Below are positions 1 to 42,881 of a stretch of 42,881 nucleotides of DNA, piece by piece. The DNA is from Chloroflexota bacterium (GTDB lineage Bacteria > Chloroflexota > Dormibacteria > Dormibacterales > Dormibacteraceae): the NCBI GenBank assembly GCA_005887685.1, contig VBHJ01000150.1, forward strand, positions 1 through 42,881, written 5' to 3'. The translations under genes and the position numbers were made by a program. The first letter of the stretch is position 1, and each line of letters begins with the position of its first letter. The notes beneath the pieces were generated by a model. That model saw nothing but the letters and a program-made list of their open reading frames with translations. It had not been told where the DNA came from and did not search any database.

Positions 1-2832
1 CACGCCCAGCTGATCGGCGAGCTCCAGTCGCTGGTCGACGAGCACCCTCTTCGAGAGCGACTCTGCGGACAGCTGATGCTCGCGCTGTATCGGTCGGGGC
101 GTCAGGCCGAGGCTTCCGACCTCTACCAGCGAACCCGTGAGCGGCTCGTGGATGAGCTCGGCATGGAACCCGGTCCGGACCTGCAGGTGCTGTTGAAGCG
201 GATCCTCCAGCAAGACTCCGGCCTGGCCGCGGCGCCAGCCGCTCCTCCAACCACCGGCCTCCCGGCGGGGACGGTCACCTTCCTGCTCACCGACATCGAA
301 GGTTCGACCCGCCGCTGGGACCGGAGTCCCGCGGCGATGCGGGAAGCGATGAAAGCGCACGACGAGGTGATCGGAGGACTGGTGGGCGCCCACGGCGGCA
401 TCCAGGTCGAGTCCGGACGCGAAGGCGACAGCGTGTTGGCCGCCTTTGCGCGGGCCAGCGATGCGGTCGCGAGCGCGGTCGCGATGCAGCGCGGGCTGGC
501 CGCCCACGCGTGGCCGGAAGGCGCCGACATGCACATCCGGGTCGCCCTCCACAGCGGCGAGGCAGAGGTGCGAGAGGGCCACTACTACGGGCCGGCCGTT
601 TACCGCTGCGCGCGCCTGCTGGCCACCGGACATGGCGACCAGGTGCTGCTGACCCAGGCGACCCGTGACCTTGCGGTGGACGCGCTGCCCCAGGGTGTTG
701 GCCTCCGCGACCTCGGCGCGCATCGGCTTCGCGACCTCGAGAGGCCCGAGCGCGTCTTCCAGGTGATCGCACCAGGCCTGCGTGCGGAGTTTCCGCCCAT
801 CAAGTCGATGGATCCGAGGCGCCACAACTTGCCGGTCAGCCCGACCGCCTTCATCGGTCGCGAGCGTGAGCTGGCCGACATCGAGGAACGGCTGGGGGCG
901 AGCCGGATGCTGACCCTGATCGGCGGCGGCGGGACGGGCAAAACCCGGCTTGCGCTGCAGGCGGCCGCCGACCTGATCGAGCGCTTCAACGACGGCGTGT
1001 GGTTGGTGGAGCTGGCGTCGCTCAGCGATCCGGAGCTTGTCGCGCAGACCGCCGCGGAAGCGATCGGCGTGCGTGAGGAAGCCGGGCGCGCGGTCATGAA
1101 GACCCTGTGCGACTGGCTGCGGGACAAGAACCTCCTCCTGGTGCTCGACAACTGCGAGCACCTCGTCCCGGCCGTGGTCGGGCTCGCCGATCGACTCCTC
1201 CGCGAGTGCCCCGACGTGCGCCTCCTCACCACCAGCCGGGCCGCTCTGCGGGTCAACGGCGAGGCGATCATGAGGCTGGGACCGCTGGACGAACATGACG
1301 CGATAGTCCTGTTCGCGGATCGCTCCAGCTCTGTGCAGCCCGCCTTTCGCCTGACCGATGACAACTCGAAGTCCGTGGCCGAAATCTGCAGGCGCGTGGA
1401 AGGAATCCCGCTGGCGATCGAGCTGGCGGCCGGGCGGGCACGGATGATGGCGCCCGCCGAGATCCTGAAACGGCTGCAGGAGAGCTTCGGGGTGCTCGCC
1501 GGCGGAAGCCGGTCCTCCGACTCCCGCCACGAAACCCTGAAGGCCGCGATGGACTGGAGCTACTGGCTGCTCAACGAAGAAGAGCAACGCCTGTTTCGCC
1601 GTGCAGCGGTCTTCACCGGCGGGTTCACGCTCGACGCCGCCGAGGCGGTTTGCGGTGGGGACGGCGCTGCTTCGGTGCTCGAAAACGTCGGGCAGCTCGT
1701 CGACAAATCACTGCTGGTCCCGCAGGAGACCGAAGACGGGGGTACGCGCTATTCGATGCTCGAAACCGTACGCGAATACGGCAGGTCTCACCTCGCGGAG
1801 CACGAGGAGCTGGAGGCGCTGCAGGAGAAACACGCCACCTACTTCGGCCAGCTCGTCGAGGCGGCCCGCGAAAAGATCGCCGGCCCCGAGCGGAGGAGGT
1901 GGCTCCAGCTTCTTCGCGAGGAGATCGACAACCTACGGAGCGTGTTCGAGGTCTCGAGCGTCCTGCCGGAAATCAAGCTGGCGCTGGCGTATGGGCTGGC
2001 AGACTTCTGGGAGGCGCGGGGCGAGTACAGCGAGGGCCGGTCGCGCCTAGACGCAGCCCTGGCACGCAGTCCGGAGCCATCGCGGGTGAGAAGTGAGGCG
2101 CTGCAGGCGGCGGGGCTGCTCGCCTGGGCGCAGGGCGACCAATCGGCCGCCACTGGCTACACGAACGACGCGCTGGCCCTCAGTCGCGCGCTGGATAACT
2201 CGGAGGGAGAAGCCCGTAGCCTCCAGCAGCTCGGCCAGATCGCCGTCCAGACCGAGGACTTTGCCGCCGCGGGCAAGTATCTGGATGAGGCGCTCGAGAT
2301 AGCGACGCGCCATGGCTACGGTCAGATCCAGGCGCTTTGCGAGTGGCGGCTCGGGCTGGTCGCACTGTTCACGAAGGACCTGGCCGGCGCCGCGACCCAT
2401 TTCCAGACGAGCCTGGACCTTTCGCGTCGGCGCGGGGACGTCGAGACGGTGGCCATGTCGCTCTTGATGCTCGGCAACATCGCGCTGCGGCAAGACCGGC
2501 TCAATGAAGCGAAGGCGAACCTGCGCGAGGGCCTCGAGATCCAGCGCCTCGAGGGAAGCCCTCGTTCGATCGCGAACCTCTTCGAGTCACTGGCGGCGGT
2601 AGCCATCGCGGAGGGCCAGAGCGAGCGGGCCCTCAGGCTCGGCGGCGCTGCCGAAGGTTTGCGCAAGCGGATCGAAGTTGTGTCGGCCTCGCCGCTGCAT
2701 CGCGAGATCAGCCATCGACTGGAGTCTGTGCGGCGAGGTCGCGGAGCGCAAAAGGAGTGGCTCGCCGGAGCCACGATGTCACGACAAGAGGCGATTGCTT
2801 ACGCCCTGGATGAAGTGGAGGTGGGTGCCTGA
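1..2832 (+). CDS. AfsR/SARP-like regulator with class III cyclase, NB-ARC ATPase and TPR domains (5' truncated)
   Basis: The frame is open from base 1, so the gene starts upstream; the first in-frame ATG at 76 lies inside a domain and is not the true start. Domains in order: the end of a bacterial transcriptional activator domain (about bases 1-190, ending LVDELGMEPGPDLQ); a class III adenylate/guanylate cyclase domain (about 268-780, with metal-site Asp in LLTDIEGSTR and a second Asp in GREGDSVLAAF); an NB-ARC ATPase (Walker A GGGGTGKT near 925, Walker B LLLVLDNCEH near 1135); and TPR-like helical repeats to the end. The missing 5' part should carry an OmpR-type winged helix. The likely role is a nucleotide-switched transcriptional activator. 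The cyclase transition-state Asn position reads Tyr (GPAVYRCARL) while the Arg is kept, so cyclase activity is uncertain. The target genes are unknown. Confidence 0.9.
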   Translation, partial: HAQLIGELQSLVDEHPLRERLCGQLMLALYRSGRQAEASDLYQRTRERLVDELGMEPGPDLQVLLKRILQQDSGLAAAPAAPPTTGLPAGTVTFLLTDIEGSTRRWDRSPAAMREAMKAHDEVIGGLVGAHGGIQVESGREGDSVLAAFARASDAVASAVAMQRGLAAHAWPEGADMHIRVALHSGEAEVREGHYYGPAVYRCARLLATGHGDQVLLTQATRDLAVDALPQGVGLRDLGAHRLRDLERPERVFQVIAPGLRAEFPPIKSMDPRRHNLPVSPTAFIGRERELADIEERLGASRMLTLIGGGGTGKTRLALQAAADLIERFNDGVWLVELASLSDPELVAQTAAEAIGVREEAGRAVMKTLCDWLRDKNLLLVLDNCEHLVPAVVGLADRLLRECPDVRLLTTSRAALRVNGEAIMRLGPLDEHDAIVLFADRSSSVQPAFRLTDDNSKSVAEICRRVEGIPLAIELAAGRARMMAPAEILKRLQESFGVLAGGSRSSDSRHETLKAAMDWSYWLLNEEEQRLFRRAAVFTGGFTLDAAEAVCGGDGAASVLENVGQLVDKSLLVPQETEDGGTRYSMLETVREYGRSHLAEHEELEALQEKHATYFGQLVEAAREKIAGPERRRWLQLLREEIDNLRSVFEVSSVLPEIKLALAYGLADFWEARGEYSEGRSRLDAALARSPEPSRVRSEALQAAGLLAWAQGDQSAATGYTNDALALSRALDNSEGEARSLQQLGQIAVQTEDFAAAGKYLDEALEIATRHGYGQIQALCEWRLGLVALFTKDLAGAATHFQTSLDLSRRRGDVETVAMSLLMLGNIALRQDRLNEAKANLREGLEIQRLEGSPRSIANLFESLAAVAIAEGQSERALRLGGAAEGLRKRIEVVSASPLHREISHRLESVRRGRGAQKEWLAGATMSRQEAIAYALDEVEVGA

Positions 2833-2842
2833 GAAAGGAGCG

Positions 2843-3256
2843 CTAGATGCAGCAGATGTTCGCGTACGGCGGGATCTCGCGCCACTTCTTCAGGTACAGA
2901 GCGTTCGCAGCGTCGAGAAGTTCTTTCCAGTTCGGAGGTGTCGTCGGCGTGTGGTCGAGGTACTGCCCTTTGCCGAAGATGCTGGCACTGTCGATCTTGT
3001 ATTGCTTGGTCCGGGTGATGTGCTCGTGCCAGATCAGGTCCGCGTCTTTGTCCAGTCCGAAAACGGCCACCACGGGCTGCCCATGCTTCTGCTCCTGTTT
3101 GGTCAAGAACAGGAAGCGGCGGTACCACTTCTCGGCCTCGTTGGCCTTCGTTGGCGACCAGTTGTTAGCGGTCCCTACCTTGGAAACTACGTCCGTCACG
3201 TCCATGCTGTCGATCGCGGCATCCCCGGTAATCAGGTCGGGCGGAAGATTGATCAT
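2843..3256 (-). CDS. Small protein, possibly GRDP/DUF1399-like
   Basis: Encodes 137 aa with no signal peptide or membrane segment. The central region has a Trp/His-rich block (ADLIWHEHITRTKQYKID) followed by FGKGQYLDHTP. This resembles the W-x-x-H...Y...D...HHxP pattern of the glycine-rich-domain (DUF1399) family, in which the motif recurs in cytoplasmic proteins of unknown function; I treat that resemblance as tentative. Codons are less GC-rich than in the neighbours and Lys/Asn are frequent, which could indicate separate acquisition. It ends 10 bases from the regulator on the opposite strand. No clear Shine-Dalgarno precedes the ATG at 3256. Function is unknown. Confidence 0.6.
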   Translation of the reverse strand: MINLPPDLITGDAAIDSMDVTDVVSKVGTANNWSPTKANEAEKWYRRFLFLTKQEQKHGQPVVAVFGLDKDADLIWHEHITRTKQYKIDSASIFGKGQYLDHTPTTPPNWKELLDAANALYLKKWREIPPYANICCI

Positions 3257-3335
3257 TTCGCGGGTACTGTAAATCCAAAAGGGACGCTGTGAACGGGCGC
3301 GTTTAGCGAACGCCCGATCATCTCCCCGGGCGGGC

Positions 3336-3482
3336 CCTTGAGCGTCGCTTTACTTGGCGTTGAGGGTCCGGTCCGAAGCTCGTGCCGGCGGTCGACCAGA
3401 CCGACTAAACGACACGAGGAGACAGACATGGAAGCCAGGCAGACACTGAGAGGAAGCGGCGTTCCCAAGGGTCTTGTGATCG
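3336..3482 (+). repeat. Tandem direct repeat, copy 1 (leader plus 5' end of peptide gene)
   Basis: This block is nearly identical to 3798-3944, at a constant offset of 462 bases with no net indel between the left edge and the two start codons. It covers about 92 bases upstream of the start codon (including the invariant stretch GACCGACTAAACGACACGAG and the ribosome-binding site GAGGAGA) plus the first 18 or so codons. Beyond that the two copies diverge at protein level. The conserved untranslated part probably holds the promoter and ribosome-binding site. Confidence 0.9.
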
Positions 3483-3715
3483 TGCTCGCGATGTGTGCCG
3501 CCTTTGGCCTCGCGCTCGCGGGCTCGGTGATCGCAAAGGACGCCATGAGCTCGAGCTCGGCCGTGACCAGCACCATCCACGCGGCACCAGGCACCGTGCT
3601 CCGGCAAGACGACCCAGCCAAGGTGGCTCCGACCGTCATCGAGCAGGCCCCCTACAGCTCGCCCGCTGCATCGCCGGCGCAGCAGCCGACCCTCGAACCC
3701 CCAGTGGGTTCGTGA
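3428..3715 (+). CDS. Short membrane-anchored peptide, paralogue A
   Basis: Encodes 95 aa. The ATG at 3428 is chosen because GAGGAGA lies 5 bases upstream and because start and leader are conserved in the duplicated copy at 3890. A basic N-terminus (MEARQTLRGSGVPKG) is followed by one hydrophobic segment (about residues 15-33), then a Ser-rich stretch, the motif HAAPGTVLRQDDP and a Pro/Ala-rich tail. This fits a signal anchor with an extracytoplasmic tail. A perfect terminator overlaps its stop codon, so it is probably a monocistronic, well-expressed transcript. I do not recognise a family; the conserved TIHAAPGTVLRQD segment shared with the paralogue is the best handle for a search. Confidence 0.75.
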   Translation: MEARQTLRGSGVPKGLVIVLAMCAAFGLALAGSVIAKDAMSSSSAVTSTIHAAPGTVLRQDDPAKVAPTVIEQAPYSSPAASPAQQPTLEPPVGS

Positions 3716-3752
3716 GGGGAGGGACCAACCCGGTCCCTCCCCTCGCCTTTTT
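3714..3752 (+). terminator. Strong rho-independent terminator after peptide A
   Basis: A perfect 13-bp stem (GAGGGGAGGGACC with GGTCCCTCCCCTC), 5-base loop, then GCC and five T at 3748-3752. It starts inside the stop codon of the preceding gene. Confidence 0.9.
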
Positions 3753-3797
3753 CCAGCCTCTGGTGCCTTTACCCCTCCCCGATGGCCCCCATCGACT

Positions 3798-3944
3798 CCT
3801 TGAGCGTCGCTTGAGTGGGCGTTGAGGGGCTCGTCGGAAGCTCGTGCCGGCGGTCGACGAGACCGACTAAACGACACGAGGAGACAGACATGGAAGCCAG
3901 GCAGACACTGAGAGGAAGCGGCGTTCCGAAGGGTCTTGTGATCG
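3798..3944 (+). repeat. Tandem direct repeat, copy 2
   Basis: Second copy of the block at 3336-3482, offset by 462 bases. It differs by scattered substitutions in the leader, while the segment from GACCGACTAAACG through the start codon and the first codons is almost unchanged. This indicates duplication of the whole unit (leader, gene and terminator) followed by drift in the 3' coding part. Confidence 0.9.
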
Positions 3945-4249
3945 CGCTCGCGGCGTGCGCGGCCGTTGCCGTCGCGATGGGAGCTTCGGTCATCGCGAAG
4001 GACATGTCGAGCTCGAGCTCGGTCGGGACGACCACCTTCCACGCAGCGCCCGGGACCGTCCTGAGGCAGGACAACCCCCCAATCGGGGCTCCGCTGCTTG
4101 ACCGCGGTGCGGACAGGGGCTCGGCCGCGCCCGCGGCGCACACCGGCCGCAGCACCGGAAGCACATCGGTTCAGGACGACGGCAACTCATCCAACAGCTA
4201 CAGCCCTGGGTGGGACGCCAAGTCGGTTCGCGAAGGCCACGGCGCGTAG
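3890..4249 (+). CDS. Short membrane-anchored peptide, paralogue B
   Basis: Encodes 119 aa and is a duplicate of the gene at 3428, with an identical first 18 residues and the same GAGGAGA ribosome-binding site. Layout: basic N-terminus, one hydrophobic segment (about residues 15-35), a Ser-rich stretch, the shared motif HAAPGTVLRQDNP, then a longer, divergent Gly/Ser/Asp-rich tail ending SPGWDAKSVREGHGA. The N-terminal anchor and LRQD motif are conserved while the tail changes, so the anchor and proximal motif are probably the functional core. Family unknown; probably an envelope-exposed peptide. Confidence 0.75.
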   Translation: MEARQTLRGSGVPKGLVIALAACAAVAVAMGASVIAKDMSSSSSVGTTTFHAAPGTVLRQDNPPIGAPLLDRGADRGSAAPAAHTGRSTGSTSVQDDGNSSNSYSPGWDAKSVREGHGA

Positions 4250-4292
4250 GCGGGGCGCCCTCATCGGCCCTCCCCTCGCTCCCGCCGCCGGC

Positions 4293-4328
4293 TGAGAGGG
4301 ACCAACGCGGTCCCTCTCATTGCGTTTT
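4293..4328 (+). terminator. Rho-independent terminator after peptide B
   Basis: An 11-bp perfect stem (TGAGAGGGACC with GGTCCCTCTCA), 5-base loop, and a tail TTGCGTTTT. It parallels the terminator at 3714-3752 with the same GGGACC core and is probably its duplicated, drifted copy. The rest of the gap up to 4485 shows no gene; a short hairpin with a GCAA loop lies at 4441-4454. Confidence 0.85.
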
Positions 4329-4485
4329 CAGGAAGAGACGGACGGTAGCCAGGCTATGCGACGGAGATCGGTCGGCACGATCCCCCTATCCGTGTACTGT
4401 TAGCCGCGGCCCCAAGGGACACGTTCAACGGCCTCGGAGTCGGTCGCAAGACCGGATGCGAGGTCGAAGAGGCGATTCGTTGGGG

Positions 4486-4902
4486 TCATTTCTTTTTCCG
4501 GGCATTGGCCTGGCTGCTGGTCAGGCGCGCTTTGAGCGGGGACCGCACCTCGCCGCGCTTTGGCCCCTTGCGCTGCCTGAGTGATCGACCGGTTCCAGCG
4601 CGAACCCTCTCGTCGGCGATGCTGGCGACCGATGCCCTGTCACCGTTTTCGGGTGCTTTGCGCGGCCGTCCAGGAGGGCGACGCACACGTTTGAAGCTTT
4701 CCAGGTCGTCCGGATAGATCGCCCACACAAACCCCACCTTGGTTCCGTAGAGCCGTTCTCTGAGGAGCAACCTGCGCACGTACGCCTCCGACGCGTTGAG
4801 CTCGGCGGCGGCCTCGGCCACTGATAGAACGCGTGGGCGTTTGATGGGCTCGAATATTAGCACGCGCTCGCAACCATTTCTGGTATAGTCGTGATTGTTC
4901 AT
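4486..4902 (-). CDS. Small HTH protein with AT-hook-like basic tail
   Basis: The ATG at 4902 is preferred over an in-frame ATG at 5007 because the extra residues look like non-coding translation and would overlap the start of the next gene. The product has 138 aa. Residues about 14-60 form an excisionase/MerR-like helix-turn-helix (VLSVAEAAAELNASEAYVRR then LLLRERLYGTKVGFVWAIYP). This is followed by an AT-hook-like PPGRPRK and a long Lys/Arg-rich disordered tail ending NARKKK. It probably binds DNA, as a small regulator or a nucleoid-associated protein. No recombinase or phage gene is adjacent, so an excisionase role is not supported. It is transcribed divergently from the SnoaL-like gene. 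Confidence 0.65.
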   Translation of the reverse strand: MNNHDYTRNGCERVLIFEPIKRPRVLSVAEAAAELNASEAYVRRLLLRERLYGTKVGFVWAIYPDDLESFKRVRRPPGRPRKAPENGDRASVASIADERVRAGTGRSLRQRKGPKRGEVRSPLKARLTSSQANARKKK

Positions 4903-5006
4903 GGACTGAGGCGAGGGCGATACCAGCTCTCGCGGTTGCCGGCCTGATGATGGCAGTAGCCTTCTTGGCCCTTCCGCTTCGCGGTCACTCCTCAGGAGGA
5001 GACGCA

Positions 5007-5438
5007 ATGCCAGAAGTCAAAGACACGACCGATCGATTTGTAGCAGCATTCAACGCCCACGACGAGCGTGCGCTGGACGCCGTCCACGCTGACAACATCA
5101 AGTTCAATGCCCCGGGCGGCTTCAAGGCCACCAACGCCAAGGAGGCGACTGCGTTCGCCATGACATGGCTGAAGGCATTCCCCGACGGCAAGATGAAGGT
5201 TCGCAGCGAGATCATCAGCGGCCCCTGGGTCGTCCAGGAAGTGGTGATGGAGGGAACGCACACCGCCCCGCTCGAGAGCCCGACCGGCCCCATTCCGGCC
5301 ACCTACAAGAAGGTCGTCGGCTATGGATGCCAGCTCCTCCGCGTGGAGAACGCCAAGATCGCCGAGGCTCGGATCTACTTCGACCAGCTCGACCAGCTGA
5401 AGCAGCTGGGTCTGCTGCCTGCGCCGACGACTGTCTAA
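5007..5438 (+). CDS. SnoaL-like (NTF2-fold) ester cyclase family protein
   Basis: Encodes 143 aa. The ATG at 5007 is chosen for the strong AGGAGGA at 4994-5000; an upstream in-frame ATG at 4947 has no such site. The sequence has the hallmarks of the SnoaL-like polyketide cyclase/ester cyclase group: RFVAAFNAHDERALDAVHAD at the N-terminus, a central PDGKMKVRSEIISGPWVVQE strand pair, and a C-terminal YGCQLLRVENAKIAEARIYF followed by FDQLDQLKQLGLLP. Members bind small molecules in a cone-shaped pocket; few have known substrates. Cytosolic, stand-alone, and followed by a hairpin terminator. Confidence 0.85.
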   Translation: MPEVKDTTDRFVAAFNAHDERALDAVHADNIKFNAPGGFKATNAKEATAFAMTWLKAFPDGKMKVRSEIISGPWVVQEVVMEGTHTAPLESPTGPIPATYKKVVGYGCQLLRVENAKIAEARIYFDQLDQLKQLGLLPAPTTV

Positions 5439-5452
5439 CAGCTGATCGAGAC

Positions 5453-5482
5453 GACCCGGCCCCTGTCGGGGCCGGGTCCTTC
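5453..5482. terminator. Hairpin terminator between convergent genes
   Basis: A perfect 11-bp stem GACCCGGCCCC (5453-5463) and GGGGCCGGGTC (5468-5478) with loop TGTC. The T tract is short (CTTCGTT). It lies between convergent genes and may serve both strands. Confidence 0.7.
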
Positions 5483-5491
5483 GTTAGAGGG

Positions 5492-6334
5492 TCAGCCCTC
5501 CAGCACCTCGCGCACCTTCGCGGCGAACTCCACCGGCCGGCCATCGAACCCGCCGTGGTCCCCCGGAAACACGACCGCCTGCGTGCCAAGACGCTTCGCC
5601 AGGCCAAGCGCGCCATTGTGCGCCAGCTGTCCCTTCGACTCCTCGCCGACGGCCGGGATGATCCGGCAGGGGCTGGCCTTCAGCGCAGCGAAGTCCGGCT
5701 CGTAGCGCGCGATGTTCCGAATGTAGCGGCCGAAGAAGAACTCCATGTTCCGCTGCATCATGGCCATCGCTTCCAGCGCCTCGGGGGTCGGCTCGCCCTC
5801 CTGGGCGGGGGGCGGTCCGCCCTCGATTCCGACCAGGGTCATGAACTTGGCCATTGCCGGCCACAGCCCCTCTTTGGCGCAGGTATCGCAGACGTCTTCC
5901 ATGCGCGCCCGAACCTCGGCCGTGTTGGGCAGCAGAGCGGGCGTTGGCGGTTCGTGAACGATGACCGTGTCGAGCTGTTCCGGGTGCCGCACGACGAGCT
6001 CCAGTGCAATGCTTGCTCCGCCGCTGCTGGCGAAGACGCACGCCTTGGAGTCGGTCAATTTGGCCAGGAGGCGGTGGGCGTCATCGGCGAAGATCTGCAC
6101 CATCCGCGAGTCGTCGATTGGTTCTGTGACCTTGGTGTGAGACAGGCCGCGCGGGTCATAGGTGACGACGGTGTAGCGCTTTGCGAGGTCATTCTCGATC
6201 CGGCGGAAGGTGGTCGCGTCGGCCGGCCCGCCCGGCATCATCAGCAGCACGGGTCCGGAGCCGCGGACCTCGTAGTAGAGGCTCGCGCCAGGAACGTCGA
6301 GGGTCTCAGGCTTGAAGGTCGAAGTCGTTGCCAT
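5492..6334 (-). CDS. Alpha/beta hydrolase
   Basis: Encodes 280 aa, a usual length for the fold. The ATG at 6334 has GGAGGT about 9 bases upstream. Motifs: oxyanion region PGGPAD (about 35), YDPRGLSHT (59-67), nucleophile elbow ASSGG with Ser104 (the usual first Gly is Ala), and a C-terminal His in FPGDHGGF. The substrate cannot be read from sequence. It is divergent from a Rieske oxygenase across a 126-base gap that holds a perfect inverted repeat, so the pair is probably co-regulated and may act in one catabolic step series; that link is inference. Confidence 0.85.
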   Translation of the reverse strand: MATTSTFKPETLDVPGASLYYEVRGSGPVLLMMPGGPADATTFRRIENDLAKRYTVVTYDPRGLSHTKVTEPIDDSRMVQIFADDAHRLLAKLTDSKACVFASSGGASIALELVVRHPEQLDTVIVHEPPTPALLPNTAEVRARMEDVCDTCAKEGLWPAMAKFMTLVGIEGGPPPAQEGEPTPEALEAMAMMQRNMEFFFGRYIRNIARYEPDFAALKASPCRIIPAVGEESKGQLAHNGALGLAKRLGTQAVVFPGDHGGFDGRPVEFAAKVREVLEG

Positions 6335-6364
6335 TGGTCATAACCTCCGAACTGCGTTCTTACC

Positions 6365-6392
6365 AGTTTTGACCGTTCTCCATCTCAAAACT
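6365..6392. promoter_or_regulatory. Perfect inverted repeat AGTTTTGA-N12-TCAAAACT, candidate operator
   Basis: Two perfect 8-base arms separated by 12 bases in the divergent hydrolase/Rieske promoter gap. The arms are AT-rich in a GC-rich genome. On the minus strand the repeat overlaps a possible -35/-10 pair (TTGAGA, 17 bases, TGGTAA) for the hydrolase. A dimeric repressor or activator site is likely; the cognate regulator is not adjacent. Confidence 0.65.
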
Positions 6393-6420
6393 AATCGGTG
6401 CGCCGGCCCTGTCGCGCGTC

Positions 6421-6451
6421 TTGACGGCGCCGGACATGGAGCGCCTACTCT
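6421..6451 (+). promoter_or_regulatory. Candidate promoter for the Rieske gene
   Basis: TTGACG at 6421-6426 and TACTCT at 6446-6451 (TAnnnT form) with a 19-base spacer. The -10-like box ends 9 bases before the ATG at 6461 and there is no Shine-Dalgarno, which would fit a nearly leaderless transcript. The long spacer makes this uncertain. Confidence 0.35.
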
Positions 6452-6460
6452 CTCGCTGAG

Positions 6461-7420
6461 ATGATCGACGACCCGGTCCTGGTCAACGACTGGCATCCGG
6501 TGGCAAGCGTCGACCAGCTGGCGGGCGGCGGGCCGCTTGGTGCGCGCCTCCTGGGCGAGGACATCGTGCTGTGGCGTTCCGGCGCCGACCACCATGCCTG
6601 GCGCGACCTCTGCGTCCACCGCGGCACTCGTCTGTCGCTTGGGAAGGTCGTCGATGGCGGCGCCCTCGAATGCCCGTACCACGGCTGGACATATGCGACC
6701 GATGGGCGTTGCGTCCTGATGCCCGCTCACCCTGAGCAGACGCCTCCCGCCAAAGCCTGTGTGCAGGTCTACCGGACGGCGGTCGCGCACGACGTGATCT
6801 GGGTGAGCCTGGGCAGCCCGGCCGGCGCCGTGCCCGGCTTCGAGCTCCTCGATGATCGGGCCTACAAGGTGTTGAGGGCTGGACCATATCGGGTGAAGGC
6901 GAGCGGACCTCGCATCGTCGAGAACTTCCTGGACGTCGGCCATTTTCCTTTCGTCCACGAAGGGATCCTTGGAGACCGCGCACGACCGGAGATCGCTGAT
7001 TACGAAACGACCACCGATTCGAATGGCGTGCTTGCGACCGGGGTCAAAGTCTTTCAACCCGATCCGTATGCCACCGGTCATGGCTCGGTGGTGACCTACA
7101 CGTATCGCGTGCACCGGCCACTGTCGGCATCGTTCATCAAGCACGGGGAGCACTCCTTCGGGATGCTCCTGTCGGTGACGCCTCACGACCCGGTCGACAG
7201 CAGCGCCTGGATGTGGATGGCGATGAACTACGAGCCCGAGTCGCCGATGGTCGAGTTCCAGGACCGCATCTTCGCCCAGGACAGGCCGATCCTCGAATCG
7301 CAGCGACCGGAGCTCCTCCCGCTCGACCTGCAGGCGGAGCTTCACCTCAGGAGCGATCGGACGGCGATCGCATACCGTCGATGGCTTCGCGAGATCGGCG
7401 TCCGTACCGGCACGGCCTGA
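6461..7420 (+). CDS. Rieske [2Fe-2S] non-heme iron oxygenase, large subunit type
   Basis: Encodes 319 aa. The N-terminal Rieske domain has ligands CVHRG (Cys51, His53) and CPYHGW (Cys71, His74). The catalytic domain has the mononuclear iron motif NFLDVGHFPFVHEG with Asp158, His161 and His166. Overall it resembles the vanillate O-demethylase/phenoxybenzoate dioxygenase group, which demethylate or hydroxylate aromatic compounds using electrons from a separate reductase. No reductase or ferredoxin gene is adjacent, so the partner must be elsewhere. Start: ATG at 6461, without a ribosome-binding site. It is divergent from the hydrolase around the inverted repeat at 6365-6392. Confidence 0.9.
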   Translation: MIDDPVLVNDWHPVASVDQLAGGGPLGARLLGEDIVLWRSGADHHAWRDLCVHRGTRLSLGKVVDGGALECPYHGWTYATDGRCVLMPAHPEQTPPAKACVQVYRTAVAHDVIWVSLGSPAGAVPGFELLDDRAYKVLRAGPYRVKASGPRIVENFLDVGHFPFVHEGILGDRARPEIADYETTTDSNGVLATGVKVFQPDPYATGHGSVVTYTYRVHRPLSASFIKHGEHSFGMLLSVTPHDPVDSSAWMWMAMNYEPESPMVEFQDRIFAQDRPILESQRPELLPLDLQAELHLRSDRTAIAYRRWLREIGVRTGTA

Positions 7421-7445
7421 CTCGGGCGAACCCCTATGTCGGGGG

Positions 7446-7475
7446 TTGCCGCGGGGCAGGACGTTCACCTAGCGC
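7446..7475 (+). promoter_or_regulatory. Candidate leaderless promoter for the DUF1206 operon
   Basis: TTGCCG at 7446-7451, an 18-base spacer, and TAGCGC at 7470-7475, ending 6 bases before the ATG at 7482. No Shine-Dalgarno is present. The spacing is what a leaderless start would need; the -10 match is weak. Confidence 0.35.
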
Positions 7476-7481
7476 ACCAAG

Positions 7482-8336
7482 ATGGCCAGCGCCCACCACG
7501 TAGCCCGCCGCGCAAAGTCAGCGACCAGGCGTGGCATCTCCAACCCCTGGCTCGAATTCCTCGAGCGCGCCGGGTACGTCGTTCGTGGCGTGCTTTACGC
7601 GGCCATGGGTACTTTCGCCCTGGGACTCGCGCTTGGACTCGGTGGCACGGCCACCGACCAGTCAGGCAGCCTTGTGATTCTCACGGGCGGACCGGCCGGC
7701 AAGGTCCTGTTGTTCGCCGTGGTGATCGGCCTCGGCGCCTATTCGATCTGGGGTTTCGTGCGTGCGGTCTTCGATCCCCTCCAGCGAGGCGACGGCGCGA
7801 GCGGAATCGCGGAAAGGCTCGGGTTCGTCTGGAGCGGAATCGCCTATTCCGCGATCGCCATCTTCGCGCTTCACCTCATCGCCGGCGGCGCCCCCTCCTC
7901 TTCGCGCGACAGCACCCAGGAAGCGATCGCGAAGGTCCTGGCGTTGCCGGCCGGCCAGCTCGCGACCGTCGCGATAGGCATCGTGGCCATCGGTGTCGGG
8001 CTCGCGCAACTTATCGATGCGTACCGGGCCATCTTCAAAAAGGACCTGAAACGGACAAAGATGAACAAGGCGGAGAAAAAGATCGTCGACGCACTGGGCC
8101 GTCTCGGCATGGTCGCGCGAGGAGTCACGTTCAGCGTGGTGGGTTGGTTTGTCCTGCAGGGAGGGCTGCATCGCGATCCCGCACAGGTGCACGGTTACGG
8201 AGGCGCTTTCCTGTTCTTGCTGACGCAGCCATTCGGCCGCGTGCTGCTGGCGGCGGTCGCAGTCGGGTTCATCGCGTTGGGGCTGCACTCATTTGCGTGC
8301 GCGCGCTGGATTCGATTGCTCGGAAGCCACCGGTGA
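7482..8336 (+). CDS. DUF1206 integral membrane protein
   Basis: Encodes 284 aa. It contains three repeated two-helix units typical of DUF1206: FLERAGYVVRGVLYAAMGTF, then IAERLGFVWSGIAYSAIAIF, then ALGRLGMVARGVTFSVVGWF. Each unit begins with a conserved R-x-G-x-x-x-x-G-x-x-Y/F pattern and is followed by a second hydrophobic helix, giving about six membrane segments. The family has no established function. It is the first gene of an operon: its stop overlaps the GTG start of the lipid-kinase-like gene (GTGA at 8333-8336). That context suggests a role in membrane lipid handling, as inference only. Confidence 0.88.
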   Translation: MASAHHVARRAKSATRRGISNPWLEFLERAGYVVRGVLYAAMGTFALGLALGLGGTATDQSGSLVILTGGPAGKVLLFAVVIGLGAYSIWGFVRAVFDPLQRGDGASGIAERLGFVWSGIAYSAIAIFALHLIAGGAPSSSRDSTQEAIAKVLALPAGQLATVAIGIVAIGVGLAQLIDAYRAIFKKDLKRTKMNKAEKKIVDALGRLGMVARGVTFSVVGWFVLQGGLHRDPAQVHGYGGAFLFLLTQPFGRVLLAAVAVGFIALGLHSFACARWIRLLGSHR

Positions 8337-9193
8337 CCGCGGTCCAAACCCGGGCCAAGGCGACTCGGGTGCTTGTCATCAGCCGCGGCGCAGGTGGCAT
8401 GAACCCCGACGTCGAGGCGAAGCTCAGGAAAGCGTTTGCCGACCACCTGGTCCTCGACTTCGACCCGGACCAGGACTTCGAAAAGCTCATGACGTCGCAG
8501 GCGCGCATCGTTGTGGCGGGGGGCGATGGCACCGTGGAGTTCATCGTCCGTAAGTTCGCCGATTCCAAGCATCCTGTCGGCATCGTGGCGCTTGGCACCT
8601 TCAACAACCTTGCCCGAGCGCTCGGTCTCCCAACCGACGTCGACAAGGCGATCGAGGTCGCAAAGGGCGGTCGCGCGCGCGCGATCACCCTGGGTCGGGT
8701 CAACGGCCGGATCTTCGTCGAGGCGTGCGCAATCGGGCTGTTTGGAGAGACCATCGCCCTCGGCGATTCAGCCAAGGATATGGAGTTCGGCAAACTCGCG
8801 GCGAAGCTGAAGAATGTCGTCTCGGCCAAGCCGTTCCGCTATGAGCTCACCGGCGACCTGCAAGGCAGTGGCTCCGCGATGTCGCTGGTCTTCAGCAACA
8901 CCGCCACCATCGGGAGCCGGCTCTCCATCAGCGACGCAACGCCGATCGACACATACCTGGAGTTCACGGTCCACGCAGGCCGAACCCGCGGTGACATCGT
9001 GGGTCGCGCCATCAAATCGGCACTTCTCATTCAGCGAGACGATGATGCAGCCGCCCAGATGTTCCGTTTCAGCGAGCTCGAGGTCAAAACCAAACCGCGA
9101 GTGCGGGTCTACGCCGACAACTACCAGGTCGGCCGGACGCCGGCCACGATCAGGGCTGAGGCCAGCGCCCTGAAGGTTTTGCTTCCCAGGTGA
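8333..9193 (+). CDS. Diacylglycerol kinase (DAGK catalytic domain) family protein
   Basis: Encodes 286 aa from GTG 8333, chosen for its 4-base overlap with the upstream stop. The N-terminal domain has the nucleotide-binding VVAGGDGTVEFIVRKF and the GTFNNLARALGLP motif (family consensus GTxNDxAR; here Asn replaces Asp). A C-terminal beta-rich domain follows, as in the YegS/BmrU/DgkB family. Members phosphorylate diacylglycerol or related lipids with ATP at the membrane inner face. The next two genes are PAP2 phosphatases, which would remove such phosphates, so the operon could run a phosphorylation/dephosphorylation cycle. The N-for-D change in the second motif should be checked before assuming the usual substrate. 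Confidence 0.88.
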   Translation: MTAVQTRAKATRVLVISRGAGGMNPDVEAKLRKAFADHLVLDFDPDQDFEKLMTSQARIVVAGGDGTVEFIVRKFADSKHPVGIVALGTFNNLARALGLPTDVDKAIEVAKGGRARAITLGRVNGRIFVEACAIGLFGETIALGDSAKDMEFGKLAAKLKNVVSAKPFRYELTGDLQGSGSAMSLVFSNTATIGSRLSISDATPIDTYLEFTVHAGRTRGDIVGRAIKSALLIQRDDDAAAQMFRFSELEVKTKPRVRVYADNYQVGRTPATIRAEASALKVLLPR

Positions 9194-9909
9194 GCCGGCC
9201 GGCGCCGGCGGGCAAGGCCGCCGGCGAAGTTCTCGCGGGCGACCCTCGTGCCGCCGCCCGTGCCTGGCTGCGGCCACTGATCGTCGTCGTGGGGATTCTC
9301 TTCGCGGTGGATACGTACCTGGTCGCGACCGAGCCCCTGCTGCCTTTCGACGTCCCGGTGACGAGTCTTGTCCAGTCGTTCCGATGGGGCCCGGTCACAT
9401 ACGTCTTCGACCTGATCAACTACACGGCCGGCTACGTGCAGGTCGTGGTCGGGATCGCGGCGGTGGTCCTCGTCTTCCTGTGGGAAAGGCGCGCCGGTTA
9501 CCTGATGGCCATCGGATCGGTGTCCAGCCTGCTCGACAATGGAATCAAGCTGATGATGGCGCGCGAGCGCCCGACGGCCGACCTGGTGCACATCCTCACC
9601 CCCGCGCCCGGCTACAGCTACCCCAGCGGCCACGCGGTGTTCTTCACCTGGCTCAGCTTCATGCTCGCGTTCTCACTCGCGCCTCACGTCAGGCCTCGCT
9701 ACCGGTGGCTCCTTTGGGTCGCGGCCTCGATCGTCATCGTCCTCGCGTGTCTCGCTCGCGTATGGGCCGGCGACCACTGGCCGAGTGATGTGCTGGGTGG
9801 TTTTCTCCTCGGCCTTGGTTGGTCCGCGTTCGTGGTCTGGCTGCCCGAGCGCTGGCTGCCCGCTCCGACGTGGAAATGGTTCAGAGAAAGGCCACGGCGC
9901 GCGACGTAG
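9190..9909 (+). CDS. PAP2 superfamily phosphatase (first of two)
   Basis: Encodes 239 aa, start GTG at 9190 overlapping the upstream stop (GTGA). All three acid-phosphatase motifs are present: KLMMARERP (K-x6-RP), YPSGH, and ARVWAGDHWPSD (R-x5-H-x3-D). About five to six membrane helices. Such enzymes dephosphorylate phosphatidic acid, undecaprenyl diphosphate or similar lipids on the outer face of the membrane. It lies between a lipid kinase-like gene and a second PAP2 gene, which supports a lipid-phosphate substrate. Confidence 0.9.
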   Translation: MSRPAPAGKAAGEVLAGDPRAAARAWLRPLIVVVGILFAVDTYLVATEPLLPFDVPVTSLVQSFRWGPVTYVFDLINYTAGYVQVVVGIAAVVLVFLWERRAGYLMAIGSVSSLLDNGIKLMMARERPTADLVHILTPAPGYSYPSGHAVFFTWLSFMLAFSLAPHVRPRYRWLLWVAASIVIVLACLARVWAGDHWPSDVLGGFLLGLGWSAFVVWLPERWLPAPTWKWFRERPRRAT

Positions 9910-10559
9910 TCATACGGCCGCTGCTGGCGGTTGCGGTGCTGACCGCACTCATCGCGACGGCCCTCTCCTTTTACGTAGCGGGCCACCCGTTCATACCGCA
10001 GGATGCGGATGTCGAGCGCGACGTCCAATCGACGAACTGGGGACCGCTCGCCCTGACCTTTCCATTCTTCAGCTGGATCGGCGATGCCAAGGGCTTCGTG
10101 TTCGAGGTGATCCTCTTCGCCCTGATCCTTGTCTTCAATCGCCGCGCGTGGATGTTCGCCGCGGGGGCCGTGTTGAGCGGCGGATGGTACGTCCTCGTGA
10201 GTCACCTGATCAATCGCCCGCGACCGACGACCAGCCAGGTGCTGCGGGTGACCGAGCACCCAGGCGCTTCGAGCTATCCGAGCGGGCACACGATCTTCAT
10301 CGTCACCGTCACCGTCGTCCTTCTACTGTGCCTTGGATATCGATTCTTACCGCGATGGGGGAGGGTGGCGGGCTGGGCCCTCGTCGCGGTGCTTGTCTTC
10401 GCCAACGGCGTTGCCCGGATGTACACCGGCGCCCACTGGCCCACCGACGTGCTGGGCGGCATCCTGATCGCGGTGGCGTGGCTCAGCTTTCTGGCTTCGT
10501 TTCGCTGGGTCTGGGGCCGCCTGCAACGTCCGGCGCCCGACCGTCGTCGGTTCGCCTAG
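9876..10559 (+). CDS. PAP2 superfamily phosphatase (second of two)
   Basis: Encodes 227 aa from ATG 9876, a 34-base overlap with the preceding gene; an upstream in-frame start at 9819 would overlap more deeply and add a non-hydrophobic extension. Motif 2 (YPSGH) and motif 3 (ARMYTGAHWPTD) are intact. In motif 1 (SHLINRPRP) the family Lys is replaced by Ser, which is unusual because that Lys helps bind phosphate. About six membrane helices. It is only moderately similar to its neighbour, so the two may be old duplicates or independent members with different substrates. It ends 10 bases from a convergent gene. Confidence 0.88.
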   Translation: MVQRKATARDVVIRPLLAVAVLTALIATALSFYVAGHPFIPQDADVERDVQSTNWGPLALTFPFFSWIGDAKGFVFEVILFALILVFNRRAWMFAAGAVLSGGWYVLVSHLINRPRPTTSQVLRVTEHPGASSYPSGHTIFIVTVTVVLLLCLGYRFLPRWGRVAGWALVAVLVFANGVARMYTGAHWPTDVLGGILIAVAWLSFLASFRWVWGRLQRPAPDRRRFA

Positions 10560-10569
10560 CCGCTTTTGG

Positions 10570-10818
10570 TCAGCAGCCGACCCAGCCGAAGAGCTGCTGC
10601 AGCTTGATGCGGTCGAAGCCCCGCACGATCTGGTTGTTGCCGACGCGAAGCATCGGAACTCGATCGCCGTCGAGCTGCTCCCATTCCCGCAGCGCCCGGG
10701 GATCGCGGTCGATGTGCCGGAAGTCGAATTTGACTCCGAGCTCGTTCAGGAGCTCGACCATCGCGCTCGACTCGTGCGAGTCATCGGAGCCGTAGAGGAC
10801 CGCTTCAGAGTCACCCAT
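10570..10818 (-). CDS. Glutaredoxin-fold protein lacking the CxxC motif
   Basis: Encodes 82 aa from ATG 10818; an in-frame ATG at 10887 would add 23 residues that look untranslated and overlap the divergent leader. The sequence follows the small glutaredoxin/NrdH pattern: beta strand AVLYGSDDS, helix ELLNELGVKFDFRHIDRD, cis-Pro loop RVPMLRVG, then NNQIVRGFDRIKLQQLFG. The CxxC site at the end of strand 1 reads DDSHES, so no thiol chemistry can occur there. The only Cys is the last residue (GWVGC). A binding or regulatory role is more likely than reduction. Confident on fold, not on role. Confidence 0.75.
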   Translation of the reverse strand: MGDSEAVLYGSDDSHESSAMVELLNELGVKFDFRHIDRDPRALREWEQLDGDRVPMLRVGNNQIVRGFDRIKLQQLFGWVGC

Positions 10819-10898
10819 CTGTGTAAACAACGTGAGGCTAGGCGGATTTGTGCAATAGAACCAATCAATTGTTTCGATATGTTGCATAGGCCAGCCTG

Positions 10899-11525
10899 AT
10901 GCATGTATTCACCAGCATCGTCGTCGCACTCGTTTGCTCGGCGCTGCCATGGCCGGCGGGACGTGTGCCGACCCGCTGGGTCGCCATTGCCGCCACTCCC
11001 TTCCTTGTCTTCATGGTCGCCGGCGCTGTCTTGGGCCTGCCCCTCTATCCGTTCAGCGACCTCATCGTGCTGGGCTTCGGCGTCCTCGCCGGCACCGTGC
11101 TGGGCCGCACCGTGCCGCCCAGGTTCAGGCCGCTCCTCGTACTTCTGCTCATCCTGAGCGCGCTTGACCTGGCGCAGAACATCGTCTTCACGGGACCTCC
11201 GCCCTCGACGTCCAGCACACCAGATCGGCACCTCATCTGGCTCAACTTTCGGATTCCCCTCGAGGGCAGGCACTTCAACATCGGCTTCGCTGACCTGCTT
11301 CTGATCGCTGCGGTCAGCGAACACCTACGCCGGCGCAAGGTCCGGCTTCAGCTCGCAGTGCTGCCGGGGGTGCTCGGCCTCGGCCTCGGCGAGGCGGTCG
11401 CCGCATCGCTCCCAGAGTCGCCGCCGGTATTGGTGAGCGCGTTCGCCGCATCGGTCATTCCGTTCCTGACCGCCGGTTACGCGCTCACCGAGCTTGCGCT
11501 CAGTCAAGCATCGCCGGAGACCTGA
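10899..11525 (+). CDS. Polytopic membrane protein, family unrecognised
   Basis: Encodes 208 aa with about seven predicted hydrophobic helices (roughly residues 3-19, 27-46, 53-71, 77-96, 127-143, 150-168, 176-200). Two Asp residues sit in or at hydrophobic segments: Asp90 in LILSALDLAQN and Asp132 in NIGFADLLLIAAV, and a Pro lies in the last helix at 188 (SVIPFLTAGYAL). This arrangement recalls GxGD intramembrane aspartyl proteases of the presenilin type, but the motif here is GFAD and overall similarity is not established. ATG at 10899 has no strong ribosome-binding site. Convergent with the secreted Cys-repeat protein, 1 base apart. Confidence 0.6.
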   Translation: MHVFTSIVVALVCSALPWPAGRVPTRWVAIAATPFLVFMVAGAVLGLPLYPFSDLIVLGFGVLAGTVLGRTVPPRFRPLLVLLLILSALDLAQNIVFTGPPPSTSSTPDRHLIWLNFRIPLEGRHFNIGFADLLLIAAVSEHLRRRKVRLQLAVLPGVLGLGLGEAVAASLPESPPVLVSAFAASVIPFLTAGYALTELALSQASPET

Positions 11526-11526
11526 T

Positions 11527-12045
11527 CTAGCGGCGGTCGGCCGCCCAGCCGCAATCGGCGCGCACCGCCTGCGCCAGCGTCTGGAGCTGAATCCACTGCG
11601 CCCTGGTCGTCAGGCGACCCTGCGCCCAGGCGGCTTTCAGTGCCTGGAGGTCTGCGGTGCACTGCGCCGACGGCGTGAACGTGGTCACGTTTGGCGTGGG
11701 TTCGGCGGCCGGCGCGCATGCCGTGCGCGCGGCGCTGAACAGTGACTTGAAGCTGGCCAGCTCAGTGGCGTCCTCCGAGGTGTCGGATGACTCGTCGGGG
11801 TTCGTCTTGGCGATGGTGCGCTCGGACAGGTCCTCGGACCGCTCATCGCTGACGGCGGTCTTGATGGCCTGGATTGCGGCAGTGCACTGGGCGCTCGGCG
11901 CGGCCTGCGTCGTAACCGCCTGATCGCTCACTCGGCTCGAAGGCGCAGCAGCGACAACCGCTTGTGATGCAATCGCAATTGCGATCGCGGCGCCGATGCC
12001 TGCTGCGGCTCCGGTGTAACCGACGAACTTGCGAATCGAGATCAT
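11527..12045 (-). CDS. Secreted or anchored protein with two Cys-flanked repeats
   Basis: Encodes 172 aa from ATG 12045, chosen for AGGAGG 8 bases upstream. It has an N-terminal signal or anchor segment (about residues 8-34, Ala/Ile-rich). Then come two copies of a domain starting PSAQCTA(A/D)(I/L)QA(I/L)K and ending with a second Cys (SAARTAC and AQAVRADC). Each copy therefore carries one Cys near each end and could close with a disulfide. An acidic Ser/Asp/Glu insert lies within the first copy. No known family is recognised. Downstream on the same strand from the dehydratase gene, 40 bases apart. Confidence 0.7.
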   Translation of the reverse strand: MISIRKFVGYTGAAAGIGAAIAIAIASQAVVAAAPSSRVSDQAVTTQAAPSAQCTAAIQAIKTAVSDERSEDLSERTIAKTNPDESSDTSEDATELASFKSLFSAARTACAPAAEPTPNVTTFTPSAQCTADLQALKAAWAQGRLTTRAQWIQLQTLAQAVRADCGWAADRR

Positions 12046-12085
12046 TCGTAGCCTCCTCGTGTTGCCCCGGTTGGGCCCGGAGAGA

Positions 12086-13063
12086 CTAACCGATCCCCGG
12101 CGCGGCAAGCAACGCCTTCAGCTGGGCGGGACTGATGTTCCCGCCGCTGCAGATCAAGGCGATGGTGCGGCCGCGCATGCGACCACCCAACTTCAGCGCC
12201 GCCGCCAGCGCTGCTGCCCCCGCGGCCTCGACGAGCGTTCGCGTCTTTTCGATCATCAACGCAGTTGCGGCGTCGATCTCGTCGTCGGAGACGAGCACGA
12301 AATCGTCCAGCAGCCGCCGCATGATTCGCTGCGGCAGCTCGAAGGGCGTCGCGGTGGAGAGGCCCTCCGCTCGTGTTCGGTTGGGCGACTCCTGAAGCTC
12401 GCCCGACTTCCAGCTCAGGTACGCCGCCTGCGCCTGGTCGGACTGGACGCCGATGACCTGGATGTCCGGGTTGACCGCCTTGGCCGCGATGCAAGCGCCG
12501 GCCGCGCCCGATCCGCCTCCGATCGGCACGATGACGGTGTCGACGTGGGGCTGCTCCTGCAGCACCTCCAGGGTGTGCGTTCCGACACCTGCGATCAGGA
12601 ACGGCTCATCTCCGGAGTGGATGTAGCGATAGCCGTGCTCCCGAGCGAGCTTCTCTGCGTTGGCGCGGGCATCGTCGTAACGCTCACCCGCAAGGACGAC
12701 TTCCGCTCCGAGGTCCTGCATCGATTCGACTTTCACCGGGTTCGCCGCGCGTGGCGCGCAGATCACCGCGCCCACGCCAAAGAGCTTTGCCGCGTATGCA
12801 ACCGACTGGCCGTGGTTGCCGGTCGAAGCGGCGATCACGCCCCGCCCCCGTTCGTCCTGGTCGAGGCGGCTGACCAGGTTGATTCCGCCGCGCACCTTGA
12901 ACGCTCCGGTCGGGTTGTGGTTCTCGTGCTTGACGTGGACCTCGGCCCCCAGCAACCGTTCCAGCGCCGCGTACCGTCGCAACGGCGTCGGCTGGAGATG
13001 AGGCCGGATCTGCCTGGCCGCGTCGAGCACGTCGGCGAAATTCGGCTCGTTGAGCTGGGACAT
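12086..13063 (-). CDS. PLP-dependent threonine/serine dehydratase family
   Basis: Encodes 325 aa from ATG 13063 (upstream in-frame starts extend into the divergent gene). Fold-type II PLP enzyme: the Schiff-base Lys56 is in NPTGAFKVRGG, the phosphate loop is GGGSGAAG, and the cofactor ring-binding region is CSGGNIS near the C-terminus. There is no ACT regulatory domain, so it resembles catabolic threonine/serine ammonia-lyases or related 3-hydroxy-amino-acid dehydratases rather than biosynthetic IlvA. It would deaminate threonine or serine to a 2-oxo acid and ammonia in the cytosol. Divergent from a hydrolase with only 23 bases between start codons. Confidence 0.88.
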   Translation of the reverse strand: MSQLNEPNFADVLDAARQIRPHLQPTPLRRYAALERLLGAEVHVKHENHNPTGAFKVRGGINLVSRLDQDERGRGVIAASTGNHGQSVAYAAKLFGVGAVICAPRAANPVKVESMQDLGAEVVLAGERYDDARANAEKLAREHGYRYIHSGDEPFLIAGVGTHTLEVLQEQPHVDTVIVPIGGGSGAAGACIAAKAVNPDIQVIGVQSDQAQAAYLSWKSGELQESPNRTRAEGLSTATPFELPQRIMRRLLDDFVLVSDDEIDAATALMIEKTRTLVEAAGAAALAAALKLGGRMRGRTIALICSGGNISPAQLKALLAAPGIG

Positions 13064-13074
13064 CGCTGACAGAT

Positions 13075-13080
13075 TAGGCT
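13075..13080 (+). promoter_or_regulatory. Candidate leaderless -10 box (TAGGCT)
   Basis: TAGGCT (TAnnnT) ends exactly 6 bases before the ATG at 13087, and no Shine-Dalgarno is present. A TTGAGC lies 19 bases upstream at 13050-13055, inside the divergent gene. The spacing is what a leaderless transcript needs. Confidence 0.4.
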
Positions 13081-13086
13081 TGCGCC

Positions 13087-13905
13087 ATGCCCGTTGCCGA
13101 TCTGCGCGGCCAGCGGCTCCACTACTCTGACTCCGGCGGATCGGGCACGCCAATCGTCCTGAGCCACGGCTTCCTGATGGACGGCGACATGTTCGTCCAC
13201 CAGGTCGAAGCGCTGGCCGGCCGTCACCGGGTCATCACCTGGGACCAGCGCGGCCACGGGCGCACGGTCTCGACGGCGGAGCAGTTCAGCTACTGGGACT
13301 CGGCTGACGACCTCGCGGCGCTTCTCGACCGCCTCGGAGTCGAGAGGGCCGTGATCGGCGGCATGAGCCAGGGCGGCTTCGTCTCGCTGCGGTTTGCGCT
13401 CCGTCATCCAGCCCGGACGGCCGGACTCGTCCTCATCGACACGCAGGCCGGCACCGAAGACCCCGAAAAGGCGCTCCAGTACGACCTGATGCACGAGGTC
13501 TGGGTCGGCTCCGGCCCGAACGACCAGCTGCTCGAGATGGTGGCGGCCATCCTCCTCGGCAACCGGCGGCCGGAGTCGGCCGCCTGGATCGCGAAGTGGA
13601 AGACGCTCGACCCGAACACCCTCACCCAGATCTACCGCGCCTTGATGGACCGGGACGACGTCACCGACCGCCTGGGCGAGATCAGCGTGCCGGCGATCGT
13701 GATCCACGGCACTGACGACGTCGCGATCGACATGTCGCTCGCCGAGAAGCTGTGCGCCGGGCTGTCCGGCTGTCGGGGCGTCGTCCGGATCGACGGGGCC
13801 GGCCACTCGAGCAACCTGACGCACGCCGATCCGGTCAATCGCGCGATCGAGGCTTTCCTGGCGTCCGTGCCGGAGCACGCGCGCAGCGCGAGGGAACCAG
13901 CCTAA
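13087..13905 (+). CDS. Alpha/beta hydrolase
   Basis: Encodes 272 aa. The catalytic triad is visible: Ser94 in GGMSQGG, Asp in HGTDDVAID, His in GAGHSSN. The oxyanion HGF motif (SHGFLMDGD) and DQRGHGRT are typical of the haloperoxidase/hydrolase group. The substrate is unknown. The ATG has no ribosome-binding site and is preceded by a possible leaderless -10 box. It is followed, 40 bases later, by an unrelated lipoprotein gene. Confidence 0.88.
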   Translation: MPVADLRGQRLHYSDSGGSGTPIVLSHGFLMDGDMFVHQVEALAGRHRVITWDQRGHGRTVSTAEQFSYWDSADDLAALLDRLGVERAVIGGMSQGGFVSLRFALRHPARTAGLVLIDTQAGTEDPEKALQYDLMHEVWVGSGPNDQLLEMVAAILLGNRRPESAAWIAKWKTLDPNTLTQIYRALMDRDDVTDRLGEISVPAIVIHGTDDVAIDMSLAEKLCAGLSGCRGVVRIDGAGHSSNLTHADPVNRAIEAFLASVPEHARSAREPA

Positions 13906-13945
13906 CCCGGCTGCAATCAGGGGCCCGCCCCTCAACATATCGGCC

Positions 13946-14872
13946 GTGCCCAAGACGATCGCGAAGGTCATCCTGGCCGTGGCGGTCTCGCTGGCCGCGG
14001 CGGGATGCGGCTATGACACCAGCACCACGTTCAACGCTGACGGCTCGGTGACGGTGGGGCTGAAGCTCCTGTTCCCCAAGGAGCTTATGCAGGGCTCCAA
14101 CGGGGTGTCCGTTTCCGGCTTCAGCGCCTCTGACGTCGCCGCGGCGAACGCCAGCCTGCAGAAGCAGTACCCCGGAGCCAAGATCTCGATCATCACCGAG
14201 GGCGACGACTCCGGCGCCCTGATCACGGTCCCCTTCAAGACCGAAAAAGACGCCTTCAAGTTCCTCACTGCTCCTTCCAAGCTGTCGCCGTCGGGGGTCA
14301 CGTCGGGCTCGGGCGTCTCGATGAACCTGTCGAACACGGGCGGGCTCTTCTCCTCGGCGACCCATACGACGGCCGGCCAGACCGACACCTACTCGTTCAC
14401 AACCGTTCCCCAGCCGATGGCGTCACCCTCGCCGGGCACGCAGCAGGTCATCTCGGATTCGGAGGTGGCCTCGATATTCGTGATCACCTTTTCCCTCACG
14501 GTCCCGCAGGTCATCACATCGGCCCCCGGCGCCCTCTTCACGCTCGACCGCAAGACAGCCATCTGGAAGCTGAGCTGGACCAAGGCGCAGACGCTGACCG
14601 CAACGACCGGACCCGAGGTGGGGCTGGTCGCCAACGTCGCCCCGGTCGGCACCGACTCGCGGTTGGTGATCGCGGTCGGCTTTGTCGCCGTAGCCCTCGG
14701 TTTCCTCTTCGGGGCCTTGATCCCCTGGCGGAGCATGCGAAGGGCCGTGCCCCAGACGGCCGGTCAAGCCGCGACCGTCGAAGCGGTGGTTCCAGAGCCG
14801 CAGGCGGTCGAATCGCCGGGCTCCTGGCCCGGGCCGCCGCCCGAAGCGCCGCCTCCCGCCGCGTCCGGCTAA
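13946..14872 (+). CDS. LppM-like lipoprotein with C-terminal membrane anchor
   Basis: Encodes 308 aa from GTG 13946. The signal peptide ends in a lipobox (SLAAAGC, Cys at about residue 21), so the protein is probably lipid-modified outside the cytoplasmic membrane. The ectodomain starts YDTSTTFNADGSVTVGLKL, which matches the opening of the LppM domain described in mycobacteria. One transmembrane helix follows (about residues 232-253), then a short cytosolic Pro/Glu-rich tail. Having both a lipid anchor and a C-terminal helix is the family layout. Function in the family is an envelope role that is not well defined. Confidence 0.78.
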   Translation: MPKTIAKVILAVAVSLAAAGCGYDTSTTFNADGSVTVGLKLLFPKELMQGSNGVSVSGFSASDVAAANASLQKQYPGAKISIITEGDDSGALITVPFKTEKDAFKFLTAPSKLSPSGVTSGSGVSMNLSNTGGLFSSATHTTAGQTDTYSFTTVPQPMASPSPGTQQVISDSEVASIFVITFSLTVPQVITSAPGALFTLDRKTAIWKLSWTKAQTLTATTGPEVGLVANVAPVGTDSRLVIAVGFVAVALGFLFGALIPWRSMRRAVPQTAGQAATVEAVVPEPQAVESPGSWPGPPPEAPPPAASG

Positions 14873-14906
14873 CCACCTTCAGGGCGTTAAGCCCTCTGAT
14901 TTACAA

Positions 14907-14943
14907 AAAGCCCCACAATTTGATCGCGACGTCGTGGGGTTTT
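14907..14943 (+). terminator. Possible terminator hairpin after the lipoprotein gene
   Basis: CCCCAC (14911-14916) pairs with GTGGGG (14934-14939) and is followed by TTTT. The loop of 17 bases is long and the left arm is preceded by AAAAAG, so the element could terminate in either direction. A smaller hairpin, AGGGC-GTTAA-GCCCT, lies just upstream at 14881-14895. Confidence 0.5.
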
Positions 14944-14992
14944 AGGCGGTCCCGCTCGAGACTGTAGGGACTGCTGAGGAGGAGGGGGCGTA

Positions 14993-16633
14993 GTGAAACG
15001 GGTGCTTCGGGTCGGGGTGATCGTCCTGCTGGCGCTTGCGCTGGTGGGCAACGCTGCGCTTGGGGTCGGCGCATATGTGACGCGCGAGCCCGCCCCCGGG
15101 CCCCTCACCGGCAGCCGGATCGTGACCGCTTCTCGGCCGGCCATCGTCCTGATCCAGGCGAACTACTCGCTGTCGGCTTCGCTCCCGAGCATGGACATGC
15201 CGCAGAGCAAGTACGACGAGCTCGTCGCGCAGGTTCAGGCCATGTATCGGTCAGGCGAGATCAGCACGCTGGCCCAGGCGGAGCATGCGGCCATCAACCT
15301 CGTGCTGGCCAACCCTGCCGAGTACTACGCACCTGGAACATCCACCAAAGGCGGATTCGAACTTTTCAGCACTGGCTCCGGCTTCTTCGTCACCGAGGAC
15401 GGGTACCTGGTGACGGCCGCCCATGTGGTCACGCCGGACAAGACCAAGCTCCGGGACCTTGCGCTGACCACATATGACGACCCAACCGAAGTCGCCAACA
15501 ACAAAAAGCTCATCAGCGACAACCTGCTGGCCGGCACGGGACTCACCGGCGAGCTCAGTCTCACGTCCGACCAGATCGACTCGATCTACAACTTCTACAG
15601 GTCATGGCTCACCAAGTACCTGAGCATCGACAGCATCGACTCCAAGTACTACCTCGGCAGCGGCACCGTCGAGGCGGGGGACCATCTCACGGCCAACGGA
15701 ATTCGCGCGTCGGTCGTCAGCATCGACCCGACGTCGACCGGCCACGACATCGCGATCATGAAGGCGGACATCACCGGTGTGCCCACGCTGCAGCTTGCCG
15801 CCGGGCCTCCACATTTCGGTGATGCGACCTACGCGGTCGGCTATCCGCGCCAGGGCTACGCGCAGGAATCGGTCCCGCTCAACCAGACCGTCCCCGCCAC
15901 CCTGTCCGGCGGCAAGGTGGTGAACATCGAGCAGCACGGAGACTGGACCGCGTGGGGCTCCACCGCCGTGTTCACCCACGGCGACAGCGGAGGTCCGGTG
16001 CTGGGCGCTGACGGAAAAGTCCTCGGCATCGTCAGCTATTCGAAGGTCGACGCCAAGGGCAACCAGGTGTCAGGCGGCGGTTACTTCGTACCCTCGGAGC
16101 ACATCGCGGCGGACCTCGCGAGCAAGTCGATCCAGGTCAACACCAACCCGAAGAACCTGACCGCCACGTACTATCGCGCGCTGGCCGAGGGCGACGTCCA
16201 GCGCTACAAGCCGGAGCTGCTGCTGCTCGAAGACATCCGCGGCCGCTCTCCCTTCGACGCCTACGTCAAGGACGACATCCTGGGCACGCAGAGCGAGGTC
16301 CTGGCGGGCAAGGACAAGACGCCGCCCGATCTCATCGTGTACATCCCGGCCGCGGCGGCGTCGGGCTTCGGCGTGGCGCTGCTGGCGATGTTCGTCTGGC
16401 TCGGGATCGCGATAGCGGTCCACCGTCGCCGGCCCGCAATCGCGGTTGCCGCGGCAGCCGCAGCCACGACGGTCGAACCGACCGAAGCTGTGGCGCCGGC
16501 CACCGAGGCGGTGGTGGGCTTCAGCCAACCCGCGACGGACGAGGTGAGCTCGCCGCAGGAGGTGCTGCGCGAGAGCGAGCCGGTCGCGCAAAGCGCCGCC
16601 GCACAGGAGGCGCCTCCCACGCCGTCGGACTGA
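14993..16633 (+). CDS. Membrane-anchored trypsin-like serine protease
   Basis: Encodes 546 aa from GTG 14993, preceded by GAGGAGGGGG. It has an N-terminal signal anchor (residues 5-28), then an extracytoplasmic protease domain with catalytic His144 (VTAAHVV), Asp252 (GHDIAIMKAD) and Ser332 (HGDSGGPV). A second transmembrane helix (about 451-475) and an Ala/Glu/Pro-rich cytosolic tail follow. A helical insertion of roughly 60 residues lies between His and Asp (LISDNLL to SKYYLGSG). No PDZ domain is seen, unlike DegP/HtrA. Likely envelope proteolysis or signalling. It follows the LppM-like gene after a possible terminator. Confidence 0.88.
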   Translation: MKRVLRVGVIVLLALALVGNAALGVGAYVTREPAPGPLTGSRIVTASRPAIVLIQANYSLSASLPSMDMPQSKYDELVAQVQAMYRSGEISTLAQAEHAAINLVLANPAEYYAPGTSTKGGFELFSTGSGFFVTEDGYLVTAAHVVTPDKTKLRDLALTTYDDPTEVANNKKLISDNLLAGTGLTGELSLTSDQIDSIYNFYRSWLTKYLSIDSIDSKYYLGSGTVEAGDHLTANGIRASVVSIDPTSTGHDIAIMKADITGVPTLQLAAGPPHFGDATYAVGYPRQGYAQESVPLNQTVPATLSGGKVVNIEQHGDWTAWGSTAVFTHGDSGGPVLGADGKVLGIVSYSKVDAKGNQVSGGGYFVPSEHIAADLASKSIQVNTNPKNLTATYYRALAEGDVQRYKPELLLLEDIRGRSPFDAYVKDDILGTQSEVLAGKDKTPPDLIVYIPAAAASGFGVALLAMFVWLGIAIAVHRRRPAIAVAAAAAATTVEPTEAVAPATEAVVGFSQPATDEVSSPQEVLRESEPVAQSAAAQEAPPTPSD

Positions 16634-16640
16634 GACCGCC

Positions 16641-16646
16641 GACAAT
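16641..16646 (+). promoter_or_regulatory. Candidate leaderless -10 box (GACAAT)
   Basis: GACAAT ends 6 bases before the GTG start at 16653 and no Shine-Dalgarno is present. No clear -35 is visible. Confidence 0.3.
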
Positions 16647-16652
16647 TAGGCG

Positions 16653-17645
16653 GTGGCGGGCGGCGGGCTGAAGCTAGGCGTCTTCGTGCCCCAGGGCTGG
16701 CGCATGGACCTCGCCGACGTGCGCGACCCGGTCGACAAATACGAAACGATGAGCCGCTGCGCGAAGGAAGCCGAGACGGCCGGCTTCGACGCGATCTTCC
16801 TCTACGACCACTTCCACACCGTGCCGACTCCGCAGCTCGAGTCGGTGTTCGAATGCTGGACTTCAATGGCGGCCCTGGCTCGCGACACGAACAGAATCCG
16901 GCTCGGCCAGATGGTCACGTGCAACAGCTACCGGCCGCCCTCTCTGCTGGCGAAGATGGCAAGCGGCATAGATGTCATGAGCCGAGGCAGGCTCATCCTC
17001 GGCATCGGCGCCGGGTGGTATCAGCACGAGTACGAGGCATACGGCTACGAATATCCGGAAACTCCGGACAGGCTTCGCATGCTGCGCGAATCGCTGCAGG
17101 TGATCAAGGCGATGTGGACGCAGGACGAGGCGACTTTCGACGGCCGCTACTACAAGGTGCGTGGGGCGATCAACGAGCCGAAGCCTGTTCAGAAGCCGCA
17201 TCCGCCGATCTGGATCGGCGGCGGCGGCGAAAGGGTGACGTTGAAGCTCGTCGCGCAGTACGGGGACGCGTGCAACTTCAACGCCGACGTCGAGACGGTC
17301 CGGCACAAGCTCGATGTGTTGCGAGAGCACTGCGAGAGCGTCGGACGCGACTACGACTCAGTCTTGAAAACGCTCGAGTTCTACACGATCCTCGGCGACA
17401 GCCGCGAGATCGACCGCGTGGTCAAAGACACCGCACGCCGGACCGGTCAAGAGGAAGCGTTCATCCGCTCCTGGCATCCCCTGCACGGCGATGCGGACCG
17501 CATCGCCGAGTTGATTCACGAATACGCCGAAGCCGGGATCCAGTACTTCATCGTCAATCTGCCCAACGCGTTCGAGGGGGGCGTGATCACGCGCTTTGCC
17601 GAGGAGGTTTTCTCGCGCGTGGGATTCCATGCGTTAACGACATGA
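16653..17645 (+). CDS. LLM-class F420/flavin-dependent oxidoreductase
   Basis: Encodes 330 aa from GTG 16653, a luciferase-like TIM barrel. Motifs seen: KLGVFVPQGW at the first strand, FDAIFLYDHF, RIRLGQMVTCNSYRPPSLLAKM (the typical non-prolyl cis-peptide region), MSRGRLILGIGAGWY, and PPIWIGGGGERVTLKLVAQYGD. The pattern matches the F420-dependent LLM subfamily common in actinobacteria and relatives; the substrate is unknown. Its stop is 3 bases before the next gene, so the two are probably co-transcribed. Cofactor choice (F420 or FMN) cannot be settled from motifs alone. Confidence 0.88.
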   Translation: MAGGGLKLGVFVPQGWRMDLADVRDPVDKYETMSRCAKEAETAGFDAIFLYDHFHTVPTPQLESVFECWTSMAALARDTNRIRLGQMVTCNSYRPPSLLAKMASGIDVMSRGRLILGIGAGWYQHEYEAYGYEYPETPDRLRMLRESLQVIKAMWTQDEATFDGRYYKVRGAINEPKPVQKPHPPIWIGGGGERVTLKLVAQYGDACNFNADVETVRHKLDVLREHCESVGRDYDSVLKTLEFYTILGDSREIDRVVKDTARRTGQEEAFIRSWHPLHGDADRIAELIHEYAEAGIQYFIVNLPNAFEGGVITRFAEEVFSRVGFHALTT

Positions 17646-17648
17646 GGC

Positions 17649-18185
17649 ATGGCGAACGTCGAGCGAGTCGGTCCCGGCGCTGATGCAACCGACTTCGTTC
17701 CCGGCGATTTCATCCTCGCCCATCGTCATCATCTGCTCGCCAGGCTGATCAGCCAGGCGCAGGAGCGCCGATTCAAAGGACCTGACGCGCCTTACGCGCA
17801 CTGGAGCCACTCCGCGGTGGTCGTTGGCCGGGATGGGTCGCTCGTCGAGGCCGAGACGATGGGCGTGCGGCGCAGCCCCATCTCGCGCTACCGCGATGAC
17901 GAGTACCACCTCGTGCGATTGGGCGCCGAGCTTGCCGCAGATGGCCGCGCCCGGACGGTGGCCTATGCCGAGGGTCAGGTAGGGCAGGCGTTCGGATACC
18001 TGGACATGCTGGGCGCGGGTTTGCACCTCCTGTTCGGATGGCCGCTGCGATGGGTCCGGCGCAACCATGAGATCTGCTCCGGCCTGGTCGTCAAAGCGCT
18101 CCAGGCGGGAGGTCTGGTGCGCGACCTCGATCCGGCCCTGACCCTGCCGGCCGACCTCGCCAAGAAGTTCGACGTCCGGCCCTGA
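17649..18185 (+). CDS. Permuted papain-fold (YiiX/YebB-like, NlpC/P60 superfamily) amidase
   Basis: Encodes 178 aa. The circularly permuted NlpC/P60 arrangement is visible: His54 in AHWSHSAVVVG, a polar residue in SLVEAETMGV, and Cys143 near the C-terminus in HEICSGLVVKAL. The central YAEGQVGQAFGYLDMLG segment is also typical. Such enzymes cleave amide or thioester bonds, and some act on lipids or peptidoglycan. No signal peptide is seen, but a hydrophobic stretch (about 121-131) could contact the membrane. It starts 3 bases after the LLM oxidoreductase and is followed by a terminator, so these two form a short operon. Confidence 0.8.
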   Translation: MANVERVGPGADATDFVPGDFILAHRHHLLARLISQAQERRFKGPDAPYAHWSHSAVVVGRDGSLVEAETMGVRRSPISRYRDDEYHLVRLGAELAADGRARTVAYAEGQVGQAFGYLDMLGAGLHLLFGWPLRWVRRNHEICSGLVVKALQAGGLVRDLDPALTLPADLAKKFDVRP

Positions 18186-18202
18186 CCGCGTTGGGTTGAG
18201 GG

Positions 18203-18221
18203 CCCCGACCAGCGGGGTTTT
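18203..18221 (+). terminator. Rho-independent terminator
   Basis: CCCCG (18203-18207), loop ACCAG, CGGGG (18213-18217), then TTTT. Closes the LLM/amidase operon. Confidence 0.65.
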
Positions 18222-18277
18222 CGCATAGGGCGCACAATCCACCCACCCGGCCGTCCCTCCAGGCCAAGGAGTCCAGC

Positions 18278-19123
18278 ATGACCGCCTTGCTCAGGCGTCA
18301 GCCCCAGTTCGCCTTTTTCGCCATTGCCTTCGCCTGGACCTGGACGTTTGTGATCGTGTTCCTCATCCTCATTCCGCTTCCCGACGTCATCGTGCGGACC
18401 ACACCCGGGGATTTCGGGCCGTTGATTGCGGCGCTCGTGATGACCGGGTTGCTCGCGGGTCGCTCCGGAGTGAAGACGTTCCTGCGGCGGATGGTGCAGT
18501 GGCGTGTCGGATGGGCCTGGTACGTGGTCGCGCTGCTAGCCGTGCCCCTGCTTTACGTGGTGAGCATCGCCCTGGTCCCCGGCGCTCTCGCTTCTTTCAA
18601 GGCGCCAGACCTCGTCACCATCCTCACGTATCCGCTGTTCTACATCGTGCTGCTCGCCATCGGGGGGCCGTTGACCGAGGAACCGGGCTGGCGAGGTTTC
18701 GCACTGCCGCGCCTGCAGGAGCGATGGGGCCCGCTTGCCGGCACGGTCCTCCTCGGCCTGCTGTGGGCCGCATGGCACTTGCCCAACTACTTCCGCCCTG
18801 ACTGGTCGGCCGTCAACGGCGGGCTGAGCTTCAGCGGAATCGCCACGTTCGCTGTTGCCGCGATCTCGTTCTCCATCCTGATCACCTGGGTCTACAACCA
18901 CACCGGAGGCAGCATTCTCCTGGCCATCCTGGTCCATGCGAGCATCAACTTTTCACAAGGACTCACCGGAGACATCTTCCCGGCGGCGAAAAATAACGAA
19001 GTTGCGCCTGTGATTGCATTTGCGGTGCTTGCGCTGGTCCTCGTGGTCGTGACGCGAGGCAAGCTCGGCTATCACGCCTCCGAAAGGACGGTGAGCGCCG
19101 TGCCTGCCTACTCGGTTCGATGA
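18278..19123 (+). CDS. CPBP family intramembrane metalloprotease
   Basis: Encodes 281 aa from ATG 18278 (AAGGAG about 8 bases upstream). Conserved CPBP/Abi motifs: EEPGWRG (Glu134, Glu135, Arg139), AAWHLPN (His167), and LVHASINFS (His220, Asn224). About eight membrane helices. Members cleave prenylated or other membrane proteins, and bacterial members act in bacteriocin immunity or membrane-protein processing. The stop overlaps the start of the following sensor-like gene (ATGA at 19120-19123), so the two are translationally coupled. Confidence 0.9.
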   Translation: MTALLRRQPQFAFFAIAFAWTWTFVIVFLILIPLPDVIVRTTPGDFGPLIAALVMTGLLAGRSGVKTFLRRMVQWRVGWAWYVVALLAVPLLYVVSIALVPGALASFKAPDLVTILTYPLFYIVLLAIGGPLTEEPGWRGFALPRLQERWGPLAGTVLLGLLWAAWHLPNYFRPDWSAVNGGLSFSGIATFAVAAISFSILITWVYNHTGGSILLAILVHASINFSQGLTGDIFPAAKNNEVAPVIAFAVLALVLVVVTRGKLGYHASERTVSAVPAYSVR

Positions 19124-20541
19124 CCGCGCAAAGGGCTCGACTGCTGGTCTGGGCCGGCTTCGGCCTGACGCTCGCATGCATCCCGCTGACGGCGCTGATG
19201 CTTGTGCAACCTCTTCGCGCAGCGTTGCCGTGGGAGGCCGTCTGGAGCACGGTCGCTGCGTTTATCGGCGCCGTGGCATTTTCGACGGTCGGTGCCTTCA
19301 TCGTGTCCCAGCACCCGCGTCATGCGATCGGGTGGATCTTCGCCCTCTCCGGCCTGGCCACGGCCGGGGCAGTCGTGCTTGCGGCGTACGCGGAACTATC
19401 CCTCGCGCCAGGCTGGTCGTTGCCCGCGGCATCGGCCGCCAGCAGCGTCTCGCACGTCCTGATCCAGAGCGGCATCTTCTTGCCGCTGACGCTGGGTCTG
19501 CTCCTGTTCCCCGACGGCCACCTCCTTTCGCGCGCATGGTGGCTTGCCGCCGCCGCAGCCGTGGTCGGCCTCCTCATTCGGCTGCTCTATGAAGCCTTGA
19601 GCAAAGTCAATTCGAACAACTTCGACCTGGGCGATGTGGGGGTGCTTTTCACGGTGGCATCCGCCGTCGCCGGCCTGGCCGCCCTGGTGGTGCGCTGGCA
19701 GAGAGCAAGTCCAGTCGTACGCCAACAGCTGAAATGGATGGCCGCCGCTGCGGTCGCTGTCGTGGTCGCGTTCGTCGGCGACATCGCGATCAATATCTGG
19801 AATCACAACCTCCTCACGAACGACGCGGAGTTTCTGGTGTTCGCGCTGACCTACACCCTGATGCCGATTGCGGCCGGCGCCGCGATCCTTCGCTATGGCC
19901 TGTACTCGATCGACTTCATCATCAATCGCGCGCTCGTCTACATCGCGTTCACTGCGATCCTCGCCGGCCTCTACGCCGGCTTCACGGCGACGCTCCAGCA
20001 CGTGTTCGTTGCTCTGACGGGAGCGTCATCCGACGCGGCGATCGTGATCACGGTGGCCTTGATCGCCACCCTGTTCACACCGGTTCGGAACGCCCTGCAG
20101 CGACTGGTCGACACTCGCTTCAAGGACGTGAGAGACCTGGAGCGGCTGATGCAATCGCTCGAGACCGAAGTGGGGGCGGTGGTCGACGTCATGGACGGTC
20201 AAAGGCTCGCGGAGCGCCTGGTGCGGACCGCCCGTGAGGGAGCCGGCGCCATCGGCGCGGCGCTGTACCTGGACGGAGCTTCCGATGCTGAGCCAACGTA
20301 TGTGTCCGGCACCTGGACCGGCGAGGCCGCGCTGGTCGTTCCCCTGCGTGCGGACAACCAGGAGGTGGGGCGGATAGCGCTCGCCCCGCGGCGGCATGGC
20401 GCGCCATACGCCGACCGTGAGCGCGACCGGTTGCAACGGGCCGCCGACATGGTGGCTGTCGGCCTGACGCTCGGCAGTCGCCGGCAACAGGTCGAGGCCC
20501 CGGCGGCGCCCGCGCATGCACAAGGCGCCCCTGTCTCATGA
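19120..20541 (+). CDS. Kinase-less membrane sensor (7TM-type region plus GAF-like domain)
   Basis: Encodes 473 aa. The N-terminal two thirds hold about eight to nine membrane helices, ending in the block RYGLYSIDFIINRALVYIAF. That block, with FTPVRNALQRLVDTRFKD, is typical of the linker in Chloroflexota/Actinomycetota membrane histidine kinases. The C-terminal part (about 340-455) looks like a GAF domain (EGAGAIGAALYLDG to RDRLQRAADMVAVGLTL). No HisKA box, HATPase or output domain follows, and the frame ends normally in an overlap with the next gene. This looks like a sensor that has lost, or never had, a kinase. Coupled to the CPBP gene upstream and the membrane protein downstream (ATGA at 20538-20541). 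Confidence 0.75.
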   Translation: MTAQRARLLVWAGFGLTLACIPLTALMLVQPLRAALPWEAVWSTVAAFIGAVAFSTVGAFIVSQHPRHAIGWIFALSGLATAGAVVLAAYAELSLAPGWSLPAASAASSVSHVLIQSGIFLPLTLGLLLFPDGHLLSRAWWLAAAAAVVGLLIRLLYEALSKVNSNNFDLGDVGVLFTVASAVAGLAALVVRWQRASPVVRQQLKWMAAAAVAVVVAFVGDIAINIWNHNLLTNDAEFLVFALTYTLMPIAAGAAILRYGLYSIDFIINRALVYIAFTAILAGLYAGFTATLQHVFVALTGASSDAAIVITVALIATLFTPVRNALQRLVDTRFKDVRDLERLMQSLETEVGAVVDVMDGQRLAERLVRTAREGAGAIGAALYLDGASDAEPTYVSGTWTGEAALVVPLRADNQEVGRIALAPRRHGAPYADRERDRLQRAADMVAVGLTLGSRRQQVEAPAAPAHAQGAPVS

Positions 20542-21140
20542 CGCGCCTCTTCGGTTCGACCCGTGTAGGGGGCGTGTGGGGAATTGCGTTTGTTGTCCTG
20601 CTGCTCGTCAGCGCTGCGATGGTTTCCCTGCCGACCGCCTCGTCCTCCGCGGGCGCGATCAGCGCCTTCTACAAGGCGCATTCCGCCATCATCGTGGTCC
20701 AGCAGGTGGTCGGGGTCGTCGCGCTGGCGCCGTTCGTGCTGTTCGCCCTTTCCCTCCGGCGCAACCGATGGTTGCTGCCGGCGATCTTCCTGTTCGCGGG
20801 CGTGGAGCTGGTGACGAACGTTTTGCCGCTCGCCATGGTGGCCTCTCCTGACTCGGGCGGTTCACTGACCGTCGTCGAGGACATCGCTGATTCGGCTCTG
20901 TTCGCGGCGGTTGCGCTCTTTGTTGTCGTGGCCACCCTCGACGACCCGAGGTGGCTTCGCGGCCTGGCGGTCCTGGTTGCCGTGCTCTCCGTCATCCGTG
21001 CGGTCGCGAGTCCGCTCGGCATGACGGCGCTGGATTTCGTCGCGCCGCTCGCATTCGTCGCGTTCGTTCTCCTGCTGAGCATCCGCAAGCTCGCGGGGGT
21101 CGGAGCGGCCAGGCAGGGGACGGCGCCGGCCAACCGCTGA
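20538..21140 (+). CDS. Polytopic membrane protein, family unrecognised
   Basis: Encodes 200 aa with about six hydrophobic segments (roughly residues 11-33, 50-72, 78-101, 114-131, 136-155, 162-181). There is little polar sequence and there are no recognisable catalytic motifs. It resembles DUF4386-type six-helix proteins in layout, but I cannot confirm membership. Its start overlaps the stop of the sensor gene (ATGA), which makes it the third member of the CPBP/sensor operon. Possibly a partner or target of the upstream CPBP protease, as inference from coupling only. Confidence 0.65.
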   Translation: MTRLFGSTRVGGVWGIAFVVLLLVSAAMVSLPTASSSAGAISAFYKAHSAIIVVQQVVGVVALAPFVLFALSLRRNRWLLPAIFLFAGVELVTNVLPLAMVASPDSGGSLTVVEDIADSALFAAVALFVVVATLDDPRWLRGLAVLVAVLSVIRAVASPLGMTALDFVAPLAFVAFVLLLSIRKLAGVGAARQGTAPANR

Positions 21141-21217
21141 CGGCGCCCACCCGGCGTGGCTGCCCTGAATGCTGTATACCAACGCATAGGTCGCCGGCAG
21201 ATTAGGGGGGAGTCGCG

Positions 21218-22465
21218 ATGATGCAACGGGTTTCTGCATCGGCAATGGTTGCCATGGCCGTCGTCGTTGCCGCAGCCTGTGGCGGAGGCGGCACCACCTC
21301 CGGTTCGGGCTCGTCTGTCACCTTCGCGGCGCCCGTCTCCCAGACGGGGGCGTTCGGACAGGCGGAGGGGCTGTACACCCTCCAGGGCTACAAGTTCTGC
21401 GTTCAAACGCTGAACTCGAAGGGCGGCATCAGCTTTGGCGGCCAATCGCACAAGGTGAACCTGGTCACCGAGGACGACCAGAGCGTGGCCGCGACCTCAG
21501 CTCAGATCGTCGACCAGTTCAACGACCAGGGCGACAAGCTCATCCTCAGCCCATACGGTTCCGCGGGCACCACGGCGGTGGCGCCGGTGGTCGAGCGCAA
21601 CGGGCAGGTGATGGTCGACAGCAACGGCGCCGACACCGCGATTTTCACCCACGGTTACAAGAGCACGTTCGCGGTGCTGTCGCCCAGCAGCTCCTATGTG
21701 ACCAGCATCATCGATGCGCTCGCGGGGCTCAGCCCGGCGCCCAAGACGGTGGCGATCATCGCCGCGAGCGACGGGTTCAGCCAGCACGCAGCGGAGCAGG
21801 GCGTGGCTGAAGCCAAGGCGAAGGGAATCTCCGTGGTGCCGTCAGCGACGGCCTACACCTCCTCGACCAAGGTCACCGCCAACGCCACGGACGTGTCGAG
21901 CGCGCTGATCGCGATCAAGGGCACCAACCCGGACGTGATCATCATCTCGGCCCACCTGAACGAGGCGGTCGCCGCTGTGAAGCAGGCTTCTGAGCTGGGC
22001 GTCAAGCCGAAGGACGGTTTTGCCGCCACGGTTGCTCCGCCCACGCCTGCCTTCATCTCCGCGCTCGGCAAGTCCTCTGAAGGGGTCTTCGGCAGCACGC
22101 AGTGGGTGCCGGAAATCTCCGCCTCGGACACGGTGTTCGGCAGCGCACACGAGTTCCTCACCAACTTCACCAACACGTATGGATGGTCGGCCCAGCAGTA
22201 CCCGTACCAGGCGGCTGACGCGGCAGCCGGGTGCGAGGCGCTCGCGCTGGCGATCGAGAAGGCGGGCTCAGCCGATCCGGCGGCGGTCCGCACGGCGCTG
22301 GCGGGCCTGAAGGCCGATACGTTCTACGGCCACATCGAGTTCGACTCCACCGGGATGAACACCGTCAAGCCGATGTACGTGATCCAGATTCAGAAGTCCG
22401 CCTTCGTGACCATCTATCCGAGCAGCCTGGCGACCAAGCAAGCGATCTGGCCCGCCGTTTCGTAG
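21218..22465 (+). CDS. livK: ABC transporter substrate-binding lipoprotein, branched-chain amino-acid type
   Basis: Encodes 415 aa from ATG 21218, with GGGGGGAG upstream. The signal peptide ends in a lipobox (VAAACGGGG, Cys at about residue 22). The mature protein is a type I periplasmic-binding fold of the LivJ/LivK group: TFAAPVSQTGAFGQAEGLY, then LNSKGGISFGG, VNLVTEDDQS, and C-terminal FYGHIEFDSTGMN. Ligands in this group include branched amino acids, amides, urea and aromatic acids, so the true ligand is open. It heads an operon with two permeases and two ATPases. Confidence 0.9.
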   Translation: MMQRVSASAMVAMAVVVAAACGGGGTTSGSGSSVTFAAPVSQTGAFGQAEGLYTLQGYKFCVQTLNSKGGISFGGQSHKVNLVTEDDQSVAATSAQIVDQFNDQGDKLILSPYGSAGTTAVAPVVERNGQVMVDSNGADTAIFTHGYKSTFAVLSPSSSYVTSIIDALAGLSPAPKTVAIIAASDGFSQHAAEQGVAEAKAKGISVVPSATAYTSSTKVTANATDVSSALIAIKGTNPDVIIISAHLNEAVAAVKQASELGVKPKDGFAATVAPPTPAFISALGKSSEGVFGSTQWVPEISASDTVFGSAHEFLTNFTNTYGWSAQQYPYQAADAAAGCEALALAIEKAGSADPAAVRTALAGLKADTFYGHIEFDSTGMNTVKPMYVIQIQKSAFVTIYPSSLATKQAIWPAVS

Positions 22466-22472
22466 GCCATAG

Positions 22473-23329
22473 GTGTCGCAGTTCCTTCAGGCGGCCGCCT
22501 ATGGCGTAGTCCAGGGCGGCCTCCTGGGGCTCGTCGCCGTCGGCTTCTCGCTCGTCTGGGGAATCATGAACGTGGTCAACTTCAGCCACGGCGCGCTGGC
22601 GGTGACCGGCGCCTACATCGCGTGGATCCTGAACATACGGTTTGGGGTTGACCCGTTCCTCGCCATCCCGGTGGTCGCGGTCGCACTCTTCGCATTCGGC
22701 TACGTCCTGCAGCGCGGCCTGATCAACCTGGTCATCAACGCGCCGATCTTCCTGACGCTTCTGCTCACGTTCGGCTTGAACCTGGTCATCCTTAACGGAC
22801 GATCGACACATCGTATGCATCGCAGAGCTTCGCGATCGGCGCGGTGAACGTGCCCTACGGCCGGCTGGCGGCCTGCTTCCTGGCGCTCGGCATCACCGTC
22901 GCGCTGGCGCTCATGATGTCCCGCACGCGGCTGGGCCACGCGATCGGCGCCACGGGCATGGACCGCGGCGCGGCGCGGTTGATGGGCATTCGCGCACGTC
23001 ATATCTATGCGGTGACGTTCGGGATCGCCGCGGCTCTGGCCGGGGTCGCGGGGACGATGATCGCCACGGTCGGCTCCTTCAACCCGACGACGACTCCGGG
23101 TCAGCTCACGCTCGATGCCTTTGTGATCTCAGTCCTGGGCGGGCTCGGCAACATGTACGGCGCGCTGGTCGGTGGCCTGGTGCTGGGCATCGCGGAGTCG
23201 CTGGGCGGTCTGCTGCTGACCGGAACGTGGGTCAACGCGATTGCGATGGCGGTGCTGATCATCACCCTGGTCATCCGGCCGTCCGGACTGATCGGCAAGG
23301 CCCTGTACGGCGGCCGAGTCGAGGTGTGA
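22473..23329 (+). pseudogene. livH: LivH-type ABC permease, frame-disrupted near 22,795
   Basis: The first frame runs 22473-22847 and gives the N-terminal half (VGFSLVWGIMNVVNFSHGAL to LLTFGLNLVILNG). A second frame carries RTIDTSYASQSFAIGAVNVP and then YGRLAACFLALG to the C-terminus at 23329. In intact LivH proteins about ten residues lie between the GLNLVxxN and DYR/SYA segments. Here they are missing and the frame shifts, so a short out-of-frame deletion (length 1 mod 3) fits better than a single-base indel. By chance or not, a GTG at 22844 overlaps the first frame's TGA (GTGA), so two half-proteins could be made. The remaining sequence looks under normal constraint, so a sequence or assembly error is possible. 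Confidence 0.85.
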
Positions 23330-24402
23330 CACAGAAACCGTCTGCCGGCCCCGTGGCCGAGGTCCTGCAGGGGCGCTCTCGCAGCACGCAGGCGATGTTC
23401 GGCGACTGGATCCGGTCGCGCACCCCAGCCAACTCCTGGCCCGTGGTGGCGGGTTTTGCCGTGTTCGCCGCGATGCTTGGTTTGCAACAGCTGATCGTTC
23501 CCGGCACGCAGCGCCTGCTCACCTCCGTTTTCCTGTTCGTCGCCCTCGCGCAGGCGTGGAACATCATCGGCGGCTACACCGGCTACGCAAGCTTCGGCCA
23601 GGTCGCATTCTTCGGCCTCGGCGCGTACACGGTGGCCGTGCTCATGAACAACTACCACGTCTCGTTCTGGGTGGCGCTCCCGGTGGCGGTGGTGGTGGGG
23701 GTGCTGTTCGCCGTGGTGATAGGCGTCCCGCTCCTGCGCCTGCGTGGTCACTACTTCGCGATCGCGACCCTGGGTGCAGCTGAAGGCGCCCGCGAGGTGA
23801 TCAACAACATGACCTCGGTCACCGGCGGCGGGGGTGGCATCACCATCCCGACCTTCGGCTCTGAGGCCCCGACGCCGTATTTCGGCAAGCCTGGCTTCTA
23901 TCTGGCTTTTCTCGTGCTTGCGGCGGTGTCGGTCGCCGTCGCCGCGCTTATCGCCCGGAGCAGGTTTGGCTACGCAATGGTTGCCGTGCATGAGGACGAG
24001 GACGCAGCAGGAGCGGTCGGCATCAACACAACGGTGGTGAAGGTCATCGCATTCGCCGTGTCGGCGGCGATCGTCGCCTGCGCCGGCGCGTTCTATGCGT
24101 TCCAGCAGATCGAGTTCTATCCGACAGACGTGTTCGACGCCAGCTTCACGGTGTTGATGGTGATCATGGTCGTGATCGGTGGAAGCGGCTCGGTCGTCGG
24201 TCCGCTGGCGGGCGCCGTAGGGCTCGAACTCCTGTCGCAGTTCTTGCGAGTGAATCTCGGCAGCTTCAATCAACTGATCTTCGGGGCGATCATCGTGCTG
24301 GTCGTCGTGTTCTTTCCGCAGGGTGTCGTGATCTACCTTCGAGACGCCTGGCGGACGCGGCAGTTTTCCATCCTCGACAACGTGAGGCGGTACCGCCTGT
24401 GA
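23326..24402 (+). CDS. livM: LivM-type ABC transporter permease
   Basis: Encodes 358 aa from GTG 23326, overlapping the permease stop (GTGA). About nine to ten membrane helices. The family signature is clear: NIIGGYTGYASFGQVAFFGL, then RLRGHYFAIATLGAAEGARE, and the inner loop VAVHEDEDAAGAVGINTTVV that contacts the ATPases. The C-terminus reads GGSGSVVGPLAGAVGLELL. It forms the transmembrane channel with the LivH-type partner. It has an N-terminal extension of about 30 residues before the first helix. If LivH is truly broken, this permease would lack its partner. Confidence 0.92.
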   Translation: MTQKPSAGPVAEVLQGRSRSTQAMFGDWIRSRTPANSWPVVAGFAVFAAMLGLQQLIVPGTQRLLTSVFLFVALAQAWNIIGGYTGYASFGQVAFFGLGAYTVAVLMNNYHVSFWVALPVAVVVGVLFAVVIGVPLLRLRGHYFAIATLGAAEGAREVINNMTSVTGGGGGITIPTFGSEAPTPYFGKPGFYLAFLVLAAVSVAVAALIARSRFGYAMVAVHEDEDAAGAVGINTTVVKVIAFAVSAAIVACAGAFYAFQQIEFYPTDVFDASFTVLMVIMVVIGGSGSVVGPLAGAVGLELLSQFLRVNLGSFNQLIFGAIIVLVVVFFPQGVVIYLRDAWRTRQFSILDNVRRYRL

Positions 24403-25169
24403 TCGCTCCCGTCGAAGTACCATCGGCCGCCGTCCTCGAGGTTCGCCATCTTGCCAAGCGATTCGGCGGTCTGTGGGCGCTGCGCGATGTCAGCTTCTCG
24501 GTCTCAGAGGGCGAGATCCTCGGAGTCATCGGTCCCAACGGGGCGGGCAAGAGCACGCTGGTAAATCTCATCACAGGCCACTTGCGGCCCACCACCGGCC
24601 AGGTCTTGATCGGTGGCCGTGACGTCACCGGGCTGCGCCCGTGGGTAATCGCCCACGACCGCGTCGCGCGCACTTTCCAGATCGTCAAGCCCTTTCGCGG
24701 CCTGACGGTCCGCGAGAACGTCGCCATCGGCGCGATGCATGGCAATGAGCGCGACCGCAGCGTGCGCGATGCGCTGACCACGGCCGATGAGCTGCTCGAC
24801 CTGGTCGGAATCGCCAAGCACGCGAATGCGACCCCTACGCAGCTCAGCGTCGCCGACGCCCGCCGGCTCGAGCTGGCCAAGGCTCTGGCGACCCGCCCGC
24901 GGCTGTTGCTGATCGACGAGGTGATGGCGGGTCTGCGCCACCACGAGATCGAGTCCGCGGTCGGGCTCATCCACCGGCTGCGCGACAGCGGGATCACGAT
25001 CGTCGCGGTTGAGCACGTGATGAAGGCGATCGTCTCGGTCAGCGATCGCATCCTGGTCCTGCACCACGGCTCGATCCTGGCCCTGGGCTCGCCGAGTGAA
25101 GTCCTTGCCGATCCGCGGGTAATCGAGGCCTACCTGGGCCACCGCTATCTCGACCGGAGGTCGAGTTGA
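24399..25169 (+). CDS. livG: LivG-type ABC transporter ATPase
   Basis: Encodes 256 aa from GTG 24399 (GTGA overlap with livM). Walker A is GPNGAGKST, the Q-loop region is ARTFQIVKPF, and Walker B is LLLIDEVMAGL. The signature loop reads LSVADARRLELAKAL, where most LivG proteins have LSxGxQRxLEIA, so the C-loop Gly is Asp here. The family-specific EVMAGL after Walker B identifies LivG. It powers uptake together with LivF at the inner face of the membrane. Confidence 0.92.
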   Translation: MIAPVEVPSAAVLEVRHLAKRFGGLWALRDVSFSVSEGEILGVIGPNGAGKSTLVNLITGHLRPTTGQVLIGGRDVTGLRPWVIAHDRVARTFQIVKPFRGLTVRENVAIGAMHGNERDRSVRDALTTADELLDLVGIAKHANATPTQLSVADARRLELAKALATRPRLLLIDEVMAGLRHHEIESAVGLIHRLRDSGITIVAVEHVMKAIVSVSDRILVLHHGSILALGSPSEVLADPRVIEAYLGHRYLDRRSS

Positions 25170-25870
25170 GCCTGCTGGAGGTGCGCAACCTGAACGCGGG
25201 ATATGGCCGCATCCAGGTCCTGTGGGACGTGAGCATCGATGTGGAACCCAACCAGGTCGTCGCCCTGGTGGGAGCCAACGGCGCCGGCAAGACAACGCTG
25301 CTTCGCGCGCTCACCGGCATGATCCGGATCCGGTCCGGCAGCATCCACTTCCAGGGCCACGAGATGGCGGGCTCGGCCATCGAATCGATCGTCGACCTCG
25401 GCATCGCCCACGTCCCCGAGGGGAGGCGGCTCTTCATGGGTCTCACGGTCCGCGAGAACCTGCTCCTGGGCGGCTGGCGGAAGAACAACCGGGACCTGAC
25501 TCGAGTCATCGAGCTGTTCCCCGCGTTGGGGGAGCGCCTTAACCAGACCGCTTCGACGATGTCCGGCGGCGAGCAGCAGATGTGCGCCATCGGCCGGGGC
25601 TTGATGAGCATGCCGACGCTGCTTTTGATCGACGAGCTCTCGCTCGGCCTGGCGCCGAAGACCGTCGACGAGATCGTCGCCCGGCTGCCCCAGATCGCGG
25701 CATCCGGGACAGCGGTGCTTCTCGTCGAGCAAGACATCGATATCGCGCTGTCCGTCTCCGAGCGCGCCTACGTGGTCGAAACCGGCCGGATCACGAGGTC
25801 GGGACCGTCCCGGGAGCTGCTGACCGATCGAAGCATCCAGGAGGCGTACCTGGGCCTTTCACCCGGTTAA
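25166..25870 (+). CDS. livF: LivF-type ABC transporter ATPase
   Basis: Encodes 234 aa from TTG 25166, overlapping the livG stop (TTGA), with GGAGGT just upstream. Walker A GANGAGKTT, signature MSGGEQQMCAIGR, and Walker B LLLIDELSLGLAP are all canonical. The LSLGLAP tail after Walker B identifies LivF. It is the last gene of the transporter operon. The stop codon lies within a 12-bp palindrome. Confidence 0.94.
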   Translation: MSLLEVRNLNAGYGRIQVLWDVSIDVEPNQVVALVGANGAGKTTLLRALTGMIRIRSGSIHFQGHEMAGSAIESIVDLGIAHVPEGRRLFMGLTVRENLLLGGWRKNNRDLTRVIELFPALGERLNQTASTMSGGEQQMCAIGRGLMSMPTLLLIDELSLGLAPKTVDEIVARLPQIAASGTAVLLVEQDIDIALSVSERAYVVETGRITRSGPSRELLTDRSIQEAYLGLSPG

Positions 25871-25919
25871 CCGGATTCCGAACCGGGGTGCAAGATCCTG
25901 CGAGAAAGAGAAATCTTGC
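25863..25919. repeat. Palindrome cluster after livF
   Basis: CCGGTTAACCGG at 25863-25874 is a perfect 12-bp palindrome covering the livF stop codon, and another AACCGG follows at 25881-25886. Then GCAAGAT (25890-25896) pairs with ATCTTGC (25913-25919) across 16 bases. No T tract follows, so this may be an operator or RNA structure rather than a standard terminator. The rest of the gap to 26020 shows no clear promoter. Confidence 0.5.
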
Positions 25920-26020
25920 GCATGTTTGGGGCTGAAACTGGGTAAGTAGTCTGTAATCGCCCGCGGTTAGGGCGAACCCCGCATCAAGGGCAAGGATCGA
26001 GCCCTCGGAGGCAGGCACAG

Positions 26021-27976
26021 ATGAGTGTTCTGCTTGGTTTCCTCCTTCTTTTGTCGACGCTTGCCGCGCTCGCGCTGTACGTCATCGGAAGATCGATCGT
26101 GGTGATCGGCCCGGCCGAGATCGGCTTGGTCATCAAGCGGGTGTCGCGCCGGCACAACACGACCGACACGCCTATCGCCTTCGCCGGCGAAGCCGGCTAC
26201 CAGGCTGAGCTGCTCATGCCCGGCGTCCGCTTCAAGCTCTGGCCTACCTACACCGTCATCAGGTATCCCTGGGTCCAGGTCCCGGCGGGCGAGATCGGCG
26301 TCGTGATCTCGCAGATCGGCGATCCGCTTCCGACCGGCGCCAAGTCGGCCGCCTACCGTCCGGAGTTCGGCAACTTCACCCACCTCCGCGCCTTCGTCGA
26401 CGGCAAGGGCCAGAAAGGCGTCCAGCGCCCGGTGCTGCCGCCCGGCACGCTCGCGCCGATCCACCCGATCGCGTTCCTCGTGATCACGGCCTCCAAGGCT
26501 TACGGACTGCCGGTCGACCGGCAGATCGTCGCCCGCGGACCCCTGGCGCCGGCCTCGTTCGGCCTGCAGCCGGACCAGTTCCGGGTGACGGTCATCGCGC
26601 CCAACGGCAGCGAGGACACCGTCGGCATAGTCACCACTCTGGAGGGCGAACCGCTCGGCCCGGCCGACATCGCCTGCCGGATTGGTGGCTTCAGCGACAT
26701 AGAGGCGCTGGAGAAGCAGCCGGACATCACCGACTCGGAGCTCATCGAAGCTCTGCTCGGCAAGAAGAACGAGCTGCACAACAACTACCAGGACTTCCAG
26801 GCCTTCCTGGACAGGGGAGGGCGGATCGGGCTCCAGCACGACCCGCTGCTCTACGGGGCCTACCTGCTCAACCCGTTTCTCGTGCGGGTCGAGCTGGCTC
26901 CGATGCTGGTCGTCAACCAGGGCGAGGTGGCCGTGATCAAGGGCTACGTCGGTCTGCCCACGCTCGACACCTCGGGGCCCGAGTTCAAGTTCGGCTCGAT
27001 CGTGCAGCCGGGCCACCGCGGCATCTGGCGCGAGGCGCTGCGGACCGGCAAGTACCCGCTGAACCCGCGCATCTACGCGGCCGAGAAGGTGCCGACCTTC
27101 ATCCTCACCCTGAACTGGGCCGAGGCGAACTCGGTCGCGCATAACCTGGACGCTCAGCTCAGCCCGATCGAGGGCAAGAGCCGGGAGGGGTTCATCTTCA
27201 AGATCGACCTGCAGGTCCAGATCCACGTGCCTGACACGAGAGCCCCGAAGGTCATCTCGATGGTCGGCTCGATGCAAAACCTCGTCAACGAGGTGCTGCA
27301 GGCGGCGGTCGGGAACCACTTCCGGAACACGCTCCAGGGCCTGGAGGCGGTGCGTTTCATCGAGACGCGCGACCAGGTGCAGGCGGCGGCGCTGGAGGCG
27401 ATCTCGCGCTACCTGGCTGCCTACGAGGTCGAGACCCGCGGCGTCTACATCCAGGACGTGACGTTCCCCCAGGAGCTGGTCGCGGTGCTCACGCGGCGGG
27501 AGATCGCCAACCAGGAGAAGGCGACGTTCGAGGAGCAGAAGGACGCGCAGACGGTGCGCATAGACCTCGAGAAGGCACGCGGGACTGCCGACATGCAGGC
27601 GGAGCTGGCCAAGGCCCAGGTGTCGGTGGACATCAACCGTGCCAGGGCCAACGCCCGCAAGGCGGAGGCAGACGGCGAGGCGGCCTACGTCCGGGTCACC
27701 GGCGAGGCCGAAGGTTCGCGCCGTCGTGCGATCGGTCTGGGCGACGCGGCAGCCGTCGAGGCGCTTGGGCTGGCCAAGGCCAAGGGATACGACGCGCAGG
27801 TGCGCAGCCTGGGCTCGACACCGACGGCGGCGGTGGCCATCGCTAACGCGCTCTCCGAGGGCAAGCTCGACGTCATGCCGGAGGTGCTCGTCACAGGCGG
27901 CGGCGCGTTGGAAGGCCTTGCCGCCACGTTCATGCGCTCGTTGAACGGCAACAGCGAGGCCAAGGCCGAGAAGTAG
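26021..27976 (+). CDS. Flotillin-like SPFH/band-7 protein
   Basis: Encodes 651 aa. One N-terminal membrane helix (residues 4-26) is followed by a large SPFH region and then a long Ala/Glu/Lys-rich helical segment (about 485-595, including EIANQEKATFEEQKDAQTV) that should form a coiled coil. The C-terminus is Gly/Ala-rich (TGGGALEGLAATFMRSL). The SPFH core includes AAEKVPTFILTLNWAEANS and TRGVYIQDVTFPQELVAVLT. Flotillin-like proteins oligomerise on the inner membrane and organise lipid domains. The SPFH part is longer than in short stomatins. It is monocistronic, with a terminator after it. Confidence 0.85.
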   Translation: MSVLLGFLLLLSTLAALALYVIGRSIVVIGPAEIGLVIKRVSRRHNTTDTPIAFAGEAGYQAELLMPGVRFKLWPTYTVIRYPWVQVPAGEIGVVISQIGDPLPTGAKSAAYRPEFGNFTHLRAFVDGKGQKGVQRPVLPPGTLAPIHPIAFLVITASKAYGLPVDRQIVARGPLAPASFGLQPDQFRVTVIAPNGSEDTVGIVTTLEGEPLGPADIACRIGGFSDIEALEKQPDITDSELIEALLGKKNELHNNYQDFQAFLDRGGRIGLQHDPLLYGAYLLNPFLVRVELAPMLVVNQGEVAVIKGYVGLPTLDTSGPEFKFGSIVQPGHRGIWREALRTGKYPLNPRIYAAEKVPTFILTLNWAEANSVAHNLDAQLSPIEGKSREGFIFKIDLQVQIHVPDTRAPKVISMVGSMQNLVNEVLQAAVGNHFRNTLQGLEAVRFIETRDQVQAAALEAISRYLAAYEVETRGVYIQDVTFPQELVAVLTRREIANQEKATFEEQKDAQTVRIDLEKARGTADMQAELAKAQVSVDINRARANARKAEADGEAAYVRVTGEAEGSRRRAIGLGDAAAVEALGLAKAKGYDAQVRSLGSTPTAAVAIANALSEGKLDVMPEVLVTGGGALEGLAATFMRSLNGNSEAKAEK

Positions 27977-27986
27977 GCGGAGGACA

Positions 27987-28014
27987 GACCAGGGGGCCCA
28001 CGCCCCCTGGTCTT
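27987..28014 (+). terminator. Hairpin terminator after the SPFH gene
   Basis: A perfect 11-bp stem GACCAGGGGGC (27987-27997) and GCCCCCTGGTC (28002-28012), loop CCAC, followed by TT. The stem is strong and the T tract weak. Confidence 0.65.
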
Positions 28015-28021
28015 CCCCGAT

Positions 28022-28027
28022 TAAGCT
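28022..28027 (+). promoter_or_regulatory. Candidate leaderless -10 box (TAAGCT)
   Basis: TAAGCT (TAnnnT) ends 7 bases before the ATG at 28035. There is no Shine-Dalgarno and no obvious -35; the preceding hairpin occupies that space. Confidence 0.35.
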
Positions 28028-28034
28028 GCCCGCG

Positions 28035-28776
28035 ATGGATCTCGGACTGTCCGGAAAGCTCGTCATCGTCACCGGCGGCGCGTCGAACCTCGGTCGGGCG
28101 ATCACCCTGGGTTTCGCCAAGGAAGGCGCGCGCGTGGTGATCGCCGACGTGGACGACGAGCAGGCGAAGAAGGTGGAATCCGAGGCGCCCTCAGGAACGA
28201 TCGTCGCCCGCCACACCGACGTCACGAATTGGGAATCGGTCTCCTCGACGGTGGCGTTCGCAGAGGGCTCGATGGGCGGAGTCGACGTACTCGTCAACTG
28301 CGCAGGGTGGACGGTCGACCGCTTGTTCATGGAAAAGCCCCGCGCCGAGTGGGAGCGCGAGATCGCGATCGACACGTGGGGATTCATCAACACCGTGCGG
28401 GCGGTGCTCGATCCGATGATCAAGCGCGGATACGGACGCGTCGTGTCGATCGGATCTGACGCCGGCCGGATGGGCGAGTGGCGTGAGGCCGTCTACAGCG
28501 GCACCAAGGCAAGCGTGATCGCGATGTCGAAGTCGATCGCGCGGGAGGTTGGCAAGCACGGGATCACGCTGAACGTCGTGTGTCCAGGTCTGGTCGTCGG
28601 AGCAGTCCAAGATGTTCACACCCGAAGCGCTCCAGAAGGCCGCCAAGGCGTATCCGCTGCGTCGCCTCGGCACGCCGGACGACGTTGTGCCGGCGGTCCT
28701 CCTGCTGGCTTCTGACCGTGCGTCCTACATCACGGGCCAGACGCTGTCGATCAGCGGCGGCTACACCATGATCTGA
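28035..28776 (+). pseudogene. Short-chain dehydrogenase/reductase, frame-disrupted near 28,597
   Basis: The first frame gives a normal SDR up to the catalytic region: TGGASNLGRA nucleotide loop, NCAGWT, SIGSDAGR, YSGTKAS (Tyr and Lys), then NVVCPGLVV. After about 28,597 the family sequence continues in another frame as SEQSKMFTPEALQKAAKAYP, then LRRLGTPDDVVPAVLLLASD and a C-terminal SISGGYTMI ending at 28776. Relatives among alicyclic and aromatic-acid SDRs carry roughly 10-20 more residues after CPGL, so a short out-of-frame deletion (length 2 mod 3) is likely. Read literally, the first frame stops at 28715. The true end overlaps the convergent LLM gene by 16 bases. Confidence 0.85.
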
Positions 28777-29690
28777 TTGAGGATCTCTTCTCGGATCTGT
28801 CGCCAGCGCTCCGCCCGATGACGGCCGGCGAGCGGAAAGATGAAGGTGTCGACCCCGGTGGCCCGCAGCTCCCGCAGCCGGCTCGCGCACTGCTCTGACG
28901 TGCCGACGATGGCCAGGACTCGGGTCAGGTCGTCGGAAACGGCCGCCCTATGACCGGCTCGCGTCGAGAGGTGCTCCGCGTAGTCGTATGACTCGGCGCT
29001 GGCGGCGATCTCGTTGCGGAAGGGGTGCAGGCTTTCGGGGAGCTCCTTGTAATGCGCCAGCAGCCGCGCCTGGGTCGATGCCCACGACCGCACGTTATCG
29101 AGGGCGCCGGCCATGGTCGCCATGAATGTGATCTCGATGTCGGTTCGCGCGCGTCCCGCGGCGCGAATTCCAGCCTCGACCCATTCGACCTGGCGCCGCA
29201 CCAGGTCGGGTTGGGCGGGACCCATGACGATGGCGCCGTCTGACATGCGTCCCGCCAGCTCGCACATGCGCTGCTGGCTCACCGCGAGGTAGATCGGGAC
29301 GCTTGGGTCGAGGTGGGAGCGAAAGAACCCGATCGCCTCCTCCACCTCAGCCACCTTCTGGGGTTTCAGCCCGATGCCATACAGGGCCGAGTCACCGGCG
29401 CCGAGACCGAGGATTGCACGGCCATGGGAGATCTCCGCCACCGCGGCGATCGCGTTGGACGTGACGGTGGGATGTCGCGTCACGGCGTTGGTGACGCCGG
29501 TGCCGAGTGCAATGCGAGTGGTATTCAACGCGGCGACCACGAGGCCCGCGTAGACGTCCTTCATCGCGAGCTGGGAATCGATGACCCAGATCCGCCGCAC
29601 GCCGTCTCGTTCCAGCTCCGCAACGAACGCGGCCCAGCTCTCGAACGATTGCCGGGGGCTGATCCCGACGCTGACGTCGAACTCAGTCAT
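28761..29690 (-). CDS. LLM-class flavin-dependent oxidoreductase
   Basis: Encodes 309 aa from ATG 29690, overlapping the upstream enoyl-CoA hydratase stop (ATGA). TIM-barrel luciferase-like motifs: FDVSVGISPRQSFESW, VRRIWVIDSQ, TRIALGTGVTNAVTRHPTVT, and HGRAILGLGAGDSALYGIG. It belongs to the F420/FMN LLM group but is distinct from the gene at 16653. It is the last gene of the minus-strand operon whose first gene is the molybdenum hydroxylase/CoA ligase. In that context it may oxidise or reduce a ring or CoA intermediate; this is inference. Confidence 0.87.
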   Translation of the reverse strand: MTEFDVSVGISPRQSFESWAAFVAELERDGVRRIWVIDSQLAMKDVYAGLVVAALNTTRIALGTGVTNAVTRHPTVTSNAIAAVAEISHGRAILGLGAGDSALYGIGLKPQKVAEVEEAIGFFRSHLDPSVPIYLAVSQQRMCELAGRMSDGAIVMGPAQPDLVRRQVEWVEAGIRAAGRARTDIEITFMATMAGALDNVRSWASTQARLLAHYKELPESLHPFRNEIAASAESYDYAEHLSTRAGHRAAVSDDLTRVLAIVGTSEQCASRLRELRATGVDTFIFPLAGRHRAERWRQIREEILNQIMV

Positions 29691-30466
29691 TTCTCTTCAG
29701 GTCGGGGACCGCGCGACATCGATTGCTTGCGACGCGTCACCGCTTCGCGCCGCTCCGGGCTGGCCGCCGCAGCGGTACGCAGCTGTTGGGCCTGGAGCAG
29801 GTCCTCGCCGGCTATGGCGCGCCGTTCCAGCAGGTTGAGGCTGGCCTTGGTGCCCTGGACCGCCGGTCGCGGTGCGGCGGCAAGCATCTCGGCGATCGCC
29901 TGCACCCGATCGTCCAGCAGCGCAGCGGGGACCACCTCGGTGACGAGTCCCCAACGGCTGGCTGTCTCGGCATCCAGCTCAGGCATGGCGAGCAAGAGGT
30001 CGGTGGCCCTGGCAAGACCGCAGATCTGGACCAGGCGGGCGACGAACTGGAAGCGGTAGACGACGCCCAGGCTCACGGCGGGCACCGAGAGCCGGAGATC
30101 GTCGGCCGCGACCCGAAGGTCGCAGTTCAACGCGATCTCGACCGCGGCACCGTGGCAGTGGCCCTGCAGCCGTGCGATCACAGGCGCCGGACAAGCTCGC
30201 AACGCCGCGGCCGCATCGCCGATGTGCCGGTCCGCATCGAGATCGTCGATCGTCCCGGTGAGTCGCGACAGGTCATAGCCCGACGAGAACGCCTCCGTGC
30301 CGGCGCCTCGCAGGATCACCGCCCCCGCCCGGTCGCCACCGCTCCGCAGCGCCTCCGCAAGCGCGCTCAGCAGCTCTGGGTCGAGCGCGTTGCGCCGGTC
30401 GGGCCGGTCGATCGTGAGCGTGAGGACGTCGTTCGCGCCCCACTCGCTGCGCAGCGTCTCAGGCAA
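29687..30466 (-). CDS. Enoyl-CoA hydratase/isomerase family (crotonase)
   Basis: Encodes 259 aa from TTG 30466, overlapping the preceding gene by 8 bases. Crotonase features: LTIDRPDRRNALDPELLSAL at the N-terminus, oxyanion-hole segments AFSSGYDLSRL and LQGHCHGAAVEIALNCDLRV, and PAVSLGVVYRF. The catalytic Glu positions of classical hydratases are not both obvious, so isomerase, hydrolase or ring-cleaving activities are possible. It acts on acyl-CoA thioesters, which fits the acyl-CoA ligase encoded upstream in the same operon. Confidence 0.88.
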   Translation of the reverse strand: MPETLRSEWGANDVLTLTIDRPDRRNALDPELLSALAEALRSGGDRAGAVILRGAGTEAFSSGYDLSRLTGTIDDLDADRHIGDAAAALRACPAPVIARLQGHCHGAAVEIALNCDLRVAADDLRLSVPAVSLGVVYRFQFVARLVQICGLARATDLLLAMPELDAETASRWGLVTEVVPAALLDDRVQAIAEMLAAAPRPAVQGTKASLNLLERRAIAGEDLLQAQQLRTAAAASPERREAVTRRKQSMSRGPRPEEK

Positions 30467-31250
30467 TTTCGGCCAGGAATGAGTTGATCGAACCCGCCAG
30501 CTCGTGCGGCTTCTCGACCGGGATCGGATGGCCCGCGTCCGGGATGATCTCGAGCCGGCTGCCTTTGATGCCCGCGGCGATGATCTCGGCCGCCTTCGGC
30601 GGGCAGTGCCGGTCCTTCTCCGACGCGACGATCAGCGTCGGCACGGTGATGCGTCCAAGGTCTGGGTCCAGGGGCGCCTCGTTGAGCGCCGCCATGGCCG
30701 CACACGCGTTGCCATAACCGCGAGGATCGGCTGTCGACTCCCGTCTGATCATCAGAGCTTCCTCCAGCTCACCCGGTGATTCTGCGTACACGTCGGCCGT
30801 GTCGCGGTCGAGCGTCTCCCGAAGCTGCGGATCGCCTCGCTCGACCATGTCCACCCTCTGGCGATACCAGTCGGCTGCCACGCGCCCGACGCGACTCGAC
30901 GTCGCCACAAGCACCAATCCGCGGACGTCCATCGGGAAATCGATTGCGAATCGCATGGCGACTGTTCCACCTAGCGAGAATCCGGCGATATCCACCTGCT
31001 CGAGGTGGATGGCGTCCATGAACTCGAGCAGGTCGTTGCCCAGCTGACGCAGGTTGCCATGCGGTGTGCCGAGTGTCGTCTGGCCGTGGCCCCTGAGGTC
31101 ATACAGAAACACGCGCCGGTGGAGCATCAGGTCCGGAAGAGTGCGCCGCCATGCCCGGTGATCGTCCGCGAGGCCGTGGATGAGGACGAGGGGATCGCCG
31201 CGCCCAACCTCGGAATAGGCAACCTCCATGTCGTCGATGCGGACGCTCAT
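30459..31250 (-). CDS. Alpha/beta hydrolase
   Basis: Encodes 263 aa from ATG 31250, chosen for the ATGA overlap with the ligase stop. Triad: Ser in GFSLGGTVA, Asp in ASEKDRHCPP, His in PDAGHPIPVEKP. The HGLADDHRAW and YDLRGHGQT motifs are typical of C-C bond hydrolases and lactonases such as PcaD/MhpC-like enzymes. In an operon with a CoA ligase and crotonase, a ring-cleavage or lactone hydrolysis step is plausible but not shown. Confidence 0.87.
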   Translation of the reverse strand: MSVRIDDMEVAYSEVGRGDPLVLIHGLADDHRAWRRTLPDLMLHRRVFLYDLRGHGQTTLGTPHGNLRQLGNDLLEFMDAIHLEQVDIAGFSLGGTVAMRFAIDFPMDVRGLVLVATSSRVGRVAADWYRQRVDMVERGDPQLRETLDRDTADVYAESPGELEEALMIRRESTADPRGYGNACAAMAALNEAPLDPDLGRITVPTLIVASEKDRHCPPKAAEIIAAGIKGSRLEIIPDAGHPIPVEKPHELAGSINSFLAEIA

Positions 31251-34200
31251 CGCTGGGCCGCGAGCTCGCGGAGTGATTTCCGGTTCACCTTGCCCGGTCC
31301 CGAAAGTGGGAGCTCGTCGACCCGATGCACCACCTCCGGCCACTTGTAGCGTGCAAGGCCGCGCTCTTGAAGGAATCGATCAACGTCCTGTTTCGTCAGG
31401 TCGGTCCGCGCGACCACGAACGCGACCGGCACCTCGCCCAGCTCGGGATGCGGGCGCCCGACTACGCAAACATCGATCACTTCAGGATGCGCGCGCACCA
31501 TCGACTCGACCTCGTAAGGGTTGATGTTGGTTCCGCCCCTGATGATGACGTCCTTGACGCGGCCGGCGACGTGGAGGTATCCGTCGTCGTCGATGAAACC
31601 CAGGTCGCCCATGTGCGCCCATCCGTCATCTGACAGGGGTCCATAAGTCTCGCCCCAGTACCGGTCCTGGACAAGGTCGCCGCGCATGCAGATCTCTCCG
31701 TCGGCGATCTGCCACTCGGCTCGATCGTGGGGTCGCCCGACCGTGGTCCAGCGGAGAGGTTGGGGATCGGACGGGCTCGCGACCGCGAGCTGGCCTGCAT
31801 CCATCGAGCCGTAGAAGCTCGAGATTGGAACTAGGGTCGAGGATTCCCAACGCTCCGCGATCTCTGGGGGCAGCGGCGCCCCCGCGACCGCGACCGCTCG
31901 CAGAGACGCTGTCGGGTGAACCGGGTGGTTCAGCATCCTGATGACGTTGGTGGGCACACCGACCATCACGGTAGCCCGCGAAGCGGCCGCCACGTCGAGG
32001 CAGTGCTCCGGGGTCCAGTGCGGCTCTCGGAGCATGACCAGCGCGGCTCCGGCTCGCAGGCAGTAGAGGCACATGCCCCCGATGCCCTGGGTCAGCGGGG
32101 TCATCGGAAGGACGCGGTCCTTCTCGGTGATCTCCAGCCGCCGGGTGAAGCCCTCGAAAGTGACCTGTTTCAGGCGCGCCGAGAGTGAGGCTAGCTTGGG
32201 CATGCCCGTCGTGCCGGAGGTCATGGCGATCTCGACGATCCGATCCGGGTCGGGATCGGCGCTAGCCGGCTGGGCCGATACGTCGCGCAGCAGGTCTTCC
32301 AGGTTCGCGCCGGTGACGATCAGCGCAGGCCGCGTCTTCTCGCCCAGCCACCGCATCTCGTGCTCGCCGAGGCTCATCGGCAACGGCAGGATGACTGCTC
32401 CGAGGTCAGGGATCGCAAGCTCCAGCGCGACGTGCTGCCAGACGTTCGGCAGCTGCACGCCGACGACGTCGCCCGCCTTCACGCCCCGAGCCGCGAGCAC
32501 GCGTTGGAAACGGCGCACATGCTCGAGGAGCAGCCCGAACTCGATCTCGCCCTCGTCCCATACAGCGGTGGCATGGGGACGGCGCCGAGCGTTCCACTCG
32601 AGGTAGCTCATCGGGTCGTACGGCCGCGTCAACTGAGCGACCCGGTCCGGAGAAAGCGGGAGCGACACGTCGTTGAGCGACAGGGCATCAGCGATCGCAT
32701 TGGCGACAGCCGCCGTCGCGCCTATTGTTCCTCCCTCGCCGGCACCCTTGGTGCCCAGCTCGTGGACGGTCGACGGCGTGACGAGGTGCGTGATCTCGAC
32801 GGACGGCGCCTCGCCCGCGGTGGGGATGAGGTAATCGAGAAAGGTTCCGCTCAGCAGCTGTCCGTCTGGGCCATACGCGACCTCCTCCATGAGAGCAGCC
32901 CCGACGCCCTGCGTTACGCCGCCCACCACCTGGCCTTCGACGACGCTCGGGTTGATCAGCACCCCGCAATCCTCGGCCACGACGTAACGGAGGATCTTGG
33001 CCGCGCCGGTCTCGCGGTCCACCTCGACGAGGCACGCGTGGGTGGCGTATGGGTACGAGGCCTGGGGCGCGTCGTAGGTCACCGACACGTCGAGGACATG
33101 CTGACCGTCGTTGCGCTCCGCGAGCTGGGCCAGCGTGAGGTCCGCGGGCTCGCCATCGACCAGCACCGCGGCGCCGTCGATCGAGAGTCGCTCGGTGGGC
33201 TGGTCCAGCCGATACGACGCCGCATCGAGGATGGCCTCTCGCAGCAGCTTCGCGGCACGATAGGCGCTTGTCGCCGCGGTGACGGAACCGCGGCTCATGA
33301 ACGATCCCGTCCCGTGGCCGACCGTCGCGGTGTCGGTCTGTTCGACAACCACGCTTTCGGCCGCGACGCCGATGCCGGCGGCCGCAACCTGTGCGAACGT
33401 CGTATGCGATCCCTGTCCGATCGCGGGGCATGTCGTCTGGAGGTGCACCCGGCCGTCGGCGGCGAGCCACACGCGAGAGGTGTCGGTGCCAGGGATGTCG
33501 TCCATGCCGCGACCCTGAAACGTCGACGATCCGGCGCCCGTGTACTCGACGTAGGAGCCGATGCCGATTCCAAAGAGGCGGCCCTCGCTCCGCCCCCTTG
33601 CCTGCTCCTTGCGCGCGGCCCCGTAGTCGAACACCTGCAACGCAGAATCGAGCGCGGCGGCGTAGTCGCCCGAGTCATATGGATGCCGCGTGACACTTAG
33701 ATACGGCATCTGCGACGCCTGCACGAAGTTGACGCGACGAACGTCCGCGGGATCGAGGCCCAGCCGCGCCGCGATCAGGTCCATCAGGCGCTCGTGCGCG
33801 AGCACGGCCGTCACCATTCCAACGCCGCGATACGCGCCTTCAGGGCATTTGTTGGTCGCGACTGCATATGTGTCGTACTCATAGGCCCGGATGTCATATG
33901 GCCCCGTGATGAGTCCGGCTGTGCCGAGCGGGTCGAGCAACGGACCGAAGGGCCTGATCCCGTATGCCCCGATGTTGGAGAAGATCGTTGCGCGCAGGCC
34001 CAGCACGCGCCCGTCCTTGCGCACGGCGGCACTGAACTTGACGTTCTGGTCGCGCGCGTGGCTCGCGGCACGCATGTGCTCCGAGCGCGTCTCGACCCAC
34101 TTGACCGGAGCGTTCATCCGCATTGAGATCCACGCGAGGAGGATCTCCTCCGGGTAGACCTGTGCCTTGACCCCAAAGCCCCCTCCTACGTCCGTCGCGA

Positions 34201-34918
34201 CGACGCGAACGGCGGCCCGGTCCAGCTGCAGGCACTCCGAGATCGCATCCGCGACGAGGTGCGGAATCTGAGTCGACGTCCAGACGCCGACGCCTCCCTC
34301 GCCGTCGGGCGCGGCGATGACGCCACGACCCTCCAACGGCGCGGCGGACACGCGCGGGTGGGTCACCTCACCTTCGACGACTAGATCACAGCGCTCGAAC
34401 GCGTCCTCCAGGTTGCCGTAGGCGCGGTGGCCCAAAAAGTAGAGGTTCTCCGCCACGGCTTCATGCACGAGTGGAGCGTTCTCGGCCACCGCGTCTTCAA
34501 ATGTGACGATCGCCGGGATGGGGTCGATCTCGGCCTGGATGAGCTCCACCGCGTCGGCTGCCCGGTAGCGGGTGTCCGCGACGGCCGCGGCCATCATCTC
34601 GCCCACGAAGCGCACGCGATCGATCGCGAGGATCGGCCGTTCCGGGGAGACCGCACCGGGCGTCGAGAGATGGACGGCCAAAGGCAGGCATGTGCCGTCA
34701 AGGTCCGCGGCGGTGAAAACCGCGCGTACGCCCGGCCCGGCCTGCGCGCCTGAAACGTCGAGCCCGTGGAGGCGGCCGCTGGCGATCGGACTCCGCAGCA
34801 GGCCGACGTGCAGGCATCCGTCCGGCTCGAGGTCGTCGGCGAACTTGGCGGTTCCGCGCAGCAGGCGGCCATCCTCGAGCCGCCTCAGGCGCATGCCGAG
34901 TGGGCCGCCCTCAGCCAT
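31247..34918 (-). CDS. Molybdenum hydroxylase large subunit fused to acyl-CoA ligase
   Basis: One uninterrupted frame of 1223 aa from ATG 34918; further upstream starts give untranslated-looking sequence. Residues 1-769 are a xanthine dehydrogenase/aldehyde oxidase Mo-binding subunit: substrate-domain opening GMRLRRLEDGRLLRGTAKF, VGGGFGVKAQVYPEE, GAYRGVGMV, CPAIGQGSHTTF, and catalytic Glu728 in KGAGEGG. Residue 770 is Met (base 32611), where an AMP-forming acyl-CoA ligase starts (SYLEWNARRRPHATAVWDEG): P-loop MTSGTTGMPK, GDLGFIDDDGYLHVAGRVKD, and terminal Lys in GPGKVNRKS. There is no stop and no ribosome-binding site at the junction, and both halves look complete. No FAD or Fe-S subunit is adjacent. 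Either a true fusion or an in-frame loss of a short junction; see findings. Confidence 0.85.
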   Translation of the reverse strand: MAEGGPLGMRLRRLEDGRLLRGTAKFADDLEPDGCLHVGLLRSPIASGRLHGLDVSGAQAGPGVRAVFTAADLDGTCLPLAVHLSTPGAVSPERPILAIDRVRFVGEMMAAAVADTRYRAADAVELIQAEIDPIPAIVTFEDAVAENAPLVHEAVAENLYFLGHRAYGNLEDAFERCDLVVEGEVTHPRVSAAPLEGRGVIAAPDGEGGVGVWTSTQIPHLVADAISECLQLDRAAVRVVATDVGGGFGVKAQVYPEEILLAWISMRMNAPVKWVETRSEHMRAASHARDQNVKFSAAVRKDGRVLGLRATIFSNIGAYGIRPFGPLLDPLGTAGLITGPYDIRAYEYDTYAVATNKCPEGAYRGVGMVTAVLAHERLMDLIAARLGLDPADVRRVNFVQASQMPYLSVTRHPYDSGDYAAALDSALQVFDYGAARKEQARGRSEGRLFGIGIGSYVEYTGAGSSTFQGRGMDDIPGTDTSRVWLAADGRVHLQTTCPAIGQGSHTTFAQVAAAGIGVAAESVVVEQTDTATVGHGTGSFMSRGSVTAATSAYRAAKLLREAILDAASYRLDQPTERLSIDGAAVLVDGEPADLTLAQLAERNDGQHVLDVSVTYDAPQASYPYATHACLVEVDRETGAAKILRYVVAEDCGVLINPSVVEGQVVGGVTQGVGAALMEEVAYGPDGQLLSGTFLDYLIPTAGEAPSVEITHLVTPSTVHELGTKGAGEGGTIGATAAVANAIADALSLNDVSLPLSPDRVAQLTRPYDPMSYLEWNARRRPHATAVWDEGEIEFGLLLEHVRRFQRVLAARGVKAGDVVGVQLPNVWQHVALELAIPDLGAVILPLPMSLGEHEMRWLGEKTRPALIVTGANLEDLLRDVSAQPASADPDPDRIVEIAMTSGTTGMPKLASLSARLKQVTFEGFTRRLEITEKDRVLPMTPLTQGIGGMCLYCLRAGAALVMLREPHWTPEHCLDVAAASRATVMVGVPTNVIRMLNHPVHPTASLRAVAVAGAPLPPEIAERWESSTLVPISSFYGSMDAGQLAVASPSDPQPLRWTTVGRPHDRAEWQIADGEICMRGDLVQDRYWGETYGPLSDDGWAHMGDLGFIDDDGYLHVAGRVKDVIIRGGTNINPYEVESMVRAHPEVIDVCVVGRPHPELGEVPVAFVVARTDLTKQDVDRFLQERGLARYKWPEVVHRVDELPLSGPGKVNRKSLRELAAQR

Positions 34919-34926
34919 CGGGTGAA

Positions 34927-34932
34927 ACGTTA
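34927..34932 (-). promoter_or_regulatory. Candidate leaderless -10 box (TAACGT) for the minus operon
   Basis: On the minus strand TAACGT (TAnnnT) ends 8 bases before the ATG at 34918, with no Shine-Dalgarno. No clear -35 is seen. Confidence 0.3.
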
Positions 34933-34967
34933 AGCGCTCAGCGCCGGCTGCTCCCCCTGTGCCTGAG

Positions 34968-34983
34968 TACCGCAGTTGCGGTA
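34968..34983. promoter_or_regulatory. Perfect palindrome TACCGCA-GT-TGCGGTA, candidate operator
   Basis: Perfect 7-base arms with a 2-base centre, directly abutting the TTGACA at 34984-34989. It lies in the divergent gap between the minus-strand operon (start 34918) and the G1 peptidase (start 35055), well placed for a dimeric regulator acting on either side. Confidence 0.7.
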
Positions 34984-35014
34984 TTGACACCCGGTCCCAT
35001 GAGTTGGTACGGAT
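34984..35014 (+). promoter_or_regulatory. Candidate sigma-70-type promoter for the G1 peptidase
   Basis: TTGACA at 34984-34989 is a consensus -35; 18 bases later TACGGAT (35008-35014) is a weak -10. The start codon follows at 35055 with GGGGAGGT in between, giving a leader of about 35 bases. Confidence 0.5.
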
Positions 35015-35054
35015 CAAGGCAACAGAATCACCCATTGGCTGTGGGGAGGTGTGT

Positions 35055-35912
35055 ATGTCCGCGCGTTTGACGGTGTTTCGGGTCTTCCCTTTTCTTGTCC
35101 TGGCGGCTGTTGCCCTCGCGGCATTCGCGGGGTCGTCGCCTGGCATAAGACATGCGGTCGCCATGCATCACAACCGGCCGATCATCCACGTGGGAGCAAA
35201 CCAGTCCAACAACTGGTCTGGCTACAACCAGGGAGCGCTCGAGCAGGGCGGCAAGACCTTCACCTCGATTTCGGGCACGTGGACCGTGCCAACCGCCTCC
35301 GCTCGCAAGGCGAATGAGGCCGAATATTCGGCGACCTGGATCGGGATCGGCGGCGGATGCATCGACGCGGGATGCATGGCCACCGACAGCACGCTCATCC
35401 AGGATGGAACCGGGCAGGACGTCGATTCGACAGGACACGCGAGCTACTACGCCTGGTGGGAGATCATCCCCGCGCCCAGCGTGAACCTGAGCGGGTGCAG
35501 CCCGGACCCTAACTGCACGGTCGCCGCCGGCGACCAGGTCACCAGCACGATTGCGACATCCATCAACGGGCTCTGGACCATGTCGATGAGCGACAACACG
35601 CGTGGTTGGACCTGGTCGATGTCGATCGGGTACTCGTCGACTGAGGGATCCGCGGAGTGGATCGAGGAGACGCCGGTGGTGCTCGACAACTCGGGCAATG
35701 TCACCATCGGACCGATGCCGAACCTGACGGGCGCGCATTTCGACCTTGCCACGACCAACGGGGCTGCGGCGGGACTCATGGCTTCTGAAGAGATGCAGCT
35801 GGTCGACCTCAATCGCAACGTGATCGCGACGCCATCCGCCCCCGATCCGGATGCGGACGGATTCAACGTTTGCACCTACGCCGGGTCCTGCGGGGCTCCA
35901 GCCGGCAGCTGA
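35055..35912 (+). CDS. Secreted G1-family glutamic endopeptidase (eqolisin-like)
   Basis: Encodes 285 aa from ATG 35055, chosen for GGGGAGGT 5 bases upstream. It has an N-terminal signal peptide (hydrophobic residues 11-25) and a short propeptide-like stretch. The G1 core follows: NNWSGYNQGALEQ, FTSISGTWTVPTA, YSATWIGIGGG, LIQDGTGQ (candidate catalytic Gln116), SYYAWWEIIPAP, and GSAEWIEETP (candidate catalytic Glu201). Two cysteine pairs may form disulfides. Eqolisins are acid-active proteases first known from fungi, and bacterial members are found in acid-tolerant soil groups. It would be exported and act outside the cell, probably at low pH. Followed by a terminator hairpin. Confidence 0.9.
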   Translation: MSARLTVFRVFPFLVLAAVALAAFAGSSPGIRHAVAMHHNRPIIHVGANQSNNWSGYNQGALEQGGKTFTSISGTWTVPTASARKANEAEYSATWIGIGGGCIDAGCMATDSTLIQDGTGQDVDSTGHASYYAWWEIIPAPSVNLSGCSPDPNCTVAAGDQVTSTIATSINGLWTMSMSDNTRGWTWSMSIGYSSTEGSAEWIEETPVVLDNSGNVTIGPMPNLTGAHFDLATTNGAAAGLMASEEMQLVDLNRNVIATPSAPDPDADGFNVCTYAGSCGAPAGS

Positions 35913-35920
35913 CACATCAG

Positions 35921-35946
35921 CGGGAGGGTCCCGAACGACCCTCCCG
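35921..35946 (+). terminator. Hairpin terminator between the G1 peptidase and the purine operon
   Basis: A 10-bp stem CGGGAGGGTC (35921-35930) and GACCCTCCCG (35937-35946), loop CCGAAC, followed by a pyrimidine-rich tail (TCCTATCCTTCTT). It ends only 11 bases before the TTG start of the next gene. Confidence 0.7.
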
Positions 35947-35957
35947 TCCTATCCTTC

Positions 35958-36452
35958 TTGCTCATCGACGGCATCGCCCGTTTCAACGCACTGGCGCCGA
36001 AAGAAGCTGAAGAGGGCCTGTACAGATGCCTGGCCAATCGTCGCTGGGCGGCCGAAGTATCCACGAACCGACCCTACCCGGACACGCAGGCTCTTCTCGC
36101 GGCGGCTCAGGGTGCGTTGAACGCATTGACGGATGAGGACTGGGTGGCGGCATTCACGGCACACCCGCGAATCGGCGAGAGGGGCGGCGACGCGCCCGAG
36201 AGCTCGCGGCGCGAGCAGAGCCACGCCTTGCGGTCGCCGGCCGATACCCTGACCGCGCTCGAACGCGACAATCGGCAGTATGAGGAGAAGTTTGGCCACG
36301 TCTTTCTCATCAGGGCCGGTGGACGGAGCGGGGAGGAGATCCTGTCCGAGCTGCGGCGCCGCATGAAGAACGATCCCGCCACGGAATTCGCCGAGGCGTG
36401 TCGCGAGCTCGCGCAGATCGCCACCGAGCGGCTGTCGCTGCTGGTTTCATGA
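35958..36452 (+). CDS. uraD: OHCU decarboxylase
   Basis: Encodes 164 aa from TTG 35958; no better start exists before the conserved ARFNALAPKEAEEGLYRCLA. The family motifs are present: RRWAAEV, catalytic-region AHPRIGERGG (His), SSRREQS (Glu/Gln), and KFGHVFLIRAGGRSGEEIL. It converts 2-oxo-4-hydroxy-4-carboxy-5-ureidoimidazoline to S-allantoin, the last step of urate breakdown. It is the first gene of the purine operon, overlapping the HIU hydrolase start (ATGA). The start has no Shine-Dalgarno, and a terminator hairpin ends just before it; TATCCT at 35950-35955 is too close for a normal promoter. Confidence 0.9.
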   Translation: MLIDGIARFNALAPKEAEEGLYRCLANRRWAAEVSTNRPYPDTQALLAAAQGALNALTDEDWVAAFTAHPRIGERGGDAPESSRREQSHALRSPADTLTALERDNRQYEEKFGHVFLIRAGGRSGEEILSELRRRMKNDPATEFAEACRELAQIATERLSLLVS

Positions 36453-36778
36453 GCATCTCGACCCACGTCCTGGACACGATGCGAGGGTCGCCCGCCGCGG
36501 GCCTGGCGGTGAGGCTGAAGCGCCATGAGCCAGACGGCGATTGGAAAGAGGTGGCGGATGCGGTCACCGACGCGGACGGCCGCGTGCCCGAGCTGACCGA
36601 AGAGGAGCTCGAGGCGGGGGAGTACCGGCTCGAGTTCGACACCCGGCCATATTTCGAGCGGTCGGGACTCAGCGCGTTCTACCCGGCGGTCACGGTGATC
36701 TTCAGCTTCGACGGCGGTCACCTGCACGTGCCTCTGCTCCTCAGCGCGTACGGGTTCACCACCTACAAGGGCACATGA
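36449..36778 (+). CDS. uraH: 5-hydroxyisourate hydrolase (transthyretin-related)
   Basis: Encodes 109 aa from ATG 36449, overlapping the stop of uraD. Transthyretin-fold signature: ISTHVLDTMRGSPAAGLAV (active-site His), DGRVPEL, an Arg in FDTRPYFE, HLHVPLLLSAYGF (active-site His), and C-terminal TTYKGT (usual YRGS; here YKGT). It hydrolyses 5-hydroxyisourate to OHCU. It sits in pathway order between the decarboxylase and urate oxidase, again with an ATGA overlap to the next gene. Confidence 0.93.
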   Translation: MSISTHVLDTMRGSPAAGLAVRLKRHEPDGDWKEVADAVTDADGRVPELTEEELEAGEYRLEFDTRPYFERSGLSAFYPAVTVIFSFDGGHLHVPLLLSAYGFTTYKGT

Positions 36779-37644
36779 CCATCGTCCTCGGCGACAACCA
36801 GTACGGCAAGGCGGAGACGCATGTCGTTCGGGTCACAAAGTCCGGTGGGACCCATGAAATTCGGGATCTCACAGTCACCGTTGCGCTTGCGGGCGATTTC
36901 GCCGAGACGCACCTCAGCGGGGACAACAGCAAAGTCGTGGCGACTGACACCCAAAAGAACACCGTTTTCGCCTTCGCGCGCGACCCGATCGGCGACATCG
37001 AGGATTTCGGCCTCCGGCTGGCCCGGCATTTCGTCGGCGAGTTCGCGTCCGTCTACCGCGCCCGCGTGCACATCGACGAAGCCGCCTGGTCCCACATCGG
37101 CGTCGGCGGCAAGCCTCACGACCACGCGTTTGTCCGCGCCGGTTCGGAGAAGCGCATGGCGACGGTCACCTGCACAGACGACGGGAGCTGGGTCGTGAGT
37201 GGCGTCGGCGACCTTCTGGTGCTGAAGTCCACCGGCTCGGAGTTCCACGGCTTTCTAAAGGACCGCTTCACCACGCTTGCCGAGACTGAAGAGCGGATCC
37301 TGGCGACGTCGGTCGTCGCCCGGTGGCGTCACGTCGACACTCAGGTGGAGTGGGCAAGGTCGCACGATGACGTGCGCCGTCTTCTGCTCGAAACCTTTGC
37401 CCTCAAACACAGCCTGTCGCTGCAGCAGACGCTCTACGCCATGGGGGAGGCCGTGTTGCGCGCGCGCCCCGAGGTCGCGGAGATCCGGATGTCGATGCTC
37501 AACAAGCATCATTTCGCCGTCGACCTCTCGCCATTTGGCATGGCGAACGAGAACGAGGTCTTCTACGCGTCCGACCGGCCATTCGGCCTGATCGAGGGCA
37601 CGGTGACACGCGACGACGCGCCGGAACCCGGTTTCGCCTGGTAG
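36775..37644 (+). CDS. pucL: Urate oxidase (cofactor-independent uricase)
   Basis: Encodes 289 aa from ATG 36775, overlapping uraH (ATGA). Tunnelling-fold uricase motifs: NQYGKAETHVVRV (catalytic Lys), VATDTQKNTVFAFAR (catalytic Thr), FHGFLKDRFTTL (substrate Phe/Arg region), and SMLNKHHFAVDLSPFG (catalytic His). Length is normal. It oxidises urate to 5-hydroxyisourate with O2, releasing H2O2. The gene abuts the xanthine dehydrogenase FAD subunit with no gap, which places urate production and consumption in one transcript. Confidence 0.95.
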   Translation: MTIVLGDNQYGKAETHVVRVTKSGGTHEIRDLTVTVALAGDFAETHLSGDNSKVVATDTQKNTVFAFARDPIGDIEDFGLRLARHFVGEFASVYRARVHIDEAAWSHIGVGGKPHDHAFVRAGSEKRMATVTCTDDGSWVVSGVGDLLVLKSTGSEFHGFLKDRFTTLAETEERILATSVVARWRHVDTQVEWARSHDDVRRLLLETFALKHSLSLQQTLYAMGEAVLRARPEVAEIRMSMLNKHHFAVDLSPFGMANENEVFYASDRPFGLIEGTVTRDDAPEPGFAW

Positions 37645-38487
37645 ATGGAGTTTCTCCAGCCGTCGACGTGGACCGAAGCGCTCGGAATGAAGGCGGCGCA
37701 CCCGGAGGCGACGCCCATCGCGGGCGGCACCGACCTCATGGTCGAGATCAACCTCGACCACGGCCGCCCGGTCGCGATCATGGACCTGACGCGAATCGCC
37801 GAGCTCAACGAGTGGGGGACTGAGGACGGCCGGCTCCGCATCGGCGCCGGCGTGACGTATACGCGACTGATCGACGAGCTTGGCGACCGGCTGCCAGGCC
37901 TGGCCATGGCGTCCCGCACGGTCGGGTCGCCCCAGATCCGCAACCGCGGCACGGTAGGGGGCAACCTCGGGACCTCGTCGCCGGCCGGCGACGCGCTCCC
38001 ACCGCTGCTCGCGTCGGATGCGCTCGTCGAGCTGGCTTCCGTCTCCGGCACGCGGCGGTTGCCCGTGCGCGAGTTCTTCACCGGGCCCAAGCGAAACGCG
38101 ATGCGGAAAGACGAGCTGATCGCCGCATTCCTTGTCGGGCCGGCGGCCGGGGCGCAGCAATTCTCCAAGGTCGGAACACGCAACGCGATGGTCATCGCGG
38201 TCTGCTCGTTTGCCCTTGCCATCGATCCAGAGCGGCGCACGGTCGGGACCGGCATCGGCTCGGCGGGGCCGACGCCCCTTCGCGCGCCCGACGCGGAAAC
38301 CTTCATCCAGGCCGAGCTCGACTGGGACGGCCGGAAGCAGGTGAGCCCGGCCACCCTGGATCGATTCGGCGAGCTGGTCGCGGCCGCGGCGCGGCCGATC
38401 GACGACATCCGCGGCACGGCCGACTACCGCCGGCACGCGCTGGCAGTGCTGGCGCGCCGCTGCCTGGCGTGGGCGTGGGCCGCGTGA
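37645..38487 (+). CDS. xdhB: Xanthine dehydrogenase FAD-binding subunit
   Basis: Encodes 280 aa from ATG 37645, starting directly after the uricase stop. FAD motifs of the molybdopterin dehydrogenase family: ATPIAGGTDLMVEINLDHGR and NRGTVGGNLGTSSPAGDALP. A C-terminal CO-dehydrogenase flavoprotein domain follows. It passes electrons from the Fe-S centres to NAD or another acceptor. The stop overlaps the Fe-S subunit start (GTGA at 38484-38487). Confidence 0.93.
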   Translation: MEFLQPSTWTEALGMKAAHPEATPIAGGTDLMVEINLDHGRPVAIMDLTRIAELNEWGTEDGRLRIGAGVTYTRLIDELGDRLPGLAMASRTVGSPQIRNRGTVGGNLGTSSPAGDALPPLLASDALVELASVSGTRRLPVREFFTGPKRNAMRKDELIAAFLVGPAAGAQQFSKVGTRNAMVIAVCSFALAIDPERRTVGTGIGSAGPTPLRAPDAETFIQAELDWDGRKQVSPATLDRFGELVAAAARPIDDIRGTADYRRHALAVLARRCLAWAWAA

Positions 38488-38945
38488 GGATCACCTGCGT
38501 CGTCAACGGACAGTCACGAACGACCGATGACGTGTGGGCCGGCGAAAGCCTTCTCTACGTGCTTCGCGAACGTTTTGGGCTGTACGGCTCGAAGAACGCG
38601 TGCGAGCAGGGTGAATGCGGATCGTGCTCCGTCTACCTCGATGGGACGCTGGTTTGCGCGTGCCTGGTGCTCGGTGGACAGGCCCACGGTCGCGAGATAT
38701 TGACCGTCGAGGGTATCGCGCCCGAGAGCTCGCCGCATCGCGTGCAAAAGGCGTTCGTCGAAGCCGGGGCGGTGCAATGCGGTTTCTGCACGCCCGGTCT
38801 CATCGTGGCGACGCACGACCTCCTGCAGCGGGTGCGTCAGCCGACCGACGCGCAGATACGCGAAGCCCTCGCCGGCAACATCTGCCGCTGCACCGGCTAC
38901 GCCAAGATCATCGACGCGGTGCACATGGCAGCCGGCTCCCGATGA
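38484..38945 (+). CDS. xdhC: Xanthine dehydrogenase [2Fe-2S] subunit
   Basis: Encodes 153 aa from GTG 38484, chosen for the 4-base overlap; an in-frame GTG at 38469 would add 5 residues. Both clusters are visible: the plant-type site CEQGECGSC with a further Cys in LVCAC, and the second site CGFCTPG plus NICRCTGY. Length and order match the small subunit of three-subunit molybdenum hydroxylases. Overlaps the Mo subunit start (ATGA at 38942-38945). Confidence 0.94.
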   Translation: MRITCVVNGQSRTTDDVWAGESLLYVLRERFGLYGSKNACEQGECGSCSVYLDGTLVCACLVLGGQAHGREILTVEGIAPESSPHRVQKAFVEAGAVQCGFCTPGLIVATHDLLQRVRQPTDAQIREALAGNICRCTGYAKIIDAVHMAAGSR

Positions 38946-41133
38946 GGATCGGAGTGAGCGTCCGCAGGCCCGATGGCGCCGCCAAGGTCCGCGGCGACTT
39001 CGTTTACTCGTCCGACCTCCGCGTCGACGGCATGCTGTGGGGGGCAACGGTTCGCAGCCCGCATCCGTACGCGCGCATCGCGTCGATCCACACGGCCGAG
39101 GCTGGAGCAATGCCCGGCGTGCGCGCCGTGCTCACGCATGCAGACGTGCCGGGCCGGAACCTTTACGGCCTCGAGATCCAGGACCAGCCTGTGCTCGCCC
39201 ACGACGTTGTCCGCTACTGGGGCGAAGCCGTTGCGCTCATCGCCGCCGACCATCCCGAGCAGGCTCGGCGAGCCGCCGAGAAGGTGCGCGTCGACTACGA
39301 GGTGCTGCAGCCGATCACGGAAGCGGAGCGAGCGCTGTCGCCGGGCGCGCCGAAGCTGCACCCCGACGGCAATGTCACGCGCTGGGTGAAGATCCGCCAC
39401 GGCGAGCCGGCGCCACGCGCGGACGTCGTGGTGCGGGGCGAGTATGAGGTCGGCATGCAGGACCAGGCGCCCCTCGGGCCGGAGTCGGGCCTGGCGATTC
39501 CGGACGGCCAGGGTGGCGTCGACCTGCACATCGCGACCCAGTGGCTTCACGTAGACCAGAAGCAGCTCGCGGTCGTGCTGGGGCTTCCCGTCGAAAAAGT
39601 TCGGCTGACCATGGCGGGCATCGGAGGAGCATTCGGCGCTCGGGAGGACCTGTCCATGCAGGCCCACGCCTGCATGCTCGCGTTGAAGACCGGTCGGCCG
39701 GTGAAGATCTCGTACTCGCGGCCGGAGTCCTTTGTCGGTCACGTCCACCGGCATCCCGGGCGCCTCAGCTACGAGCACGGCGCGAATCGCGACGGAAGGC
39801 TCGTCTACGTGAAGGCGCGCATCCTCCTGGACGGAGGCGCCTACGCGTCGAGCTCGACCGCACCAACAACCCGCCTTGCGGCGCGATGCGAGGTTTCGGC
39901 TCGGTGCAGAACTGCTACGCCCACGAGGCGCAGATGGACAAGCTCGCCGTGGCCCTCGAGATTGACCCCGTCGAGCTGCGCATACGCAACGCCATGGAGA
40001 CAGGCAGCGAAATGATCACCGGGCAGGTGATCGACGGCCCAGTACCAGTCGCAGAGCTGCTGCAGCACGTGAAAGTAATGCCACTCCCCTCTCCCCACAG
40101 GGGAGACGGTCAGGGAGAGGGGAGTGAAAGCGTCGACCTCACTTTGCTCCCAGGCGGAGTTTCCAACACAACTCACGGGGAAGGCGTGAAGCGCGGCGTG
40201 GGCTATGCCGTCGGCTTCAAGAACATCGGTTACTCCGAAGGCTTCGACGACTACTCGACGGCGCGCGTCCGCCTCTTCGTGGAGGGTGGCAAGCCGCGCG
40301 CCGAGGTCCACACCGCGGCGGCAGAGGTCGGGCAGGGAATCGTGCTCGTCCAGGCGCAGATCGCCGGCAGCGTGCTCGGCGTCGGCGACGTGGTGGTGCT
40401 CAACGCCGACACCGCCGTCGGATCGGCCGGCTCGTCGTCCGCCTCGCGGCAGACTTACATAACCGGCGGTGCGGTCAAGGCGGCGGCCGAGGCAGTGTGC
40501 GTGCGCGTCCTCGAGATGGCGGAATCGGAGCTGCACCCCGCCCGCGAGCTGCGCATTGAAAACGACACCGTGACCGACGCCGGTGGCAAGGAGATCATCT
40601 CGCTCGCCACTCTGCTGGGCGACGCTGTCATCGAGGAGACACGCGAGTTCCGGCCTCGGCGCACACAGCACCTCGATTCCGAAACGGGCCAGTCCAACGC
40701 CCACATGCAGTTCGCTTTCGCCGCCCATCGCGCCGTCGTGGACGTCGACACCGAGCTCGGCCTCGTCAAGGTGGTCGAGCTGGCGACCGCTCAGGAGGTG
40801 GGCAAGGCGATCAACCCGCTCGCCGTGCAGGGACAGCTCGAGGGCGGAGCGGCACAGGGTCTGGGCCTGGCGGTGATGGAGGAGATCCAGGTCAAGGACG
40901 GCGTCATCCGCAACGCGTCGTTCACGGACTACCTGCTCCCGACGATCCTCGACATGCCGCCCATGCGGATGGACATCCTCGAGCTGGGCGACCCGAACTC
41001 GCCTTACGGCTTGAAGGGGGTGGGGGAGCCGCCGACGATCTCCTCCGGGCCCGCGATCGTGGCCGCCATCCGCGCCGCGACCGGACGCGACATCAACCGC
41101 GTGCCCGTCCGACCGCACGACATCACCCTTTGA
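38942..41133 (+). pseudogene. xdhA: Xanthine dehydrogenase molybdenum-binding subunit, frame-disrupted near 39,855
   Basis: The first frame is a normal start (MRIGVSVRRPDGAAKVRGDF) through GGAFGAREDLSMQAHACM to ILLDGGAYASSSTA. The family sequence then resumes in another frame at RTNNPPCGAMRGFGSVQNCY and runs to 41133, including GSSSASRQTYITGGAVKAA and catalytic Glu in LKGVGEPPTI. In relatives about 25 residues lie between AYASSSTA and RTNNPPCG. They are absent here, implying an out-of-frame deletion (1 mod 3) of roughly 70-80 bases. A 45-bp palindrome sits in frame at 40082-40126 in a variable linker. Downstream coupling (TTGA with the amidohydrolase) is intact. As read, the enzyme would be non-functional. 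Confidence 0.88.
40082..40126. repeat. REP-like palindromic element inside xdhA
   Basis: Perfect 14-bp arms CACTCCCCTCTCCC (40082-40095) and GGGAGAGGGGAGTG (40113-40126). The centre also allows an alternative hairpin CTCCCC-ACA-GGGGAG (40091-40105). This C/T-G/A-rich palindrome looks like a dispersed REP element rather than coding sequence. It is read in frame as PLPSPHRGDGQGEGSE in a linker that varies in the family. Confidence 0.8.
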
Positions 41134-42420
41134 GCTTTCTCCTGAAGGCCGGACTGGTCTACACCGGCACACGCGAGATCGAGAACGGCTGGGTGCACGT
41201 CCGCCACGGCGTCATCATCGAGGTCGGATCCGGTCCGGCTCCAGAGGCGGGCGAGATCGTCGACGAGCCCAACTGCGTTGCCACGCCGGGCCTCGTCAAC
41301 GCGCACGACCACATGTACCAGTGGGCAACGCGGGGCTACGTGGCCGACGGCACGCTTTTCGAGTGGCTGCGCGCGCTGTACCCGGTTTGGGCGCGGATCG
41401 ATGCCGACAGCGTGCGCGTGGCCGCACGTGCAGCGATGGCGCGGCTGCTGCTCTGCGGCTGCACCCTCTCGACCGACCATCACTACGTCTTTCCACACGG
41501 CCGGCCGGGCCTGTTCGAGGCGCTCGTCGAGTCGGCGCGAGAGCTGGGTCTCCGATTCCATCCCTGTCGCGGCTCGATGTCGCTGGGCGACTCCAGAGGC
41601 GGGCTGCCGCCGGACAGCGTGGATGATCGCGCGCCATCACGATCCGCAGCCGGGTTCGATGTGCCGCGTGGTGGTCGCGCCGTGCTCGCCGTTCTCCGTC
41701 TCGCCTGAGCTCATGCGCGACTCGGCCGCGCTGGCCCGCCGCCATGGCGTCCGGCTTCACACTCACGTCGCCGAGACTCTTGACGAGGAGCGTTTCTGCC
41801 TCGAAAAGTTCGGTCGCCGGCCGCTGGAGCTCATGGAGGACCTCGGCTGGACGGGCGATGACGTCTGGTACGCGCACGGAATCCACCTCAACGACGCCGA
41901 GATCGACCGCGTCGCCGAGGTCCGGACCGGGATCGCGCACTGCCCGTCCAGCAACATGCGACTGGGAGCGGGCGCGTGCAGGGTCGAGGACCTTCTCAGG
42001 GCTGGGGCGCGCGTTGGTCTTGGGGTCGACGGCGCCGCGAGCAACGAGGACGCCAACATCGCGACCGAGGCGCACCAGGCGCTCCTGCTGGCTCGGGTGC
42101 GGGCCACCTCGCCAACGGCGCTGGACGCGCGCGCTGCATGGAGGCTCGCGACTCAGGGCGGGGCGGAATGCCTCGGCCGCGACGACTGCGGGACGCTCGA
42201 GGTCGGCAAGTGCGCGGACATCGCATGCTTCCGCGTCGACGATCTCGCCCATGCAGGCATCAAGGATCTCGTCGCGGCGCTCGCCCTTGCGCCGCCGGCG
42301 CGGGCTCAGACCGTGATCGTCAATGGACGCGCTGTCGTTCGCGACGGCCGGCTGCTGACCGCCGACGAGGACGAGATCGCCCGCGAGATCGCCGCTACGA
42401 GCGCACGCCTGGCCGGATGA
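41130..42420 (+). pseudogene. 8-oxoguanine deaminase/AtzB-like amidohydrolase, frame-disrupted near 41,625
   Basis: TTG start 41130 overlaps the xdhA stop (TTGA). The first frame gives NAHDHMYQWATRGY (metal His-x-His), ALYPVWARIDADSV, and CRGSMSLGDSRGGLPPDSV. The family sequence continues in a second frame as RHHDPQPGSMCRVVVAPCSP, HTHVAET (metal His), YAHGIHLND, and GVDGAASNED (metal Asp), ending at 42420. Relatives have about 15 residues (an ILADSERL-type helix) between the two parts, so a short out-of-frame deletion (2 mod 3) is likely. The product class deaminates 8-oxoguanine to urate or hydrolyses related rings, which fits the purine operon. The 3' end overlaps the convergent allantoinase by 26 bases. 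Confidence 0.85.
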
Positions 42421-42881
42421 ACCGCCCTGACCCGGGCTCGCGTCCGCGCACCAGCGTCTTGACTGTCCTGCCGCGAACTCTCTGGCCCTCGTGGACGCTG
42501 AACGGATTGCGGTAGAGCAGGTCGTCCCGCCGAACGACATCTTGGTCCGCCAGGTCGACGATCCACAGATCGGCGTCAAATCCGGGCGCGATGTCGCCCT
42601 TGGCGGCCAGGCCGAAGCGTTTTGCGACGTTGGTCGACGTGAGCGCGGCATACAGCGGCAGCTCCAGCCGTCCATCCGCGAGCAGCAGCTGCCGCGTCGA
42701 CTGGCAACCCGAGATCCCGCCCCAGATCTTGCGGAAGTCGTTCCCCTGCTTCAGCTGCGGTGCGCTCGGCGAGTGGTCGGACACGACGATCTGCAGCCAG
42801 TCCTCCATCAACGCGGGCCACAGCTCCTCTTTCGTTCGGAAAGGTGGAGCGCACTTGCCAAGACCGCCCAGCCGCTCGAGG
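42395..42881 (-). CDS. allB: Allantoinase, C-terminal part (5' end beyond the window)
   Basis: The frame is open from the window edge to the TAG at 42395, so only the last 161 or so codons are present; an ATG at 42811 is internal. Motifs: GKCAPPFRTKEELW, IVVSDHSPSAPQLK (metal Asp/His region of cyclic amidohydrolases), FRKIWGGISGCQ, FGLAAKGDIAPGFDADLWIV, and NPFSVHEGQRVRGRTVKTLV. These match allantoinase rather than dihydroorotase or hydantoinase. It hydrolyses allantoin to allantoate, the step after the urate operon. It converges on the amidohydrolase with overlapping ends. Confidence 0.92.
   Translation of the reverse strand, partial: LERLGGLGKCAPPFRTKEELWPALMEDWLQIVVSDHSPSAPQLKQGNDFRKIWGGISGCQSTRQLLLADGRLELPLYAALTSTNVAKRFGLAAKGDIAPGFDADLWIVDLADQDVVRRDDLLYRNPFSVHEGQRVRGRTVKTLVRGREPGSGRFIRPGVRS

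What the first reader, a model, noticed from the sequence alone, without database searches (positions are those of the whole stretch)
22473..42420. Four genes carry the same kind of lesion: a short internal out-of-frame loss
livH (about 22,795), the SDR (about 28,597), xdhA (about 39,855) and the amidohydrolase (about 41,625) each keep good family sequence on both sides. In each, roughly 10-28 residues known from relatives are absent and the frame changes. All four flanks still show overlapping, coupled starts and conserved motifs, so long-term decay is unlikely. Either the assembly dropped short segments (gap closure or repeat collapse), or a recent process removes short tracts. Until settled, all four pseudogene calls are provisional.
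Basis: partly seen in the sequence, partly recalled or inferred. Interest (0 to 1): 0.7.

Follow-up and report, generated by a model that had tools for sequence, protein, structure and literature searches.

The report
Genes broken by assembly gaps
Four genes in this soil-bacterium contig really do lack 31, 41, 79 and 38 letters that their aligned relatives have, but the same bare losses hit even an essential gene elsewhere in the genome, so they are most likely places where assembly software joined two pieces and left out the short stretch between them, not dead genes.

Summary
Against same-genus genomes the window lacks 31 nt in livH (junction 22795/22796), 41 nt in the SDR (28590/28591), 79 nt in xdhA (39860/39861) and 38 nt in the amidohydrolase (41621/41622). 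Every aligned relative that spans a site has the bases. The joins are nearly blunt (3, 1, 1, 1 nt) and unremarkable in folding, GC and shared words.

The losses are not local. In about 97 kb of other coding DNA of the same genome I found three more frame-breaking losses, of 16, 46 and 67 nt. The 16-nt loss is in the only infB (IF-2) found; genus member G001 has a loss of about 118 nt in its infB. The reciprocal count in G014 is 0 of 107 genes.

N-runs in this assembly go down to 3 N. Of five calibrated in G000, four are written 11-50 nt too short. A true gap of tens of nt could thus be estimated at zero and joined bare.

Best explanation: scaffold or local-assembly errors of a short-read soil MAG. 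The pseudogene calls should be withdrawn pending read mapping.

The parts
22473..23329 (+). livH-like ABC permease gene in two frames (22473-22847 and 22844-23329); 31 nt missing at 22795/22796
   Evidence: PF02653 in both pieces; 31-nt gap against G007, G008, G012, G013, G014; microhomology CGG (3 nt)
28035..28760 (+). SDR (adh_short) gene; 41 nt missing at 28590/28591
   Evidence: 9 of 9 spanning relatives carry the 41 nt; microhomology 1 nt
38615..41133 (+). xdhA-like molybdopterin-binding subunit in two frames (38615-40015, 39541-41133); 79 nt missing at 39860/39861
   Evidence: 11 of 11 spanning relatives carry the segment; microhomology 1 nt
41130..42420 (+). amidohydrolase gene in two frames (41130-41708, 41278-42420); 38 nt missing at 41621/41622
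   Evidence: 11 of 11 spanning relatives carry the segment; microhomology 1 nt

Best explanation
The four lesions are local assembly errors of a short-read soil metagenome bin, not mutations. Where read coverage or the graph failed for a few tens of bases, two contig pieces were placed next to each other by read pairs (or local reassembly), the gap was estimated at about zero or below, and the pieces were joined with no Ns. The 31-79 nt in between are missing from the file, not from the organism. Shown here: the losses, their blunt joins, their presence elsewhere in the genome including an essential gene, and the short gap estimates of N-containing joins in the same assembly. Inferred: that the assembler joins bare when its estimate is zero or less, and that the window's genome was made with the same pipeline as its relatives.
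For: (a) Elsewhere in the genome. Against G014 references (112 genes, 119 kb), frame-breaking losses lie also in infB (16 nt, C80:3573), a membrane-protein gene (46 nt, C43:19843) and a glycosyltransferase gene (67 nt, C43:25452). The reciprocal search in G014 (107 genes, 115 kb) gives 0. (b) Essential gene. IF-2 is found once per genome, in 17 of 17 genus genomes. G000's only copy changes frame at about residue 594, and G001's copy lacks about 118 nt. (c) The same kind of loss in xdhA of another MAG, L086: 118 nt at a conserved place. L085, the same contig as G016's, has a frame-breaking loss of about 94-103 nt in a linker whose length varies among relatives, so it counts for less. (d) Gap-size calibration against relatives. 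G000 runs of 3, 15, 4, 3 and 27 N have true sizes of -2, 55, 17, 14 and 77 nt; G006's 30 N in xdhA is 63 nt in 6 of 6 comparisons; G009's 132 N is 251 nt in 4 of 6 comparisons (381 and 981 in the others). (e) Microhomology of 3, 1, 1, 1 nt (by eye), no hairpin or GC enrichment at 8 sites, no shared-word enrichment at 4 sites. Chen et al. [quoted passage not shown]
Against: No reads were available, so no junction was tested directly. The window itself could not be tied to a named record; that it is an Angelo bin is inferred from its relatives. The window holds four losses in about 22 kb of coding DNA compared, against three in about 97 kb elsewhere (Poisson P about 0.005 at the outside rate), though the window was picked because of them. 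The Angelo authors say that scaffolding errors in their bins were corrected, so these would have escaped correction. Another contig of the same assembly (C148, 82% identical) ends within 2 nt of the SDR junction, which randomly placed gaps do not explain. One of five calibrated N-runs in G000 is too long, not too short (3 N, true -2), and the 67- and 79-nt losses need a larger error than the five measured. Three other long essential genes searched show no internal loss in G000: rpoC and valS are intact, and dnaE is split between two contigs with overlapping ends. The nucleotide list also holds gaps of 10-38 nt on the G014 side; the protein scan ranks none as a frame-breaking loss, but I did not read each one.
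Confidence: 0.87

Rival explanations
1. Real recent deletions: the organism has lost short tracts by blunt end-joining (Ku/LigD-like repair or polymerase error), creating pseudogenes across the genome.
For: Blunt joins with 1-3 nt of microhomology would suit end joining; the losses are clean and the flanks undecayed; four lie in one 20-kb catabolic stretch that might be dispensable. Ku/LigD genes were not searched for.
Against: The same kind of loss breaks the only infB found in G000, and G001 has its own loss in infB. G014, a relative with large contigs, shows 0 such losses in 107 genes. Known joins with Ns in the same assembly already have the right size range and a mostly short bias.
Confidence: 0.06
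2. Repeat collapse or slipped pairing: direct repeats or hairpins at the edges caused either a graph collapse or a polymerase deletion.
For: A 12-nt palindrome lies just before the xdhA junction, and some relatives could form a short hairpin at the SDR site (seen by eye).
Against: Direct repeats at the four edges are only 1-3 nt. At 8 sites the folding energy of G014's DNA is unremarkable: 18-88% of neighbouring places are as stable.
Confidence: 0.04
3. Strain mixture: part of the population carries the deletions, and the assembler chose that path.
For: Contig C148 shows that DNA of a related organism (82% identical) was put in the same bin, and soil populations are mixed.
Against: Seven independent frame-breaking variants, one in infB, would each have to be the chosen path; no second close copy of any of the four sites other than C148 was listed for G000.
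Confidence: 0.03

Closest known systems
Local assembly errors in IDBA-UD metagenome scaffolds (Chen et al. 2020, PMC7111523, passages read)
   Same: [quoted passage not shown] Ns inserted although the flanks overlap (matches the 3-N run in pyrG here, true gap -2); broken protein-coding sequences passed on to databases.
   Different: Lack of read support could not be tested here. The passages read do not describe bare joins that drop 16-79 nt or give a rate; both are measured here by comparison with relatives.
Frameshifted genes of decaying genomes (true pseudogenes; recalled)
   Same: Frame disruption with family sequence on both sides.
   Different: Here the counted losses are clean internal gaps of 16-79 nt with undecayed flanks, and one is in infB; decay would spare essential genes and leave mixed lesions.

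Membership tests
Assembly gap-closure / local assembly error | sequence present in relatives is absent at a clean junction | tested here: met
Assembly gap-closure / local assembly error | independent of gene function: essential genes hit as well | tested here: met
   infB broken in G000 and in G001; but rpoC and valS intact in G000
Assembly gap-closure / local assembly error | loss sizes within the size range and error of the assembly's own N-gaps | tested here: met
   true sizes of five of nine N-gaps are -2 to 77 nt in G000, 4 of 5 underestimated by 11-50 nt; the 79-nt loss lies just above that range
Assembly gap-closure / local assembly error | no read matches the junction perfectly | not testable with these tools
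True pseudogenes by deletion | restricted to dispensable genes | tested here: not met
   infB
True pseudogenes by deletion | junction confirmed by reads | not testable with these tools
   no raw reads
Repeat-mediated deletion or repeat collapse | direct repeats of several nt or more at the junction | tested here: not met
   3, 1, 1, 1 nt, by eye

The most novel reading that the evidence does not exclude
A lineage of soil Chloroflexota/Dormibacterota is undergoing a genome-wide burst of short blunt deletions of 16-79 nt by mutagenic end joining, dense enough to break one gene in every few tens of kilobases, with IF-2 function rescued by an unassembled copy or by translational frameshifting.
Probability: 0.03. 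Interest if true: 0.65.

Novelty: not a real feature. Interest (0 to 1): 0.15.

Why it matters
Taken at face value, the window would be read as a bacterium that has lost a branched-chain amino acid permease, an SDR, a xanthine-dehydrogenase-like enzyme and an amidohydrolase. If the losses are joining errors, gene counts and pseudogene calls in such soil genomes are off: here 7 frame-breaking losses in about 119 kb of coding sequence compared, one per 17 kb. Comparison with relatives, plus essential genes as internal controls, is a cheap way to detect this where reads are not at hand.

Tried and rejected
Hairpin or GC cause: DNA folding of the orthologous sites in G014 at 8 losses is unremarkable. 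Shared-word cause (contig breaks where co-occurring species share long exact words): the longest identity runs near the four junctions are ordinary; 17-49% of places reach as much. Link to the dispersed CCCCTCTCCCC...GGGGAGAGGG repeat that lies in xdhA at 40085-40130: it is about 220 nt from the xdhA junction, and no other hit in the window is listed. The 182-nt difference at C80:18026 lies between genes, up to the start of a gene that looks like uracil-DNA glycosylase (name recalled from its sequence), and was not counted; the 48-nt loss in a GNAT gene (C1:10123) is in frame and was not counted; a 22-nt row at C43:28382 proved to lie outside genes. The 33-nt difference at C43:24271 is between genes. 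One- to eight-base frame differences in the lists were not counted for either genome. Rows in the relatives that I regard as doubtful: G012 116 nt in a short ORF and G006 11 nt, and L085/G016 because the linker varies. The script missed the SDR loss, which rests; it gave 94 instead of 67 nt for the glycosyltransferase, where the HSPs overlap (67 nt). One region of G014:C1 tested for synteny had no counterpart. A literature search for a description of such bare joins found nothing with its terms (0 papers with at least 5 of 6 terms).

Full report
What was checked. The window is the whole of contig C56 (42,881 bp) of a 3.05-Mb, 264-contig genome with stated completeness 94%. Sixteen same-genus genomes are held (G001-G016). 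The Angelo grassland-soil paper names such a sample. Its methods were 250-bp paired reads cut to 200, IDBA-UD k 30-200, and MEGAHIT plus the IDBA-UD scaffolder for one sample (passages of PMC6784897 read). The window's own record was not found by name.

The four lesions are real in the sequence. Nucleotide alignment shows one clean internal gap in each gene: livH 31 nt, SDR 41 nt, xdhA 79 nt, amidohydrolase 38 nt. Every aligned relative that spans a site has the bases: 5 of 5, 9 of 9, 11 of 11 and 11 of 11. A list of gaps of 8 nt or more inside aligned blocks shows no further loss of this size seen by several close relatives at a conserved place. However, 11.1 kb of the window had no aligned relative and gaps between blocks were not listed. 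An 8-nt difference at about 32,630 is given under things noticed.

Junctions. The missing segment and its right flank share only 3, 1, 1 and 1 nt (by eye), close to what blunt joining gives by chance. At eight losses (four here, four elsewhere in the genome, one of them in frame) the orthologous DNA of G014 is neither unusually foldable nor GC-rich. At the four window sites it is not unusually conserved in exact words.

The losses are not confined to the window. I took about 0.88 Mb of other stretches of the same genome and compared them with G014 contig C1 (376 kb, 393 kb) and parts of C106 and C32. Outside the window, three further frame-breaking losses stand after reading the translations: 16 nt in infB, 46 nt in a membrane-protein gene and 67 nt in a glycosyltransferase gene. 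A 48-nt in-frame loss was found in a GNAT gene. With the same settings the script finds 7 rows in G000 (112 genes, 119 kb): six true losses, three of them in the window, and one false row outside genes. It finds 0 in G014 (107 genes, 115 kb). It misses the SDR. The verified total is 7 frame-breaking losses in G000 against 0 found in G014. The nucleotide list has gaps of 10-38 nt on the G014 side too, which I did not read one by one.

IF-2 is the key control. A search of the 17 genomes of the genus with the G014 IF-2 finds one locus in each. It is intact in 13, broken by a loss in G000 (frame change at about residue 594) and in G001 (about 118 nt), only partly present in G013, and in G007 full length with one in-frame TAG. 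A population should not be able to lose the end of its only IF-2 (recalled knowledge), so at least this loss, of the same kind, is most easily read as an artefact. Against this, rpoC and valS of G000 are intact, and dnaE is split between two contigs with overlapping ends.

How the artefact arises. In 0.88 Mb of the same assembly outside the window there are nine N-runs: 3, 143, 15, 4, 56, 3, 88, 27 and 101 N, so the software wrote its own estimate and went down to 3. I calibrated five of the nine against relatives. Estimated 3, 15, 4, 3, 27 correspond to true -2, 55, 17, 14, 77 nt; the 15-N run was measured against two Streptomyces records only. In relatives, a 30-N run in xdhA of G006 is truly 63 nt, and a 132-N run in G009 is 251 nt in 4 of 6 comparisons (381 and 981 in the others). 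In G000, estimates are therefore short by 11-50 nt in 4 of 5 cases. A true gap of 16-50 nt would readily be estimated at zero or less and closed without Ns, which would give exactly the bare losses seen; the 67- and 79-nt losses need a somewhat larger error than the five measured. That last step of the program is inferred; I did not see its code. Chen et al. [quoted passage not shown]

Other MAGs show it too. Over about 207 kb of coding sequence in 34 other target loci (the script finds 3 of the window's 4 losses), net losses with frame change were seen in xdhA of L086 (118 nt, at a conserved place) and of L085, the same contig as G016's (about 94-103 nt, in a linker of variable length), plus two doubtful rows. 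G005, probably assembled with MEGAHIT by its contig name (recalled naming), shows none in 13 kb. This is too little to compare assemblers.

What remains open. The window has more losses than the rest of the genome at the measured rate (P about 0.005; the window was selected for having them). Contig C148 of the same bin, 82% identical, ends within 2 nt of the SDR junction, which chance placement does not explain well. Neither speaks for a biological process in particular. Reads would settle all of it.

Verdict. The four genes should be treated as probably intact in the organism.

Noticed in passing
window 40085-40130: A 38-46 nt dispersed inverted repeat (CCCCTCTCCCCACAGGGGAGAGGGTCAGGGAGAGGGG-like) lies inside the xdhA coding frame, in a linker whose length varies among relatives; 22 hits in 0.92 Mb of this genome and many more in the genus.
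   Followed up: partly
window 31247-35164 (about 32630): A 1305-aa minus-strand ORF fuses two genes that are separate in G014. The window is 8 nt shorter than relatives in three gap rows and 14 nt in a fourth at the boundary, and the old stop is out of frame. It may be a fifth, very short loss or a natural fusion; the boundary varies among relatives.
   Followed up: partly
window 28590; L069 (G000:C148) position 1: A second contig of the same bin, 82% identical to window 25304-28592, ends within 2 nt of the SDR junction; unexplained coincidence, and a sign of foreign DNA in the bin.
   Followed up: partly
window 41777-41847: Contigs of G007, G008 and G013 all end within about 70 nt of each other in the amidohydrolase gene, and L084 has an N-run at about 41476-41611.
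   Followed up: no
L085, about 480-700 (same contig as G016:C123): The xdhA gene of this MAG changes frame in the variable linker that in the window holds the dispersed repeat.
   Followed up: partly
G000:C1 about 10050 (L156): A GNAT gene with a 48-nt in-frame loss also has an in-frame stop where G014 has Tyr.
   Followed up: no
L238 (G007:C99) IF-2 codon 574 of the G014 numbering: The IF-2 gene of G007 has an in-frame TAG where G014 has GAG.
   Followed up: no
window 28403: G007 lacks 33 nt (a multiple of three) in its SDR gene that the window has.
   Followed up: no
window 9194-9872: About 680 nt of the window are absent from G008, whose flanks are adjacent.
   Followed up: no
window 10901: G008 has 14 nt that the window lacks, just at an ORF start; only this relative was aligned there.
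   Followed up: no
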